Source: Sporichthyaceae bacterium
GTDB taxonomy: Bacteria > Actinomycetota > Actinomycetes > JAKEEW01
NCBI GenBank assembly: GCA_022616375.1
Contig: JAKEEW010000326.1
Location: 1-39,216, forward strand
Reading direction: 5' to 3'
DNA: 39,216 nucleotides
Shown: positions 1 to 39,216 of the stretch, in pieces
How positions within the stretch are numbered: the first letter of the stretch is position 1
How the letters are laid out: each line of letters begins with the position of its first letter
Translations under genes and position numbers: made by a program
The notes under the pieces: model-generated
Databases searched by the model: none
The model's input: only the letters and a program-made list of their open reading frames with translations
What the model was told of the DNA's origin: nothing

Positions 1-1299
1 GGTGCCGAGCACGTCCTGGATCCGCTTGAGGTCATCGACCAGGCGGCGGGCCGGCTTGCCGGAGACCGGTGCCAGCACCTCGACCGCGTATCGGGCCCGC
101 TTGGCCGACTTGCGGGCCTCGTGCCGGAGCACGTCGACGTCGGCGCCGGTCTGGACCCCGTTGGCGGTGGATGCCTCGGTCAGCTCCCGGTCGGTCCGCC
201 GGATCGCGCGCCTGACCTCGGCCCGGACGTCGCTCATCACCGGCTTGCGCACCGGAGCGGAGTCGATGAGCTCATCCAGCTCGTCGAGCACGGCGAAGAA
301 GCGATCGCTGTCCAGGCACGCGAGTGCGGTGTCTCGGGCTCCGGCCAGCTGGGTGTCGAACCGCCGGGCCAGCCGTTCCCTGACCGGACCGACGACCAGC
401 TCGGGCGGCTGCTCGTCCAGCCCGGCGGTGAGCCGCTCGGCGACCACCTCGGTGTCCCTGGCCTGGCCGAGCTCGGCCGCCACCCAGCGCAGCTCGGCGC
501 GCAGCGGTTCGGACCGGTCGGTGTCCAGCAGTGGCCGGAACGTGCGCAGTAGGCTGCGCAACCGCCGGGCCGCTACTCGCATCTGATGGACCGCGTCCGG
601 CTCGTCCCGGCGCACCGCCGGGTCGAGTTCGACCATCGCATTGCGGTACTGCCGGGCATAGTCGGCCACCAGCCGCCAGGAACGGGACTCCTTCGGCTGC
701 GCGGGTAGCCGGTCGGCGATCGCGCGGGTCAGCTTCGCGGCCGCCGAGGCCGGTCGGGCGCCGTGTGCGACCAGCACGGCATCGAGCTCGGCGAGCACGG
801 TTTCCGCCCCATCGGCGAGCTCCACCTCGAGCTCACGCCAGCGTGCCGCGACGCCTACCCGGTCGGGGCGGTGCACGGTGACCCGGTCGTCGGCGATCAG
901 CGCGAGCGGGTCACCGTCCGCACCGACGACCGCCCATTCGGTCCGCCGCGTGGTCAGCTTCGCCACCGGCTCGAGCTCCTGGCCCCGGCGCAGCGCGGCC
1001 AGCTCGGGGTCGAACGCGGCCGGCACCACGATCCGGCCTGGTCGCAGCGGCGCGTGGATCTCGGTCCGACTCCACGGCCCGGCCGGCCGCTTGAGATGCC
1101 AACCGGCGTCGGTCCCCCCGGTCCGCCGGCGCAGCGTGACTCCGTGCCTGGCCAGCGTCAGGGACGGGGTGTCGTAGTACGTCGCGGACAGCCGGTGCAC
1201 GACCGGCCCGTCCAGCCGGTATCCGCCGAAGTCGGCGTGAGTGGGCAGGTTGAATGCCACCGGCAGGTCGTACTTGCGTTCCGTCTCGGTGGTCCTCAT
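1..1299 (-). CDS. CYTH and CHAD domain protein (3' end outside window)
   Basis: The reverse frame is open from an ATG at 1299 to the window edge (433 codons), so the C-terminus is missing. The N-terminus begins MRTTETERKYDL, carrying the ExExK signature of CYTH (triphosphate tunnel metalloenzyme) domains, followed by basic strands such as TLRRRTGG and WHLKRPAG that bind phosphates. From about residue 230 comes a CHAD helical domain with its conserved basic helices: HQMRVAARRLRSLLRTF and, near the edge, RHEARKSAKRARYAVEVL. CYTH domains hydrolyse or bind triphosphate compounds, and CHAD domains bind polyphosphate. Their fusion is common in actinobacteria and is linked to polyphosphate metabolism, but the substrate here is unknown. 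The gene is divergent from the glycosyltransferase at 1411, with 111 bp between them. Confidence 0.9.
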   Translation of the reverse strand, partial: MRTTETERKYDLPVAFNLPTHADFGGYRLDGPVVHRLSATYYDTPSLTLARHGVTLRRRTGGTDAGWHLKRPAGPWSRTEIHAPLRPGRIVVPAAFDPELAALRRGQELEPVAKLTTRRTEWAVVGADGDPLALIADDRVTVHRPDRVGVAARWRELEVELADGAETVLAELDAVLVAHGARPASAAAKLTRAIADRLPAQPKESRSWRLVADYARQYRNAMVELDPAVRRDEPDAVHQMRVAARRLRSLLRTFRPLLDTDRSEPLRAELRWVAAELGQARDTEVVAERLTAGLDEQPPELVVGPVRERLARRFDTQLAGARDTALACLDSDRFFAVLDELDELIDSAPVRKPVMSDVRAEVRRAIRRTDRELTEASTANGVQTGADVDVLRHEARKSAKRARYAVEVLAPVSGKPARRLVDDLKRIQDVLGT

Positions 1300-1410
1300 T
1301 TCCCTCACTTACCCGCGCAGAGATCGCCGCACTGATGCGTCGACCAAGGTTTCCCTGGCCGCAATGTCAAAGTCAACGGGCCTGGTAGAGACGCCGGGCA
1401 CGCTGCGAGT

Positions 1411-2574
1411 ATGCGCGTGGCGATCATCACCGAGTCTTTCGCACCCGACCTCAACGGCGTGGCGCACTCCGTCGTCCGAACCGCCGAGCACCTGGTGCGG
1501 CGTGGCCATCAGCCGCTAGTGGTGGCGCCGCGGCCGGCCGGTGCGGCTGCCGCGCCGGACCGGCAGATCCACGCCGGTTTCGACTACCAGGTCGTGCGGG
1601 TTGCCTCGGTGCCGATGCCCGGCTATCCGGCCTTCCGGATCGGTCTACCCAGCGTCAGGATCACTCAGGCCCTGGCCAGGTTCGAGCCGGACGTCGTGCA
1701 GCTGGCGAGCCCGTTCGCGCTCGGCGCGTTCGGACTGTCGGTGGCGCGCAGCCTCGATCTGCCGACGGTCGCGGTGTACCAGACCGATGTGGCCCGGTTC
1801 GCGGCCGGCTACCGGCTCGGATTCGCCAGGTCCGCCGCTTGGCGGTGGATCCGGCATCTGCACAACCTGGCCGACCTGACCCTGGCGCCCTCGACTGCCG
1901 CGGTCGACGACCTGGTGCTGCACGGCGTGCAGCGGGTCCAGCGGTGGGGCCGAGGCGTCGACGCCGAACGCTTCCACCCGGGCCGCCGGGATGACGGATG
2001 GCGCCGCCGGATCGCCCCCAACGGCGAGCTCATCGTCGGATACGTGGGCCGGCTGGCTCCGGAGAAGCACTTGGCCTTGCTCGAACCGGTCGAACGGTTG
2101 CCCGGAGTCCGGCTGGTGCTGATTGGCGCCGGGCCGGACCGCACCCGGCTGGAGCGATTGCTCCCGGCTGCCACGTTCCTCGGCGAACTGGACGGCCTCG
2201 AACTCGCAATCGCGTTCGCCGGTCTTGACCTGTTCGTGCACACCGGTGCGTTCGAGACGTTCTGCCAGACGATCCAGGAAGCCCTGGCCAGCGGGGTTCC
2301 GGTGGTCGCACCGGATCGGGGCGGCCCACGTGACCTGGTCGTTCCCGGTCGGACCGGAGTGCTCGTCCCGCCGCACGATGCGGTCAGCCTGGTCGCCGCC
2401 GTGCAAGAGCTGGTCGCCGACGAGCCGTTGCGGCGCGGCCTGGCCACGGCAGCGCGGGACTCGGTCGCCGGCCGCACCTGGACGGCGGTCGGGGACGAGC
2501 TGATCGAGCACCTGCATACCGCCCGCGCGATGTACTCCGGCGGCGAGGACCGCGGCTGGGCCGCGGCCGCCTAA
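1411..2574 (+). CDS. mgtA: GT4 family glycosyltransferase, MgtA-like alpha-mannosyltransferase
   Basis: A 387-residue GT-B glycosyltransferase. The N-terminal Rossmann half opens with MRVAIITESFAPDLNGVAHS, typical of GDP-mannose-dependent mannosyltransferases of actinobacterial lipoglycan assembly. The C-terminal half has VGYVGRLAPEKHL, the GAFETFCQTIQEALASG nucleotide-sugar/catalytic region (E-x7-E type) and PVVAPDRGGPRDLV. The stretch AVYQTDVARFA and PSTAAVDDLVLHGV are also characteristic of the MgtA group, which acts on glucuronosyl-diacylglycerol or phosphatidylinositol-type acceptors at the membrane. No clear Shine-Dalgarno precedes the ATG. The family call is firm; the acceptor and the symbol are by resemblance. 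Its TAA overlaps the TAG of the convergent DUF6510 gene in the shared tetranucleotide CTAA (2571-2574). Confidence 0.85.
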   Translation: MRVAIITESFAPDLNGVAHSVVRTAEHLVRRGHQPLVVAPRPAGAAAAPDRQIHAGFDYQVVRVASVPMPGYPAFRIGLPSVRITQALARFEPDVVQLASPFALGAFGLSVARSLDLPTVAVYQTDVARFAAGYRLGFARSAAWRWIRHLHNLADLTLAPSTAAVDDLVLHGVQRVQRWGRGVDAERFHPGRRDDGWRRRIAPNGELIVGYVGRLAPEKHLALLEPVERLPGVRLVLIGAGPDRTRLERLLPAATFLGELDGLELAIAFAGLDLFVHTGAFETFCQTIQEALASGVPVVAPDRGGPRDLVVPGRTGVLVPPHDAVSLVAAVQELVADEPLRRGLATAARDSVAGRTWTAVGDELIEHLHTARAMYSGGEDRGWAAAA

Positions 2575-2837
2575 CCGTCCAGGCCGAGCTCGAGGTAGCT
2601 CAGGCCACGCAGATCCAGGTAGGCCCGGTCGGTGGTGCGGACCAGCCGGATCAGCACGGTGTCACAGCCCGGGCACCGGGCGACCGATCCGGGAGCGTCC
2701 GAGTAGACCCGCGCCTCGGCCACCGCGCCGACCCGGCCGCAGCCTTCGCACCGGGCTCGGGCGACGGTCAGGTCGACCGCAAAGATCTCACTCAGCCCGC
2801 CGGCCAGCATGTTGCCGTCGATCCAGCTCTGGCTCAT
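2571..2837 (-). CDS. DUF6510-type small Cys-rich protein
   Basis: An 88-residue protein starting MSQSWIDGNMLAGGLSEIF. I chose the ATG at 2837 because it overlaps the stop of the upstream reductase (ATGA), implying translational coupling; an upstream in-frame start would lie deep inside that gene. Two CxxC pairs (RCEGCG and RCPGCD) suggest a small zinc ribbon or rubredoxin-like fold. The family (DUF6510) is usually found directly behind this ferredoxin reductase and sulfite-oxidase-like pair in actinobacteria, so it may be an accessory or electron-transfer partner. That role is inference from context only. Confidence 0.8.
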   Translation of the reverse strand: MSQSWIDGNMLAGGLSEIFAVDLTVARARCEGCGRVGAVAEARVYSDAPGSVARCPGCDTVLIRLVRTTDRAYLDLRGLSYLELGLDG

Positions 2838-3592
2838 CGGCCACCTCCGGTGGGTCCGAACCGTTCGGTCTTGATCCGGGTGGCGGCGTGGCCCTGATCC
2901 ACCAGGAGCTCGGCCACCGTCTCGACGAAACCGGTGGGGCCGCACACGAAAGTCCGCGGGTCCGTATCGGCCGGCCACCCGACGGCGGCCAACGTAGCCG
3001 CGTTGAGCCGGCCCGGCGGCTGCGGCCAGCCGTCCGGGGTGCGGCGGGTGTAGACATAGCCGACCTCGAGCCCGCGGTCTTCGTGGGCGCGTCGGCGCAG
3101 CTCGCCCGCATAGATCAGCTCGGCCGGGCTACGGACCGAAAAGATGAGCCGGAACGGGGCCTGGCTGCCGGCCGCGGCGCGGGTCCGCAGCATCGACATC
3201 AACGGCACGATCCCGGACCCGCCGGCGACCAGCAGCGCCGGGCCGGGATCATCCGGGTGCCAGGTGAAGTAGCCGCCGATCGGGCCGCGCACCTCGAACC
3301 GGTCGCCCGGCCGGGCCGACTCGACCAGGTAGGGCGACACCTCGCCGTTGGCCACCCACTGGACGGTGAGCTCGATCCGGTCCGGCTCGGAGGCGGAGGC
3401 GATCGAGTAGCTGCGCTGCGCGGTGTAACCGTTCTCCGCGGTCAGCCGCACGTCCAGGTGTTGCCCGGCCACGTGCCCGAGCCAGCCGGGCACGTCGAGT
3501 GACAGCGTGCTGGCGGTGGCGGTCTCGGCATTGATCGCCGTGACGGTGGCCACCCGCCAGGTCAGTCGCCCCAGTACCGCTGCTCGCGCCAT
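2834..3592 (-). CDS. Ferredoxin reductase-like FAD/NAD(P)H oxidoreductase
   Basis: A 252-residue two-domain FNR-type reductase. The N-terminal beta-barrel carries RSYSIAS (FAD-binding RxYS) and GPIGGYF. The C-terminal NAD(P)H domain has VAGGSGIVPLMSML and FVCGPTGFVE. It has no 2Fe-2S ferredoxin domain, so it must pass electrons to or from a separate partner. It sits between the molybdopterin enzyme gene, which its 5' end overlaps by 31 bp, and the DUF6510 gene, which its stop overlaps. The obvious inference is that it supplies or accepts electrons for that molybdenum enzyme. Confidence 0.88.
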   Translation of the reverse strand: MARAAVLGRLTWRVATVTAINAETATASTLSLDVPGWLGHVAGQHLDVRLTAENGYTAQRSYSIASASEPDRIELTVQWVANGEVSPYLVESARPGDRFEVRGPIGGYFTWHPDDPGPALLVAGGSGIVPLMSMLRTRAAAGSQAPFRLIFSVRSPAELIYAGELRRRAHEDRGLEVGYVYTRRTPDGWPQPPGRLNAATLAAVGWPADTDPRTFVCGPTGFVETVAELLVDQGHAATRIKTERFGPTGGGR

Positions 3593-4158
3593 GGGTCACC
3601 GTAGTTGTGGTAGCCCAGGCTCTCCCAGAACCCTGGCTCGTCGTCGTTGCGCAACTCGATCCCGCGGACCCACTTGGCGCTCTTCCACAGATACAGGTGC
3701 GGCACCAGCAGCCGGGCCGGCCCGCCGTGTTCGGGTTCGAGCGGCTCGTCGTCGTAGCGGTAGGCGATCCAGGCTTGCCCGTCGAGCAGGTCGTCCAGCG
3801 GCAGGTTGGTGGTGTAGCCGCCGTAGGAGTGCATCAGCGCGTAGTCGGCCGCGGTTTCGACGTCGGCGAGCAGGGTGTTGATGGACACGCCATGCCACCG
3901 GGTGCCGAGTTTGGACCACTTGGTGACGCAGTGCAGGTCGACCGTGATCGTCTCGCTGGGCAGCGCCTGCAGCTGCGCCCAGGTCCAGGTGTGCCGCGCG
4001 CCCGCCTCGGTGACCACGGTGAGCTCCCAGTGGTCCAGGTCGATCCGCGGGGTTGGCCCGGCGGACAGCACAGGGAAGTCCTCCACCAGGTACTGCCCGG
4101 GCGGGAGCTGCGGATCCGCCCGGCCGCGCCCGGTGAACCCTCGGGTCACAATCCCCAT
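3562..4158 (-). CDS. Sulfite-oxidase-like molybdopterin oxidoreductase
   Basis: A 198-residue protein of the oxidoreductase molybdopterin-binding (SUOX/MsrP-like) superfamily. The segment VDLHCVTKWSKLGTRWHGV contains the conserved cysteine expected to ligate molybdenum. HSYGGYTTNLPLDDLL and the C-terminal KWVRGIEL follow the usual order. It is much shorter than eukaryotic sulfite oxidase and lacks heme, dimerisation and Tat-signal segments, so it is probably cytoplasmic. The start has a good site, GGAGGCGGG, just before the ATG. It is first in an operon with the FNR-like reductase and the DUF6510 protein. The physiological substrate is unknown. Confidence 0.88.
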   Translation of the reverse strand: MGIVTRGFTGRGRADPQLPPGQYLVEDFPVLSAGPTPRIDLDHWELTVVTEAGARHTWTWAQLQALPSETITVDLHCVTKWSKLGTRWHGVSINTLLADVETAADYALMHSYGGYTTNLPLDDLLDGQAWIAYRYDDEPLEPEHGGPARLLVPHLYLWKSAKWVRGIELRNDDEPGFWESLGYHNYGDPWREQRYWGD

Positions 4159-4245
4159 CCCGCCTCCTTTGCGCTGCCCACATCATGCCCCGCACCCTGC
4201 TATACCTGCGTCAGGTAGCGGCCGGCCGAGTGGGAGGGCGTCACG

Positions 4246-4959
4246 ATGGCGACAGATCTGCGGTTCGACGGGATGCGGGCGCTCTATGTCAATTGCACGC
4301 TCAAGCCCGCACCGGAACGCAGTCACACCCAGGGCCTGATCGATCGCAGCCGGGCCATCATGGACCGCCACGGTGTGACCACGGAACTGATCCGGGCCGT
4401 CGACCACGACATTGCCACCGGCGTCTGGCCGGACATGACCGAGCACGGCGCGGCCACCGACGAGTGGCCGCAGCTCTACCAGCGGGTGCTCGCCGCCGAC
4501 ATCCTGGTGTTGTGCGGACCGATCTGGCTGGGCGACAACAGCTCGGTCATGAAGCGGGTGATCGAGCGGCTCTACGCGTGCTCGTCGCTGCTCAACGAGG
4601 CCGGACAGTACGCCTACTACGGCCGGGTCGGCGGCTGCCTGATCACGGGTAACGAGGACGGCATCAAGCACTGTGCGATGAACGTCCTGTACAGCCTGCA
4701 GCACCTGGGTTACACGATCCCGCCGCAGGCCGACGCCGGCTGGATTGGCGAGGCCGGACCCGGCCCGTCCTACCTGGACGAGGGCTCGGGTGGGCCGGAC
4801 AACGACTTCACCAATCGCAACACCACGTTCATGACCTGGAACCTGATGCATCTGGGCTGGATGCTCAAGCAGGCCGGTGGGGTGCCCGCGCACGGCAACC
4901 AGCGCTCCGAGTGGGACGCCGGTTGCCGGTTCGACTTCGAGAACCCCGAGCATCGCTAG
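4246..4959 (+). CDS. Flavodoxin-like NAD(P)H-dependent FMN oxidoreductase
   Basis: A 237-residue flavodoxin-fold protein. The phosphate-loop region near the N-terminus reads YVNCTLKPAPERSHT. The stretch DILVLCGPIWLGDNSSVMKRVIERL is the typical second FMN-contacting segment of NADPH-dependent FMN reductases. GGCLITGNEDGIKHCAMNVL and the C-terminal TFMTWNLMHLGWMLK resemble the actinobacterial flavodoxin family protein group. The start is well placed behind GGGAGGG. It is divergent from the molybdopterin oxidoreductase (87 bp apart), so the two may share redox-related regulation. The substrate is not predictable. Confidence 0.83.
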   Translation: MATDLRFDGMRALYVNCTLKPAPERSHTQGLIDRSRAIMDRHGVTTELIRAVDHDIATGVWPDMTEHGAATDEWPQLYQRVLAADILVLCGPIWLGDNSSVMKRVIERLYACSSLLNEAGQYAYYGRVGGCLITGNEDGIKHCAMNVLYSLQHLGYTIPPQADAGWIGEAGPGPSYLDEGSGGPDNDFTNRNTTFMTWNLMHLGWMLKQAGGVPAHGNQRSEWDAGCRFDFENPEHR

Positions 4960-5016
4960 CAGTCGAGGTGCCTGGGACATCGCGTCCTCCTCGGCGCACC
5001 ACGCCGCCTCGCCGTA

Positions 5017-5097
5017 CCATGATCGCCGTTTCCATGATCCCTTTCAGAGCCCACCTGCGGAAATGTCGCAGGGGAATCATGAAAGCGGCGATCATGG
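5017..5097. repeat. Imperfect inverted repeat between convergent genes (IR-A)
   Basis: The arm at 5017-5041 (beginning CCATGATCGCCG) is the inverted copy of the arm ending at 5097, with 22 of 25 positions matching. Inside is a second perfect stem, CCTGCG / CGCAGG. The element sits between the convergent genes ending at 4959 and 5130. It could be a bidirectional terminator or a dispersed palindromic repeat. It lacks a T-tract. Confidence 0.7.
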
Positions 5098-5129
5098 ACT
5101 GGCAGCTCTTCCGGTGCCGCCGCCCCTGC

Positions 5130-5576
5130 TCATGTCTGGCCCAGATGCCGTTGCTGCCCGACCTGGTAGGACCTGGCGAGCCAGTCGAGCACCTCGGCAT
5201 CGACCTCGTCTGACCGGCTGAGCCGGAAGGCGTGCAGGATGTTGCGCGCCGAGTAGGTCTCGATCCGGGTGAACCGCGGGCTGTCCAACCGCTCGGCCAG
5301 CACGACGTGCCCGTCCAGCCAGCGCCGGCGCGGCACGAACGCGGCGAAGCTCATCCGGACGTGGAGCGCGATCCGGGTCTTCTCGGCCAGCACCTCGACC
5401 GGGCCGAGCCGCTCGACGGCCGCCACGATCCGATCGAAGATCTCCCTGACCACCGGCTCGGACCGGGTGAAGTGCCGGTCGAGCTCGCCCAGCACCGCGC
5501 AGGTGTGGGTCTGGTCGCGGCTGGCGAAGGTCCGGCCGCAGCGCGGGCAGCGCCACAACGGTCCAGCTCCGGGCAT
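5130..5576 (-). CDS. DUF5655 domain protein
   Basis: A 148-residue protein. Residues from about 8 carry a zinc-ribbon-like WRCPRCGRTFASRDQTHTC, followed by a DUF5655 domain (HFTRSEPVVREIFDRIVAAV, then EKTRIALHVRMSFAAF and ARNILHAFRLS). I place the start at the ATG at 5576, shortly before the CPRC motif. A longer frame to 5660 would run up to the start of the divergent MarR gene and looks non-native. Related proteins occur alone in many actinobacteria with no established function. No partner in the neighbourhood suggests one. Confidence 0.78.
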   Translation of the reverse strand: MPGAGPLWRCPRCGRTFASRDQTHTCAVLGELDRHFTRSEPVVREIFDRIVAAVERLGPVEVLAEKTRIALHVRMSFAAFVPRRRWLDGHVVLAERLDSPRFTRIETYSARNILHAFRLSRSDEVDAEVLDWLARSYQVGQQRHLGQT

Positions 5577-5666
5577 GCGCACAGGACTACCACAGCCGGG
5601 GCGGGCGGCCGGGCCAGGACGCCACTGGCCCGTGTCGGATCCGGCCTGCATCCGTACCATTCAGCC

Positions 5667-6125
5667 ATGCCGCGTCGTCCGATCGAGCCCGAGCTCGGCG
5701 CCTGTACCGAACTGGCCATCACCAACTCGTTCGTCAGCGCCGCCGTTGATCGCGAGCTGGAACGCCGGGGCATCTCGGTGACCCAGACCGGGTTGCTCCG
5801 GCTGATCGAGCAGTTCGGCCCGGTCACCCCGTCCGAGCTGGAACGCCGCACCGGGCTGGCCGCCAGCACGTTGCGGGACCGGACCGCGGTCCTGGTCGCC
5901 GGCCGTTACGTGGCTCGGACCCGTAGCGCCACCGACGGTCGCTCGTTCGTGCTCGAGGTCACCGAGAGCGGCCGCAGCTACCTGGCCCAGGTGATCCCGC
6001 TGGTGGAAGACCTCGAGGCCAGGTTGGACCGGGAGCTTGGCGGGCAACTGGCCGAGTTCCAGGACATGCTGGCGCGGATCCGCGCCTACGTCGCGCCCAC
6101 CGGCAACAACGATCCGGCCCGGTGA
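5667..6125 (+). CDS. MarR family transcriptional regulator
   Basis: A 152-residue winged-helix regulator starting MPRRPIEPELGACTELAI. The core HTH reads VTPSELERRTGLAASTLRDR, followed by the wing region YVARTRSATDGRSFVLEVTESG with the conserved D-R/G-R wing turn, then a C-terminal dimerisation helix. The ATG at 5667 was preferred to a longer frame that runs back through the divergent DUF5655 gene. The two divergent genes share a short upstream region, so autoregulation there is plausible. The ligand is unknown. Confidence 0.85.
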   Translation: MPRRPIEPELGACTELAITNSFVSAAVDRELERRGISVTQTGLLRLIEQFGPVTPSELERRTGLAASTLRDRTAVLVAGRYVARTRSATDGRSFVLEVTESGRSYLAQVIPLVEDLEARLDRELGGQLAEFQDMLARIRAYVAPTGNNDPAR

Positions 6126-6263
6126 GCCGACCGCAACACCGGACCGGATCGCGTCGATCCAGATCCCCCGGCGGTGTGCGGTGACCAAGGGGGCTAACCA
6201 GATCACCGCGCACCGCCTGACCCGAGGAGTGGATCCGGGGCGTGCCTCGTCGAGGCCCGCCCC

Positions 6264-9235
6264 CTATTCGGCAGCCAGCCCGTACACCTCCAGCTCAGTG
6301 GTATCCATGAGCGTGCATCCGGCAAAGCCGGGGCAGCTCGGGAAGCCGCCGGGGATCTGCGGCGAGAGCTCGGTCCACCGGACGCACTGCACGTTGTCGG
6401 TGGTGCCCGGGTTGAGCGGGATGCTGTTCAGATGACCGCGGTTGGCCACCCCGAAGGTGCCGGTGGCCGCGGTCTGGTAGGTGACGCCGTCGGTCGACGT
6501 CTCCAGCAGGAAGTCGCCGGTGGACGCGCTACCGCCGTCGCCGCAGTTCGCCGTCGGGTCGACCGCAATCTCGCTGACGTTCACCGGAACCGGCAGCCTG
6601 ATCACGACGAACTTCGGAGTGGCCACCCCGCCGACGAAGTCGGACTTGGTGTTCCAGCCGATCCCGAGCGACTGGTCGATGATCGCCGGTGGTCCGCAAC
6701 CGAACGAGCTGAAGTCCGGACCGTTGAAGTCGATCACATCACCACCACCGGCCGAACCGGCCCAGTCGCGTCGCAGCGCGAAGTCCACCGTGGTGGGAAC
6801 GCTGGACGACACCGAGACGATCTTCGGCAGCGTGTCGTAGCCGGGCCCACGACCGAACACCCGTGGGTATGTCCCGGCCACGATCCCGGTGATGGTGTAG
6901 TGCCCGTCCGCATCGGTGAGCGCGGCCAGGTCGCCGGGGAACCCGGAGGCGTGGCCGCCGAAGCCGACCAGCGCACCCTCGAGCGGGACGCCGGTGTGCG
7001 CGTCGGTCACCGTGCCGGTCATCACTCCGGTTGGCGTGCCGGGCAGTGGCGGTAGCGAGAAGTCCTCGGCCGGGTTGATGTCGTCGCCGTCGACCGAGCC
7101 GGCAAAGTAGCCCATGCCGCGGCCGGCGAACGCCGACCAGAGCTTCTGGTGCGCTTTGCCACCGTTGACGACCTGGTCGGCCTGCAGGATCGAGTTGCGC
7201 ATGTCGAGGAACGACGGGTTGTTCGGGGACAGCTCCATCGCCCGGGTGACCAGCGAAACGGCAAGCCGGTGGCCGACCCGCTTGCGCAGGTCCCACAGCG
7301 TCTGGGCCCAGATCTCGCCGTCGGCGTGCACCTCGGGCACCCCGAGGAGGTTGCCGTAGTCGCCGTAGGTGAACCCGCCCGGGCCGGTCAGCGGGCTGCC
7401 TGGACATGCCGGTGCGGTGGATCCGACCGGGCAGTCCAGGCCCTCGAACCGGATCAGGCCTTGCCCGCCGAACTCGACGTACTTGCCGATGATCAGTTCG
7501 CCATCCGTTGCGGTGTCGCGCTCGAGGCCCTCGGCGACCAGCTGGTCGTATGCGTACCAGTCACCCCACGCCTCACCCATCGCGCCGGCCTGCAGCGCGC
7601 CGAGGGTGGAGTTGCCGAGCGCGTCGACGACAAGCCGGTTGGACACACCGTGCAGATACTCGTGGTAGATGATGTCGGCCGGGTCCCCACCGTTGGACGG
7701 CAGGAACGGATCGCCGGACGCCAGCGGTGGCTGGTGGAACAGGAACATCTGCATCCGCGGTGGGATGCCGTCCACCGGCGTCGCCATGTTCGCGTTGTCC
7801 ACGTGGTTGCCGTCCGGCAGCCCACCCGCGGTATTGGCGCCGTCGAACGTTTCGGCGTTGATCGCGTCACCGTCGACTGCCTCGAAGTTGCCGGCCGCAC
7901 GGGTGAAGCCGATCGGAGCGGCGGCCAGGTAGTCGTGGAACTACCCAGGTAGTAGGCCACCTGGACCGAGTTCTGGCCCCGGTTGGCCTGCCACGAGTTC
8001 GGCACGTCCGGGTTCCATGAGCACGGGAAGGCAGCCGAGCACGGCGCGCCGAGGCTGTTGAAGTTCTGGAACGGGTAGTCGAACCGTCGGCTGCCGGTCG
8101 GAGTGATCTCCTCGGACGGCTGCGCTGCGTTGTCGTCGTTGACGTCGCTGTAGACGTGCGCCGCGTTGTCGTCGCTGGAGACGTGCGCCGCGTTGCCGGC
8201 CAGGGTCGGCGAGTTGTTCAGCAGGCCGGAGATGGGACGACGCACCTGTTGGCCACCGCGTGGTGCGCCCGGGTAGTTGTCCCAGACCAGACCGCTGTCG
8301 TCGTTGACCAGGTTGCGCCGGTACAGCGTGCGCCCGGTGGCCGCGTCGATGACGTGCTGGTACAGCTCGTCCGAGGTCGGCGCGGTCAGGGTCTGCCAGG
8401 CCAGCCGTGGGCCGCTGACGGTCTGGAAGTAGACCGGCTCGGCTCGGTCACCGGTGCCGAACGTGGTGGTCAGGCGCATCCCGGTTGCGGCCTTGGCCGA
8501 GGTGGGCCGAGCCGACCGGCCGACGTTGCTGACCGCATGCTGGCGTGCCTTGGCCGCGGTCAGACCCGGCTTGGCGGCCGCGGTGGGCAGCCCAGCGACC
8601 GGGGAGCCCTGCACGCTGATCAGGCGACCGTTCTTGGTCACGTGTGCCTTGATGCCGTTGCCGAACAGCGGCACCCCACCGATGGTCTGGATGAAGCTGA
8701 CGTGGTGGGTTCCGGCGATGTCGACATAGTCCTTGCGCAGCGTGAGCCGCTTGAAGTCGGTGTCGGACAGCCCGAACACCTCGGGGTGTGCGCGGATGTA
8801 GCGCAGCACGATCGAGCGCGGGCTGGCCGCACTCGGACCGGTCAGGAAGCCGTCGAGCCGGCCGACCTGCCGTGGCGTGCTGGTCAGCGGGTCGATGTCG
8901 ACGATGCCCTGGGTGCCGAGCTGCTTGCGCAAGGCCTTGACCCCGGCTGCCGGATGGGTGCGCAGCTGCGCCGAGCGGGTCGCCAGCTGCTGCTTGGCGG
9001 CATGGTCGGAGCGGGCGTCGTAGTTGCCCCACTCGGTGCGTAAGTCCTTGGCGCTGGCACCGTCACCGCGTGCGGCCGCGCCTGCAACCGTGCCCGCCGC
9101 TGGGCCAGCGGCGATCGCCGGCAATAACCCGGCAAGCACGACCGCGATGGCCGAGACGGTCGCTAACTGCCGGCGGCCACGGCGTCTGGCTAAGCCCTGC
9201 GCCGGTACGTGGGACGGGTTTGCCGGTGCTGACAT
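6264..9235 (-). pseudogene. Secreted M36 (fungalysin-type) zinc metallopeptidase, frameshifted
   Basis: Two overlapping reverse frames make one gene. The 5' part starts at an ATG at 9235 behind GGGAGGACCG and encodes a basic N-terminus with a hydrophobic signal segment (ATVSAIAVVLAGLLPAIAAG) and a fungalysin/thermolysin propeptide region. The 3' part carries the zinc motif HEYLH (7650-7664) with downstream GAMGEAWGDWYA, then a carboxypeptidase-regulatory-like beta-sandwich (about 7015-6760) and a discoidin-like C-terminal region. The frames switch at about 7941, just after AYYLG, where restoring one missing base gives the expected FHDYLAAAPIGF. The single-base deletion inactivates the gene unless it is a sequencing error or is bypassed. 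Everything else looks intact, so an error or a very recent lesion is likely. Confidence 0.85.
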
Positions 9236-9280
9236 CGGTCCTCCCTCGGCATGAACCTCCAAGAGCGCCACCCGTGGTGA

Positions 9281-9321
9281 AGATGCCACGGATCCGCAGA
9301 AGATGCCACGGATCCGTGGTA
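9281..9321. promoter_or_regulatory. Direct repeat plus GGATCC-centred palindrome upstream of the M36 gene
   Basis: AGATGCCACGGATCCG occurs twice with a 20-bp period (9281-9296, 9301-9316). The second copy forms the perfect palindrome CCACGGATCCGTGG (9306-9319). On the reverse strand 9321-9308 reads TACCACGGATCCGT, identical to 39120-39133. It lies 46-86 bp upstream of the peptidase start. An operator is plausible but unproven. Confidence 0.45.
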
Positions 9322-9490
9322 GGTAAAGGGATTTCTGCCATTCGGTCGCGGATCCGCGCAACGCGACACCGGGTCGGGCGCGTCCGTTGTCGACGGCGTC
9401 CGACCGGTTCGTAACCATGCCGTGGCCGGCAAGCCCTTGACGGCCCAGGCAACCCGACCGTTCGATAGCGCTGACGGACAAGGGGGGCTC

Positions 9491-10357
9491 GTGAGCAGCG
9501 CGCACTACCCGGAACCCGCGGGTTCCGCCGATCGGCCTGGGCGAGGCGTCACCGAGGTGCTCATCGCGGTCATCGTCGCCGCACTGGTCGCCTCGATCGT
9601 GGTGCTGTTCGGGTCTCGCGGTGATGCCAGTGGCGATCCGGGCGCCGGTGGATCCGGCACTCCGACCGTCACGTCATTGCCGACCGTGTCGTTATCGCCG
9701 ACGCCCTCCGAGTCGAGTACGCCGACCGGCGAGCCGACTGAGACCGACGAACCGATCGAGGTCACCAGGATCGACGTGAGTGCCGACCCCCGCGAGTTCG
9801 TCGGCGCGTGTCCGGCCACAGTGACGATCCAGGCCGACATCTTCACCAACACCGGCCCGGTAACCGCGCACTACCGGTGGCTGCGTGCGGGTGAGCCGGG
9901 ACCTGAGCAGACCGTGCGGTTCGGCGGTCCCGGCCCGCAACGGGTCACCGTGACCGACGAGATCGAGGCCCAGGACGACACTGCGCTGCCGGTCGCGCTG
10001 CAGGTCAGCGAGCCCAACGAGGTCACGTCCGACGCCGTCGAGGTCTCCGTGACCTGCACCCCGACCGCGCGCACCTCGCTGGAGTTCGACGCGATCTGCC
10101 AGATCCCTTACACGATTCACTTCCGGGGCTCGATCACGGTGCCGCACGGTCCGATGACGGTGACCTACACCTGGGAGCGCTCGGACGGCGCAACCGGGCC
10201 CGACCTGTCGGTCAGCTTCCCGGCCGGCGGTAAACAGACCCAGAGCGTGCCGGACAACACCTGGTCGTTGTCGACCAGCGGTGAGTTCAGTCAACGCATC
10301 AAGATCCTCTCGCCGTTCGAGTACACCTCGAACTGGTCGAAGTTCACGATCTGCTAA
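9491..10357 (+). CDS. Membrane-anchored protein with Ser/Thr/Pro linker and extracytoplasmic beta domain
   Basis: A 288-residue protein I cannot assign to a family. The GTG at 9491 has AAGGGGGG upstream; an ATG at 9422 without such a site would add 23 residues. Residues about 20-40 form a single membrane helix (VLIAVIVAALVASIVVLFG). A low-complexity linker rich in T, P and S (SLSPTPSESSTPTGEPTETD) follows. The rest is beta-strand-rich, with two repeats of similar pattern (VGACPATVTIQADIFTNTGPV and FDAICQIPYTIHFRGSITV), each with a cysteine, suggesting two Ig-like modules outside the membrane. It lies 15 bp upstream of the Hsp70-like gene and is probably co-transcribed with it. Confidence 0.72.
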   Translation: MSSAHYPEPAGSADRPGRGVTEVLIAVIVAALVASIVVLFGSRGDASGDPGAGGSGTPTVTSLPTVSLSPTPSESSTPTGEPTETDEPIEVTRIDVSADPREFVGACPATVTIQADIFTNTGPVTAHYRWLRAGEPGPEQTVRFGGPGPQRVTVTDEIEAQDDTALPVALQVSEPNEVTSDAVEVSVTCTPTARTSLEFDAICQIPYTIHFRGSITVPHGPMTVTYTWERSDGATGPDLSVSFPAGGKQTQSVPDNTWSLSTSGEFSQRIKILSPFEYTSNWSKFTIC

Positions 10358-10372
10358 GGGAGGGTCGCCACG

Positions 10373-11917
10373 ATGTATGCGGTTGGGATCGACTTAGGCA
10401 CTACCTACACCGCGGCGGCCATTTGGCGAGACGGCCGGGCCGAGGTTGCAGCACTGGGTGGGCGCGGCGCGGCGATCCCCTCGGTGGTGTTGCTGCGCGA
10501 GGACGAGACGTTCCTGACCGGCGAGTCGGCGAACCGTCGCGCGCTGGTGGAACCGCAACGGGTGGCCCGCGAGTTCAAGCGGCGGCTCGGTGACCCGACC
10601 CCGATCATGCTGGCCGGCACGCCGTACTCGGCCGAGGCACTGACCGCACGGCTGCTGCGCACGGTGCTGGACGAGGTGCGGGCTAGAGAAGGTACCGAGC
10701 CCCAGGCGATCTGCGTGTGCCACCCGGCGAACTGGGGTCCGTACAAGACCGACCTGCTTCGGCAGGCGATCCGGATGGCCGACCTGGATCAGCCGGTCAG
10801 CTTGACGACCGAGCCGGAGGCCGCCGCCATCTGGTATCTGCAGCAGCGCCCGGTTGAGATCGGCGCGGCGGTCGCCGTCTACGACCTCGGTGGCGGCACG
10901 TTCGACGCGGCTGTGCTGCGCCGGACCGAATCCGGCTTCGCGATCCTGGGCCACCCGGAGGGGATCGAGCGGCTCGGCGGGATCGACTTCGACGCCGCGG
11001 TGTTCAGCCACGTCGCCCGGTCGCTGGGCGGCAAGCTCGCCGAGCTGGACGAGACTGATCCCGCGGTGATCTCTGCGGTCGGCCGGCTGCGGGAAGAGTG
11101 CGTGGAGGCCAAGGAGTCACTGTCCTCGGACACCGACGTCACGATTCCGGTGCTGCTCCCCAACGTCACCACGAAGATCCGGATGACCAGGTCCGAGCTC
11201 GAGGAGATGGTGCGGCCGGCGCTGACCGAGTCGATCGACGCACTGCGCCGGGCCGTGCGTTCGGCCGGTTTGACCCCGGACCAGCTGCACTCGGTCCTGC
11301 TGGTCGGTGGCTCGTCGCGGATGCCACTGGTCGCGCAGCTGGTCGGCACCGCACTCGGCCGGCCGGTCTCGGTCGATGCCCATCCCAAGCACGCGATCGC
11401 GCTTGGCGCCGCCTGGGTGGCCAGTGGGGCGGTAAGCGGTGCCCGCGAGGTGCGGCAACCTCGGTCGGCGTCGGCTACTGCGACCGCCGCCGCGAAGCCG
11501 GCCGCGCCCGCCGCGCCAGTGGTCCAGGCTGCGGCCGGCGCGAACGGCACCGCCGGCGCGGGTGCCGCGCTGGCCGAATCGGCGGCCTTGGCCGAGCCGA
11601 CTGCGCTGGCCGAGGCCACCGCGCTGGTGACCCGGCCGGCCGAGCGGACCTCGATGCTGCCGCCGGTGGCGGATCGCAGCACACGACCGGCGCCCCGGCC
11701 AGCAGCCGAATGGCCGGAGAACTATGCCGCCGACCGGACGCCCAGCCGCTACGGCGACCGGACCCCGCCGCCCAGCCGCTACGAAAGCGACCGTGCACCC
11801 GTTCACTACCCCGAACCGTCGCCACCACCTGCGCCGCGGATCCTCGCCGCGATTCTGGTCGGCCTGATCGTCGGGGCCTTGGTCGGTATGGGAATCCTGG
11901 CCCTACTCAATCGGTGA
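10373..11917 (+). CDS. Hsp70-like ATPase with C-terminal membrane anchor
   Basis: A 514-residue protein. The first 350 residues form an actin-like Hsp70 nucleotide-binding domain: phosphate-1 IDLGTTYTAAA, phosphate-2 VYDLGGGTFDAAVL and the adenosine motif VLLVGGSSRMPLV. The normal peptide-binding domain of DnaK is missing. Instead there is an Ala/Pro-rich, probably disordered stretch with repeats (AESAALAEPTALAEATALV, then RTPSRYGDRTPPPSRYESDR) and a final hydrophobic helix, ILAAILVGLIVGALVGMGIL, that would anchor the ATPase inside the membrane. The ribosome site GGGAGGG precedes the ATG. Its neighbour at 9491 is also membrane-anchored with an outer domain, so a two-component membrane complex is a reasonable guess. 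Confidence 0.85.
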   Translation: MYAVGIDLGTTYTAAAIWRDGRAEVAALGGRGAAIPSVVLLREDETFLTGESANRRALVEPQRVAREFKRRLGDPTPIMLAGTPYSAEALTARLLRTVLDEVRAREGTEPQAICVCHPANWGPYKTDLLRQAIRMADLDQPVSLTTEPEAAAIWYLQQRPVEIGAAVAVYDLGGGTFDAAVLRRTESGFAILGHPEGIERLGGIDFDAAVFSHVARSLGGKLAELDETDPAVISAVGRLREECVEAKESLSSDTDVTIPVLLPNVTTKIRMTRSELEEMVRPALTESIDALRRAVRSAGLTPDQLHSVLLVGGSSRMPLVAQLVGTALGRPVSVDAHPKHAIALGAAWVASGAVSGAREVRQPRSASATATAAAKPAAPAAPVVQAAAGANGTAGAGAALAESAALAEPTALAEATALVTRPAERTSMLPPVADRSTRPAPRPAAEWPENYAADRTPSRYGDRTPPPSRYESDRAPVHYPEPSPPPAPRILAAILVGLIVGALVGMGILALLNR

Positions 11918-12248
11918 GCGGGCCCGATTCCGGCGCGGCGGATAGTGACCGGAACGGCGGTTAGGCGCCATTTCCTTAACGCTGAGTACCGACCGCTCGG
12001 TATTGGTTACCTAACGTGCATTCGCCGGGCTGACCAGGTTACTTTCCGCGACAGCAGTTGCACATGAAGTGAAATCTCGCGGTCGTTCCGCGCGTTTCCG
12101 CGGCTCCTCGCGGCTGATCGCAACTGTTCGTAAAAATCCTACTGCGCTCGGTACTTCCCATACCGGCGATTACGCATAGTATGAGGTTCGTTACAGCGCC
12201 CAAGGGGGACGGTTCGTCACTTGGGTACGTCCAGTCATGGAGGAGCGG
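11918..12248. other. Intergenic region upstream of the first ScyD-like gene
   Basis: No credible gene. The right part (12120-12198) is duplicated at 13576-13654 and is listed separately. The motif GGTTACCTAACGTGCATTCG around 12005 has a relative near 13505 (GGTTACCTTACGTATGCATT). The left half is otherwise featureless. Confidence 0.6.
12120..12198 (+). promoter_or_regulatory. Duplicated upstream block, copy 1 (before ScyD-like gene 1)
   Basis: This 79-bp block is highly similar to 13576-13654. Both contain GGTACTTCCCATA followed about 10 bp later by TTACGCATAGT(A/G)TGA, then TCGTTAC. Each lies roughly 50 bp upstream of its gene. The block therefore probably contains the promoter, and the AT-richer CATAGTAT is the likely -10 area. 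The exact -35 and -10 hexamers cannot be fixed by eye. Confidence 0.6.
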
Positions 12249-13382
12249 GTGAAGAGAACACAACGACGCGCCCAGTTAGCGTTACTGGCGACCGCAGCGT
12301 TGACTGCGACTGTGCTGCTGCCAGGCAGCAGCGCGGTCGCGAAGCACGACGACGGCGTCACCGCAACCATCGAGGTCGTGGCGGACGGTCTGAACGTGCC
12401 TCGCGGGTTGGTGTATGACAAGCAGCACAAGCGCCTGCTCATCGCCGAGGCCGGGATCGACGCCATCAACGTGACCGGTCCGTGCGGTGTAGGCGAGTTC
12501 GGCACCCCGCTGTGCTACGGCGACACCGGCTCGATCTTCGCTTGGGATCTGAAGGACGAGGAGGGGGAGCGGATCCTCACCGGGCTGCCGTCGGAGTCGA
12601 TTCCCGACGGCGGCATCGCCGTGCTCGGCCTGCACGACCTGTCACTGCACAAGGGAAAGCTGACCGGCGTCTACGGCCTGCTCGGGTTCGTGTCCACCCG
12701 CGACGAGTTCACCGCCGGCGGAGCGGCCAACGCCGACCTGCTCGGCCATGCCGTGAAGATTGACCTGAACAGCGGTGCGCAGACGTCGATCGCGGACATC
12801 ACCGCGCTCGAGGAGCAGCTGTTCCCCGGCCACGAGTCGGACCCGTTCGGCATCGTCTCCGGCAGGTACGGCTCCGTGGTGGCGCACGCCGGCGGCAACA
12901 ACGTCATCCTGGTCAAGCCGAACGGCGACCTGCAGGTGTTGGCCCAGATCCCGGACCGGGTCATCGGCACCAACGTCATCGAGTCGGTGCCGACCTGCGT
13001 GACCCAGGGCCCGGACGGTGCGTTCTACTTCGGTGAGCTCAGCGGCTTCCCGTACCTGTCCGGGGTAGCCAGGATCTGGCGGGTCCGGCCGGGTCATGAG
13101 CCGACCATCTACTCGTCCGGATTCACCAACATCATCGACTGCACGTTCGACAACAGCGGCCGTCTGATCGTGCTGGAGATCGCGAAGTTCGGTCTGCTGA
13201 ACGCCGACCAGTCCGGTGCGCTGATCCGGGTCGAGCGCGACGGCACCCACACCGAGCTGGCCAGCACCGGGATGACCAACCCGGGCGGCGTCGCGGTGAT
13301 TAAGAACGACCTGTTCTACGTCACCAACTTCACCGCCGGCTTCGGCGGTGACGGCCAGCTGCTCCGGGTCGAAATCGAGTAG
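12249..13382 (+). CDS. Secreted ScyD/ScyE-like beta-propeller protein, copy 1
   Basis: A 377-residue protein. I chose the GTG at 12249: an in-frame ATG at 12237 is part of the Shine-Dalgarno ATGGAGGA, and the paralogue at 13704 has the same layout. The N-terminus (KRTQRRAQLALLATAALTAT) is a signal peptide ending near SSAVA. The mature part has repeated blades with LNVPRGLVYD, PDGAFYFGELSGFP, DNSGRLIVLEIAKFG and NPGGVAVI, typical of NHL/SMP-30-like propellers annotated as ScyD/ScyE family in actinobacteria. The name comes from cyanobacterial scytonemin clusters. No such pathway is visible here, so the function is unknown. Confidence 0.85.
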   Translation: MKRTQRRAQLALLATAALTATVLLPGSSAVAKHDDGVTATIEVVADGLNVPRGLVYDKQHKRLLIAEAGIDAINVTGPCGVGEFGTPLCYGDTGSIFAWDLKDEEGERILTGLPSESIPDGGIAVLGLHDLSLHKGKLTGVYGLLGFVSTRDEFTAGGAANADLLGHAVKIDLNSGAQTSIADITALEEQLFPGHESDPFGIVSGRYGSVVAHAGGNNVILVKPNGDLQVLAQIPDRVIGTNVIESVPTCVTQGPDGAFYFGELSGFPYLSGVARIWRVRPGHEPTIYSSGFTNIIDCTFDNSGRLIVLEIAKFGLLNADQSGALIRVERDGTHTELASTGMTNPGGVAVIKNDLFYVTNFTAGFGGDGQLLRVEIE

Positions 13383-13414
13383 GCGGTAGTTGCCGAGGCA
13401 ACCAACGATCAAAC

Positions 13415-13452
13415 GCTGCGGCGGGCCGGTGATCCGGTCCGCCGCAGCTTTT
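13415..13452 (+). terminator. Hairpin with short T-tract after ScyD-like gene 1
   Basis: GCTGCGGCGG at 13415 pairs with CCGCCGCAGC ending at 13448, followed directly by TTTT. It lies 32 bp after the stop of the ScyD-like gene and looks like an intrinsic terminator. Confidence 0.7.
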
Positions 13453-13575
13453 GGTTACCAGCCCTATCGATACCGGGCGAAAACGGTTCACTGTGCGGGC
13501 CGCTGGTTACCTTACGTATGCATTCGGATACGGTACGAGGTCTTTACTGCGTAACGCCTACCGTCCGATCTGCTG

Positions 13576-13654
13576 GCAACTGAGAGTAGAAATCCAACTG
13601 CGGTCGGTACTTCCCATATCGCCAGTTACGCATAGTGTGATGCTCGTTACTGCG
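13576..13654 (+). promoter_or_regulatory. Duplicated upstream block, copy 2 (before ScyD-like gene 2)
   Basis: The partner of 12120-12198, with the same order of motifs (GCAACTG, AAATCC, TCGGTACTTCCCATA, TTACGCATAGTGTGA, TCGTTAC). It sits 49 bp before the GTG start at 13704. The rest of the 321-bp gap after 13382 holds the terminator and no credible gene. Confidence 0.6.
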
Positions 13655-13703
13655 TCATGCCAGGGACGCTCCACTTGAGTACATCCAGTCATGGAGGTAG
13701 CGA

Positions 13704-14840
13704 GTGAGAAAACCACAACGACGCGTCCAGTTAGCGATGCTGGCCGCCGCTGCGATGGCAGTGACCGCACTGCCGGCAAGCAGCGCGGTCGCGACGCCCG
13801 GCGATGTCGGGGTGAATGCCACGATCACGGTCGTGGCCGACGGGCTGGACACCCCACGTGGGGTGATCTACGACAACAAGGCCAACCGAATCCTGGTCGC
13901 CGAGGCCGGTCTCGGCGACGGTAGTGCCGCTCAGGTCCCGCCGTGCGGGCGCGCGTTCGGCGGCCCGATCTACTGCTACGGAGAGAGCGGCGCGGTCTTC
14001 GAGTACAAGGTGGCCACCGGCACCGGTAGCCGGATCGTCACCGGGCTGCCCTCGATCGACAACCCGGCCGCCGTCCTCGGCGTACACGACCTCTCCTTCC
14101 ACAAGGGCGAGCTGGAGCTGCTGTTCGGGCTCAGCGGGCCGCTCCGGTTCCGCAATGACCTCGCCTCGGTTCCGTCCTCGGTCGGTCTCGGCCAGGTCGG
14201 CACGGTGGTCGGCGGCACGTTCCAGCCGTACGGCGACCTGGTCACCTACGAGAACGTGGTGAACCCCGAGCCGCAGTTCGAGGACTCCGACCCGTTCGGC
14301 CTGCTGCGCACCGGCAACGGCTCGATCGTCGCCGACGCGGCCGGCAACGACGTCTTGCGGGTCAAGGCGGATGGCTCGATCCAGACCCTTGCCGTCATCC
14401 ATGACCGGGTCATCGGCCCGAACATCATCGAGTCGGTGCCCACCTCAGTGGTGGAGGGCCCGGATGGCGCGATCTACATCGGCGAGCTCAGCGGCTTCCC
14501 GTACCCCAAGGGCGTGGCTCGGGTGCTGCGGCTGGTGCCCGGCCAGGAGGAGACCGAGTACGCCACCGGCTTCACCAACATCATCGATATCGCGTTCGAC
14601 AGCCAGGGCCGCCTGCTCGTGCTGGAGATCGCGAAGGAGGGACTGTTCCTTCCCGAGGACACCGTGACCGGCCGGCTGGCCAGGATCGAGCTGGACGGAA
14701 CGGTCACCGACCTGCTGACCACCGGGCTGGAAAACCCCGGCGGCATCGCGGTCGTGGACGACAACACGTTCTACATCACCAACCACACCACGAGCGTGCT
14801 CGACCACACCGGTCAGCTGCTTCGGGTCGAGATCGGCTAA
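13704..14840 (+). CDS. Secreted ScyD/ScyE-like beta-propeller protein, copy 2
   Basis: A 378-residue paralogue of the preceding gene, starting at a GTG behind GGAGGTAGCGA. The signal peptide (RKPQRRVQLAMLAAAAMAV) ends near SSAVA. It shares LDTPRGVIYDNKANRILVAE, IIESVPTSVVEGPDGAIY, GELSGFPYPKGVARVLRL, FTNIIDIAFDSQGRLLVLEI and NPGGIAVVDD with copy 1, but has an extra insertion around residues 70-90 and 160-175. The duplication includes the upstream region, so it arose as a gene-plus-promoter tandem copy and then diverged. The likely role is an extracytoplasmic binding or structural protein; no enzymatic residues can be named. Confidence 0.85.
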   Translation: MRKPQRRVQLAMLAAAAMAVTALPASSAVATPGDVGVNATITVVADGLDTPRGVIYDNKANRILVAEAGLGDGSAAQVPPCGRAFGGPIYCYGESGAVFEYKVATGTGSRIVTGLPSIDNPAAVLGVHDLSFHKGELELLFGLSGPLRFRNDLASVPSSVGLGQVGTVVGGTFQPYGDLVTYENVVNPEPQFEDSDPFGLLRTGNGSIVADAAGNDVLRVKADGSIQTLAVIHDRVIGPNIIESVPTSVVEGPDGAIYIGELSGFPYPKGVARVLRLVPGQEETEYATGFTNIIDIAFDSQGRLLVLEIAKEGLFLPEDTVTGRLARIELDGTVTDLLTTGLENPGGIAVVDDNTFYITNHTTSVLDHTGQLLRVEIG

Positions 14841-14866
14841 GTGGTGCGACGTCAGTAAGACGACAA

Positions 14867-14904
14867 ACGGTGCGGCGGGTGGGATCTCCGGCCCGCCGCA
14901 CCGT
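14867..14904. terminator. Perfect 13-bp hairpin between convergent genes
   Basis: ACGGTGCGGCGGG (14867-14879) is the exact reverse complement of 14892-14904, with a 12-nt loop. It lies between the ScyD-like stop (14840) and the convergent ATP-grasp stop (14922), so it can act in both directions. There is no long T-tract. Confidence 0.65.
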
Positions 14905-14921
14905 CTCGTCTGACTGACGAC

Positions 14922-16271
14922 CTAGCCGGCCGGAGCTCCCGCGGTGGCATCGGCCCGCGGCGGGGGTGGTCCGGCCGTCAGCGAGGCGTCCTGACCCGAC
15001 CACGGCATCTTGGTCCGGGTGACCGGCTGGCCGACCATCTTCACGTCGATCTTCGCGGCGTAGTCCTCGAGCCGCTGCTTCACGTCGTCGAACGAGGTGC
15101 CGATCAGGATCAGGAACCCGAGGATGTTGTTGCCTTCCGGCGGCCGTTTGATGAGGTCGCCGGGGTGCGCGGTTATCTTCGCCATCAGGGTCTGCTCGGA
15201 GTTGGTCACCTCGTCCGGGACGGTGACGTACTCCACCTCACCGGCCTGGCTGATCAGGCACGTGCCCATCATGTAGACGCCGGTCGGGGAGTAATGCTGC
15301 ACCCGCGGCTTCACCCCGCGGGCCACGTTCATCACCGCGCGGATCGGGCAGTAGTCCGCGGTCACCCGGGCCACCAGGTCGAGGCCGCCACCACCGGGCC
15401 GGATCGCGATCTCGACCAGATGCGGCTTGTCCTGATGGAACCTGATCTCCGCGTGCATGGCGCTGCGGCGCAGCCCCTGGGCGTGCGCGGCCGCCTTGAC
15501 GATCTGCTGGATCTCGGCCATCTGCGCGTCGGTGAGGTAGGTCGGAGCCACGTGCACGTCGTCGTCGAACGTGTCGCCCTCGACCGTGGCCCGGTCCACG
15601 ACCGAGCCGAGGTAGACGTCATCGTCCCAGGCCAGCGCCTCGAAAAGGTGCTCGTGGCCGTCCAGGTAGGACTCGACGAGGAGGCCGTACGGTCCCAGAT
15701 CGAGGCCCTCGGCCTCCATCAGATACCACGACATTCCCTGCATGCCCTTGATGGCGTCGGCCCACCTGACCTCGAGCTCGGCCGGGTCGTCGATCCGGAA
15801 CACGAAGTTGCTGGCCGCGCCGAGCGTGGGCTTGAGCACCACCGGGTAGCCGAAGTCGGCGGCCGCGGCCTTGGCCTCGTCCAGATCCGCGACCAGCCGG
15901 AACTGCGGGATGGGCAGCCCCGCGGCCTGGTAGGCCTGCCGCATCAGCAGTTTGTTGCGGCTCTTGCGCGCCGCGTCCACCCCGACGCTGGGTAGGCCGA
16001 GTGCGTCGGCCACCGCGGCCACGGTCATCACCGCGGACTCGGAGAACGTGAACACCCCGTCGAAACCAACCTCGTCGTGCCACGCGCGCGCCGCCGCGAT
16101 GATCTCGTCGATGTGCTGGGACCCGGCGACCCGATACCGATCCGCCGGCCAGTAGTCCGGATCGCCGACCCCGTTGAGGATGTACAGGTCCGCGCCGAAG
16201 TCCTTCACCTGCTGGTAGCGGGACAGATAGTAGGTGGCGTTCTGGCGCGCCTCCATGCCGAGTAGCTTCAT
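14922..16271 (-). CDS. ATP-grasp ligase A
   Basis: A 449-residue ATP-grasp enzyme, MKLLGMEARQNATYYLSRYQ at its N-terminus. I prefer the ATG at 16271 because GGGGAGGCGGAG lies just upstream; the ATG at 16298 would overlap the cupin's end region and put that site inside the gene. The ATP-grasp fold shows FGYPVVLKPTLGAASNFVF (P-loop-like lid with the ATP-binding lysine), YGLLVESYLDGHEH and the metal-binding HLVEIAIRPGGGGLDLV. Such enzymes activate a carboxylate as acyl-phosphate and join it to an amine, as in the L-amino-acid ligase/BacD and carnosine-synthase groups. It ends an operon with the N-hydroxylase and cupin genes (19 bp after the cupin stop), so its substrate may be the hydrazine product. 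Confidence 0.87.
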   Translation of the reverse strand: MKLLGMEARQNATYYLSRYQQVKDFGADLYILNGVGDPDYWPADRYRVAGSQHIDEIIAAARAWHDEVGFDGVFTFSESAVMTVAAVADALGLPSVGVDAARKSRNKLLMRQAYQAAGLPIPQFRLVADLDEAKAAAADFGYPVVLKPTLGAASNFVFRIDDPAELEVRWADAIKGMQGMSWYLMEAEGLDLGPYGLLVESYLDGHEHLFEALAWDDDVYLGSVVDRATVEGDTFDDDVHVAPTYLTDAQMAEIQQIVKAAAHAQGLRRSAMHAEIRFHQDKPHLVEIAIRPGGGGLDLVARVTADYCPIRAVMNVARGVKPRVQHYSPTGVYMMGTCLISQAGEVEYVTVPDEVTNSEQTLMAKITAHPGDLIKRPPEGNNILGFLILIGTSFDDVKQRLEDYAAKIDVKMVGQPVTRTKMPWSGQDASLTAGPPPPRADATAGAPAG

Positions 16272-16290
16272 GGACTCCGCCTCCCCGAAA

Positions 16291-16662
16291 CTAGCCATCC
16301 GAGGCCGAGGTGTGCCGGGCAGCGAACTTCTCGGTCATCTCGGCGTCCCACCAGACGCTGTAGAACTGGAAGTCGGTGCCCGACTCGTTGACGATCGTGT
16401 GGTTCGTGCCGGGCGGCATGAAGGCCACGTCACCTCTGCTGAACGGGCTGCGCTCGCCATTTGCCTCGAGCACCGCGTCGCCGGAGATAGCGACGAAGAT
16501 CTCGTATTCGTGATGCGAGTGCGGGGTGGACGCCCCGCCCGGCTCGATCACGCACCAGGCCCCCTCGAACGGTGCGTTGATGGCCTCCCACGGCATCAGC
16601 CGCTGGGTCAGCGCACCGTACTCGGCCTTCATGTTGTCCCGGTCCAAGTTGCGAATATCCAC
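16291..16662 (-). CDS. Free-standing cupin, candidate hydrazine-forming (N-N) subunit
   Basis: A 123-residue single-domain cupin. The GTG at 16662 follows GGGAGGAACTG; a longer frame would enter the N-hydroxylase gene. Cupin motif 1 is complete, PHSHHEYEIFVAISG, with metal ligands H48, H50 and E54. Motif 2, GDVAFMPPGTNHTIVN, supplies H88. In known hydrazine synthetases (for example Spb40 of s56-p1 and Tri28 of triacsin biosynthesis) a zinc cupin domain fused to a MetRS-like domain rearranges an aminoacyl ester of N6-hydroxylysine into an N-N bond. Here the cupin is a separate protein, 13 bp downstream of a lysine/ornithine N-hydroxylase, and a MetRS-like protein is encoded at 25908. The role is inferred from this context. 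A plain regulatory or isomerase cupin is the alternative. Confidence 0.8.
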   Translation of the reverse strand: MDIRNLDRDNMKAEYGALTQRLMPWEAINAPFEGAWCVIEPGGASTPHSHHEYEIFVAISGDAVLEANGERSPFSRGDVAFMPPGTNHTIVNESGTDFQFYSVWWDAEMTEKFAARHTSASDG

Positions 16663-16675
16663 CAGTTCCTCCCGG

Positions 16676-17983
16676 TCAGGCCGATGCGGCAACGCTTGAC
16701 AGCAGGGTCGGTTCACTGCGGCTGGCCAGCACGTCGGTGACGATTTCGCCGGCCCTGATGGCAAGCACGCTCATGAGCGAGTCCGCGATCCCGTGGCTGC
16801 CCTCGTTGGTGCCCTGCAGGTAGCAGCCCGCGGTCACGGCGGGTGGGGTCAGCATCCGGTAGGCCCGGCTGACCGCGATCTCGGCCACACCTACCTCGGC
16901 AGCAAGGTTACGGATGATGGTCGGCATGGCCGGCTCGAAGCCGGTGCCGAGCAGCACCAGGTCGCAGGACAGCTCCTCGGTCACCCGGCCCATCTGGTTG
17001 GTCAACGTCAGCATGACGTCGTCGCCCTCCATCCGGGCGCCGGTGACGTCAACCATGGTGATCATCCGAAGCCGTTGGGTGCCGGTGAGCCGCTCCAGGT
17101 ACATCTGCCGGTACAGGCCGTCGAGCATGCCCGGGGTCACCCCGGCGTAGTTGGTCTGGCGCATCTCGTGCAACACGTGCCGGCGCGCCTCGGGTGCAGC
17201 CGAGAAGAACTCGTCGGTGAACGACGGGAAGTACAGCTCGTTGGTGAACTTGCTGGTCTGGTAGTACTCCAGCCCGACCGACCGGATCACCATCGCGCAC
17301 TCTGCCTTGGGGAGGCGCTGGTGGGACTCCCACAGCATCTCGGCGGCGCTCTGCGCGGCCCCGACCACGACGATCCGGTGCGGCGATTCGGGATCCAGGT
17401 CAGCGGTGCGCCAGGAGTACTCGGTGCTGTGCACGAAGCGCTCGCGGGGCAGATCGTGGAACACCTCAGGAATGCGCGCCTCCCGGCCGATCCCGATGAC
17501 CAGGTTGCTCGCTCCGATCGTGGACCCGTCGGCAAGGTGGACCAGCCAGCCGGTGACCTCGCCGCCGCTGGACCGTAACGGTTCGACCCGCTCGCAGCGC
17601 CGCCCGTAGTCCACCCGGACCTTGGTGAGCGAGTCGGCGACCCACTGCAGATAGTCCGAGATCTCCAGCCTAAATGGCAGGAAACTTGCCATATTTACAA
17701 AATCGTTTAACCGGCCCACGGAATGCAGGTAGTTGACGAAGGAGAACGCGCTGCGCGGGTTCCGCAGGGTCACCAGATCCTTCAGGAAAGACACCTGGCT
17801 CTGCGTCCAAGGCAGCATCATCCCGCGCTGCCAGACCACGTTCTCGTGCTGTTCGATGACCAGCGTGCTGCTGGCCAGCTCGGGCGGCGCCAACTCCTCA
17901 ACGGCGACGGCCAGCGCGAGGTTTGCCGGCCCGGCACCAATTGCAAGTAACTCCACCTCTTGGTGATCAAACGCTGCCGTCAC
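16676..17983 (-). CDS. L-lysine N6 / L-ornithine N5 monooxygenase family enzyme
   Basis: A 435-residue flavin N-monooxygenase. The GTG at 17983 follows GAGGAGG at good spacing; the upstream ATG at 18019 lacks one. Motifs in order: FAD-binding GAGPANLALA (residues 16-25), the family block SQVSFLKDLVTLRNPRSAFS with FVNYLHSVGRLNDFVNMASF, NADPH-binding VVVGAAQSAAEML, and the C-terminal VLLGTGFEPA and GSHGIADSLMSVLAIRAGEI. Enzymes of this family hydroxylate the side-chain amine of lysine or ornithine using O2 and NADPH. It leads an operon with a cupin and an ATP-grasp gene, and no siderophore synthetase is nearby. N6-hydroxylysine as the precursor of an N-N bond is therefore more likely than a hydroxamate. 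Lysine versus ornithine cannot be settled by eye. Confidence 0.9.
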   Translation of the reverse strand: MTAAFDHQEVELLAIGAGPANLALAVAVEELAPPELASSTLVIEQHENVVWQRGMMLPWTQSQVSFLKDLVTLRNPRSAFSFVNYLHSVGRLNDFVNMASFLPFRLEISDYLQWVADSLTKVRVDYGRRCERVEPLRSSGGEVTGWLVHLADGSTIGASNLVIGIGREARIPEVFHDLPRERFVHSTEYSWRTADLDPESPHRIVVVGAAQSAAEMLWESHQRLPKAECAMVIRSVGLEYYQTSKFTNELYFPSFTDEFFSAAPEARRHVLHEMRQTNYAGVTPGMLDGLYRQMYLERLTGTQRLRMITMVDVTGARMEGDDVMLTLTNQMGRVTEELSCDLVLLGTGFEPAMPTIIRNLAAEVGVAEIAVSRAYRMLTPPAVTAGCYLQGTNEGSHGIADSLMSVLAIRAGEIVTDVLASRSEPTLLSSVAASA

Positions 17984-18137
17984 CGGGTGTCCTCCTCGTA
18001 GGCGGCGGTAGATGCGCATCGAATGATGTCCGGTAGGACGGGTTCGACACGTGTCGTGGGGTAAGCCAGGCCCGCGAAATCACGCGCACGACTTCCTTCC
18101 GACGAATCGTTGTGCCGCGCACGCGGACGGTAAGTGC

Positions 18138-18211
18138 GTCGCGGCTGCCTGTGACCGACCATATGCGGTCCGCTGCACCGTGTCACGGGGCCGTGGCTGC
18201 ACGTAACTGTG
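18138..18211 (-). promoter_or_regulatory. Promoter P1 of the N-hydroxylase/cupin/ATP-grasp operon
   Basis: On the reverse strand this reads -35 GTGACA (18186-18181), a 17-nt spacer and -10 TATGGT (18163-18158). The block is almost identical to 27329-27404 in front of the MetRS-like operon, including CACAGTTAC about 22 nt upstream of the -35 and GGTCACAGG downstream of the -10. The spacer GTGCAGCGGACCGCA is conserved to the base. The half-sites GTGAC and GTCAC flanking the core could bind a regulator. The rest of the 313-bp gap (17984-18296) holds no credible gene. It is a 5' leader of about 170 nt and the 3' end of the MFS unit. Confidence 0.75.
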
Positions 18212-18296
18212 TGTATTTCACAGGTTTTTGAGCGACCTGCCCGATAGGCCTAATCCGCTATTGATCGGTGACCGTGTGTTACACCGCGACTGTTGT

Positions 18297-19613
18297 CTAC
18301 CGCTCAGTAGTAATGCCGGCGTCGACGGGTGCGTCGGCACCCGCTGCGGCGTCGGCGCTCGGCACCGCGCCGGAACCGGGTACGGCCGGCAAGCGGCGCG
18401 GATCGCGCACCGAGGCGAGCACGAAGCCGAGCGCGACCACTTCGACGAGCGCGATGAAGATCCAGACCTGGTGCCCGAGTTGGGCGAGCATGATGCCGCC
18501 CACCACCGGACCGACGGCCTGACCGACTCCGAACATGACCTGGAAGCTGCCGATGTAGCGGCCCTTGAGATGTGGCGGTCCGGCCATAGCCGCGTAGGCA
18601 AACGTGGCTGGACCACCGAGAATCTCGCCGAGGGTCCAGATCAGCGTGCCGATGATGATGACGGCCGGCCCCAGCGGCAGGGCGTAGAACGCGACCCCGC
18701 CCGCGATCAGCGCATACGCCAGCGCGATCGAAATCCGCATCGGCCAGGTTTGCGAGACTTTTGTCACCAGCAGCTCGAACATGATGACGATCGCGCCGTT
18801 CAGCGAGACCGCGAGGGTGTACCAGAAGATGGCCACGCCGGCGGCCTGGATGTCGAGCGGAAGCGTGGACAGGTACTGCATGTAGACCGCGACGCCGAGG
18901 AACGCGGCAATCAGGTAGAGCACGTAGCGCCGGTCGCGCAGCACGTCCAGATAGCTCCCGGTCGGCACTGCCGCACCGGCATCGGCGCCGTCCGGGTCCG
19001 GGGCGTGCCTGGTCTTCGCCGGCAGTGCGAACAGCGCGAGGATCGCGTATGCCAGTGCGATCAGCGCCTCGCCCCAGAACAGCAGCGTGTACCGCTCGTC
19101 GTTGAGGTGGTAGAGCGCGTAGCCGATCAGCGGTGCGGCCGTGCTGCCGACGTTGAGCCCGAACCGGTACATCGCGAACATCATGATCTGCCGGTCGTCC
19201 GCGGTGAGCTCGGACAGCAACGTCGCCGAGGCCGGCCGGTAGATCTGGCTGACCAGCCCGACCGCCGCGGCCACGACCAGCAGCAGCGCATAGTTCGGCA
19301 GGTAGAGCAGCGACGCGGTGAACACCGCGGTGCCGGCCATGCTGATCACGGTGGCATTGCGGGCGCCGAGCCGGTCGGCCAGCATCCCGCCGATGAATGT
19401 ACCCGCTACTTCGCCGGCGCCGTAGACGCCGAGCGTGAGGGCCGCTAACTGGACCGAGTAGCCCTGTGAGGTGACGAACAGGACCAGGAAGATGTTCAGG
19501 AACCCGCCGATCCGGTTGATGAACACTCCGAGGAGCATGACCTTCACTGCCATCGGAGCGAGGCGGAAGGTCTCCCAGACCTTGGCGGCAGGTGGGGTGG
19601 TTTCGGTCGCCAT
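18297..19613 (-). CDS. MFS transporter, likely exporter of the cluster product
   Basis: A 438-residue major facilitator with about 12 hydrophobic helices. The first helices (MAVKVMLLGVFINRIGGFLN) are followed by the loop 2-3 signature region GTFIGGMLADRLGARN, typical of MFS drug/H+ antiporters. FALPAKTRHAPDPDG begins the central cytoplasmic loop. The C-terminus is a hydrophilic Ala-rich tail (SADAAAGADAPVDAGITTER). No Shine-Dalgarno is evident before the ATG at 19613, so it may be leaderless or poorly initiated. It lies inside the cluster, divergent from the tandem ATP-grasp-like genes (114 bp apart), which suggests export of the product and self-protection. Confidence 0.87.
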   Translation of the reverse strand: MATETTPPAAKVWETFRLAPMAVKVMLLGVFINRIGGFLNIFLVLFVTSQGYSVQLAALTLGVYGAGEVAGTFIGGMLADRLGARNATVISMAGTAVFTASLLYLPNYALLLVVAAAVGLVSQIYRPASATLLSELTADDRQIMMFAMYRFGLNVGSTAAPLIGYALYHLNDERYTLLFWGEALIALAYAILALFALPAKTRHAPDPDGADAGAAVPTGSYLDVLRDRRYVLYLIAAFLGVAVYMQYLSTLPLDIQAAGVAIFWYTLAVSLNGAIVIMFELLVTKVSQTWPMRISIALAYALIAGGVAFYALPLGPAVIIIGTLIWTLGEILGGPATFAYAAMAGPPHLKGRYIGSFQVMFGVGQAVGPVVGGIMLAQLGHQVWIFIALVEVVALGFVLASVRDPRRLPAVPGSGAVPSADAAAGADAPVDAGITTER

Positions 19614-19727
19614 CGATCGTCAGCATCGCAGATGTGCAACCGACCCGCTACCGGCCGTAAACTCCTAGTTCGAGAGTGGGGTTGCGGGATTCGGACCGCG
19701 CGATCGGGCTGGCCGAGGGGGGCGCCG

Positions 19728-21074
19728 ATGACGGCCAACGCGCTTACCGAGCGATACCTGGCCGAGGTCGCCCGGCGTGGCATGCGGCCGACTGAGCTCA
19801 TCGAGGCCGCACTCGATCCCGAGCTGCGGCTGCCGTGGACGACGTACGAGGGGCGCTGTCTGAGCCGCCCGGTGTTCCTGGAGTACCCGCACTATGTCCG
19901 GCTGGTTGGCGATCTCGAGAACCTGCACGCGGCGCTGACCGACTTACCGCGCCGGTTGTTCGGCGGCGACCTGGCCGCATTCGCCCGCGCGGTGGGGATG
20001 ACCGACGTTCAGGTTGGGGCCATCATGCGGGCCCAGGCGCCGGCGCCCACCCGGTTTGCCCGCGCCGACCTGTATCCCAACGGTTCGGGATTCCAGCTGA
20101 TGGAAATCAACATGGGCAGCACGGTCGGTGGCGGCGACAACGCGATGCTGAATCGCAGCTTCCTGAACCATCCGATGGTCGCCGAGTTCGTTGCCACCAA
20201 CCGGTTGTCGTTCGTGGACACCCTGGCGCAGATCGTGCACACCATCGTGACCGAGTGCCAGGTCCCGGCCGGAACCCGCCCGCTGATGGCAGCGGCCGAC
20301 TGGCCGGCCAGCTTCGACTCGCTGCTGCCGATCCTGCGGTACAGCGCCGAGCAGCTGCGACCGCTGGGCATCGAGATGGTGCCGTGCCATGTCGGTCAAC
20401 TGTCCGCGCGTGACGGTCGGGTGTGGCTCGACGGCCGGCCGGTCGACGTGGTCTACCGGCTGTTCATGATCGAGGACCTGCTCGATCCGCAGGGACCCGC
20501 ACTCATCGAGCCCGTCCTGCGAGCCGCCGAGCGCGGCGAGGTGAAGCTGTTCACTCCGCTGGACGCGGAGCTGTACGGCAGCAAGGGTGCCCTTGCGCTG
20601 CTGTCCGACGAGGCGAACCGGCACCTCTACGACGCCGGTGAGCTGGACAGCTTGGACCGGATCCTGCCGTGGACCCGGATGGTCAGACCGGGTCCGGTCA
20701 CGGTTGACGGCGAACAGGTCGACCTGCTCGAGTTCGCCTTCGCCCAACGCGCTGAACTGATTCTCAAGCCGACCCTGCGATACGGCGGCTTTGGTGTCGT
20801 GCCGGGCTGGCTGGTGGACGCCGGCGAGTGGAGCCGGCAGCTGGCCGCGGCCATGGATCGCCCGTTCGTGCTGCAGCGCCGCATCCGTCCGGAGCCCGAG
20901 CTGTTCCCGGCCGAGCACGGATTGGAGTCGTGGACCCTGATCTGGGGCGCGTTCCTGACCGCGGCCGGATACGGCGGGCAGTACATCCGCGGCACGACCG
21001 ATCCCGACAGTGGTGTCGTCAACATGGCCTCCGGCGCCACCGCGACCTGCTGCTTCCACCAGACCGCGCCCTGA
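19728..21074 (+). CDS. Circularly-permuted-type ATP-grasp-like protein, copy 1
   Basis: A 448-residue protein starting at the ATG at 19728 behind GAGGGGGGCGCCG. I see features of circularly permuted ATP-grasp ligases: FQLMEINMGSTVGGGDNAM (the acidic metal/ATP region usually at the C-terminus of normal ATP-grasps, here early), ELYGSKGALALLSDEANRHL, then AELILKPTLRYGGFGVV with the ATP-binding lysine and FVLQRRIRPEPELF. Such enzymes form amide bonds in small peptides without carriers. Copy 2 follows at 21183 with the same length and most residues identical. The family call is moderately sure; the substrates are unknown. It is divergent from the MFS gene. Confidence 0.75.
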   Translation: MTANALTERYLAEVARRGMRPTELIEAALDPELRLPWTTYEGRCLSRPVFLEYPHYVRLVGDLENLHAALTDLPRRLFGGDLAAFARAVGMTDVQVGAIMRAQAPAPTRFARADLYPNGSGFQLMEINMGSTVGGGDNAMLNRSFLNHPMVAEFVATNRLSFVDTLAQIVHTIVTECQVPAGTRPLMAAADWPASFDSLLPILRYSAEQLRPLGIEMVPCHVGQLSARDGRVWLDGRPVDVVYRLFMIEDLLDPQGPALIEPVLRAAERGEVKLFTPLDAELYGSKGALALLSDEANRHLYDAGELDSLDRILPWTRMVRPGPVTVDGEQVDLLEFAFAQRAELILKPTLRYGGFGVVPGWLVDAGEWSRQLAAAMDRPFVLQRRIRPEPELFPAEHGLESWTLIWGAFLTAAGYGGQYIRGTTDPDSGVVNMASGATATCCFHQTAP

Positions 21075-21097
21075 CCGGTCGCTCCTCCCGAGCGGGG

Positions 21098-21125
21098 TTG
21101 ACAAGTCGGGCCAAGCGGGCAGACT
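21098..21125 (+). promoter_or_regulatory. Possible sigma70-type promoter for ATP-grasp-like copy 2
   Basis: TTGACA at 21098-21103, a 16-nt spacer and CAGACT at 21120-21125, 57 bp before the next start. The -35 is perfect and the -10 is weak. It suggests copy 2 can be transcribed separately from copy 1. Confidence 0.4.
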
Positions 21126-21182
21126 CCGCAGCAAAGCGTGATCACCCGACCTCGTGCCGTCACTGACTGAGGGGCCCGACGA

Positions 21183-22532
21183 ATGACGCACAACGCGCTC
21201 ACCGAGAAGTACCTCGAGGAGATCGCCCGGCGCGGGGTAGGGCCAACGGAACTCATCGCCACCGCCATGCAGCCCGAGGTGCGGTTGGCTCCGACCACGT
21301 TTCTTGGCCGCTGCCTGAGCCGGCCGGTGTTCCTCGAGTACGCCGACCGGGAGCGGCTCGGCGTCGACCTGGAGAACCTGCATGCCGCCCTGACCGGGCT
21401 GCCCGCACGGCTGTTCGGTGGCGACCTGGCCGCGTTCGCCCGCGCGGTCGGGATGACCGATGCGCAGGTCACCGCAATCATGCGGGGCGGGGGCGAGGCA
21501 CCCACCCGGTTCGCCCGGGCCGATTTCTACCCGAACGGCACCGGGTTCCAGCTCATGGAGATCAACATGGGCAGCACCGCGGGTGGCGGCGACAACGCGG
21601 TGCTCACCCGCGCGTTCCTGACCCACCCGATGCTGGCCGAGTTCGTCGAGGCCAACCAGCTGGCCCACATCGACACGATGGAACAGGTCGCGGACACGTT
21701 GCTGACCGAGAGCAAGGTGCCAAGCGGGATGCGCCCGCTGGTAGCAGCCGCGGACTGGCCGGCCAGCTACGAGAAGCTGGAGCCGACGCTGCGCTACAGC
21801 GCGCAGCAGCTGGCGCCGTTCGGCATCGACATGGTGCCCTGCCATGTCGGGCAGCTGTCCGTGCACGATGGTCGAGTCTGGATCGAAGGCCGCCCGGTCG
21901 ACGTGATCTACCGGGTCTTCATGATCGAGGACCTGCTCGACCCGGTCGGGCCGGAGCTGATCGATCCGGTGCTGCGGGCCGCCGAACGCGGTGAGGTGTC
22001 CATCTTCACCCCGATCGACTCCGAGCTCTACGGCAGCAAGGGCGCGCTCGCCATGCTCTCCGACGAGGCGAACCGGCACCTCTACAGTGCGAACGAACTG
22101 GCCAGCCTGGATCGGATCCTGCCCTGGACCCGGATGGTGCGGCCCGGTTCGGTCACCGTCGAGGGCGAGCGGGTGGAGCTGGCCGACTATGCGGTCGGCG
22201 CGCAGACCGACCTCATCCTCAAGCCGACCGCCTTGCATGCCGGAATGGGTGTGGTGCCCGGTTGGATGGTCGAGCCGGACGAGTGGAAGTCCCAGCTGAC
22301 CGCGGCCATGGACGGTCCGTTCGTGCTCCAGCGCCGGATCCGGCCGGTGCCTGAGCTGTTCCCGGCCCCGGACGGGATGCAGCCGTGGGTGCTGACCTGG
22401 GGTGCGTTCCTGTCCTCCGCCGGATACGCCGGGCAGTTCGTCCGCGGCACCACCGAGCCGGACGGTGGCGTGGTGAACATGGCCACCGGCGCCACCGCCA
22501 CCAGCTGCTTCCACCAAACCGTTCCGACCTAG
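21183..22532 (+). CDS. Circularly-permuted-type ATP-grasp-like protein, copy 2
   Basis: A 449-residue close paralogue of the gene at 19728, collinear from end to end (MTHNALTEKYLEEIARRG; GDLAAFARAVGMTDAQV; FQLMEINMGSTAGGGDNAV; ELYGSKGALAMLSDEANRHL; DLILKPTALHAGMGVV). Start ATG behind GAGGGGCCCGACGA. The differences cluster in the middle (KLFTPLD versus SIFTPID; LRYGGFG versus LHAGMGV; VATNRLSFVDTLAQ versus VEANQLAHIDTMEQ). This is the pattern expected if the two copies now take different acyl or amine substrates. It is convergent with the NTF2-like gene. The fold assignment carries the same caution as copy 1. Confidence 0.75.
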   Translation: MTHNALTEKYLEEIARRGVGPTELIATAMQPEVRLAPTTFLGRCLSRPVFLEYADRERLGVDLENLHAALTGLPARLFGGDLAAFARAVGMTDAQVTAIMRGGGEAPTRFARADFYPNGTGFQLMEINMGSTAGGGDNAVLTRAFLTHPMLAEFVEANQLAHIDTMEQVADTLLTESKVPSGMRPLVAAADWPASYEKLEPTLRYSAQQLAPFGIDMVPCHVGQLSVHDGRVWIEGRPVDVIYRVFMIEDLLDPVGPELIDPVLRAAERGEVSIFTPIDSELYGSKGALAMLSDEANRHLYSANELASLDRILPWTRMVRPGSVTVEGERVELADYAVGAQTDLILKPTALHAGMGVVPGWMVEPDEWKSQLTAAMDGPFVLQRRIRPVPELFPAPDGMQPWVLTWGAFLSSAGYAGQFVRGTTEPDGGVVNMATGATATSCFHQTVPT

Positions 22533-22547
22533 CCCGTCGGGACTTGG

Positions 22548-22623
22548 CGATCATTACCGGCGATCTGCGCATTTGATCACCCAGTTTGGGCGTTTTGTCT
22601 GCGCAAACCGCCGGTAATGATCG
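22548..22623. repeat. Inverted repeat between convergent genes (IR-B)
   Basis: CGATCATTACCGGCG (22548-22562) is the exact reverse complement of 22609-22623. Pairing continues inward imperfectly (ATCTGCGC / GCGCAAAC), giving arms of about 25 bp around a 26-nt loop. It separates the convergent genes ending at 22532 and 22639. It is probably a bidirectional transcription stop or a dispersed palindromic element. Confidence 0.7.
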
Positions 22624-22638
22624 GCGAGGAGGCGGGCG

Positions 22639-22986
22639 CTACTGCAACGGCCACAGACAGGCGTGCACGCAGCGCCAGCCTTCCGGACGCCGCTCGTAGG
22701 TGTCGACGTAGCGGGTGTAACGGCCCTCGGTAACGAAGCTGCGCGCGGAGACCACTGCGGTATTGCCATCGACGTGGATCACGACCTGGTCGATCCCGAT
22801 CGTGGGCAGCGGTGCGCTGTTCACGTTGTCGATGTAGCGCTGTGGTTCCCAGACCTCGCCGGACTTGCCGTCCAGGTACCGGAAGTCCGGGGACATGATC
22901 GGCTCCAGGACCTCCCACTTGCCCTGCCGGAAGGCGTCGATGAACTGCTCGTTGAGCTCGGTCAGTTCCTTGATGTCGCTATCCAC
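22639..22986 (-). CDS. NTF2-like / DUF4440-type protein
   Basis: A 115-residue alpha+beta cone-fold protein. The GTG at 22986 follows GGGAG at about 10 nt. The N-terminal helix TELNEQFIDAFRQGKWEVLE, then MSPDFRYLDGKSGEVW, IHVDGNTAVVSARSF and the closing RRPEGWRCVHACLWPLQ are typical of the SnoaL/DUF4440 group. These small proteins act as cyclases, isomerases or hydrolases, or simply bind ligands, in many biosynthetic clusters. It lies downstream of ATP-grasp B on the same strand but 187 bp away, across the inverted repeat at 23034-23196. It may be a separate unit. No specific activity is predictable. Confidence 0.8.
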   Translation of the reverse strand: MDSDIKELTELNEQFIDAFRQGKWEVLEPIMSPDFRYLDGKSGEVWEPQRYIDNVNSAPLPTIGIDQVVIHVDGNTAVVSARSFVTEGRYTRYVDTYERRPEGWRCVHACLWPLQ

Positions 22987-23033
22987 GGTGGTGCGTCTCC
23001 CTTGACTAGTGGGAACTACTGGGTCGGGGCTTT

Positions 23034-23196
23034 AGGGCTTGTCTCCTGGGTCCTAGCCGGCGTGGATCGGCGGCCCAGACAACGACTGGCCGTGTTGTCG
23101 TCGTCGCCGATAGTTCCACTATCGGCTCCTCCTCCGCCTTGCCATTCGTCCCCTGGCCCGCCGCCCGCATCCGTCAAGACCCAGGAGACAAGCCCT
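23034..23196. repeat. 163-bp element bounded by perfect 19-bp inverted repeats (IR-C)
   Basis: AGGGCTTGTCTCCTGGGTC (23034-23052) is the exact reverse complement of 23178-23196. The right arm encodes the last residues (GLSPG) of ATP-grasp B, whose stop lies inside the element. Long perfect termini with a non-coding centre resemble a MITE-like insertion or a large hairpin. I see no clear target-site duplication. Confidence 0.7.
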
Positions 23197-24460
23197 GGAC
23201 GTCGACCGGGGCCGGGTCGACCGCCCGCACGGTCAGCGCGGCCTCGGCCGCATCGAGTGCGGCCTGGGCTTGTTCGGCCGTCTCGGTCACCGCGGTGGCG
23301 ATGGCGATCCGGCCGAACAGGGTGCCGGCCGGTGGCGGCGAGACCACGTCGCCGGCCTTCACCAGCGGCTCGGCCCGATCCACCTCGGGTGGCAGCGTCG
23401 TGTGGTCGAACTCGACGGTGTCGATCGTGGTGCGCTCCTGGTCGACGTAGAAGAACCGCACCGCACCTACCAGCTTGCGGTCCGCGACCACCGCGGGGGG
23501 TTGCCCGCAGGCCACCGCGGCCGCGGCGAGCCCCGGGTCGATCCCGGTGGCGCGCAACCCGAGATAGGGGATCAGATCGCCGCCGAGCCGCGAGTTCACC
23601 TCGATGACCTTCGGCCCGGACAGGGTGAGCTTGAGCTCGGTGTGGGTCATCCCGTCGGTGAAGCCGAGCGCGGTGTGCGTGTCCTGCACGATCCGCAGCA
23701 GCTGCGGATCGGTGAGCAGCGGGTCGGCCGCATCGACCACGTGCCCGATCTCCTCGAAGTAGGGCGGGTAGCCGATGTGTTTGCGGGCCACGAACATCGG
23801 CAGCACCTGGCCGTGGTAGACCGCGGCGTCCAGGCTGATCTCGGGCCCGGTCAGATACTCCTCCACCAGCACCGGCAGGTCGTACTGCCAGGCACCGGTG
23901 AACGTGGTGTCGTGCGCGAAGCCGAACCTGGCCACCACATCGTCCGGGCTGTCCGCCCGCACCACGCCCAAGCTGGCCGCCAGCGCGCGTGGCTTCAGCA
24001 CGACCGGGTAGCCGATCTCGGCAGCGGCCGCCAGTGCGTCGTCCAAGCTCGAGGTCAGCACCGAGCGAGGTTGCGGGACACCGGCCGCGGCCAGCGTCTG
24101 CCGGGTCAGGTGCTTGTCCCGGCACCGCATGATCATGTCAGGGTCACCGCCGGGCAACCCGAACTCGGCGGCCACCTTCGCGCTCTGCAGGATCCGGGCC
24201 TCGTCCCAGCTCAGCACGCCCTGCAGTGGCTCGCGCTGGTTGACCTCGCGGGCCGCCGCCACCATCTCCTCGACGTCGGTCGTGCTGGTCAGGTCGCTGA
24301 GCACGGTCCAGCCGTGCAGATACTCGCACTCCCAGCTCGGCTCGGCGCCGAGCAGCAAGTGCACCCGGTAGCCGGTCAAGATCGACCGCAACAGGTACTC
24401 CCGATACGGCCGGCCGCCGGTCGTGATCAGCAGCAGCAGCGGGCGCTCGGTCGGAGTCAT
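23174..24460 (-). CDS. ATP-grasp ligase B
   Basis: A 428-residue ATP-grasp enzyme starting MTPTERPLLLLITTGGRPY at 24460. The ATG overlaps the stop of the small beta-rich gene (ATGA) and is preceded by GAGGAGG. Motifs: CRDKHLTRQTLAAAGVPQPR, IGYPVVLKPRALAASLGVV with the ATP-binding lysine, DLPVLVEEYLTGPEISLDAA and the metal-binding PKVIEVNSRLGGDLIPYLG. This is the carboxylate-amine ligase pattern. A C-terminal domain of about 100 residues follows. The last residues and stop codon fall inside the inverted repeat at 23034-23196, so the native C-terminus may have been altered by an insertion. It is in the MetRS-like operon and so is probably co-expressed with hydrazine formation. Confidence 0.87.
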   Translation of the reverse strand: MTPTERPLLLLITTGGRPYREYLLRSILTGYRVHLLLGAEPSWECEYLHGWTVLSDLTSTTDVEEMVAAAREVNQREPLQGVLSWDEARILQSAKVAAEFGLPGGDPDMIMRCRDKHLTRQTLAAAGVPQPRSVLTSSLDDALAAAAEIGYPVVLKPRALAASLGVVRADSPDDVVARFGFAHDTTFTGAWQYDLPVLVEEYLTGPEISLDAAVYHGQVLPMFVARKHIGYPPYFEEIGHVVDAADPLLTDPQLLRIVQDTHTALGFTDGMTHTELKLTLSGPKVIEVNSRLGGDLIPYLGLRATGIDPGLAAAAVACGQPPAVVADRKLVGAVRFFYVDQERTTIDTVEFDHTTLPPEVDRAEPLVKAGDVVSPPPAGTLFGRIAIATAVTETAEQAQAALDAAEAALTVRAVDPAPVDVQGLSPGS

Positions 24461-24801
24461 CCGGCCACCTCCTCGATGATCGAGATACCTGACGAGCCGT
24501 CGATGCGCTTCCAGTCCTCGGTCAGCCGGACCCGCCCGTCGGCCAGCCGGGTCGGAGTGCTCACGCACGCGCCGGCCACGATCTGTCCGGCCGCGGTCAC
24601 GAAGCAGTAGGAGGCATCGATGGTGTCGTCCGGCCGCACCTGGCCGACCAGCCGGCCGACCCGGACCGAGCCGCCGGAGAACTCCGCCCAGACCAGGTCG
24701 CCGTCCTGGTGATAGTGCCCGAGCGGGATGCTGCCGCCGGCCTGCGGGTCGTGGTCAACCGGTTGGAAGCGGCGGTTGTGGTAGTCGATCCGGCTGGTCA
24801 T
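24457..24801 (-). CDS. Small beta-rich protein of the group mislabelled 'n-acetylglutamate synthase'
   Basis: A 114-residue protein starting MTSRIDYHNRRFQPVDHDPQ. Both ends overlap neighbours by ATGA (FAD enzyme upstream, ATP-grasp B downstream), so the start is firm and translation is coupled. The pattern YHNRRF, GHYHQDGDLVWAEFSGGSVR, GRLVGQV, FVTAAGQIVAGACVSTP, RLTEDWKRIDGSSG and IIEE matches a family of about 110-residue proteins often database-labelled N-acetylglutamate synthase without an acetyltransferase domain. The alternating strands suggest a small beta-barrel that could bind a ligand. The function is unknown. Its position between a DAO-like oxidase and a ligase suggests a role in handling a reactive intermediate, which is speculation. 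Confidence 0.75.
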   Translation of the reverse strand: MTSRIDYHNRRFQPVDHDPQAGGSIPLGHYHQDGDLVWAEFSGGSVRVGRLVGQVRPDDTIDASYCFVTAAGQIVAGACVSTPTRLADGRVRLTEDWKRIDGSSGISIIEEVAG

Positions 24802-25904
24802 GACGTACTCCCTCCGGTCAGCGACCTGGCGGACGGCTGGCCGATCGGCCGAAACGCACCGGCGAGCTGGTCGGCGGCCAGCTTGCTCGCCGCCAGCACG
24901 GTCTTCACCGAGCCGCCGGAGCCGCCGGTGAACGTCACCAGGAAGTGCACGGTGTCGACCACCGATCGGATCCGCAGGATCGGGTCGTCCGGGTAGCAGT
25001 CGGCGGCTCGGGCGGTGCTCAGCAGCCGGCCGAGCCGGAGCCGCGGGAACCGCGCCTCGGCCAGTGCGGCCGCCGTGTTGGCCAGCGCAGGTGCGTCCGG
25101 TGGCCGATCCGGGTCGACGCCCCACAGCTCGGTGGGTAGCCCGAGCAGCAGCCCGTCGTCCCCGGCCGGCCGACCGTACAGACCGGTGATCTCGTCCACG
25201 AACTGCGAAGGGCGCCAGCCATCGGTCCGATACACGCCGTACTGGATGGACTTGGTGCGGTAGCCGCCGGCGGGTAACCGGCTGGACCGCAACAGCGCCG
25301 GAGTCCAGGCACCGGCCGCCACCACGACGAGGTCGTACTCCCGGCGCTGACCGCCGATTGTCACCGCGACCGAGCCCGACTCGGCGAGCGTGATGGTCTG
25401 GGCCGGCGCGGCCAGCACGCAGACCCGGCGGCGGACCGCACGGTCGGCGAGCGTGGCGGCGCGTAGCGCGTCCGGTGCGGTGTAGCCGGCCACCCGTTCC
25501 AGCACCGCGGTGGCCCCGTCCGGGACTCCGACCCAGCCGAGCGCGCCGAGGTCCTCGGCCGAGCCGCGCCGCGCGGAGCCGGGCAGCAGCGTCTCGATCT
25601 CGGCGATCTCGGCATCGATCCCGCTGGCGTCGGACCGCAGGTACACCGACTCGACCGGCTGGAACCGCGCCCACCGGCGCAGCGTCCGGCTGGAGCGCAG
25701 CTCCACCATGCTGAGCGCGGCCAGCCGGCGCTGTTCGGGGTCCCGCTCGTAGCAGCGGACCGCGCCGCCGGACGCCGCGGTCGCGTCGGTCCGGTCCGGC
25801 CCGCCGGTGAGGAGGTCGAGCTGCCAGCGGGTCTGGCTGGCCAGCCGCCAGGCCAGCATGGCGCCGGCCAGGCCGCCGCCGATGATGCAGCCGTGCACCG
25901 GCAC
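24798..25904 (-). CDS. FAD-dependent oxidoreductase, DAO (glycine/D-amino acid oxidase) type
   Basis: A 368-residue flavoprotein starting at a GTG at 25904, 3 bp after the MetRS-like stop, with GGTAGGTG upstream. The N-terminus VPVHGCIIGGGLAGAMLAWRL is the dinucleotide-binding GxGxxG fold. YDLVVVAAGAWTPALL is the conserved central motif of DAO-family oxidases, and HFLVTFTGGSGGSVKTVLA is the C-terminal FAD contact. In the s56-p1 and triacsin pathways a DAO-like FAD enzyme cleaves the lysine-glycine hydrazine adduct to release hydrazinoacetate. The same step is inferred here because the gene is directly coupled to the MetRS-like gene. An ordinary amine oxidase cannot be excluded. Confidence 0.85.
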   Translation of the reverse strand: MPVHGCIIGGGLAGAMLAWRLASQTRWQLDLLTGGPDRTDATAASGGAVRCYERDPEQRRLAALSMVELRSSRTLRRWARFQPVESVYLRSDASGIDAEIAEIETLLPGSARRGSAEDLGALGWVGVPDGATAVLERVAGYTAPDALRAATLADRAVRRRVCVLAAPAQTITLAESGSVAVTIGGQRREYDLVVVAAGAWTPALLRSSRLPAGGYRTKSIQYGVYRTDGWRPSQFVDEITGLYGRPAGDDGLLLGLPTELWGVDPDRPPDAPALANTAAALAEARFPRLRLGRLLSTARAADCYPDDPILRIRSVVDTVHFLVTFTGGSGGSVKTVLAASKLAADQLAGAFRPIGQPSARSLTGGSTS

Positions 25905-25907
25905 CGG

Positions 25908-27287
25908 TCACCTACCGCCGAAGGCGGGCCGGTCTCGGCCGGCCAGTGCGGCCAGCACGCCGGAGTCCAGGCCGGCGCCGGTGGACAGCGCGGCCAGCAG
26001 GCACCGGATCGCCAGCGCGGAGTCGAAGCCGATCAGGCGCAGCGCCTGGTCGGCCCGCTCCAGCTCGGCCGCCACCAGCTCGCTCGGAACCGCGGCGTCA
26101 CGGGGTGGCTTACCGTCCAGGAATGGCCGGATGTAGTCGCAGAACGCCCGGTAGCCAGCCTCGGTGAAGTCGCTCTGGTAGCGGTCGGGCCGGTCCCAGG
26201 ACAGGTAGAGCCGGACCAGCTCGGCATCCTCGTCGGCCAGGAACTCGTCCGCCCACAACGCGTGGTTGCGGCTGGTGGAGAACTTCTTACCCTCGAGCAG
26301 GTAGAGCTCGTTCACGGTGGCACCGCGGCTGAGCGGCCTGGGCACCCCGCAGGCGGCCAGGATGGCCGGATACAGGATGGCGAAGTAGAACGCGTTGTCG
26401 ATGCCGTTGAAATGCCAGACCCCGTCGACGTCGTTCCAGGCCTCCACCCACTGGGTCAGGCCGTTGGCCCGCGGACGCAATGCGTGCGCGGCGCCGTACA
26501 GGTAGCTGAAGCCGAGCTCGGTGGGGAAGTCCACCCGCATCCCGGCCAGCGGCCCGGCTAACTCGATACCCCAGTCGGTGACGTAGGCCAGCGGGTAGTC
26601 GGGCAGCGGCGTGCGCAGGTACTGCTCCAGCACGGACCGGACCCGGCCGGGCAGCTCGGCTTGCATCCATTCGGCAAGCAACCGCTCTCGGTAGTCCTCG
26701 AGCGGCAGCACCGGCACCGTTGCGGTGACCGGCCGCGGGCTGCCGCCGCAGCGGGCGCAACTCGGGTCGACCAGGGTCTGGGCCGAGGCGAACGCCCCGC
26801 AGCCCTCGCAGGACAGCCCATTCGCGCCCTCGCCGCAGTTGGCGCACTTACCCACCACGTAGGAGTGGTGCAAGGTGCGGCCGCAGTCGGCGCACTCGTG
26901 CAGCGTGACCTCGCGCATCGGCACCGTGCCGTTGGTCACCAGCTCGGTCAGCATGCCGGCGACCGCGGCCTGGTAGCCGGGATCCTGCGGGTCGAGGAAC
27001 GCGTCGTAGCCGATCCGGGCCAGCTCGTAGGCGGTGGTGATCTGCCCGCGGAACCTGGCCACCATCTCCAGCGGATCCATGTCCAGGTTCTCGGCCTTGG
27101 TCAGCACGTAGTTCGGATGAACGTCGATCCCGGCCAGCGTGAGCACCCGCTCGCCGCGCGCGCGGGCGGCCCGCGAGGCGATGTCGGCGGCCAGGTACGG
27201 CCCGGACAGGTGGCCGATGTGCAGCGGACCGTTGCAGGTCGGCTGCGGGATGACAATGACGGTGACGCCGGTCGACTGCTCCGCCAT
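25908..27287 (-). CDS. Methionyl-tRNA-synthetase-like protein, candidate aminoacyl-activating half of a split hydrazine synthetase
   Basis: A 459-residue class I synthetase-like protein. The ATG at 27287 follows GAGGAGGGG. It keeps the catalytic signatures: PLHIGHLSGPY with HIGH at residues 23-26 and GKKFSTSR (KMSKS counterpart) at 333-340. It also keeps a MetRS-type zinc knuckle insertion with four CxxC pairs (C132/135, 148/151, 160/163, 177/180). The helical anticodon-binding region is cut to about 110 residues, so it is shorter than a housekeeping MetRS. In hydrazine synthetases this domain activates an amino acid (glycine in Spb40) and esterifies N6-hydroxylysine, and a fused cupin makes the N-N bond. 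The cupin here is a separate gene at 16291. It leads a four-gene operon controlled by promoter P2. Confidence 0.85.
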   Translation of the reverse strand: MAEQSTGVTVIVIPQPTCNGPLHIGHLSGPYLAADIASRAARARGERVLTLAGIDVHPNYVLTKAENLDMDPLEMVARFRGQITTAYELARIGYDAFLDPQDPGYQAAVAGMLTELVTNGTVPMREVTLHECADCGRTLHHSYVVGKCANCGEGANGLSCEGCGAFASAQTLVDPSCARCGGSPRPVTATVPVLPLEDYRERLLAEWMQAELPGRVRSVLEQYLRTPLPDYPLAYVTDWGIELAGPLAGMRVDFPTELGFSYLYGAAHALRPRANGLTQWVEAWNDVDGVWHFNGIDNAFYFAILYPAILAACGVPRPLSRGATVNELYLLEGKKFSTSRNHALWADEFLADEDAELVRLYLSWDRPDRYQSDFTEAGYRAFCDYIRPFLDGKPPRDAAVPSELVAAELERADQALRLIGFDSALAIRCLLAALSTGAGLDSGVLAALAGRDRPAFGGR

Positions 27288-27328
27288 CGAGGTAGCCCCT
27301 CCTCGTCCGTGGCGCGCCGGACCGGGGT

Positions 27329-27404
27329 GTCGCGGCCGCCCTGTGACCGCACCATATGCGGTCCGCTGCACGCTGTCACGACTGTGTGGCGGTAGGTAAC
27401 TGTG
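27329..27404 (-). promoter_or_regulatory. Promoter P2 of the MetRS-like operon
   Basis: Reverse strand: -35 GTGACA (27379-27374), 17-nt spacer, -10 TATGGT (27356-27351). Over about 75 bp it matches P1 (18138-18211), including CACAGTTAC upstream, the spacer core GTGCAGCGGACCGCA and GGTCACAGG plus GCCGCGAC downstream. The operon start codon is 64 nt from the -10. Conservation of the spacer and flanks, which a bare promoter would not need, points to a shared regulator site. Confidence 0.75.
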
Positions 27405-27673
27405 CGTGCCGCGGCGGCATTGAAGGGGCCGTTGCAAAGCGCGAGATGGCGTCGCACCGTGACCGTCCGTTACCCGATTACAGCTATCCCACCCGGGCAA
27501 CTTCGACCCCGTTTCGGGGATGGACAACACGCGTGCTTACGCACAGTATTACCGGCGGTACAGGACGTTGCAGCACCCTGCAAACGGCTTGTAGCCTGCC
27601 GATGTTTCTGCCGTAGCGTGACCAATCGCCTACGGTAGGCACACCAAGGGAAACGACCCTGACGGAGGCTCTC
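27405..27673 (+). promoter_or_regulatory. Leader region of the forward operon
   Basis: A non-coding region between promoter P2 and the methyltransferase start. At 27537-27549 it contains TTACGCACAGTAT, close to TTACGCATAGTAT and TTACGCATAGTGT in front of the two ScyD-like genes. TGGACA lies 17 nt before CAGTAT. This is a plausible but weak promoter. No credible gene was found in the whole 386-bp gap from 27288. Confidence 0.4.
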
Positions 27674-28390
27674 GTGGACCCTGTGGTTCCGTCCCAGGAC
27701 GCCGCCGCCATCCCGCTCTGGGATGGCGCCTACGACCCGACCCAACTGCAGGGGCACGGAAATCTGTGGGGCGACCCGCCGGTCCCGTATGCAGAGACCG
27801 CAGCCAGACTGTTTGCCGATCACTCCGCGAAAGTGGTCCTCGACCTGCCGTGCGGAGACGGTCGCAACCTGCCGCCGCTGGCCGGTGGTGCCTCGATCCT
27901 GCTCGCCGGCGACACCTCGCCGAACGCGATGGCGATCGCCGAGCGGGTCGCCGCCAAGGCCGGGATCCGGGACAAGGCGATATTCGTCAAGGTCGACGCA
28001 TTCGATACCGGCCTGCTGGACAACTCGGTGGACGGGATTTTCTGCTGGGATCTGTTAGGCCACTTGACCAACCCGGAAGACGCGCTGCTCGAGATGTATC
28101 GCATCACCCGGCCGGGCGGCCACATTGTGGCCAACATGTGGACCATGAACGACTGCCAGGTGACCGATCCGAATATTCGAAAGACCGGTCCTAGGGAATT
28201 CATCGATCACTTCGAGTTCTACTGCAAGTTCTACGATCGCGACGATCTCGAGGCGCTGCTGAGCTCGGTCGGCATGACGGCCAGCTCGATCGACGTGGAC
28301 ACCTGGTGGGAGCCGCCGCATGCGGAGTACCGCACCTACGACCACCAGCACGAGAGCCTGATCTTCACGGTCGAGAAGACGGGGACCTGA
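27674..28390 (+). CDS. SAM-dependent methyltransferase
   Basis: A 238-residue class I methyltransferase. The GTG at 27674 has GGAGG 5 nt upstream. Motif I is VVLDLPCGDGRNL (residues 54-66), followed by the acidic strand ILLAGDTSPNAMAIAERV. The post-motif segment is SVDGIFCWDLLGHLTNPEDAL, then MYRITRPGGHIVANMW. The C-terminal part (FEFYCKFYDRDDLEALLSSVG) is typical of small-molecule methyltransferases. It is the first gene of a seven-gene forward operon. N-methylation of the hydrazine or of the diamino acid would be chemically sensible (negamycin, for example, has an N-methylhydrazine), but the substrate is not shown by the sequence. Confidence 0.85.
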   Translation: MDPVVPSQDAAAIPLWDGAYDPTQLQGHGNLWGDPPVPYAETAARLFADHSAKVVLDLPCGDGRNLPPLAGGASILLAGDTSPNAMAIAERVAAKAGIRDKAIFVKVDAFDTGLLDNSVDGIFCWDLLGHLTNPEDALLEMYRITRPGGHIVANMWTMNDCQVTDPNIRKTGPREFIDHFEFYCKFYDRDDLEALLSSVGMTASSIDVDTWWEPPHAEYRTYDHQHESLIFTVEKTGT

Positions 28391-28399
28391 GGAAGAGCG

Positions 28400-29398
28400 T
28401 TGCGCTATCTGCGAGAGCTGGACTCCACCCACGGCCGTCCCGGCGACTACCAGGTTGCCGAAACCGATGTCGGTGTCGGTTATGCCTCGGCGCACCATGG
28501 CGAGCTTTTGCAAGGCATGTTCTACGACCCGAACGGTCAGCTGCGTCGCGCACTGGTCACGCTGCCGGATCCGCGCCGAGGCAGCCGCGCGGTCTTTCAT
28601 CCGAGCCAGAACCACTGGGGAATCGTCGGCACCCCCGAGCTGATTAAGGTCCGGCGCGCGGCGATCATCGCATTGCGCGAGTTCTCCCGGCATCCGTCCC
28701 CGGCCAAGGGCGGCCAGATCGAGATCGCCAGCAACGTGCCGCGCGGCGTCGGGATGGGCTCGTCGACCAGCGACGTCGCCGCCACCATCCGGGCGGTGGC
28801 CGACTACCACGGAGTGGCGTTATCCCGCGACGAGATCGGCCGGCTGGCCGTGCTCGCCGAGTGCGCGTCGGACTCGATCATGATCGACGACCGGGTGGTG
28901 CTGTTCGCCCATCGCGACGGGGTGGTGCTGGAGACGCTGGGGCACCGGTTGCCACCGATGATCGTGGTCGGCTGCGACACCGCGCCCGGCGCCGTGGTCG
29001 ACACGCTCGGGCTGCAGCCGGCCGAATACAACGACCACGAGATCGGCGCGTTCCAGGTGCTGCGGGCGGCGTTGCGCCGGGCCATCGCGACCGACGACGT
29101 TGCACTGCTCGGCCGAGTCACCACCGCGAGCGCGCGAATCAACCAGCGCTTCCTGCCCAAGCCCTACCTCGAAGCGCTGCTCACGCTGTGCCAGCAGTTC
29201 GAAGGCTGTGGCGTGCAGGTCGCGCACAGCGGCACCGTCGCCGGCCTGATCTTCGATGGGCGCCGGACGGACGTGGAGCCCAGCGTGCGAGCCTGCGTCG
29301 ACCGGATCGAGGCGCTGGGCCTGGAGATCACCGCGATCATCGGGTTCGAGCCGACCACCACCGCGATCGAGATTGGCGCGGCAAGGGTTCCGGCCTGA
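28400..29398 (+). CDS. GHMP kinase, PduX-like (L-threonine/serine kinase type)
   Basis: A 332-residue GHMP-family kinase starting at TTG 28400 with GAGGAAG upstream, 9 bp after the methyltransferase stop. The N-terminal HHGELLQGMFYD and the ATP-binding loop PRGVGMGSSTSDVAA (residues 114-128), then ECASDSIMIDDRVVLF, resemble the PduX L-threonine kinase group. A C-terminal VAHSGTVAGLIFD is the GHMP motif 3. PduX makes L-threonine O-3-phosphate. The next two genes are a cysteine-synthase-like and an argininosuccinate-lyase-like enzyme, which could turn a phosphorylated hydroxy-amino acid into a 2,3-diamino acid. Threonine versus serine cannot be told by eye. Confidence 0.85.
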   Translation: MRYLRELDSTHGRPGDYQVAETDVGVGYASAHHGELLQGMFYDPNGQLRRALVTLPDPRRGSRAVFHPSQNHWGIVGTPELIKVRRAAIIALREFSRHPSPAKGGQIEIASNVPRGVGMGSSTSDVAATIRAVADYHGVALSRDEIGRLAVLAECASDSIMIDDRVVLFAHRDGVVLETLGHRLPPMIVVGCDTAPGAVVDTLGLQPAEYNDHEIGAFQVLRAALRRAIATDDVALLGRVTTASARINQRFLPKPYLEALLTLCQQFEGCGVQVAHSGTVAGLIFDGRRTDVEPSVRACVDRIEALGLEITAIIGFEPTTTAIEIGAARVPA

Positions 29399-30531
29399 TG
29401 AGCATCCGGTCCAGCTATTCCGAGGCCACCGAGGCATACCAGGTTCCGAAGCTGATCAGGCTGGCGCCGAACCTCTACGCCGCGTGCTTCACGCTGATGA
29501 AGATGATCCCGGCCCGCTACATCCTGCGCCGGGCCGAGGTCGAGGGCCGGTTGCCGCCCGGCACGGTGATTGCCGAGACCACGTCCGGCACGTTCGGACT
29601 GGCCCTGGCGATGCAGGGGATGCATCTCGACCGGCAGGTGATCCTGGTCAGTGACCCGGTCATCGACGAGCGGCTGTATCGCCGGCTGACCGATCTGGGT
29701 GCGGTTGTGGACCGGGTCCCGGCCAGTGCGGCCAAGACCGTAGGCGGCTACCAGGCCGCCCGGCTAGCTCGGCTGGAGCAGGTGCGGTCCGAGCATTCGC
29801 ACACGTTCTGGCCGGACCAGTACGGCAACCCGGACAACCCGCGCTCCTACGCCACCGTCGCCGAGCTTCTGCTCGAGTGCCTCGGTCAGGTCGACTGCGT
29901 GGTCGGCACGGTCGGTTCCGGCGGATCCATGTGCGGGACGACTACCTACCTGCGCTCGGTCCTGCCGGAGTGCCGGGCGATCGGGGTGGACGCGCACGCC
30001 AGCGTGTTGTTCGGTCAGCCGGACGGCCCGCGCGAGCTGCGCGGGATGGGGATGAGTCTGCTCCCGGCCAACCTGGACCACCGGATCTTCGACGAGGTGC
30101 ACTGGTGCACTGCCCGGCTGGCCTACGCGGCGACCCGCCAGATGCATCAGCGACACGCGCTGTTCATGGGGCCGACCAGCGGCGCGGCTTACCTGGTGGC
30201 GCGCTGGTGGGCGGCGCAAAACCCGAGTGCGCTGACCGTGGTGCTGCTGCCGGACGAGGGATACCGCTACCAGGACACGGTCTACGACGACGAGTGGCTG
30301 ATGGCCGCCGGGCATCTGGGTGGGTCGATTCCGGCCGAGCCGGTGCTGGTGGCCGATCCGACCCGGCCGGCCGAGGATCCGTGGACCACCTATGACTGGG
30401 CCCGGCGGGATCTGCCCGAGGTGTTGGCCGGCCGGCACACCTCGGCCGAGCCCAGCCCGGTCGGGCCCAGCCCGGTCCGGCCTAGCCCGGTCGGGCCCGG
30501 CTCGGCCGGTTCGGCCCGGGGGATCGGGTGA
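29398..30531 (+). CDS. PLP-dependent cysteine-synthase-like beta-replacement enzyme
   Basis: A 377-residue fold-type II PLP enzyme. Its ATG overlaps the kinase stop (TGATG). The Schiff-base lysine is probably K35 in LMKMIPARYILRRAE, which aligns with the SVKDRPAR motif of relatives but has lost its flanking residues. TTSGTFGLAL matches the substrate loop (TSGNTG) and GTVGSGGSMCGTT the PLP-phosphate loop. Relatives swap a beta leaving group for a nucleophile. After a PduX-like kinase, the expected leaving group is phosphate on threonine or serine and the nucleophile a nitrogen compound such as aspartate. The last 40 residues are low-complexity with three PSPV-x-P units, and the stop overlaps the next gene (GTGA). 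Confidence 0.85.
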   Translation: MSIRSSYSEATEAYQVPKLIRLAPNLYAACFTLMKMIPARYILRRAEVEGRLPPGTVIAETTSGTFGLALAMQGMHLDRQVILVSDPVIDERLYRRLTDLGAVVDRVPASAAKTVGGYQAARLARLEQVRSEHSHTFWPDQYGNPDNPRSYATVAELLLECLGQVDCVVGTVGSGGSMCGTTTYLRSVLPECRAIGVDAHASVLFGQPDGPRELRGMGMSLLPANLDHRIFDEVHWCTARLAYAATRQMHQRHALFMGPTSGAAYLVARWWAAQNPSALTVVLLPDEGYRYQDTVYDDEWLMAAGHLGGSIPAEPVLVADPTRPAEDPWTTYDWARRDLPEVLAGRHTSAEPSPVGPSPVRPSPVGPGSAGSARGIG

Positions 30532-32030
30532 GCGTGCCCGGCGAGCGTGGCACCGGGCGGTTGGTCGACCAGCTCGGGCTCGGCACCAGGCAGGCGGTCT
30601 ACGGCACCCCGACCGCGGCCGAGATCGCGGCCGAGCTGGCTCTCACCGTGCGGGTCGACCAGGCGCACCTGGTGATGCTGGCCGAGCAGCAGATGGTGCC
30701 GGCCGAAGCGGCCGCGGCGCTGCTGCGCTGCATGGCCGAACTGTCCGCGGACCGGTTCCGGGTCCTGCTCGACCGGCCCGTGCCGCGTGGGCTCTACCTG
30801 ATGTACGAGGGATACCTGATCGAGCGGCTCGGCCCGGACATCGGCGGCGTGCTGCACGCCGGCCGCTCCCGCAACGACCTGAAGGCGACCATCACCAGCC
30901 TGCGGCTGCGCGACTGGCTGCTGGACTTCGCCGAGCAGGCGGTCCGGCTGGAGGCGGTGCTGCTGTCCAGGGCCCGGGCCCACCGGTCCGTGGTGATGCC
31001 GATCTACACCCACTTCCAGGCCGCGATGCCGATCAGCTACGGCTACTACCTGCTCGGGGTGGCACTCGCGGTCGGCCGGGACATTGACGCGCTGCGGACC
31101 GCGGCTTCCGGCCTGCAGGTGTGCCCGCTGGGCGCGGGCGCGGTCGCCGGCACCGATCTGCCGATCGACACCGAACGCACCGCTGCGCTGCTCGGCTTCG
31201 CCGCCGGCACCCGGCACGCGCTGGACGCGGTGGCCAGCCGGGATGTCCCGCTGCGGCTGCTCGGCGCGGCCGCGGGGCTAGCGGTGACGTTGAGCCGGCT
31301 GGCCACCGACCTGCAGTTGTGGAGCACCGCCGAGTTCGGCTTCATCCACTTCCCTGACCGGCTGGTCGGCGGCAGCTCGGCGATGCCGCAGAAGCGCAAC
31401 GCGTTTGTCACCGAGCACGTCAGGGCCAAGCCGGGACACGCCATCGGTGGCTGGGCGGCCGCGGCCAGCATGATGGCCGGCACCGCGTTCACGAACTCGA
31501 TCGAGGTCGGCACCGAGGCGGTGGCCGCGCTCTGGCCCGGCCTGCGGGCCGCCGAGCAGTCGGTGCAGCTTGGCCAGGCTCTAGTCAGCGGCGCCAGACC
31601 GGTGCCGGATCGGATGCTGGACCGGGCCGAAACCGGGTTCACCTCGGCCACCTCGGTGGCCAACCGGCTGGTCCGGCATGGGGTGCCGTTCCGGACCGCG
31701 CACCGCATGGTCGGTGAGGCGGTCCGCAAGGCGATCGAGGCGGGGTCTACCAGGCTGGCCGACTTCGGGCCGCCCGGCTGGCTGGACCAGATCGGGCCGG
31801 CCGGGCTCGACCCGCGGGCGCTGGTGGACGCGCACGTCTACGGCGGCGGTCCCGGTGCGTTCGCGGTTCCGTGCGAGCAGGCCGGCGCCGCGTGGCTCGG
31901 CCACCGGCGCTGGCACCAGCGCTGGCGGCGCGAGGTGGCCGATGCCGACGCGGCGCTTGCCGCGGCCGTGGCCAGCCTCGCCGGGCCGGACTACCGGCCC
32001 GCGGTGCGCCGAGCCGGGGAGCCGAAATGA
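30528..32030 (+). CDS. Argininosuccinate lyase/fumarase superfamily lyase
   Basis: A 500-residue member of the aspartase/fumarase superfamily beginning at GTG 30528, overlapping the PLP gene stop. Signatures: GGVLHAGRSRNDLKATITSL, MPIYTHFQAAMPISYGYYLL and the mobile catalytic loop GSSAMPQKRNAFVTEHVRAK (GSS at residues 282-284). It differs from true ArgH in many usually fixed residues (for example QKRNA for KKNP) and has an extra C-terminal region. No other arginine gene is present. In 2,3-diaminobutyrate routes such a lyase eliminates fumarate from an aspartate adduct to leave the free amine. I infer the same here from its place after the kinase and PLP enzyme. Confidence 0.87.
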   Translation: MSVPGERGTGRLVDQLGLGTRQAVYGTPTAAEIAAELALTVRVDQAHLVMLAEQQMVPAEAAAALLRCMAELSADRFRVLLDRPVPRGLYLMYEGYLIERLGPDIGGVLHAGRSRNDLKATITSLRLRDWLLDFAEQAVRLEAVLLSRARAHRSVVMPIYTHFQAAMPISYGYYLLGVALAVGRDIDALRTAASGLQVCPLGAGAVAGTDLPIDTERTAALLGFAAGTRHALDAVASRDVPLRLLGAAAGLAVTLSRLATDLQLWSTAEFGFIHFPDRLVGGSSAMPQKRNAFVTEHVRAKPGHAIGGWAAAASMMAGTAFTNSIEVGTEAVAALWPGLRAAEQSVQLGQALVSGARPVPDRMLDRAETGFTSATSVANRLVRHGVPFRTAHRMVGEAVRKAIEAGSTRLADFGPPGWLDQIGPAGLDPRALVDAHVYGGGPGAFAVPCEQAGAAWLGHRRWHQRWRREVADADAALAAAVASLAGPDYRPAVRRAGEPK

Positions 32031-33271
32031 CCGGCGAGTGGCTGGTCCTGGTGGAGAGCAATACCACCGGATCCGGCCGGCTGTTCTGCGCCGCCGCGCG
32101 CCGGCTGGGACTGCAACCGGTGCTGCTGGCCCGCGACCCCGGCCGATACGGCTACGTCGCCGCCGATCGGATCGATGCCCGGGTGGTCGACACGTCGAGC
32201 CCGGACGCGGTGCGGGCGGCATGTGCCGACCTTCCCGGCCGGATCGCCGGGGTGACCAGCAGCTCGGAGTACTACATCGGGACCGCGGCCGAGGTGGCCG
32301 GTGCGCTGGGCCGGCCGCATCCGGACCCGGACGCGATCCGGTCCTGCCGCAACAAGCACAGCCAGCGCATCCGGCTCCAGCAGGCGGGGGTGCCCGGGCC
32401 GGCGTTCGCCGCCGCGCCACGGGTGCCCGAGGCGGTGGTTGCCGCGATCCGGATCGGCTTGCCGGTGGTGGTCAAGCCGGTGGCCGGATCGGGCTCGATC
32501 GGCACCCGCTCGTGCCGCACGTTGGAGGAGGTGCGGGCCGCGGCGAGCGCGGTGCTCGACACCGACCCGGCCGATCTCGCCCTCCCGCCGCAACCGGAGG
32601 TGATGGTCGAGGCGCAGCTGGACGGTGCCGAATACTCGGTGGAGACCCTGGACGACCAGGTCGTTGCCGTGATCAGGAAGCGGCTCGGGCCGGAACCGTA
32701 CTTTCTCGAGACCGGGCACGACTTCCCGGCCCCGCTCGATCCGGCCGAGCGGGCCGCGATCGGCGAGATCGCGGTGGCTGCGTTGCGGGCGCTCGGGCTC
32801 GGCTGGGGCGCCGCGCACGTCGAGGTCCGGGCCGGTGCGGTGGGTCCGCGGATCGTCGAGGTCAACCCGCGGCTGGCCGGCGGGATGATCCCGCGCATGA
32901 TCCAGGAGGCGCTCGGCGTTGACCTCATCTTCCAGGTGGTCGCGAAGGCGGCCGGCCGGGCCGAGCCGCCGCAGCCGACCAGGTCGCGGGCCGCATCGAT
33001 CCGGTTCCTGGTGGCGCCGGCGTCCGGGCGGCTGGTCGAGGTGGCGGGCATGTCCGCGGCGCAGCGGCTGCCCGGCGTGGTGGAGGTAGGGCTGACCTGC
33101 CAACCGGGGCAGGACGTGGTGATCCGCCATTCGTTCCAGGATCGGCTCGGTTACGTCATCGCTTCGGCTGCGGACGGTAACGTCGCAGCACAGGCCGCCG
33201 AGGACGGGGTGCGGGCACTCGAGGCGCGGATCGCGCCGGCTTCGGTGATAGCGGAAGGTTTCCTGCGCTGA
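32027..33271 (+). CDS. ATP-grasp ligase C
   Basis: A 414-residue ATP-grasp ligase with its ATG overlapping the lyase stop (ATGA). The start is MTGEWLVLVESNTTGSGRLF. Motifs: SCRNKHSQRIRLQQAGVPGP, IGLPVVVKPVAGSGSIGTRS (ATP-binding lysine and Gly-rich lid), PEVMVEAQLDGAEYSVETL and the metal site PRIVEVNPRLAGGMIPRMI. The closest functional analogues I recognise are L-amino-acid ligases and argininosuccinate-type carboxylate-amine ligases of small peptide pathways. Because it is coupled to the diamino-acid cassette, it may attach that amino acid. This is context only. Confidence 0.87.
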   Translation: MTGEWLVLVESNTTGSGRLFCAAARRLGLQPVLLARDPGRYGYVAADRIDARVVDTSSPDAVRAACADLPGRIAGVTSSSEYYIGTAAEVAGALGRPHPDPDAIRSCRNKHSQRIRLQQAGVPGPAFAAAPRVPEAVVAAIRIGLPVVVKPVAGSGSIGTRSCRTLEEVRAAASAVLDTDPADLALPPQPEVMVEAQLDGAEYSVETLDDQVVAVIRKRLGPEPYFLETGHDFPAPLDPAERAAIGEIAVAALRALGLGWGAAHVEVRAGAVGPRIVEVNPRLAGGMIPRMIQEALGVDLIFQVVAKAAGRAEPPQPTRSRAASIRFLVAPASGRLVEVAGMSAAQRLPGVVEVGLTCQPGQDVVIRHSFQDRLGYVIASAADGNVAAQAAEDGVRALEARIAPASVIAEGFLR

Positions 33272-34020
33272 TGGGACTTGAACACAGTGGCCGTACGCAT
33301 CGGCTGGACTGGGCAGATGCCTCGGTCCGAGAGTGGGACTGCGCCGTGGTGTGGTCCGACCCGAACGACCCGGAAGCCGGCATCGTGCTCGACCGATCCG
33401 CGTTCTACCCCGGTGGCGGCGGACAGCCGCCCGACCACGGCGTGCTGCTCTGGCAGGGGGTCCAGACCAGAATCGTCGGCACCCGCAAGAGCGAGGACGA
33501 CCTGTTCCTGCTGCCCGCGCCGGGCGATCCGGTGCCGCCGGCCGGCACCGCCGTGACCGGGGCGCTGGACGACGAGCGGCGCAGCACGCTCATGCGCACC
33601 CACTCCGGCCTGCACGTGCTCTGCGGCACCGTGTTCCGGGACTTCGGCGCGCTGGTGACCGGCGGCAACATGGAGCCGGGCGAAGCGCGGATGGACTTCA
33701 ACCTGCCGGACATCCCGCCCGGCTTCAAGCAGACCCTGGAGGACGCGGTGAACGTCGAGATCACCGCGGACCGGCCGATCGAGGTCCGCTGGCTGCCCCG
33801 AGCCGAGGCGCTGGCGATCCCGGACATCGTGCGCACCCAGGACCGGTTTCCGCCCGAGATGGAGCAGATGCGGGTGGTCGACATCGTCGGCCTGGACGCG
33901 CAGGCGGACGGCGGCACACACGTGGCCTCGACCAAGCAGATCGGCCAGATCCAGGTGGTCAAGGTGGACAACAAGGGCCGGCAGAACCGCCGGGTGCGGA
34001 TCAGGCTGGTGAGTGAGTGA
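33271..34020 (+). CDS. AlaX-like alanyl-tRNA editing domain protein
   Basis: A 249-residue protein overlapping the ATP-grasp C stop by one base (TGATG). It has the AlaRS editing-domain order: AFYPGGGGQPPDHG, then the zinc motif THSGLHVL with H111 and H115, a GEARMDFN strand and, near the end, DGGTHVASTKQIGQIQVVKV. In most AlaX and AlaRS proteins the last motif begins with a zinc-binding cysteine (CGGTH). Here it is D213, with H217 retained. AlaX proteins hydrolyse mischarged Ser- or Gly-tRNA(Ala). Possible roles are self-protection against a product misread by tRNA synthetases, or handling of an aminoacyl-tRNA or aminoacyl ester intermediate. Confidence 0.85.
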   Translation: MGLEHSGRTHRLDWADASVREWDCAVVWSDPNDPEAGIVLDRSAFYPGGGGQPPDHGVLLWQGVQTRIVGTRKSEDDLFLLPAPGDPVPPAGTAVTGALDDERRSTLMRTHSGLHVLCGTVFRDFGALVTGGNMEPGEARMDFNLPDIPPGFKQTLEDAVNVEITADRPIEVRWLPRAEALAIPDIVRTQDRFPPEMEQMRVVDIVGLDAQADGGTHVASTKQIGQIQVVKVDNKGRQNRRVRIRLVSE

Positions 34021-35879
34021 CCGGTACCTCGGTGGCCATCGTCGGGCTCGGCTCTCGCGGGCTCAGCGTGCTCGAACGCGTGGTCACGCTGTCCCGCACG
34101 ACCGCGGCGACCACCGGAGGGGTCCGGGTGGAGCTGATCGACCCGGACTGCGACGGCGCCGGGGTGCACGGCACCGGGCAGCCCGACTATCTGCTGCTCA
34201 ACACCACCTGCGGGCAGGTCTCGATGTTCCCCGATCCGCCGTCGGTCGGCGACGACCTGGCCGGATCGGGTCCGAGCCTGTACGAGTGGGTGACCGGGCG
34301 CGGGTTACGGATCGGCGAGGACGGCTTCACCGTCGGCCCGAGCGGCCGGGCGATTCGGCCCACCGACTTCTTACCGCGCCGGGTGTTGGGGGAGTACCTC
34401 GGCTGGTTCCTGCGACACGTGCTGGCCGCAGCGCCTTCGCATCTGCAGGTGACCATGCACCGGACCACTGCGGTCGACATCCGGTCCGAACTGGATGGGT
34501 CACTAGCCATCGAGCTGGCCGGCGGATCCGAGGTGCAGGTCGGCTATGCGTTCCTGACCACCGGATACACGCCTAACGCGGCAACTGGCACCGGACCCGA
34601 CCCGGGCAGCCGGATCATCCCGGCGCCCTACCCGTTGCCGGAGCAGCTGGGCCTGGTCGCCCCGGCCGAGACGGTGGCGATCGGCGGGTTCGGCTTGTCC
34701 GCGATGGACCTGCTGTCCAGCCTGACCGTCGGTCGCGGCGGCCGGTTCGTGCCGGCGCCGGACTCACCGGCCGCGCCGCCCGCGTACTTCCCGAGCGGGC
34801 GGGAGCCGCGGGTGCTGATGTTCGCCCGGTCCGGCGTGCCGTGCCGGGCCCGGCCACTGGTGACCCAGTTCGGCCCCAAATACCGGCCGGTGGTCCTCAC
34901 GACCGCGCAGATCGACCGACTCCGGGCGGCCCGAGGTGGCCCGCTGGACTTCGACGCCGACGTGCTGCCGCTGGTGTTCACCGAGATGCGGATCGCCTAC
35001 CGGCGATGCCAGGCCCGCTGCACCGGCACGCCGGCGGCGCAGGTGCTCGAGCAGGCGCTGGCCGGCGCGGCCGGCCCGGCCGAGATCGAGCGGCTGCTCG
35101 ACGAGCTGGATGCCAGACTCGGCCGGTTCGATCCGGCGGCCACGTTCGACGGCACGTCAGGGATGGCGCTCGACGATCGCGACGCCTACCAGGGCTGGCT
35201 GGCTGAGGTGCTGCGCGAGGACCTGGCTGAAGGGGTGCTCGGGTTCGCCGGCAGCCCGGTCAAGGCGGGCCTGGACATCCTGCGCGACCTGCGCGACACG
35301 ATCCGCTACATCGTCGACTTCGGCGGGCTCACTGATGCCTCGCTCGAGGTGTTCAACGGGACAACGGTGCCGCTGATGAACCGCGCCGTGGTGGGACCGC
35401 AGTTCGAACGGCACACCGAGCTGCTCGCGCTGATGGCGGCCGGCATCGTCAGCGTGCCGTTCGGTCCGGCTCCCAAGGTCAGCTGGGACGGCGAGGCCGG
35501 GCGGTGGACGATCGCGTCGACCCGGTTGGGTGTCCCGCACCGCGAGACCGCGGACTGGCTGGTGTCCGGCCACGTCGACCTGCCCGCGGTCGAGTCCTCG
35601 CTCAGCCCGCTGATCCGCACCCTGCACCGCAACGGGTGGATCCGGCCGTTCCGGGCGGACAGCCGTTACGTGAGCGGTATCGACGTCGACGCCGACCAGC
35701 ATCCGGTGGACGCGTCCGGGCGTTCGCAGTCGCGGCTGTGGGTGCTCGGCCCGATCTGCGAAGGCGCCACGTTCTACAACAACCTGGTCCCGTCACCCGG
35801 GGTGTACTCCCGACCGATCGCGGATGCGCACCGGTGCGTGACCGCGATGTTCGCCGCCGACCGGGTTCCGGTCGGCTAG
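34017..35879 (+). CDS. FAD/NAD(P)-binding oxidoreductase (PF13454-like)
   Basis: A 620-residue flavoprotein. The GTG at 34017 overlaps the AlaX stop (GTGA), so it ends the forward operon. The N-terminus SVAIVGLGSRGLSVLERVV is an FAD-binding Rossmann motif, and DYLLLNTTCGQVSMFPDPPS fits the NAD_binding_9 group. A second dinucleotide site is VAIGGFGLSAMDLLSSLTVG. LWVLGPICEGATFYNNLVPSPGVYSRP is the conserved C-terminal FAD contact of this family. Such proteins occur in several natural-product clusters as hydroxylases or dehydrogenases with largely unproven roles. The last residues (DRVPVG) and the stop lie in the first of two tandem hairpin repeats (35855-35914). Confidence 0.82.
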   Translation: MTGTSVAIVGLGSRGLSVLERVVTLSRTTAATTGGVRVELIDPDCDGAGVHGTGQPDYLLLNTTCGQVSMFPDPPSVGDDLAGSGPSLYEWVTGRGLRIGEDGFTVGPSGRAIRPTDFLPRRVLGEYLGWFLRHVLAAAPSHLQVTMHRTTAVDIRSELDGSLAIELAGGSEVQVGYAFLTTGYTPNAATGTGPDPGSRIIPAPYPLPEQLGLVAPAETVAIGGFGLSAMDLLSSLTVGRGGRFVPAPDSPAAPPAYFPSGREPRVLMFARSGVPCRARPLVTQFGPKYRPVVLTTAQIDRLRAARGGPLDFDADVLPLVFTEMRIAYRRCQARCTGTPAAQVLEQALAGAAGPAEIERLLDELDARLGRFDPAATFDGTSGMALDDRDAYQGWLAEVLREDLAEGVLGFAGSPVKAGLDILRDLRDTIRYIVDFGGLTDASLEVFNGTTVPLMNRAVVGPQFERHTELLALMAAGIVSVPFGPAPKVSWDGEAGRWTIASTRLGVPHRETADWLVSGHVDLPAVESSLSPLIRTLHRNGWIRPFRADSRYVSGIDVDADQHPVDASGRSQSRLWVLGPICEGATFYNNLVPSPGVYSRPIADAHRCVTAMFAADRVPVG

Positions 35880-35914
35880 CATCGATCTCGCCGACCGGGT
35901 TCCGGTCGGCTAGC
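35855..35914. repeat. Tandem 26-bp hairpin repeat at the meeting point of two convergent genes
   Basis: Two identical 26-bp copies (35855-35880, 35889-35914; period 34). Each contains GCCGACCGGGTTCCGGTCGGC, a perfect 9-bp stem with a 3-nt loop, followed by TAGC. Because GCTAGC is palindromic, copy 1 supplies the TAG of the forward gene (35877-35879) and copy 2 the TAG of the reverse gene (35912-35910). It is probably a bidirectional terminator made by duplication. Confidence 0.85.
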
Positions 35915-36575
35915 GACTGCCGGTCTCCGCCGACCTCGCGCTGGGATGCAGGATCGGCCGGTAGCCGGCGGCCAGGGTGGCGACCGTCGCCGGCGGTGTG
36001 AGCAGCTCCACCTCGCTGCGTGCCGGTTGCGCAAGCGCCGGCCGGTAGCCGGCGAATGACCACGGCAGCACCCGCCCATCCAGGACTAACCCGATCTCGC
36101 CGGCGTGCCGGACCATCGCCCCGTCGGGCAGCTCGCCGAGCACGGCCGGCGTGGTCCGCTGCCGCCGAGTCCGCGACTCGACCCGCTGGGTGTGCAGCTG
36201 CGCGTCCATCGCGACCGCGCGCGGCCGTTCGGTCAGGCCGTGCGCGTCCTGCCAGGCCTGCGCGAAGGCCACGTAGTCGGCCCGCCGGCAGTAGGCGCAC
36301 GGTCGATGGCCGGCGGAGAGCGCGGTTGCCTCGTCCATAAAGAACAGTGCGGTCCATCGACCCGGTGGCATCGGGTCGCGCCGCACGCCTTTCCAGTCGA
36401 GCACGCAGCAGATCCATAGCCGCGAGCGCCAGCGGGTGACGCCAAGCCGCCGATCCAGATCGTGGATGCAGCCGCGGTTGCCCATCAGCATCCCGCGCGT
36501 CGGATCAGCAACGATCTCCCCAGTTGGAAGCACCCGATTCTGCAGCGGCGTCGAACGATGCGCACTGACGCTCAC
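35910..36575 (-). CDS. Conserved hypothetical protein with CxxCRRADY motif
   Basis: A 221-residue protein starting at GTG 36575 behind GGAGGTGGGTT. The conserved parts are SAHRSTPLQNRVLPTGEIV, RGMLMGNRGCIHD, WICCVLDWKGVRRDPMPPG, LFFMDEATALSAGHRPCAYC and RADYVAF. I recognise these as a widespread family without an assigned function. The PCAYCRRADY element could be part of a metal or nucleic-acid site. The C-terminal third (VLPWSFAGYRPAL, then LLTPPATVATLAAGY) is also typical. It is convergent with the last cluster gene and probably unrelated to the cluster. Confidence 0.8.
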   Translation of the reverse strand: MSVSAHRSTPLQNRVLPTGEIVADPTRGMLMGNRGCIHDLDRRLGVTRWRSRLWICCVLDWKGVRRDPMPPGRWTALFFMDEATALSAGHRPCAYCRRADYVAFAQAWQDAHGLTERPRAVAMDAQLHTQRVESRTRRQRTTPAVLGELPDGAMVRHAGEIGLVLDGRVLPWSFAGYRPALAQPARSEVELLTPPATVATLAAGYRPILHPSARSAETGSR

Positions 36576-36690
36576 AACCCACCTCCGTCGTGACGTTGCG
36601 TGGACAGGCAGTCACTCTCAAGTGATGTAACATCGTCGCCCAAGTCACGTTTGTCAGACCGCACTCACCACCGCAGTGGAGACCCTACTG

Positions 36691-36909
36691 ATGCGGCACT
36701 ACACCACAGCCGAAGCAGCTAGGCGGCTGGGCATTACCCGCGAGCAGGTCGAGGACGCCATCGCACAGATCCTGATGGCGCATCCTGGTTTGCCCGGGAT
36801 CGATGGAATGGTCTTGTTCTCCGGGAAGCGGGACATGTCCACGGTCCGGATCACGGATCGGGTGCTGCGGTACGTTCGCGCCGTCGCCGCCGGGATTGCC
36901 CCGGCCTGA
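36691..36909 (+). CDS. Small HTH-like protein, paralogue 1
   Basis: A 72-residue protein, MRHYTTAEAARRLGITREQV at its start. The ATG at 36691 follows GTGGAGACC at proper distance, and the same layout is seen in the paralogue at 37883. The first 25 residues look like a helix-turn-helix (AEAARRLGITREQVEDAI). The rest (QILMAHPGLPGIDGMVLFSG, DMSTVRITDRVLRYV) is short strand-helix. It could be a small DNA-binding or adaptor protein. The family is not recognised. The end of the gene, including the stop, enters a 15-bp tandem repeat. Confidence 0.7.
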   Translation: MRHYTTAEAARRLGITREQVEDAIAQILMAHPGLPGIDGMVLFSGKRDMSTVRITDRVLRYVRAVAAGIAPA

Positions 36910-36971
36910 GCGGCACCGGCCTGAGCGGCCTGAGCGGTACCGGCCTGAGCGGCACCGGCCTGAGCGGTACC
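36902..36971. repeat. 15-bp tandem repeat (CGGCCTGAGCGGYAC)
   Basis: About four to five units with one internal deletion, beginning inside the stop region of the small HTH-like gene (TGA 36907-36909) and ending before CGGCCCCTGCCGGTAC. It is probably a slippage-prone simple repeat. The remaining gap to 37214 contains the hairpin at 37157-37192 and no credible gene. Confidence 0.75.
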
Positions 36972-37156
36972 GGCCCCTGCCGGTACGCTAGATTGCTGCC
37001 AAGATCGTCCCTCGCCGGCTGGTGCCGGCCGTTCCGTGGCGGGGACCCGCCGCGGACATTCCCGCCAACAGCTAGCGAAACGAACATAGTTTTCATTAAC
37101 TTGTGCCCGTCATCGCGCGGCGCTAGCCGGTAGCGCACGTCCGGTGGCCGCACCAC

Positions 37157-37192
37157 GATCACCCGGCCCAGGTCGAAGCGGGCCGGGTGATC
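37157..37192 (-). terminator. Perfect 13-bp hairpin after the DUF6343/DUF3099-type gene
   Basis: GATCACCCGGCCC (37157-37169) pairs exactly with 37180-37192 around a 10-nt loop. It lies 22 bp beyond the stop of the reverse-strand gene at 37215, so it is probably its transcription terminator. There is no U-tract. Confidence 0.6.
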
Positions 37193-37214
37193 CAGCGTCA
37201 CGGGTGATCGTGCG

Positions 37215-37682
37215 TCAGAGTCGCCGACCGGCGTTGGCCACGATCGCGGCGATTGGTGGGATCGTCATCGCGATCACCGACATCACCACCGCCGCGGTCT
37301 GCGAGTACAGCCGAACCCAGGTCCAGGACGAGACGAACAGGACCACGCACGTAGCCATCAGGATCAGGTAGCGGCGGCGGCGCTGCGGCAACGACAGCGC
37401 AGCGCGGCCGGACCGAGGCATCGCGCCTCCCTCGACCGGCCGGTAGGGCGGGATGCTCCGGCCCGGCTGGTAGTGCGCGCCGGCATGGATGTGCCCGAGC
37501 ACCACGACGATGTCCACGATCGCGATCAGACCGAGCAGCACACACGCGATCAGCCAGCCGACTGCGTCGAGCGCCGCAAAGATCGTGCAACCGGCGATGG
37601 CACCGGCCAGGCCGAAGATCGCGAGGGTGAGACGCAGCCGCAGCGGACTGCGGGCCTGGCTGGGTTCGTTACCCGTGCGCAT
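37215..37682 (-). CDS. Four-helix membrane protein, DUF6343/DUF3099-type
   Basis: A 155-residue integral membrane protein. Two helices near the N-terminus (LTLAIFGLAGAIAGCTIFAAL and GWLIACVLLGLIAIVDIVVV) are followed by HIHAGAHYQPGRSIPPYRPV, a DUF6343-like signature. After a basic stretch (LPQRRRRYL) come two more helices (ILMATCVVLFVSSWTWVRLY and VVMSVIAMTIPPIAAIVANA) that resemble DUF3099. The fusion of both small domains in one chain is notable if the resemblance is right. The function is unknown. Confidence 0.72.
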   Translation of the reverse strand: MRTGNEPSQARSPLRLRLTLAIFGLAGAIAGCTIFAALDAVGWLIACVLLGLIAIVDIVVVLGHIHAGAHYQPGRSIPPYRPVEGGAMPRSGRAALSLPQRRRRYLILMATCVVLFVSSWTWVRLYSQTAAVVMSVIAMTIPPIAAIVANAGRRL

Positions 37683-37882
37683 GGCTCCTCCGTCCGCTTC
37701 TCACTCTGCCACCAGCGATCCGTGCTGCACCGGATCGGGACGGATCGCCGGCGGGTTCGGGCCGCTCCCGATCAAGGTGACAATTCGTTCATAGGCAGCG
37801 ACTCTGTGTTGCGGTACGATCCGGGGCAAGCCACGCTTTGTCCGTCTTTCCCTCAATAGCTGGTGCAGCGGAGACGCGAGTG

Positions 37883-38113
37883 ATGCCGCACTACACCACG
37901 GCACAAGCGGCGCAGCGGCTTGGCCTGCCACGTGAGCAGGTAGAGGACGCGATCGTGCAGATCCTGCTGAACCATCCCGATCGCCCCGGCATCGACGGGG
38001 TGATCTTCTACTCCGGCGAGTACTCCGGCGAGCGGGACATGTCCCGGGTCCGGATTACCGAGCGGGCGCTGCAGCATGTCCGCACGCTGACCGGTCAGGC
38101 CGCGGCCAGCTAA
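37883..38113 (+). CDS. Small HTH-like protein, paralogue 2
   Basis: A 76-residue paralogue of the gene at 36691: MPHYTTAQAAQRLGLPREQV, then VQILLNHPDRPGIDGVIFYS and RDMSRVRITERALQHVRTL. It has a short insertion (GEYSGE) before RDMSR. The ATG at 37883 follows GCGGAGACG; the longer upstream start lacks support and would add residues absent from the paralogue. Upstream DNA is also related (GGGCAAGCCACGCTTTGTC here, GCCCAAGTCACGTTTGTC before 36691), so the promoter was copied with the gene or both are controlled alike. Confidence 0.72.
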   Translation: MPHYTTAQAAQRLGLPREQVEDAIVQILLNHPDRPGIDGVIFYSGEYSGERDMSRVRITERALQHVRTLTGQAAAS

Positions 38114-38114
38114 G

Positions 38115-38128
38115 GCCCGGCCGGGCCG
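38115..38128. terminator. GC palindrome between convergent genes
   Basis: GGCCCGGCCGGGCC is a perfect 14-bp palindrome in the 19-bp gap between convergent stops at 38113 and 38133. It could form a short hairpin with GGCC as loop and act in both directions. The evidence is weak. Confidence 0.35.
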
Positions 38129-38132
38129 CGGT

Positions 38133-38561
38133 CTAGCCGCGCGAGCCCTCCCGGTTCTCCAAGCCGACCGCCGCGCGCAACTCGTCGACGTCGCGGTGGA
38201 TCGGATGGTCCGGGTCGTTCTTCGCGGTGTGCCCCATCAGATCGGCCAGCCCGTCGGCAATCGCGTTGAGCTTGTGCTGCACCGCGGCATTGCCCCTGGA
38301 CTGGGTGTTCTGCAGCAGCGCGACGAGCAGGAACGTCACGATGGTGGTCGCGGTGTTGATTACTAGCTGCCAGGTGTCGACGCTGCCGAACAGCACGATC
38401 GACGGCGCCCAGAGCAGGATCAGCAGTAAGCAGAACGTGAAGAACCAGGCCCTGGACACGAACCCTTCGATCGCGGTGGCGAACCTGTCGACCGGCGAGA
38501 GCTGGCCGCCGACCTCGCTGGGCATGGTGACCGGCCGTCTCGCTGGAGTGCCCTTGTCCAC
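38133..38561 (-). CDS. Low-affinity iron permease family membrane protein
   Basis: A 142-residue protein. The GTG at 38561 follows GGGAGG by 5 nt; a longer frame starts within the opposite strand's leader. Two membrane helices (WFFTFCLLLILLWAPSIVLF and WQLVINTATTIVTFLLVALL) are followed by QNTQSRGNAAVQHKLNAIAD, the conserved signature of the low-affinity iron permease family. The C-terminal helix ends in a charged tail (HPIHRDVDELRAAVGLENRE). Despite the family name, transport by bacterial members is poorly shown. Confidence 0.85.
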   Translation of the reverse strand: MDKGTPARRPVTMPSEVGGQLSPVDRFATAIEGFVSRAWFFTFCLLLILLWAPSIVLFGSVDTWQLVINTATTIVTFLLVALLQNTQSRGNAAVQHKLNAIADGLADLMGHTAKNDPDHPIHRDVDELRAAVGLENREGSRG

Positions 38562-38717
38562 GTATTCCTCCCGTTGGTTCCGCTCCGGGAACGCTTCCGT
38601 TCGTGCTACTGCCACTCGGACGACCGGTTCTCGCCGGCTGGATTGGTTACTGTTTGCCGATCACCACTAAGGGCAAACGACTGCGACCCAAAAACGACCC
38701 GCGGGAAAGGTCGATCC

Positions 38718-39074
38718 ATGCAAACCGCTGAGCTCCGGTTACCGCCCACCCTGGCTCATCTCAAGCACGAGGATCAACCGAACAGGTTCGTTGCCACCGT
38801 TGCCCGACCGGGCGACCTGCTCTACCGGCAGGAGGGCGGTTGGGCACTGATCGTCTCGGTCGCCGATCATGAGTTCCGCCGCGGGCTCAGCCTCGACGAG
38901 GACGGGAGCGTCGCGGTCCACGCCGCGGCCGGGGATCTGGCCGACAGTGACGAGGTCATCCTGACCGCGCACGCCGACTGGGATCGGGGCTATCCGGCCG
39001 GGACGCCCGGCAGCTGGCTGATCTCGCACCTGTCCGGCGACCAGCTGGTAACCCTGCGTCGCCGGCTCGACTGA
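38718..39074 (+). CDS. Hypothetical protein
   Basis: A 118-residue soluble protein starting MQTAELRLPPTLAHLKHEDQ, with GGGAAAGG before the ATG at 38718. It has no recognised domain. The sequence is acidic, with several short beta strands (RFVATVARPGDLLYR, GWALIVSVADHEFR, DEDGSVAVHA) and the C-terminal SWLISHLSGDQLVTLRRRLD. A longer in-frame start at 38574 would run through the divergent leader and is not favoured. No function can be suggested from its neighbours. Confidence 0.65.
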   Translation: MQTAELRLPPTLAHLKHEDQPNRFVATVARPGDLLYRQEGGWALIVSVADHEFRRGLSLDEDGSVAVHAAAGDLADSDEVILTAHADWDRGYPAGTPGSWLISHLSGDQLVTLRRRLD

Positions 39075-39119
39075 GCTGCGGCGGCGCGGCGTGTCGGGGT
39101 ACCGGCCGCCGGGTCAATT

Positions 39120-39133
39120 TACCACGGATCCGT
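39120..39133. promoter_or_regulatory. TACCACGGATCCGT motif upstream of the last gene
   Basis: Identical over 14 bases to the reverse strand at 9321-9308 before the M36 peptidase. Just downstream TAAGGT (39136-39141) could be a -10 element 6 nt before the GTG start, so the mRNA may be nearly leaderless. Confidence 0.35.
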
Positions 39134-39147
39134 TTTAAGGTAGGGGC

Positions 39148-39216
39148 GTGACCGAACACATAGACCTGTCCACGGCGCACGAACGGATGCGCGCCGCCTA
39201 CTGGGAGCGCAAGGAC
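39148..39216 (+). CDS. 5' end of an unidentified gene (runs off window)
   Basis: A GTG at 39148 opens a frame that stays open for 23 codons to the edge (VTEHIDLSTAHERMRAAYWE at its start). No strong Shine-Dalgarno is seen apart from AGGGG directly before the start. There is too little sequence to assign a family. Confidence 0.45.
   Translation, partial: MTEHIDLSTAHERMRAAYWERKD

Follow-up and report, generated by a model that had tools for sequence, protein, structure and literature searches.

A misfit MetRS-like enzyme in a compact actinobacterial gene cluster that is probably devoted to a hydrazine-containing metabolite built by ATP-grasp ligases

The window, i.e. the whole stretch of DNA analysed here, comprises 39,216 nucleotides of a contig from a Sporichthyaceae bacterium, and a compact actinobacterial gene cluster occupies 14.9-35.9 kb of it. 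Family scans and profile searches located every gene family named in the original prediction at the coordinates given there, the methyltransferase, the AlaX-like protein and the MFS exporter included. The features are as follows (E-values in brackets).

14922..16298, minus strand: ATP-grasp A, L-amino-acid-ligase type (PF13535, 4e-18; LAL_C2, 1e-11)
16291..16662, minus strand: standalone cupin, predicted zinc-dependent N-N-forming rearrangement enzyme (PDB match and ligand pattern)
16676..18019, minus strand: predicted flavin-dependent lysine/ornithine N-hydroxylase (PF13434, 9e-87)
18297..19613, minus strand: predicted MFS exporter (PF07690, 2e-42)
19728..21074, plus strand: circularly permuted ATP-grasp 1, tandem paralogue (profile match)
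21183..22532, plus strand: circularly permuted ATP-grasp 2, tandem paralogue (profile match)
22639..22986, minus strand: SnoaL-like small protein (PF14534, 3e-10; SnoaL_3, 3e-8)
23174..24460, minus strand: ATP-grasp B, L-amino-acid-ligase type (PF13535, 3e-13)
24798..25904, minus strand: DAO-like FAD oxidase, predicted to cleave a C-N bond of a hydrazine conjugate (PF01266, 1e-20)
25908..27287, minus strand: MetRS-like amino-acid-activating enzyme, predicted hydrazine synthetase partner (tRNA-synt_1g, 3e-52)
27674..28390, plus strand: SAM methyltransferase (PF08241, 2e-16)
28400..29398, plus strand: GHMP kinase, predicted threonine (or serine/homoserine) kinase (PF00288, 9e-15)
29398..30531, plus strand: PLP enzyme of the SbnA/cysteine synthase family, PALP (PF00291, 3e-30; PLP_SbnA_fam, 3e-58)
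30528..32030, plus strand: argininosuccinate-lyase-like enzyme, predicted fumarate-releasing step (PF00206, 4e-37; argH, 2e-86)
32027..33271, plus strand: ATP-grasp C, L-amino-acid-ligase type (LAL_C2, 1e-18)
33271..34020, plus strand: AlaX-type tRNA-editing protein, extra copy, candidate for self-protection (NF040865, 1e-65)
34017..35879, plus strand: FAD-NAD(P)-binding (NAD_binding_9) flavoprotein (PF13454, 9e-31)

Among the 30 ORFs scanned there was no Pfam match to an NRPS, a PKS or a carrier protein, and no PP-binding domain was matched on the window's contig (C686), which bears out the claim of a hydrazine-forming set free of NRPS, PKS and carrier protein. The family scans revealed neither a succinyltransferase nor an AMP ligase. 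Misassignment of the contig was considered and rejected: its tetranucleotide composition fits contigs of the same genome (r 0.70-0.88) on the whole better than other actinobacteria (0.62-0.76).

The N-hydroxylase gene ends 13 bp ahead of the cupin start, and its product matches KtzI (1e-71) and MbtG (2e-70) in the PDB, the nearest structures covering both lysine and ornithine enzymes. The cupin has its best PDB match in 4rd7 (E 1e-43) and also matches the RHS1 structure 5uqp (E 4e-8). Its ligand pattern is H-x-H-x3-E-x33-H (PHSHHEYE, then a histidine 34 residues past the glutamate), so that all metal-ligand positions and the exact spacing of the characterised N-N-forming PyrN (H50/H52/E56/H90) and RHS1 (D63/H65/E69/H103) are retained (PMC8664883), and standalone cupin/MetRS pairs have been proven functional (PMC8664883). 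The marks of cupin/MetRS-like hydrazine synthetases are found together here: the (H/D)-x-H-x3-E motif with its distant histidine, a flavin N-hydroxylase of Lys/Orn type encoded close by, and a MetRS-like catalytic domain with HIGH (LHIGH) and KMSKS-type (KFSTS) motifs.

A survey of 51 loci found with the cupin showed hydroxylase and cupin together in 51/51 and the MetRS-like gene in 50/51, therefore the association of the core is not due to chance. The core with its ATP-grasp gene is found again in some 50 loci, of which almost all are actinobacterial, and no characterised product for it was found in the open literature searched. In actinobacteria one recurrent arrangement, called group A here, comprises hydroxylase, cupin, MetRS-like protein, ATP-grasp A and B, and often MFS and DAO genes. 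Homologues of ATP-grasp B occur in 43/51 cupin loci and those of the MFS protein in 23/51 (identity up to 61% for each), ATP-grasp A is 58-66% identical to ATP-grasps of 17/51, and the DAO-like oxidase has homologues in 13/51, with a mean identity of 42% in group A. The window possesses the closely related hydroxylase, cupin and ATP-grasps A and B of this group but has no MetRS of the 4-Cys AGP type immediately following the cupin. Within the collections searched, no relative has the same combination of genes, as had been supposed.

It is the MetRS-like protein that does not fit. Its identity to its co-travelling relatives in group A is 31%, whereas these share 61% among themselves; the window's ATP-grasp A, hydroxylase and ATP-grasp B are, at 60, 57 and 50% identity, almost as similar to group A as the group is within itself (66, 59 and 52%). 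The AU test rejects the MetRS-like protein inside the A clade, its nearest group (p = 2e-6), but it does not reject a sister relation to A and B taken together (p = 0.19). Nor does it reject this placement for the hydroxylase (p = 0.31), an ordinary member of its group tree, so that accelerated evolution of an early branch is a possible explanation of the divergence. The protein is of the 8-Cys/LSGP type, as against 4-Cys/AGP in 49/49 members of the co-travelling clade, its identity to any homologue found is at most 37%, and its pocket-region residues differ from those of all compared sequences. In the PDB it matches 9l8v (E 6e-60), and no paper was found on this entry or on 9vq4. The MetRS-like gene lies in another operon than the cupin gene, so their partnership is one that we infer. 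The expectation that both proteins fall among hydrazine synthetases held in so far as both group with hydrazine-synthetase-type proteins, but they do so in subclades separate from each other. Judging by these comparisons, the cluster looks like a mosaic in which cupin and MetRS-like protein seem to have different histories.

The MetRS-like partner has been reported as the substrate gatekeeper, and Gly, Glu, Ala, Ser or Tyr serve as substrates of related enzymes (PMC8664883, PMC11705231). The gatekeeper here is not the one normally travelling with this cupin, and with such a foreign-looking "choosing" enzyme the product should differ from that of related clusters. Hydrazinoacetate, named in the original prediction, needs a glycine-specific MetRS-like enzyme and is not supported as it stood, since that of the window falls outside the clade accompanying its cupin. 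The first alternative to be weighed is nonetheless a further route to hydrazinoacetate from glycine, akin to those of s56-p1, triacsin and azaserine but with ATP-grasp ligases standing in for carrier-protein chemistry: the same four enzyme families including the DAO oxidase are present, the azaserine cluster encodes the ATP-grasp protein AzsJ and an MFS protein beside its N-hydroxylase (PMC10445470), and the 8-Cys/LSGP type of MetRS is also found in one surveyed locus (L013), where a fused cupin-MetRS has hydroxylase, ATP-grasp, MFS and DAO-like neighbours. However, cupin and MetRS-like protein of the window are encoded by separate genes (16291-16662 and 25908-27287), the carrier protein, succinyltransferase and AMP ligase were not seen, and the MetRS, whose pocket region differs as well, is too divergent for glycine specificity to be readable from sequence; we regard this alternative as unlikely. 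Instead of the s56-p1/triacsin type to which the cluster had been likened (fused cupin-MetRS, carrier-protein chemistry), it displays the split type with ATP-grasp ligases that is common in actinobacteria. The DAO-type oxidases Apy10 and Spb39 differ in the side of C-N cleavage.

Five ATP-grasp proteins and a diamino-acid-type cassette had been claimed, and family and profile matches confirmed both. Three of the ATP-grasps are of the L-amino-acid-ligase type (14922, 23174, 32027) and two form a circularly permuted tandem pair (19728/21183). ATP-grasp A, with PDB matches to BL00235 and BacD, overlaps the cupin stop and may have its true start at ATG 16271; ATP-grasp C matches the N-terminal half of the ATP-grasp/lyase fusion model NF002563. 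The tandem proteins are 72% identical in amino acids to each other and singly gave no Pfam or NCBIfam match. Their fold was assigned from the profile of a 16-member alignment, which matches GSP_synth (1.7e-5), CP_ATPgrasp_2 and PDB entries 3n6x and 9cjn, and weakly Cp1B, and the RxD / ExN / LKP..GG / Q motifs of circularly permuted ATP-grasps are conserved; a structure prediction from the two sequences was of too low confidence (mean pLDDT 31.5) to be used for fold searches. At locus L200 a homologue of circularly permuted ATP-grasp 2 occurs together with hydroxylase, cupin, MetRS-like protein and ATP-grasp A.

Cassettes for 2,3-diaminobutyrate of the pacidamycin and friulimicin type consist of an SbnA/cysteine-synthase-like PLP enzyme, an argininosuccinate-lyase-like enzyme and a kinase, and feed NRPSs. 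The window has the GHMP kinase, the SbnA-like enzyme (PDB SbnA match 1e-30) and the lyase-like enzyme with its signature GSSAMPQKRN in one operon as well, but in the company of an ATP-grasp, AlaX and the NAD_binding_9 flavoprotein, whose nearest homologues adjoin SbnA-like or ATP-grasp genes. By an analogy that draws partly on this general background and partly on the gausemycin cluster, the cassette would make a diamino acid, most likely 2,3-diaminobutyrate from threonine. The cluster of gausemycin, which contains 2,3-diaminobutyrate, likewise encodes a cysteine synthase together with an argininosuccinate lyase (PMC12471526); nothing direct on a published 2,3-diaminobutyrate (DABA) cassette was found in open text. 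The AlaX of the cluster duplicates a housekeeping protein of tRNA editing and is 69% identical to the other copy (contig C198) and to the single copies in relatives. The HxxxH and (C/D)GGTH active-site motifs of AlaX trans-editing proteins are intact (HSGLH and DGGTH, as in chromosomal copies), and an altered active site (D for C) was rejected, as the same motif is present in all 20 other copies checked. The protein may shield the producer from tRNA mis-charging by an amino acid of the pathway; a literature search for a cupin/MetRS cluster with AlaX found nothing direct.

It may be asked whether two independent pathways simply adjoin, one of hydrazine and ATP-grasp genes (14.9-27.3 kb) and one of diamino-acid, ATP-grasp and AlaX genes (27.7-35.9 kb). 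The two parts are divergently transcribed operons, none of the other 51 hydrazine loci has the GHMP/PALP/AlaX genes, and the kinase, whose homologues are 43-49% identical and occur with a PALP in 7/8 neighbourhoods examined, was linked to hydrazine genes in 0/30 relative genomes tested. Nevertheless, fewer than 400 bases separate the operons, ATP-grasp chemistry is common to both halves, a single exporter serves the whole region, and another locus (L044) has lyase-like and NAD_binding_9 genes less than 10 kb from its hydrazine genes, and two separate pathways appear quite improbable to us. A methionyl-tRNA synthetase kept as a spare or for resistance, in a cluster that forms no hydrazine, is a highly improbable reading of the MetRS-like protein and was rejected, for although the HIGH (LHIGHLSGPY) and KMSKS-type (KFSTSRNH) motifs and eight zinc cysteines are kept, tRNA-synt_1g is its sole Pfam domain with the anticodon-binding domain missing, its NCBIfam metG score is 151 against a cut-off of 336 passed by two other genes of the same genome, it has the hydrazine-synthetase-type motifs GHLSGPY and FSTSRNHALW, and a cupin with the proven ligand pattern adjoins the N-hydroxylase.

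The genes of this actinobacterium very probably serve to join two nitrogens into a hydrazine and to link the product to an unusual diamino acid via ATP-driven ligases, and the region as a whole is probably a cluster for making a small, peptide-like metabolite that contains a hydrazine and is put together by ATP-grasp ligases. Gene content, cupin ligand geometry, the conserved core, the discordant MetRS and the AlaX duplication are observed here, whereas all reactions and the product we infer. The flavoenzyme would hydroxylate lysine (or ornithine) at its side-chain amine, the MetRS-like protein would activate an amino acid with ATP and attach it as an ester to the hydroxylamine, the standalone zinc cupin would rearrange the ester to form the N-N bond, and the DAO-like oxidase would cut a C-N bond to release a free hydrazino acid. 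Alongside this, the diamino acid would be supplied by the GHMP kinase, the SbnA-like PLP enzyme and the argininosuccinate-lyase-like enzyme, with aspartate donating nitrogen and fumarate being released. Amide or hydrazide bonds would come from the five ATP-grasp enzymes, tailoring from the methyltransferase and the flavoprotein, and export from the MFS protein. Quite tentatively, it can be proposed that the MetRS-like enzyme, which chooses the amino acid, was replaced by another and the cupin, hydroxylase and ATP-grasps were retained, giving a new hydrazino amino acid joined to 2,3-diaminobutyrate, with the duplicated AlaX stripping mis-charged tRNA as self-protection.

Bonds between two nitrogens are rare in nature and of chemical value. 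If the MetRS-like partner was indeed exchanged with the cupin unchanged in kind, N-N chemistry would be recombinable and this cluster a ready test case, and a duplicated AlaX inside a biosynthetic cluster would offer a simple and testable idea of self-protection. The survey, in turn, indicates a broad actinobacterial family of hydrazine clusters with ATP-grasp ligases (43 of the 51 loci have an ATP-grasp B homologue). New are the recurrent core for which no product was found, the misfit MetRS-like protein, the kinase not found linked to hydrazine genes in the 30 relative genomes tested and the duplicate AlaX.

Among known systems, the split hydrazine synthetases (the Rhodococcus jostii RHS1 pair, albofungin Afn8/Afn9 and Dpn5-Dpn6) have, like the window, a separate zinc cupin and MetRS-like protein, an N6-hydroxylase and the same cupin ligand spacing (PMC8664883, PMC11705231). 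In contrast to them, the window has the two partners in different operons and apparently with different histories, ATP-grasp ligases are present, and the saccharopine-dehydrogenase-like gene, the kind used to find RHS1, was not seen. The fused pathways (s56-p1 Spb38-40, triacsin Tri26-28, azaserine AzsL-N, N-nitroglycine NngKLM) share the N-hydroxylase, cupin, MetRS-like protein and DAO-like oxidase, to which the azaserine cluster adds an ATP-grasp and an MFS gene; unlike the fused hydrazinoacetate pathways, the window has a split enzyme, and neither carrier protein nor NRPS was found. Cp1B makes a pseudodipeptide in E-64 biosynthesis, and the tandem pair, duplicated here, matches profiles of Cp1B-type and glutathionylspermidine-synthase-type ATP-grasps weakly, with no close characterised relative. 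In negamycin and fosfazinomycin, hydrazine chemistry also occurs in clusters with ATP-grasp ligases, and although their N-N bond is made from nitrite by a heme enzyme (KinJ/NegJ) and not by a cupin/MetRS pair, they are a precedent for combining ATP-grasp and hydrazine logic (PMC12154649).

The window covers contig C686 from end to end. This contig belongs to a draft genome of 4.64 Mb in 971 contigs, and its tetranucleotide profile agrees with the remainder of that genome; the nearest relatives among the compared genomes share only the class with it. GC-frame analysis together with Pfam and NCBIfam scans gave seventeen genes in four transcription blocks at 14.9-35.9 kb, and the gene families of the original prediction were confirmed:

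Block 1, minus strand: MFS exporter, lysine/ornithine N-hydroxylase, cupin and ATP-grasp A (14922)
Block 2, plus strand: two tandem paralogues (19728 and 21183), 72% identical to each other
Block 3, minus strand: MetRS-like protein, DAO-like oxidase, ATP-grasp B (23174) and SnoaL
Block 4, plus strand, first genes: methyltransferase, GHMP kinase, SbnA-like PLP enzyme and argininosuccinate-lyase-like enzyme
Block 4, plus strand, later genes: ATP-grasp C (32027), AlaX and NAD_binding_9 flavoprotein

In block 1 the hydroxylase, cupin and ATP-grasp A genes are tightly packed, the cupin starting with GTG 13 bases downstream of the hydroxylase stop and its own stop being overlapped by ATP-grasp A. 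Family scans of the contig gave no match to condensation, adenylation, ketosynthase or carrier domains, and the PP-binding matches of the genome lie only on other contigs, which bears out the proposed lack of NRPS, PKS and carrier proteins. The stretch immediately upstream (12237-14840) encodes a tandem pair of ScyD/ScyE-family (NHL-type) proteins that are probably outside the cluster. An M36 metallopeptidase catalytic domain (6264-7802) and an FTP propeptide (7493-9505) occupy two overlapping minus-strand frames, possibly one frameshifted gene.

The zinc cupins PyrN (His50, His52, Glu56, His90) and RHS1 (Asp63, His65, Glu69, His103) rearrange O-acyl hydroxylamines to hydrazines, their Glu is essential, and standalone cupin and MetRS pairs are found in nature (Zhao et al. 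2021, PMC8664883). The window cupin, closest to the structures 4rd7 (E 1e-43) and plu4264 and also matching RHS1 (5uqp, E 4e-8), has His-x-His-x3-Glu followed by His exactly 34 residues past Glu, the same spacing as in PyrN and RHS1. The structures nearest to the hydroxylase are KtzI and MbtG, therefore lysine or ornithine is its candidate substrate. The MetRS-like protein retains HIGH and KFSTS motifs, and its GHLSGPY and FSTSRNHALW are typical of the hydrazine-synthetase type, unlike true MetRS; the Pfam scan found no anticodon-binding domain, and the protein's metG score is far under the cut-off, a threshold that two other genes in the genome exceed. These two, on G000:C553 and G000:C74 (L092 and L093 of the window's own genome), one of them at a contig end, represent either a second MetRS or draft-genome contamination (5.8%).

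When the cupin alignment was run against one genome per species (84,980 species), 51 loci were obtained, all actinobacterial except two Photorhabdus, so that the hydrazine core is commoner than had been supposed. Within 10 kb on each side the hydroxylase accompanies all 51 cupins, the MetRS-like gene 50, ATP-grasp B 43, MFS 23, ATP-grasp A 17 and DAO 13. Group A, with ATP-grasp A, includes Streptosporangium, Actinomadura, several Streptomyces, Dactylosporangium roseum, Micromonospora and others; group B (Nocardia, S. scabiei, Micromonospora) is without it. By sequence comparison the window clearly falls into group A, because its mean identities to that group approach those within it (ATP-grasp A 60% against 66%, hydroxylase 57% against 59%, ATP-grasp B 50% against 52%). 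The group A loci examined, which are among L041-L091, additionally encode a DDAH-like protein, a solute-binding protein of family 5 and a sodium/proton exchanger, none of which occurs in the window. These loci also have in common a small uncharacterised protein (YDGRRF...). No published product of hydrazine-core clusters was found in the open literature searched.

The MetRS-like gene does not fit this placement. In the relatives it usually follows the cupin directly, whereas in the window it lies 9 kb away in a separate operon, and its identity to group A is 31%, compared with 61% within group A and 49% between A and B. Constraining it into group A was rejected (AU p = 2e-6), whereas the branches leading to hydroxylase and cupin inside the group are of ordinary length. 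In the co-travelling MetRS clade every one of the 49 members has lost four of the eight zinc cysteines, and HIGH is followed by AGP; by contrast, the window protein has all eight cysteines and LSGP, as do loci L011, L012 and L013. Two readings remain, replacement from another hydrazine synthetase lineage or an early, extremely accelerated branch. For the latter, the AU test does not reject a sister position to A+B for either the MetRS-like protein (p = 0.19) or the hydroxylase (p = 0.31); the sequence identities nevertheless favour replacement, because hydroxylase and ATP-grasp B are nearer to A than the two groups are to each other, whereas the MetRS-like protein is far from both. Since such proteins reportedly set the choice of amino acid, hydrazinoacetate cannot be taken for granted and this step of the original prediction is unsupported; a hydrazine joined to a diamino acid without NRPS stands as the best general reading, with reactions and product inferred throughout.

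The GHMP kinase, SbnA-like enzyme and argininosuccinate-lyase-like enzyme are of the kinds expected for diamino-acid formation, and such a set would convert a phosphorylated hydroxy amino acid and aspartate to a diamino acid and fumarate. The best guess for the product is 2,3-diaminobutyrate from threonine, based on precedents. It is supported by a cluster for gausemycin, a 2,3-diaminobutyrate-containing compound, where cysteine synthase and argininosuccinate lyase are present (PMC12471526). Kinase and PLP enzyme pairs recur in actinobacteria; among 30 genomes carrying the hydrazine core only 4 have a related kinase and, judged by contig and position, none has it near the hydrazine genes, and the operon was not seen with the core elsewhere. 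The cluster AlaX, its motifs intact and the same in kind as in other copies, is 69% identical to an AlaX with one match each in 24 of 59 other sampled genomes, and contig C198 of the window's own genome carries a further copy. That a housekeeping editing factor is duplicated within a biosynthetic cluster suggests a possible guard against mis-charging, for example by a threonine analogue.

Scanned singly, the tandem-pair members gave no Pfam match. A profile from an alignment of 16 homologues matched the GSP_synth and CP_ATPgrasp models of Pfam and, in the PDB, glutathionylspermidine synthase (3n6x) and weakly Cp1B, a characterised ATP-grasp that forms a pseudodipeptide in E-64 biosynthesis (PMC12568646). 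Homologues lie about 12 kb from hydrazine genes in Streptomyces, as judged by shared contig and distance for LaPpAH-108, by direct reading of the gene order for MspMP-M5 (L200) and indirectly, through the numbering of contigs, for S. bicolor; permuted ATP-grasp of this kind with the hydrazine core is therefore a recurrent combination. Another genome of the class (G261, L030) has a distant MetRS-like protein, a cupin-like match, DAO-like, ATP-grasp and permuted ATP-grasp genes within about 8 kb, a second and very different type of hydrazine/ATP-grasp cluster. In Micromonospora rosaria (L201) two permuted ATP-grasp genes stand close together, accompanied by a homologue of ATP-grasp C; their contig is apparently distinct from its hydrazine contig. 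The unusual feature of the window cluster is its mosaic of an exchanged or strongly diverged MetRS-like gatekeeper, a diamino-acid operon and a duplicated AlaX.

What the first reader, a model, noticed from the sequence alone, without database searches (positions are those of the whole stretch)
18138..27404. Two near-identical promoters drive the two halves of the hydrazine machinery
18138-18211 and 27329-27404 (both firing to the left) share CACAGTTAC, GTGACA, an identical 15-base spacer core, TATGGT and GGTCACAGG. Spacer and flank conservation exceeds what RNA polymerase alone needs, so a common regulator site is likely. It ties the N-hydroxylase/cupin operon to the MetRS-like/DAO operon functionally, independent of protein annotation. 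No cluster regulator gene is visible, so the regulator is probably encoded elsewhere.
Basis: seen in the sequence. Interest (0 to 1): 0.72.

Follow-up and report, generated by a model that had tools for sequence, protein, structure and literature searches.

The report
Twin promoters for split hydrazine operons
Two operons that together encode the enzymes for building a nitrogen-nitrogen bond start with near-identical copies of one ordinary bacterial promoter, found nowhere else in this genome; this probably keeps the split pathway in step, but nothing yet shows that a special regulator is involved.

Summary
An 83-column block (18134-18214 and 27325-27407, minus strand) is 67/83 identical. It has 21 consecutive identical bases, GTGACA-17-TATGGT hexamers in both copies, and identities at chance level outside. 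It lies upstream of NMO-cupin-ATP-grasp and of MetRS-like-DAO-ATP-grasp, which are non-homologous genes. Exactly two copies exist in the 4.6-Mb genome. The hexamers match the published actinobacterial housekeeping promoter (nTGACn, about 17-18, TANNNT).

The 'common regulator' inference is not established. Spacer identity (15/17) is no more than the block's flanks predict (40/54; P=0.14). Mismatches are not significantly clustered (p=0.08). The nearest relatives (MetRS 77% and 73%) lack the block at the matching operons. Hence common descent of one promoter segment explains the resemblance as well as an operator does.

Context gives it meaning. In most related loci (46-73% MetRS identity) one gene run holds cupin-MetRS-DAO-NMO. 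Here cupin sits with a different NMO in a second operon, so a second copy of the same promoter would keep the two parts of the split hydrazine synthetase co-expressed. This is modest and testable, not a new kind of system.

The parts
18134..18214 (-). promoter block copy 1, upstream of the NMO-cupin-ATP-grasp operon
   Evidence: 67/83 columns identical to copy 2; only other copy in the genome
18181..18186 (-). -35 hexamer GTGACA of copy 1
18158..18163 (-). -10 hexamer TATGGT of copy 1, 17-nt spacer
18203..18211 (-). upstream box CACAGTTAC of copy 1, 16 nt before the -35
27325..27407 (-). promoter block copy 2, upstream of the MetRS-like-DAO-ATP-grasp operon
27374..27379 (-). -35 hexamer GTGACA of copy 2
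27351..27356 (-). -10 hexamer TATGGT of copy 2, 17-nt spacer
27396..27404 (-). upstream box CACAGTTAC of copy 2, 16 nt before the -35
16676..18019 (-). amino-acid N-monooxygenase (Lys/Orn N-hydroxylase family, closest solved structure KtzI)
   Evidence: Pfam PF13434 E 9e-87; KtzI E 1e-71
16291..16764 (-). cupin (cupin half of a split hydrazine synthetase)
   Evidence: PF07883 E 1e-14; hydrazine-synthetase assignment inferred from context and PMC11705231
14922..16298 (-). ATP-grasp amino-acid ligase 1
   Evidence: PF13535
25908..27287 (-). MetRS-like adenylating half of the hydrazine synthetase
   Evidence: PF09334 E 2e-52
24798..25904 (-). DAO-family FAD oxidoreductase
   Evidence: PF01266 E 1e-20
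23174..24568 (-). ATP-grasp amino-acid ligase 2
   Evidence: PF13535
22639..22986 (-). SnoaL-like/DUF4440 protein, possible end of operon 2
   Evidence: PF14534/PF13474

Best explanation
The two blocks are two copies of one promoter segment of about 83 bp, related by descent: one was duplicated or moved in front of a non-homologous operon. Each carries a housekeeping-type actinobacterial promoter (GTGACA-17-TATGGT), read leftwards, and predicted to start about 130 nt before the NMO gene and about 57 nt before the MetRS-like gene. Having the same promoter, the NMO-cupin-ligase operon and the MetRS-like-DAO-ligase operon are expressed together. That is needed because the hydrazine synthetase is here split, with the cupin in one operon and the MetRS-like part in the other, whereas most relatives hold cupin, MetRS, DAO and NMO in one gene run. 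Shown here: the sequence identity, the two-copy number, the promoter match and the split gene arrangement. Inferred: transcription starts, co-expression and the duplication. Whether a regulator also reads the block is open.
For: Block identity 67/83 with abrupt ends; two copies only against 41 places for a dispersed element found by the same search; these are the only two sigma70-like sites in 13.2 kb and the only two [TG]TGACN-N16-18-TANNNT sites in 39 kb, though about 1.3 are expected by chance; published consensus nTGACn / 17.6 nt / TAnnnT (PMC7682106) and NTGACC/TANNNT (PMC4895711); downstream genes not homologous to each other; cupin directly upstream of MetRS, followed by DAO and in most cases an NMO, in the related loci; MetRS and cupin act together in hydrazine synthetases (PMC11705231).
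Against: No transcript data. The core (27/29) is somewhat better kept than the rest (40/54; Fisher p = 0.04), which selection on promoter or operator would give; a functional role is therefore not separable from descent. No outgroup has the block, so the direction of duplication is unknown.
Confidence: 0.68

Rival explanations
1. A shared operator: a pathway regulator or activator encoded elsewhere binds the block (for example CACAGTTAC at about -60 to -52, or the GACCGCA-TATGG-TGCGGTC palindrome over the -10 in copy 2), and selection for this binding keeps the two promoters alike.
For: Identical spacing of CACAGTTAC, GCCAC, -35 and -10 in both copies; core better kept than flanks, p = 0.04; 7-bp palindrome arms in copy 2.
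Against: Copy 1 has no palindrome arms of 6 bp or more; spacer identity is no better than flank identity predicts (P = 0.14); clustering p = 0.08; no third copy in the cluster or genome; absent from the matching operons of relatives.
Confidence: 0.27
2. A dispersed repeat (MITE/REP-type) that happens to lie before both operons.
For: The genome does carry such elements; one with 41 matches, counting itself, is in this very window.
Against: Only two copies genome-wide, no terminal inverted repeats seen in the block, both upstream of genes of one pathway in the same direction.
Confidence: 0.03
3. Chance resemblance of two independent promoters.
For: None beyond the shared hexamers.
Against: 21 identical consecutive bases; score 35 against a shuffle maximum of 13; 0 in 100 shuffles.
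Confidence: 0.01

Closest known systems
Actinobacterial housekeeping (HrdB/sigma70-type) promoters
   Same: GTGACA-17-TATGGT fits nTGACn-(17.6 mean)-TAnnnT found in Actinoplanes (PMC7682106) and NTGACC/TANNNT in S. coelicolor (PMC4895711)
   Different: similarity between the two copies extends over about 83 bp, well beyond the hexamers
MetRS/cupin hydrazine-synthetase gene clusters (Spb40, PyrN, Tri28 type; split-gene forms such as Afn8/Afn9; review PMC11705231)
   Same: NMO, cupin and MetRS-like proteins encoded together, with a DAO oxidase nearby
   Different: here cupin and MetRS-like genes lie about 9 kb apart in separate operons with twin promoters; in most relatives examined they are adjacent
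Pathway-specific regulons of biosynthetic clusters with repeated operator sites (from general knowledge)
   Same: several operons of one cluster preceded by a common sequence
   Different: no regulator gene in the cluster, only two sites, and the likeness includes the whole promoter rather than a compact operator

Membership tests
Actinobacterial housekeeping-type promoter | -10 TANNNT | tested here: met
   TATGGT in both copies
Actinobacterial housekeeping-type promoter | -35 nTGACn at about 17-18 nt | tested here: met
   GTGACA with a 17-nt spacer in both
Actinobacterial housekeeping-type promoter | mapped transcription start | not testable with these tools
   no RNA data
Regulon operator (shared regulator site) | conservation above the surrounding background in the paired copies | tested here: inconclusive
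   core vs rest p = 0.04, spacer vs flanks P = 0.14, clustering p = 0.08
Regulon operator (shared regulator site) | conserved upstream of orthologous operons in relatives | tested here: not met
   no significant match in L004, L029, L030 or more distant loci; 21-mer absent from G395
Regulon operator (shared regulator site) | cluster-encoded or linked regulator | tested here: inconclusive
   none found within the cluster; MarR-type gene at 5232-6125 is about 9 kb from the nearer operon
Dispersed repeat / MITE | many copies in the genome | tested here: not met
   2 copies; control element 41 matches
MetRS/cupin hydrazine-synthetase cluster | NMO, cupin and MetRS-like proteins encoded together | tested here: met
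MetRS/cupin hydrazine-synthetase cluster | N-N bond formation activity | not testable with these tools
   needs biochemistry

The most novel reading that the evidence does not exclude
When the cupin of a hydrazine synthetase moved out of the ancestral cupin-MetRS-DAO-NMO gene run into a second operon, a copy of the promoter was placed before the new operon, restoring balanced expression of the two parts of one enzyme: promoter duplication as repair of a split operon, possibly with a dedicated regulator reading both copies.
Probability: 0.3. Interest if true: 0.45.

Novelty: new member of a known kind. Interest (0 to 1): 0.3.

Why it matters
It gives an annotation-independent link between two operons of a hydrazine (N-N bond) pathway and predicts that both parts of a split hydrazine synthetase are co-expressed from one promoter type. 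The pair would also be a small natural example of a promoter being copied to keep a divided operon in step.

Tried and rejected
Dispersed repeat: rejected on copy number, with a positive control. Lineage-wide promoter element: the 21-mer at up to 2 mismatches is in none of 394 other genomes of the class, not in viral contigs, and plasmids gave one marginal short hit to the flank, E 6e-3. Conserved operator in relatives: L004 and L029 (G395, MetRS 77%) and L030 (G456, 73%) show no significant similarity; L030 has GTGACA-18-TATCCT before its cupin-MetRS operon, with CGTGACAG.G.GCAG resembling the block at 13/15 positions, but this is not significant (p = 0.26). L004 has a housekeeping-type TTGACG-16-TATCGT about 140 nt before its NMO match, unrelated in sequence. 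Further weaker copies in the window: next best matrix score 10 against 63-65. Riboswitch or RNA leader: no Rfam match in the window. Tandem gene duplication carrying its promoter, as seen for the ScyD/E-like pair, does not apply, since the genes after the blocks are not homologous. tblastx of loci against the window with sum statistics gave noise and was replaced by tblastn. L005 and L006 (Ralstonia-type, MetRS 28-29%) were too distant to inform on promoters.

Full report
Observation. Reading the minus strand at 18000-18350 and 27200-27550 and aligning the two stretches gives a homologous block of 83 columns: 18134-18214 and 27325-27407, 67 identical. From CACAGTTAC through GCCAC and GTGACA to TATGGT the spacing is identical in the two copies; after the -10, copy 2 has two extra single G's. 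The longest identical run is GTGCAGCGGACCGCATATGGT. It is not chance: 0 occurrences in 100 shuffles, best ungapped score 35 against a shuffle maximum of 13. The likeness stops abruptly: the 20-base bins outside the block share 2-8 bases.

Copy number. BLAST of copy 2 against the window's genome (4.64 Mb, 971 contigs) finds only the two copies. The 20-mer core at up to 3 mismatches also finds two, as does CACAGTTAC-N14-18-GTGACA. The same tool finds 41 matches for a palindromic element at 23034-23196, so the search can see dispersed repeats. The 21-mer is in none of 394 other genomes of the class at up to 2 mismatches, nor in viral contigs.

Promoter identity. GTGACA-17-TATGGT fits the actinobacterial housekeeping consensus (NTGACC/TANNNT in S. 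coelicolor, PMC4895711; nTGACn, mean 17.6 nt, TAnnnT in Actinoplanes, PMC7682106). The two copies are the only sites of this type in the 39-kb window and the only two sigma70-like sites in 14800-28000. About 1.3 are expected by chance, so the motif alone proves nothing; position, direction and duplication make the case. The distance from the end of the -10 to the start codon is 139 nt (NMO) and 64 nt (MetRS-like). No Rfam family matches anywhere in the window.

Genes. Operon 1: NMO (16676-18019; PF13434 E 9e-87, nearest solved structure KtzI E 1e-71), cupin (16291-16764), ATP-grasp (14922-16298). Operon 2: MetRS-like (25908-27287), DAO (24798-25904), ATP-grasp (23174-24568), then SnoaL-like (22639-22986). 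In hydrazine synthetases the MetRS-like part adenylates an amino acid and the cupin rearranges the resulting ester to the hydrazine, with an NMO supplying the N-hydroxy partner (PMC11705231). The label 'hydrazine machinery' is thus reasonable, by family membership and context; activity is untested.

Relatives. One MAG (L004/L013/L029 = G395, MetRS 77%) shares the unusual arrangement NMO-cupin-ATP-grasp apart from MetRS. In G456 (L030, 73%) and the more distant loci (46-53%) the cupin lies directly before MetRS and is followed by DAO and, in most, an NMO of only 23-29% identity to the window's. So among the loci seen, the split with a separate NMO/cupin operon is special to the window's organism and G395. 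None of the matching upstream regions carries the block: no significant alignment in L004, L029 or L030, and the 21-mer is absent from the G395 genome. L030 does have GTGACA-18-TATCCT before its cupin-MetRS operon and L004 TTGACG-16-TATCGT before its NMO, i.e. ordinary promoters at similar positions without the shared sequence.

Regulator or common descent? That is true as a description, but if one promoter segment was copied, all positions begin identical. The test is whether parts are better kept than the rest. The promoter core is 27/29 against 40/54 outside (Fisher p = 0.04), but the 17-nt spacer alone (15/17) is no better than the flanks predict (P = 0.14), and mismatches are not significantly clustered (p = 0.08). 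The GACCGCA/TGCGGTC palindrome over the -10 is present in copy 2; copy 1 has no arms of 6 bp or more, the two differing by one base there. No conserved operator is seen in relatives. A regulator is possible and not shown. No regulator gene was found in the cluster; the only HTH gene found on the contig is a MarR-type gene at 5232-6125, beyond a peptidase and an Hsp70-like gene.

Mechanism committed to. Twin copies of one housekeeping-type promoter drive the two operons together, keeping the split cupin and MetRS-like parts and their NMO, oxidase and ligases in step (0.68). Shown: sequence, copy number, promoter fit, gene arrangement. Inferred: starts, co-expression, duplication and its direction. 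The third operon (27674-35879, rightward, starting with a methyltransferase) has no copy, so on this evidence it is not tied in.

Limits. No transcript data. The genome is fragmented (971 contigs, 96.75% complete, 5.77% contamination). No relative closer than class was in the sampled sets around this genome, so footprinting rests on distant relatives.

Noticed in passing
23034-23196: Palindromic element with 19-bp perfect terminal inverted repeats (AGGGCTTGTCTCCTGGGTC) and 39 further matches elsewhere in the genome (41 in all, counting itself and its own reverse self-match). It overlaps the 3' end of the ATP-grasp gene and separates it from the SnoaL-like gene in operon 2, so it may change the ligase's C-terminus and uncouple the last gene.
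   Followed up: partly
5232-6125: Long ORF whose C-terminal part matches MarR-type regulators (PF12802 E 1e-11), the only HTH gene found on the contig.
   Followed up: no
19632-22532: Two tandem paralogous proteins (480 and 449 aa) with no Pfam or NCBIfam match at E 0.001 and no significant PDB match for the second; a 60% identical copy is in the related cluster L030 at 9881-11212.
   Followed up: no
27674-35879: Rightward operon: methyltransferase, GHMP kinase, SbnA-like PLP enzyme, argininosuccinate-lyase-like, ATP-grasp, AlaX-type editing protein, NAD_binding_9 protein; conserved at 59-84% in L029-L031, so it seems part of the same pathway.
   Followed up: partly
27217-27229: Thirteen bases of the promoter spacer (CGGTCCGCTGCAC in inverted sense) recur in the MetRS-like gene at its HIGH-motif codons, about 120 bp downstream; probably coincidence.
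   Followed up: no
L004:4532-4571: Two tandem 20-nt repeats (CATTCACGTGGTCTACCGAT, 90%) upstream of the MetRS gene in the relative G395, a possible operator of its own.
   Followed up: no
12237-14840: Tandem ScyD/ScyE-like genes whose upstream regions are also duplicated (77% over 125 bp).
   Followed up: no

Follow-up and report, generated by a model that had tools for sequence, protein, structure and literature searches.

A seven-gene block and its divergent neighbors

The window, the entire 39,216-nucleotide stretch of DNA analyzed here, carries on its forward strand a chain of overlapping genes. Three of these, encoding a GHMP kinase (28400 to 29398; 332 aa), an SbnA-like pyridoxal phosphate (PLP) enzyme (29398 to 30531; 377 aa), and a lyase of the argininosuccinate lyase (ASL) superfamily (30528 to 32030; 500 aa), had been recognized in a preliminary description, and their reading frames, Pfam families, and overlaps confirm it: the kinase and PLP frames share 1 bp (TGATG, 29396 to 29400), and the PLP and lyase frames share 4 bp (GTGA, 30528 to 30531). 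The description had these genes and their placement right but overlooked the fourth gene of the cassette, which encodes an ATP-grasp ligase (32027 to 33271), so that all four cassette genes occupy 28400 to 33271. Past this ligase the overlapping chain runs on, on the same strand, through an AlaX-type alanyl-tRNA editing protein (33271 to 34020) to a FAD N-oxygenase related to L-aspartate N-hydroxylase (34017 to 35879), and a SAM-dependent methyltransferase (27674 to 28390, forward strand; Methyltransf_11, E 2e-16) ends 9 bp upstream of the kinase. The order methyltransferase, kinase, PLP enzyme, lyase, ATP-grasp ligase, AlaX, and N-oxygenase recurs with an identical gene set at four related loci (L048, L049, L051, and L052), in each of which the methyltransferase adjoins the kinase; L051 comes from Labedaea rhizosphaerae DSM 45361 and L052 from Actinokineospora. 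Because the same genes stand in the same order at all four, the block is not a chance assembly.

The kinase has the GHMP fold and the motif of PduX (GHMP_kinases_N, E 9e-15; GMGSS at 118); the earlier label “PduX-like” is fair, but the relationship is distant, at about 27% identity to the annotated Salmonella PduX, and we propose the protein as a putative L-Ser/L-Thr kinase. The PLP enzyme (PALP, E 1e-30) scores 198.5 bits against the SbnA model, under the cut-off of 349.95 and hence outside SbnA membership; its Lys35, within LMK, aligns to the SbnA chains in the PDB. At position 219 it carries Met, as do the other members of the window's six-row subclade, and the remaining sequences have Asn. 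No ornithine-cyclodeaminase-type family of the SbnB kind was matched among the window ORFs scanned, and a scan of the PLP enzyme against viral contigs gave no match. The lyase matches Lyase_1 (E 4e-37) and ASL_C2 (E 2e-12). AlaX contains the SAD domain (tRNA_SAD, E 1e-10) and the HxxxH motif (HSGLH; GGTH), and scores 221.8 bits with the AlaXM model, below its cut-off of 300; a further copy with 69% identity lies in another part of the genome.

Divergent from the cassette lies a group of genes resembling those for hydrazine-containing building blocks. On the reverse strand are a MetRS-like protein (25908 to 27290; tRNA-synt_1g, likely starting at Met81 of a 540-aa ORF), in which the cupin domain is absent; a DAO-family oxidoreductase (24798 to 25904; PF01266, E 1e-20) with a proposed Spb39-type role; a lysine/ornithine N-monooxygenase (16676 to 18019; PF13434, E 9e-87); and a free-standing cupin ORF (16291 to 16764, with Cupin_2 at 16351 to 16557 and 56.2 bits) whose homologues occur in L144 to L150. 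Both domains of an Spb40-type protein are thus present as two separate genes, the putative halves of a split hydrazine-synthetase-type system. The hydrazine neighborhood that the preliminary description had reported is supported by these genes, and a hydrazine context comprising the split cupin and MetRS-like synthetase, the lysine N-hydroxylase, and the DAO-type enzyme is plausible.

The same strand encodes two further ATP-grasp ligases (14922 to 16298, ATP-grasp_4 plus LAL_C2; 23174 to 24568, ATP-grasp_4), an MFS transporter that may act as an exporter (18297 to 19613; PF07690), and a SnoaL/DUF4440 protein (22639 to 22986; PF14534) with a 64% homologue in L145. Two glutathione-synthetase-like ATP-grasp ligases (19632 to 21074 and 21183 to 22532, both forward) are 72% identical to each other by self-comparison and alignment. 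Neither copy, U480 or U449, matched Pfam even at E 5, and the PDB sequence search with U449 returned no useful match (one chance-level row), so that both were placed by fold search only: the U449 model (mean pLDDT 84.7) has glutathione synthetase as its best Foldseek match (E 4e-18, TM 0.60). This placement rests on one model, since it alone among five was confident, the remaining four having mean pLDDT values of 60 to 67. Among the window ORFs scanned, none matched NRPS or carrier protein domains.

Lyase, N-oxygenase, and nucleophile

The cassette lyase exceeds the curated ArgH cut-off (290.4 versus 279.5 bits) and retains the loop GSSAMPQKRN. It is the sole gene above that cut-off in the window's assembly, a 971-contig draft in which no argG was found, and might on this account be taken for the argininosuccinate lyase of the cell, either co-opted or out of place. 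We consider that exceedingly improbable. The genomes of all eight relatives contain a second ArgH, seven of them complete at 555 to 588 bits, about twice the score of the cassette lyase, and one a fragment at a contig end; the missing argG and separate argH of the window's assembly fit a gap in the draft. All seven complete ArgH sequences retain Q-E-D-K-E, and the segment Y-[ND]-x-D-x-Q-E-D-K of true ArgH is absent from the cassette lyase, where TNSIEVGTEA stands in its place. Among 11 other lyases searched by pattern, nine have N-[ST]-IEVGTE and two gave no match. The cassette lyase is not the housekeeping ArgH, judging from its sequence and from its relatives; the preliminary description had named true argininosuccinate lyase activity as the outcome that would tell against its proposal, and the separate ArgH and the replaced motif argue against that identity.

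Alternatively, the lyase and the N-oxygenase could form a nitrous acid pair of the CreD/CreE kind, converting Asp via nitrosuccinate to nitrite and fumarate, with the cassette then serving N-N chemistry. The only PDB match of the oxygenase is indeed an L-aspartate N-hydroxylase of the FzmM type (8cp2; full length, 34.8% identity over aligned residues, 182 bits), with which it shares the Arg and Asn residues of the catalytic core. The residues that contact Asp (8cp2 numbering) are nevertheless replaced in all five aligned family members, Asn413 by Asp or Glu, Arg577 by Ser, and Val571 by Tyr, and in the solved L-Asp N-hydroxylase the substitution V571F is reported to push the Km for Asp beyond 4 mM (PMC10404684). 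Moreover, the oxygenase was found at just 4 of 80 loci (the best 80 of 201 relatives), the lyase usually occurring without it, and L052 has the oxygenase but lacks a hydrazine-type synthetase. These points, above all the changed Asp-contacting residues, make such a pair very unlikely.

The preliminary description had also suggested that the PLP enzyme, standing next to hydrazine genes, might accept a hydrazine nucleophile. Hydrazinoacetate or a lysine hydrazine would then yield a 3-hydrazino amino acid, and the lyase would serve some other step. The arrangement invites the idea: the cassette diverges from the cupin, MetRS-like, N-hydroxylase, and DAO genes, and this context recurs in three other genomes, at the L051 locus itself and, in the genomes that carry L049 and L048, on contigs apart from the cassette (L145 and L147, respectively). 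However, genomes lacking a hydrazine-type synthetase conserve the PLP enzyme and the lyase just as well. PLP relatives 62 to 70% identical occur in five genomes (L050 and L052 to L055) whose best MetRS-like match is 28 to 31%, and L050 and L053 nest inside the window's own PLP subclade. Comparison of the hydrazine and non-hydrazine groups (four versus five sequences for PLP and ASL, four versus four for the ligase, and four versus three for the kinase) gave no separating position in the PLP enzyme, 1 in the ASL, 6 in the ligase, and 12 in the kinase, which makes the kinase comparison less clear-cut than that for the PLP enzyme. The lyase, conserved throughout, would in addition be left without a role. 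On distribution and residues, we reject hydrazine as the PLP nucleophile and hold it highly improbable.

A constant ATP-grasp partner

Relatives of the cassette were surveyed in the best 80 of 201 loci, to which all shares refer; a gene was counted as present if tblastn matched it at E 1e-6 inside the fetched flank, and NRPS motifs were sought by a loose pattern search of the fetched DNA. The PLP enzyme, lyase, and ATP-grasp ligase occur together at 69 of these 80 loci and are joined by the kinase at 56, 40 of which have an NRPS motif in the fetched DNA. The 11 loci lacking the trio include L053 and L093, whose DNA runs out inside the lyase gene or just where it ends, and L118, on a 3.6-kb contig; wherever the DNA continues, the ATP-grasp gene accompanies the lyase. 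At several loci (L115, L117, L119, and L121 to L123) only the kinase and the PLP enzyme are kept, and a lyase is therefore not an obligatory next step for the PLP product. Carriers of the cassette span actinomycetes, proteobacteria including Azospirillum, bins assigned to acidobacteria and cyanobacteria, and a single archaeal bin.

A literature search that covered few subscription papers found no role for the cassette ATP-grasp gene. Its constancy in a cassette for phospho-amino acid, aspartate, and fumarate chemistry suggests that a proposal of three steps is probably incomplete. One variant of the explanation we prefer has the ligase acting before the lyase, the module then delivering a dipeptide of the diamino acid and not the free amino acid. 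The NCBIfam model PRK02186 joins an ATP-grasp half to an ASL half, and the ligase matches its N-terminal half with 350 bits (frame scanned from 31871); the nearest PDB relative of the ligase is the L-amino acid ligase BL00235. Azospirillum and Rhizonema are among those with the gene order kinase-PLP-ATP-grasp-ASL, which may reflect the sequence of steps, but in actinobacteria it is PLP-ASL-ATP-grasp, and NRPS lipopeptide clusters would be expected to need the free amino acid as a building block. We regard this variant as possible, though on balance unlikely.

Proposed pathway and related systems

The observations favor the model that the four-enzyme module makes a 2,3-diamino acid from Ser or Thr, a reading we consider reasonably probable. 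It draws on the protein families and their PDB relatives, the loop and motif of the lyase, co-occurrence, and the conserved seven-gene order; against it stand the SbnA score below cut-off, the loci with kinase and PLP enzyme only, the distance of the lipopeptide kinases, the ATP-grasp ligase for which a plain three-step scheme does not account, and the different route, from Thr and ammonia, described for uridyl peptides. What the sequences show is how the genes are arranged, which families they belong to, how far they are conserved, and which motifs have changed; each of the chemical steps is our inference. The GHMP kinase would phosphorylate L-Thr or L-Ser; the PLP enzyme would exchange the phosphate for the amino group of L-Asp by beta-replacement, so that a diamino acid in N-succinyl form, similar to toxin A, results; and the ArgH-like lyase would eliminate fumarate, leaving the 3-amino group. 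This is the logic of the preliminary description, and families, co-occurrence, and lyase motifs make it the best reading, but the plain three steps leave the ATP-grasp ligase unexplained; in a fourth step, this enzyme would form an amide with the product or its succinyl precursor. The product may be 2,3-diaminobutyrate (from Thr) or, nearly as probably, 2,3-diaminopropionate (from Ser); in the PLP active-site stretches, compared with this choice in mind, the window clade and the lipopeptide clade show few fixed differences.

The chemistry of the cassette is of a kind already known. SbnA catalyzes a beta-replacement of phosphate. The window shares an SbnA-like PLP enzyme with the SbnA/SbnB diaminopropionate synthase of staphyloferrin B and differs from it in scoring under the SbnA cut-off, in having no SbnB-type family among the ORFs scanned, and in possessing a lyase in place of the dehydrogenase. 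Amphomycin contains 2,3-diaminobutyrate. Streptomyces canus ATCC 12237 is described as its producer (PMC9113097), and at the S. canus locus L064 the cassette adjoins a methylaspartate mutase gene; the B188M101 cluster, of the Dab-containing gausemycin type, is reported with a cysteine synthase and an ASL (PMC12471526). Such calcium-dependent lipopeptide clusters share the PLP (mostly 54 to 63% identical), ASL, ATP-grasp, and kinase genes with the window, which differs in having no NRPS domain match among the ORFs scanned and in adding the methyltransferase, AlaX, and N-oxygenase. The kinases of most are only about 29 to 36% identical to that of the window, and a shared specificity for Thr is therefore not assured.

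We know of no EDDS lyase encoded in a kinase/PLP operon; that enzyme has been used synthetically, unlike the operon-encoded lyase of the window. As a C-N lyase of the ArgH superfamily, it joins (S)-2,3-diaminopropionate to fumarate to give toxin A (PMC10792612), a precedent, in reverse, for the third step. Pacidamycin, which the preliminary description had named as a precedent for the phospho-Thr/Asp route, does not match that route as reported: the diaminobutyrate of uridyl peptides is described as made from threonine and ammonia (PMC10714638), the substrates also given for the mureidomycin Dab synthase (PMC3179956). The neighboring genes share N-hydroxylase, cupin, MetRS-like, and DAO-type parts with the Spb40/Spb39 hydrazinoacetate pathway (s56-p1, triacsin, azaserine, and N-nitroglycine; roles according to PMC10445470), from which the window differs in its separate cupin and MetRS-like genes and in the absence of carrier protein or NRPS domain matches.

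A probable diamino acid operon adjoining genes for an N-N-bonded building block suggests that the cluster probably makes an uncharacterized small peptide containing both. The methyltransferase and the Asp-hydroxylase-like flavoenzyme would further modify the diamino residue by methylation and N-hydroxylation, AlaX may guard against mischarged tRNA-Ala in the producer, and ATP-grasp-type ligases, not an NRPS, would join the residue to a lysine-derived hydrazino acid from the divergent genes. Uridyl peptides are known to contain N-methyl-2,3-diaminobutyrate (PMC4572928, PMC10714638). In its full form, we offer the model only tentatively: the seven-gene block might yield an N-methylated, N-hydroxylated 2,3-diamino acid (N-methyl-diaminobutyrate or the BMAA-like N-methyl-diaminopropionate), the flavoenzyme being a descendant of aspartate hydroxylases whose target has shifted to an amino side chain in place of an acidic one and AlaX a dedicated trans-editing self-resistance factor against mischarging onto tRNA-Ala, with up to five ATP-grasp-type ligases joining the hydrazino acid without an NRPS to give a new class of hydrazine-containing peptides.

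New here are the constant ATP-grasp partner, the Asp hydroxylase relative with its altered Asp pocket, AlaX, and the five ATP-grasp-type ligases without an NRPS. Genomes that have the cassette with and without hydrazine genes are listed above, making the question of the nucleophile directly testable, and the substrates of the N-oxygenase and AlaX would reveal the product of the cluster.

Operon structure and distribution of the cassette

The three overlapping genes of the preliminary description were present, with overlaps of 1 and 4 bp: a GHMP kinase (28400-29398, +; GHMP kinase domain), a PLP enzyme (29398-30531, +; PALP domain) and a lyase (30528-32030, +; Lyase_1/ASL_C2 domains). Because the same type of overlap runs on from the lyase through an ATP-grasp ligase, an AlaX protein and an FAD protein, and a methyltransferase gene lies 9 bp upstream of the kinase, these seven genes (27674-35879) form one operon. 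Upstream of it, the opposite strand holds the genes for a MetRS-like protein, a DAO oxidase and an ATP-grasp ligase; a lysine/ornithine N-hydroxylase, a cupin and one more ATP-grasp ligase follow farther left. The window is one entire contig (39,216 bases) of a draft assembly of 4.64 Mb and 971 contigs. Two ScyD/ScyE-family proteins lie side by side (12237-13382 and 13704-14840), adjoining the cluster edge; a fungalysin-type M36 peptidase (6264-9505, −) appears to have its propeptide and catalytic part in two overlapping frames, which suggests a frameshift or assembly error.

Nine aligned PLP homologues served as the query for a scan of the genome collection, and the window's proteins were used as queries against the best 80 of 201 relatives' loci. 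The cassette comprises four genes, ATP-grasp ligase included: PLP enzyme, lyase and ATP-grasp ligase co-occurred in 69 of these 80 loci, and all four genes, with the kinase, in 56. Only L053 and L093 gave a match for the lyase and none for the ATP-grasp protein, and in both the DNA runs out inside the lyase or where it ends. The two halves of the 890-position NCBIfam model PRK02186 (“argininosuccinate lyase”) match different window proteins, the first half the ATP-grasp ligase (350 bits) and the second the lyase (413 bits), so the pair appears to exist elsewhere as a fusion protein. An NRPS motif was found within the fetched DNA of 40 of the 56 four-gene loci. Among annotated plasmid records, those of Streptomyces NBC_01351, NBC_01707 and ITFR-16 carry the cassette inside NRPS clusters, and those of Azospirillum ramasamyi and Sulfuriferula carry it with no NRPS genes in view. 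The cassette itself is of an already known kind; what is new is its seven-gene, hydrazine-linked, NRPS-free setting.

Kinase and PLP enzyme occurred alone in six of the 80 loci (L115, L117, L119 and L121 to L123). Plasmids of nodule bacteria and their relatives (Cupriavidus, Paraburkholderia, Bradyrhizobium and Mesorhizobium) also carry this two-gene unit, among them the regions L030, L044, L046 and L047, with neither a lyase nor an ATP-grasp gene annotated; of these four, L030 alone was in addition queried with the lyase and ATP-grasp proteins of the window. MmgE/PrpD genes are nearby in L044 and L047. In L031, L033 and L034 the kinase is paired with a more distant PLP enzyme, about 30% identical, and a metallophore is hinted at by the iron ABC-transporter and DUF364 genes that adjoin the L031 pair. 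In three bins (L099, L102 and L103), one cyanobacterial (Rhizonema), one of Woesearchaeota and one of Pyrinomonadaceae, the four-gene cassette has the order kinase-PLP-ATP-grasp-lyase.

Lyase, nucleophile and hydrazine-type genes

The lyase is the sole gene over the ArgH cut-off in the window's assembly and argG was not found there, which by themselves would suggest a true ArgH in a gapped draft. However, a second ArgH was present in all eight relatives' genomes examined (seven at 555 to 588 bits, one a fragment), whereas the eight cassette lyases of L048 to L055 score 276 to 293 bits against the ArgH model. Moreover, all seven ArgH proteins keep Y-[ND]-R-D-x-Q-E-D-K-E, which in the cassette lyases is N-[ST]-I-E-V-G-T-E despite retention of GSSAMPQKRN. 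The separate, higher-scoring ArgH of the relatives and the replaced Q-E-D-K motif argue strongly against that identity; judged by sequence, the cassette lyase is not ArgH. EDDS lyase, of the same superfamily, is described as forming toxin A from (S)-2,3-diaminopropionate and fumarate (PMC10792612), the reverse of the proposed fumarate-eliminating step. The lyases of L177 and L178 did not match the N-[ST]-I-E-V-G-T-E pattern. In the window's draft, although it is listed as 96.75% complete, argG was not found and no other gene passed the argH cut-off.

The PLP enzyme is SbnA-like, scoring under the SbnA model's cut-off, and its PLP-lysine and other segments are invariant in 81 sequences. In a maximum-likelihood tree it clusters with eight sequences (support 98/96). 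For four of these nine (the window, L048, L049 and L051), the source genome has a close hydrazine-type MetRS-like homologue; for the other five (L050 and L052 to L055), the best MetRS-like match in the genome is 28 to 31% identical. L050 and L053 fall inside the window's six-row subclade, and no PLP position within the nine-sequence clade separates hydrazine from nonhydrazine genomes. The mixed clade, the nesting and the lack of a separating position argue that the two sets of genomes most likely share one nucleophile other than a hydrazine, so the earlier suggestion of a hydrazine nucleophile is unlikely. Since a fumarate-type lyase is ever-present, we infer aspartate instead. The other part of that interpretation, 2,3-diamino acid synthesis by phosphorylation, aspartate substitution and fumarate elimination, is moderately favored by the non-ArgH lyase and the conserved cassette.

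The hydrazine pathway protein Spb40 is described as a fusion of cupin and MetRS-like parts (PMC10445470). Unlike Spb40, the window's MetRS-like protein has no cupin, and a separate cupin ORF adjoins the N-hydroxylase; free cupin homologues occur in L144 to L150, with a weak match in L051. The hydrazine companion set recurs with L049 (as L145 in the same genome), L048 (as L147) and L051. Given this split pair and recurring set, it is plausible, as previously proposed, that hydrazine-type chemistry, which would join N-hydroxylysine to an amino acid, is encoded beside the cassette. In Labedaea rhizosphaerae, a second set (L144), which precedes the L051 stretch and shares a small overlap with it, holds MetRS-like (32%), cupin, N-hydroxylase (60%), two ATP-grasp (55%) and DAO (41%) genes; two hydrazino units may come from this one region.

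Serine or threonine as the possible substrate

The substrate may be threonine or serine, with points on both sides. On the serine side, the target of AlaX is tRNA-Ala wrongly charged with small residues. AlaRS is described as charging BMAA, a diaminopropionate derivative (PMC7904546, PMC9414260). On the threonine side, the nearest large clade to the window's is of lipopeptide type, and in Streptomyces canus (L064) the cassette adjoins a methylaspartate mutase gene. Amphomycin contains 2,3-diaminobutyrate, and S. canus DSM 40017 is presumably ATCC 12237. Amphomycin production is described for ATCC 12237 (PMC9113097), and gausemycin is described as containing 2,3-diaminobutyrate (PMC12471526). 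The adjoining methyltransferase would fit the methylated 2,3-diaminobutyrate residue reported in uridyl peptides (PMC4572928, PMC10714638).

Accessory enzymes and ligases

The seven-gene block is present in Actinokineospora (L052), whose genome has no hydrazine-type MetRS-like gene; therefore, the methyltransferase, AlaX and oxygenase belong with the diamino-acid cassette. The sole PDB match of the oxygenase was the L-Asp N-hydroxylase of Streptomyces sp. V2 (described in PMC10404684). The window's protein retains the core (Arg13, Asn62, Arg266, Arg409, Arg412 and Arg416) but differs from that enzyme at positions 413, 571 and 577, with Asn413 replaced by Asp or Glu, Val571 by Tyr and Arg577 by Ser in five of five members. 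For the solved enzyme, Km values for Asp above 4 mM with V571F and above 1 mM with N413A are reported (PMC10404684). These replacements suggest an N-hydroxylase for a substrate other than Asp. For an acidic residue at position 413, an amino group would be a suitable partner. The operon's AlaX may serve self-protection, in which case a second genomic copy would be expected; one, 69% identical, lies elsewhere in the genome.

No NRPS domain was matched among the window ORFs scanned, and the window encodes several ATP-grasp-type ligases, three of them LAL-type; therefore, the product is probably a peptide built by such ligases. Two further putative ligase paralogues (19632-21074 and 21183-22532), 72% identical to each other, gave no Pfam family, and the predicted fold of the second matches eukaryotic-type glutathione synthetase. 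Six of the eight related genomes searched hold homologues of them, and one such homologue (G399:C6:470119) lies some 4 kb past the end of the L051 stretch.
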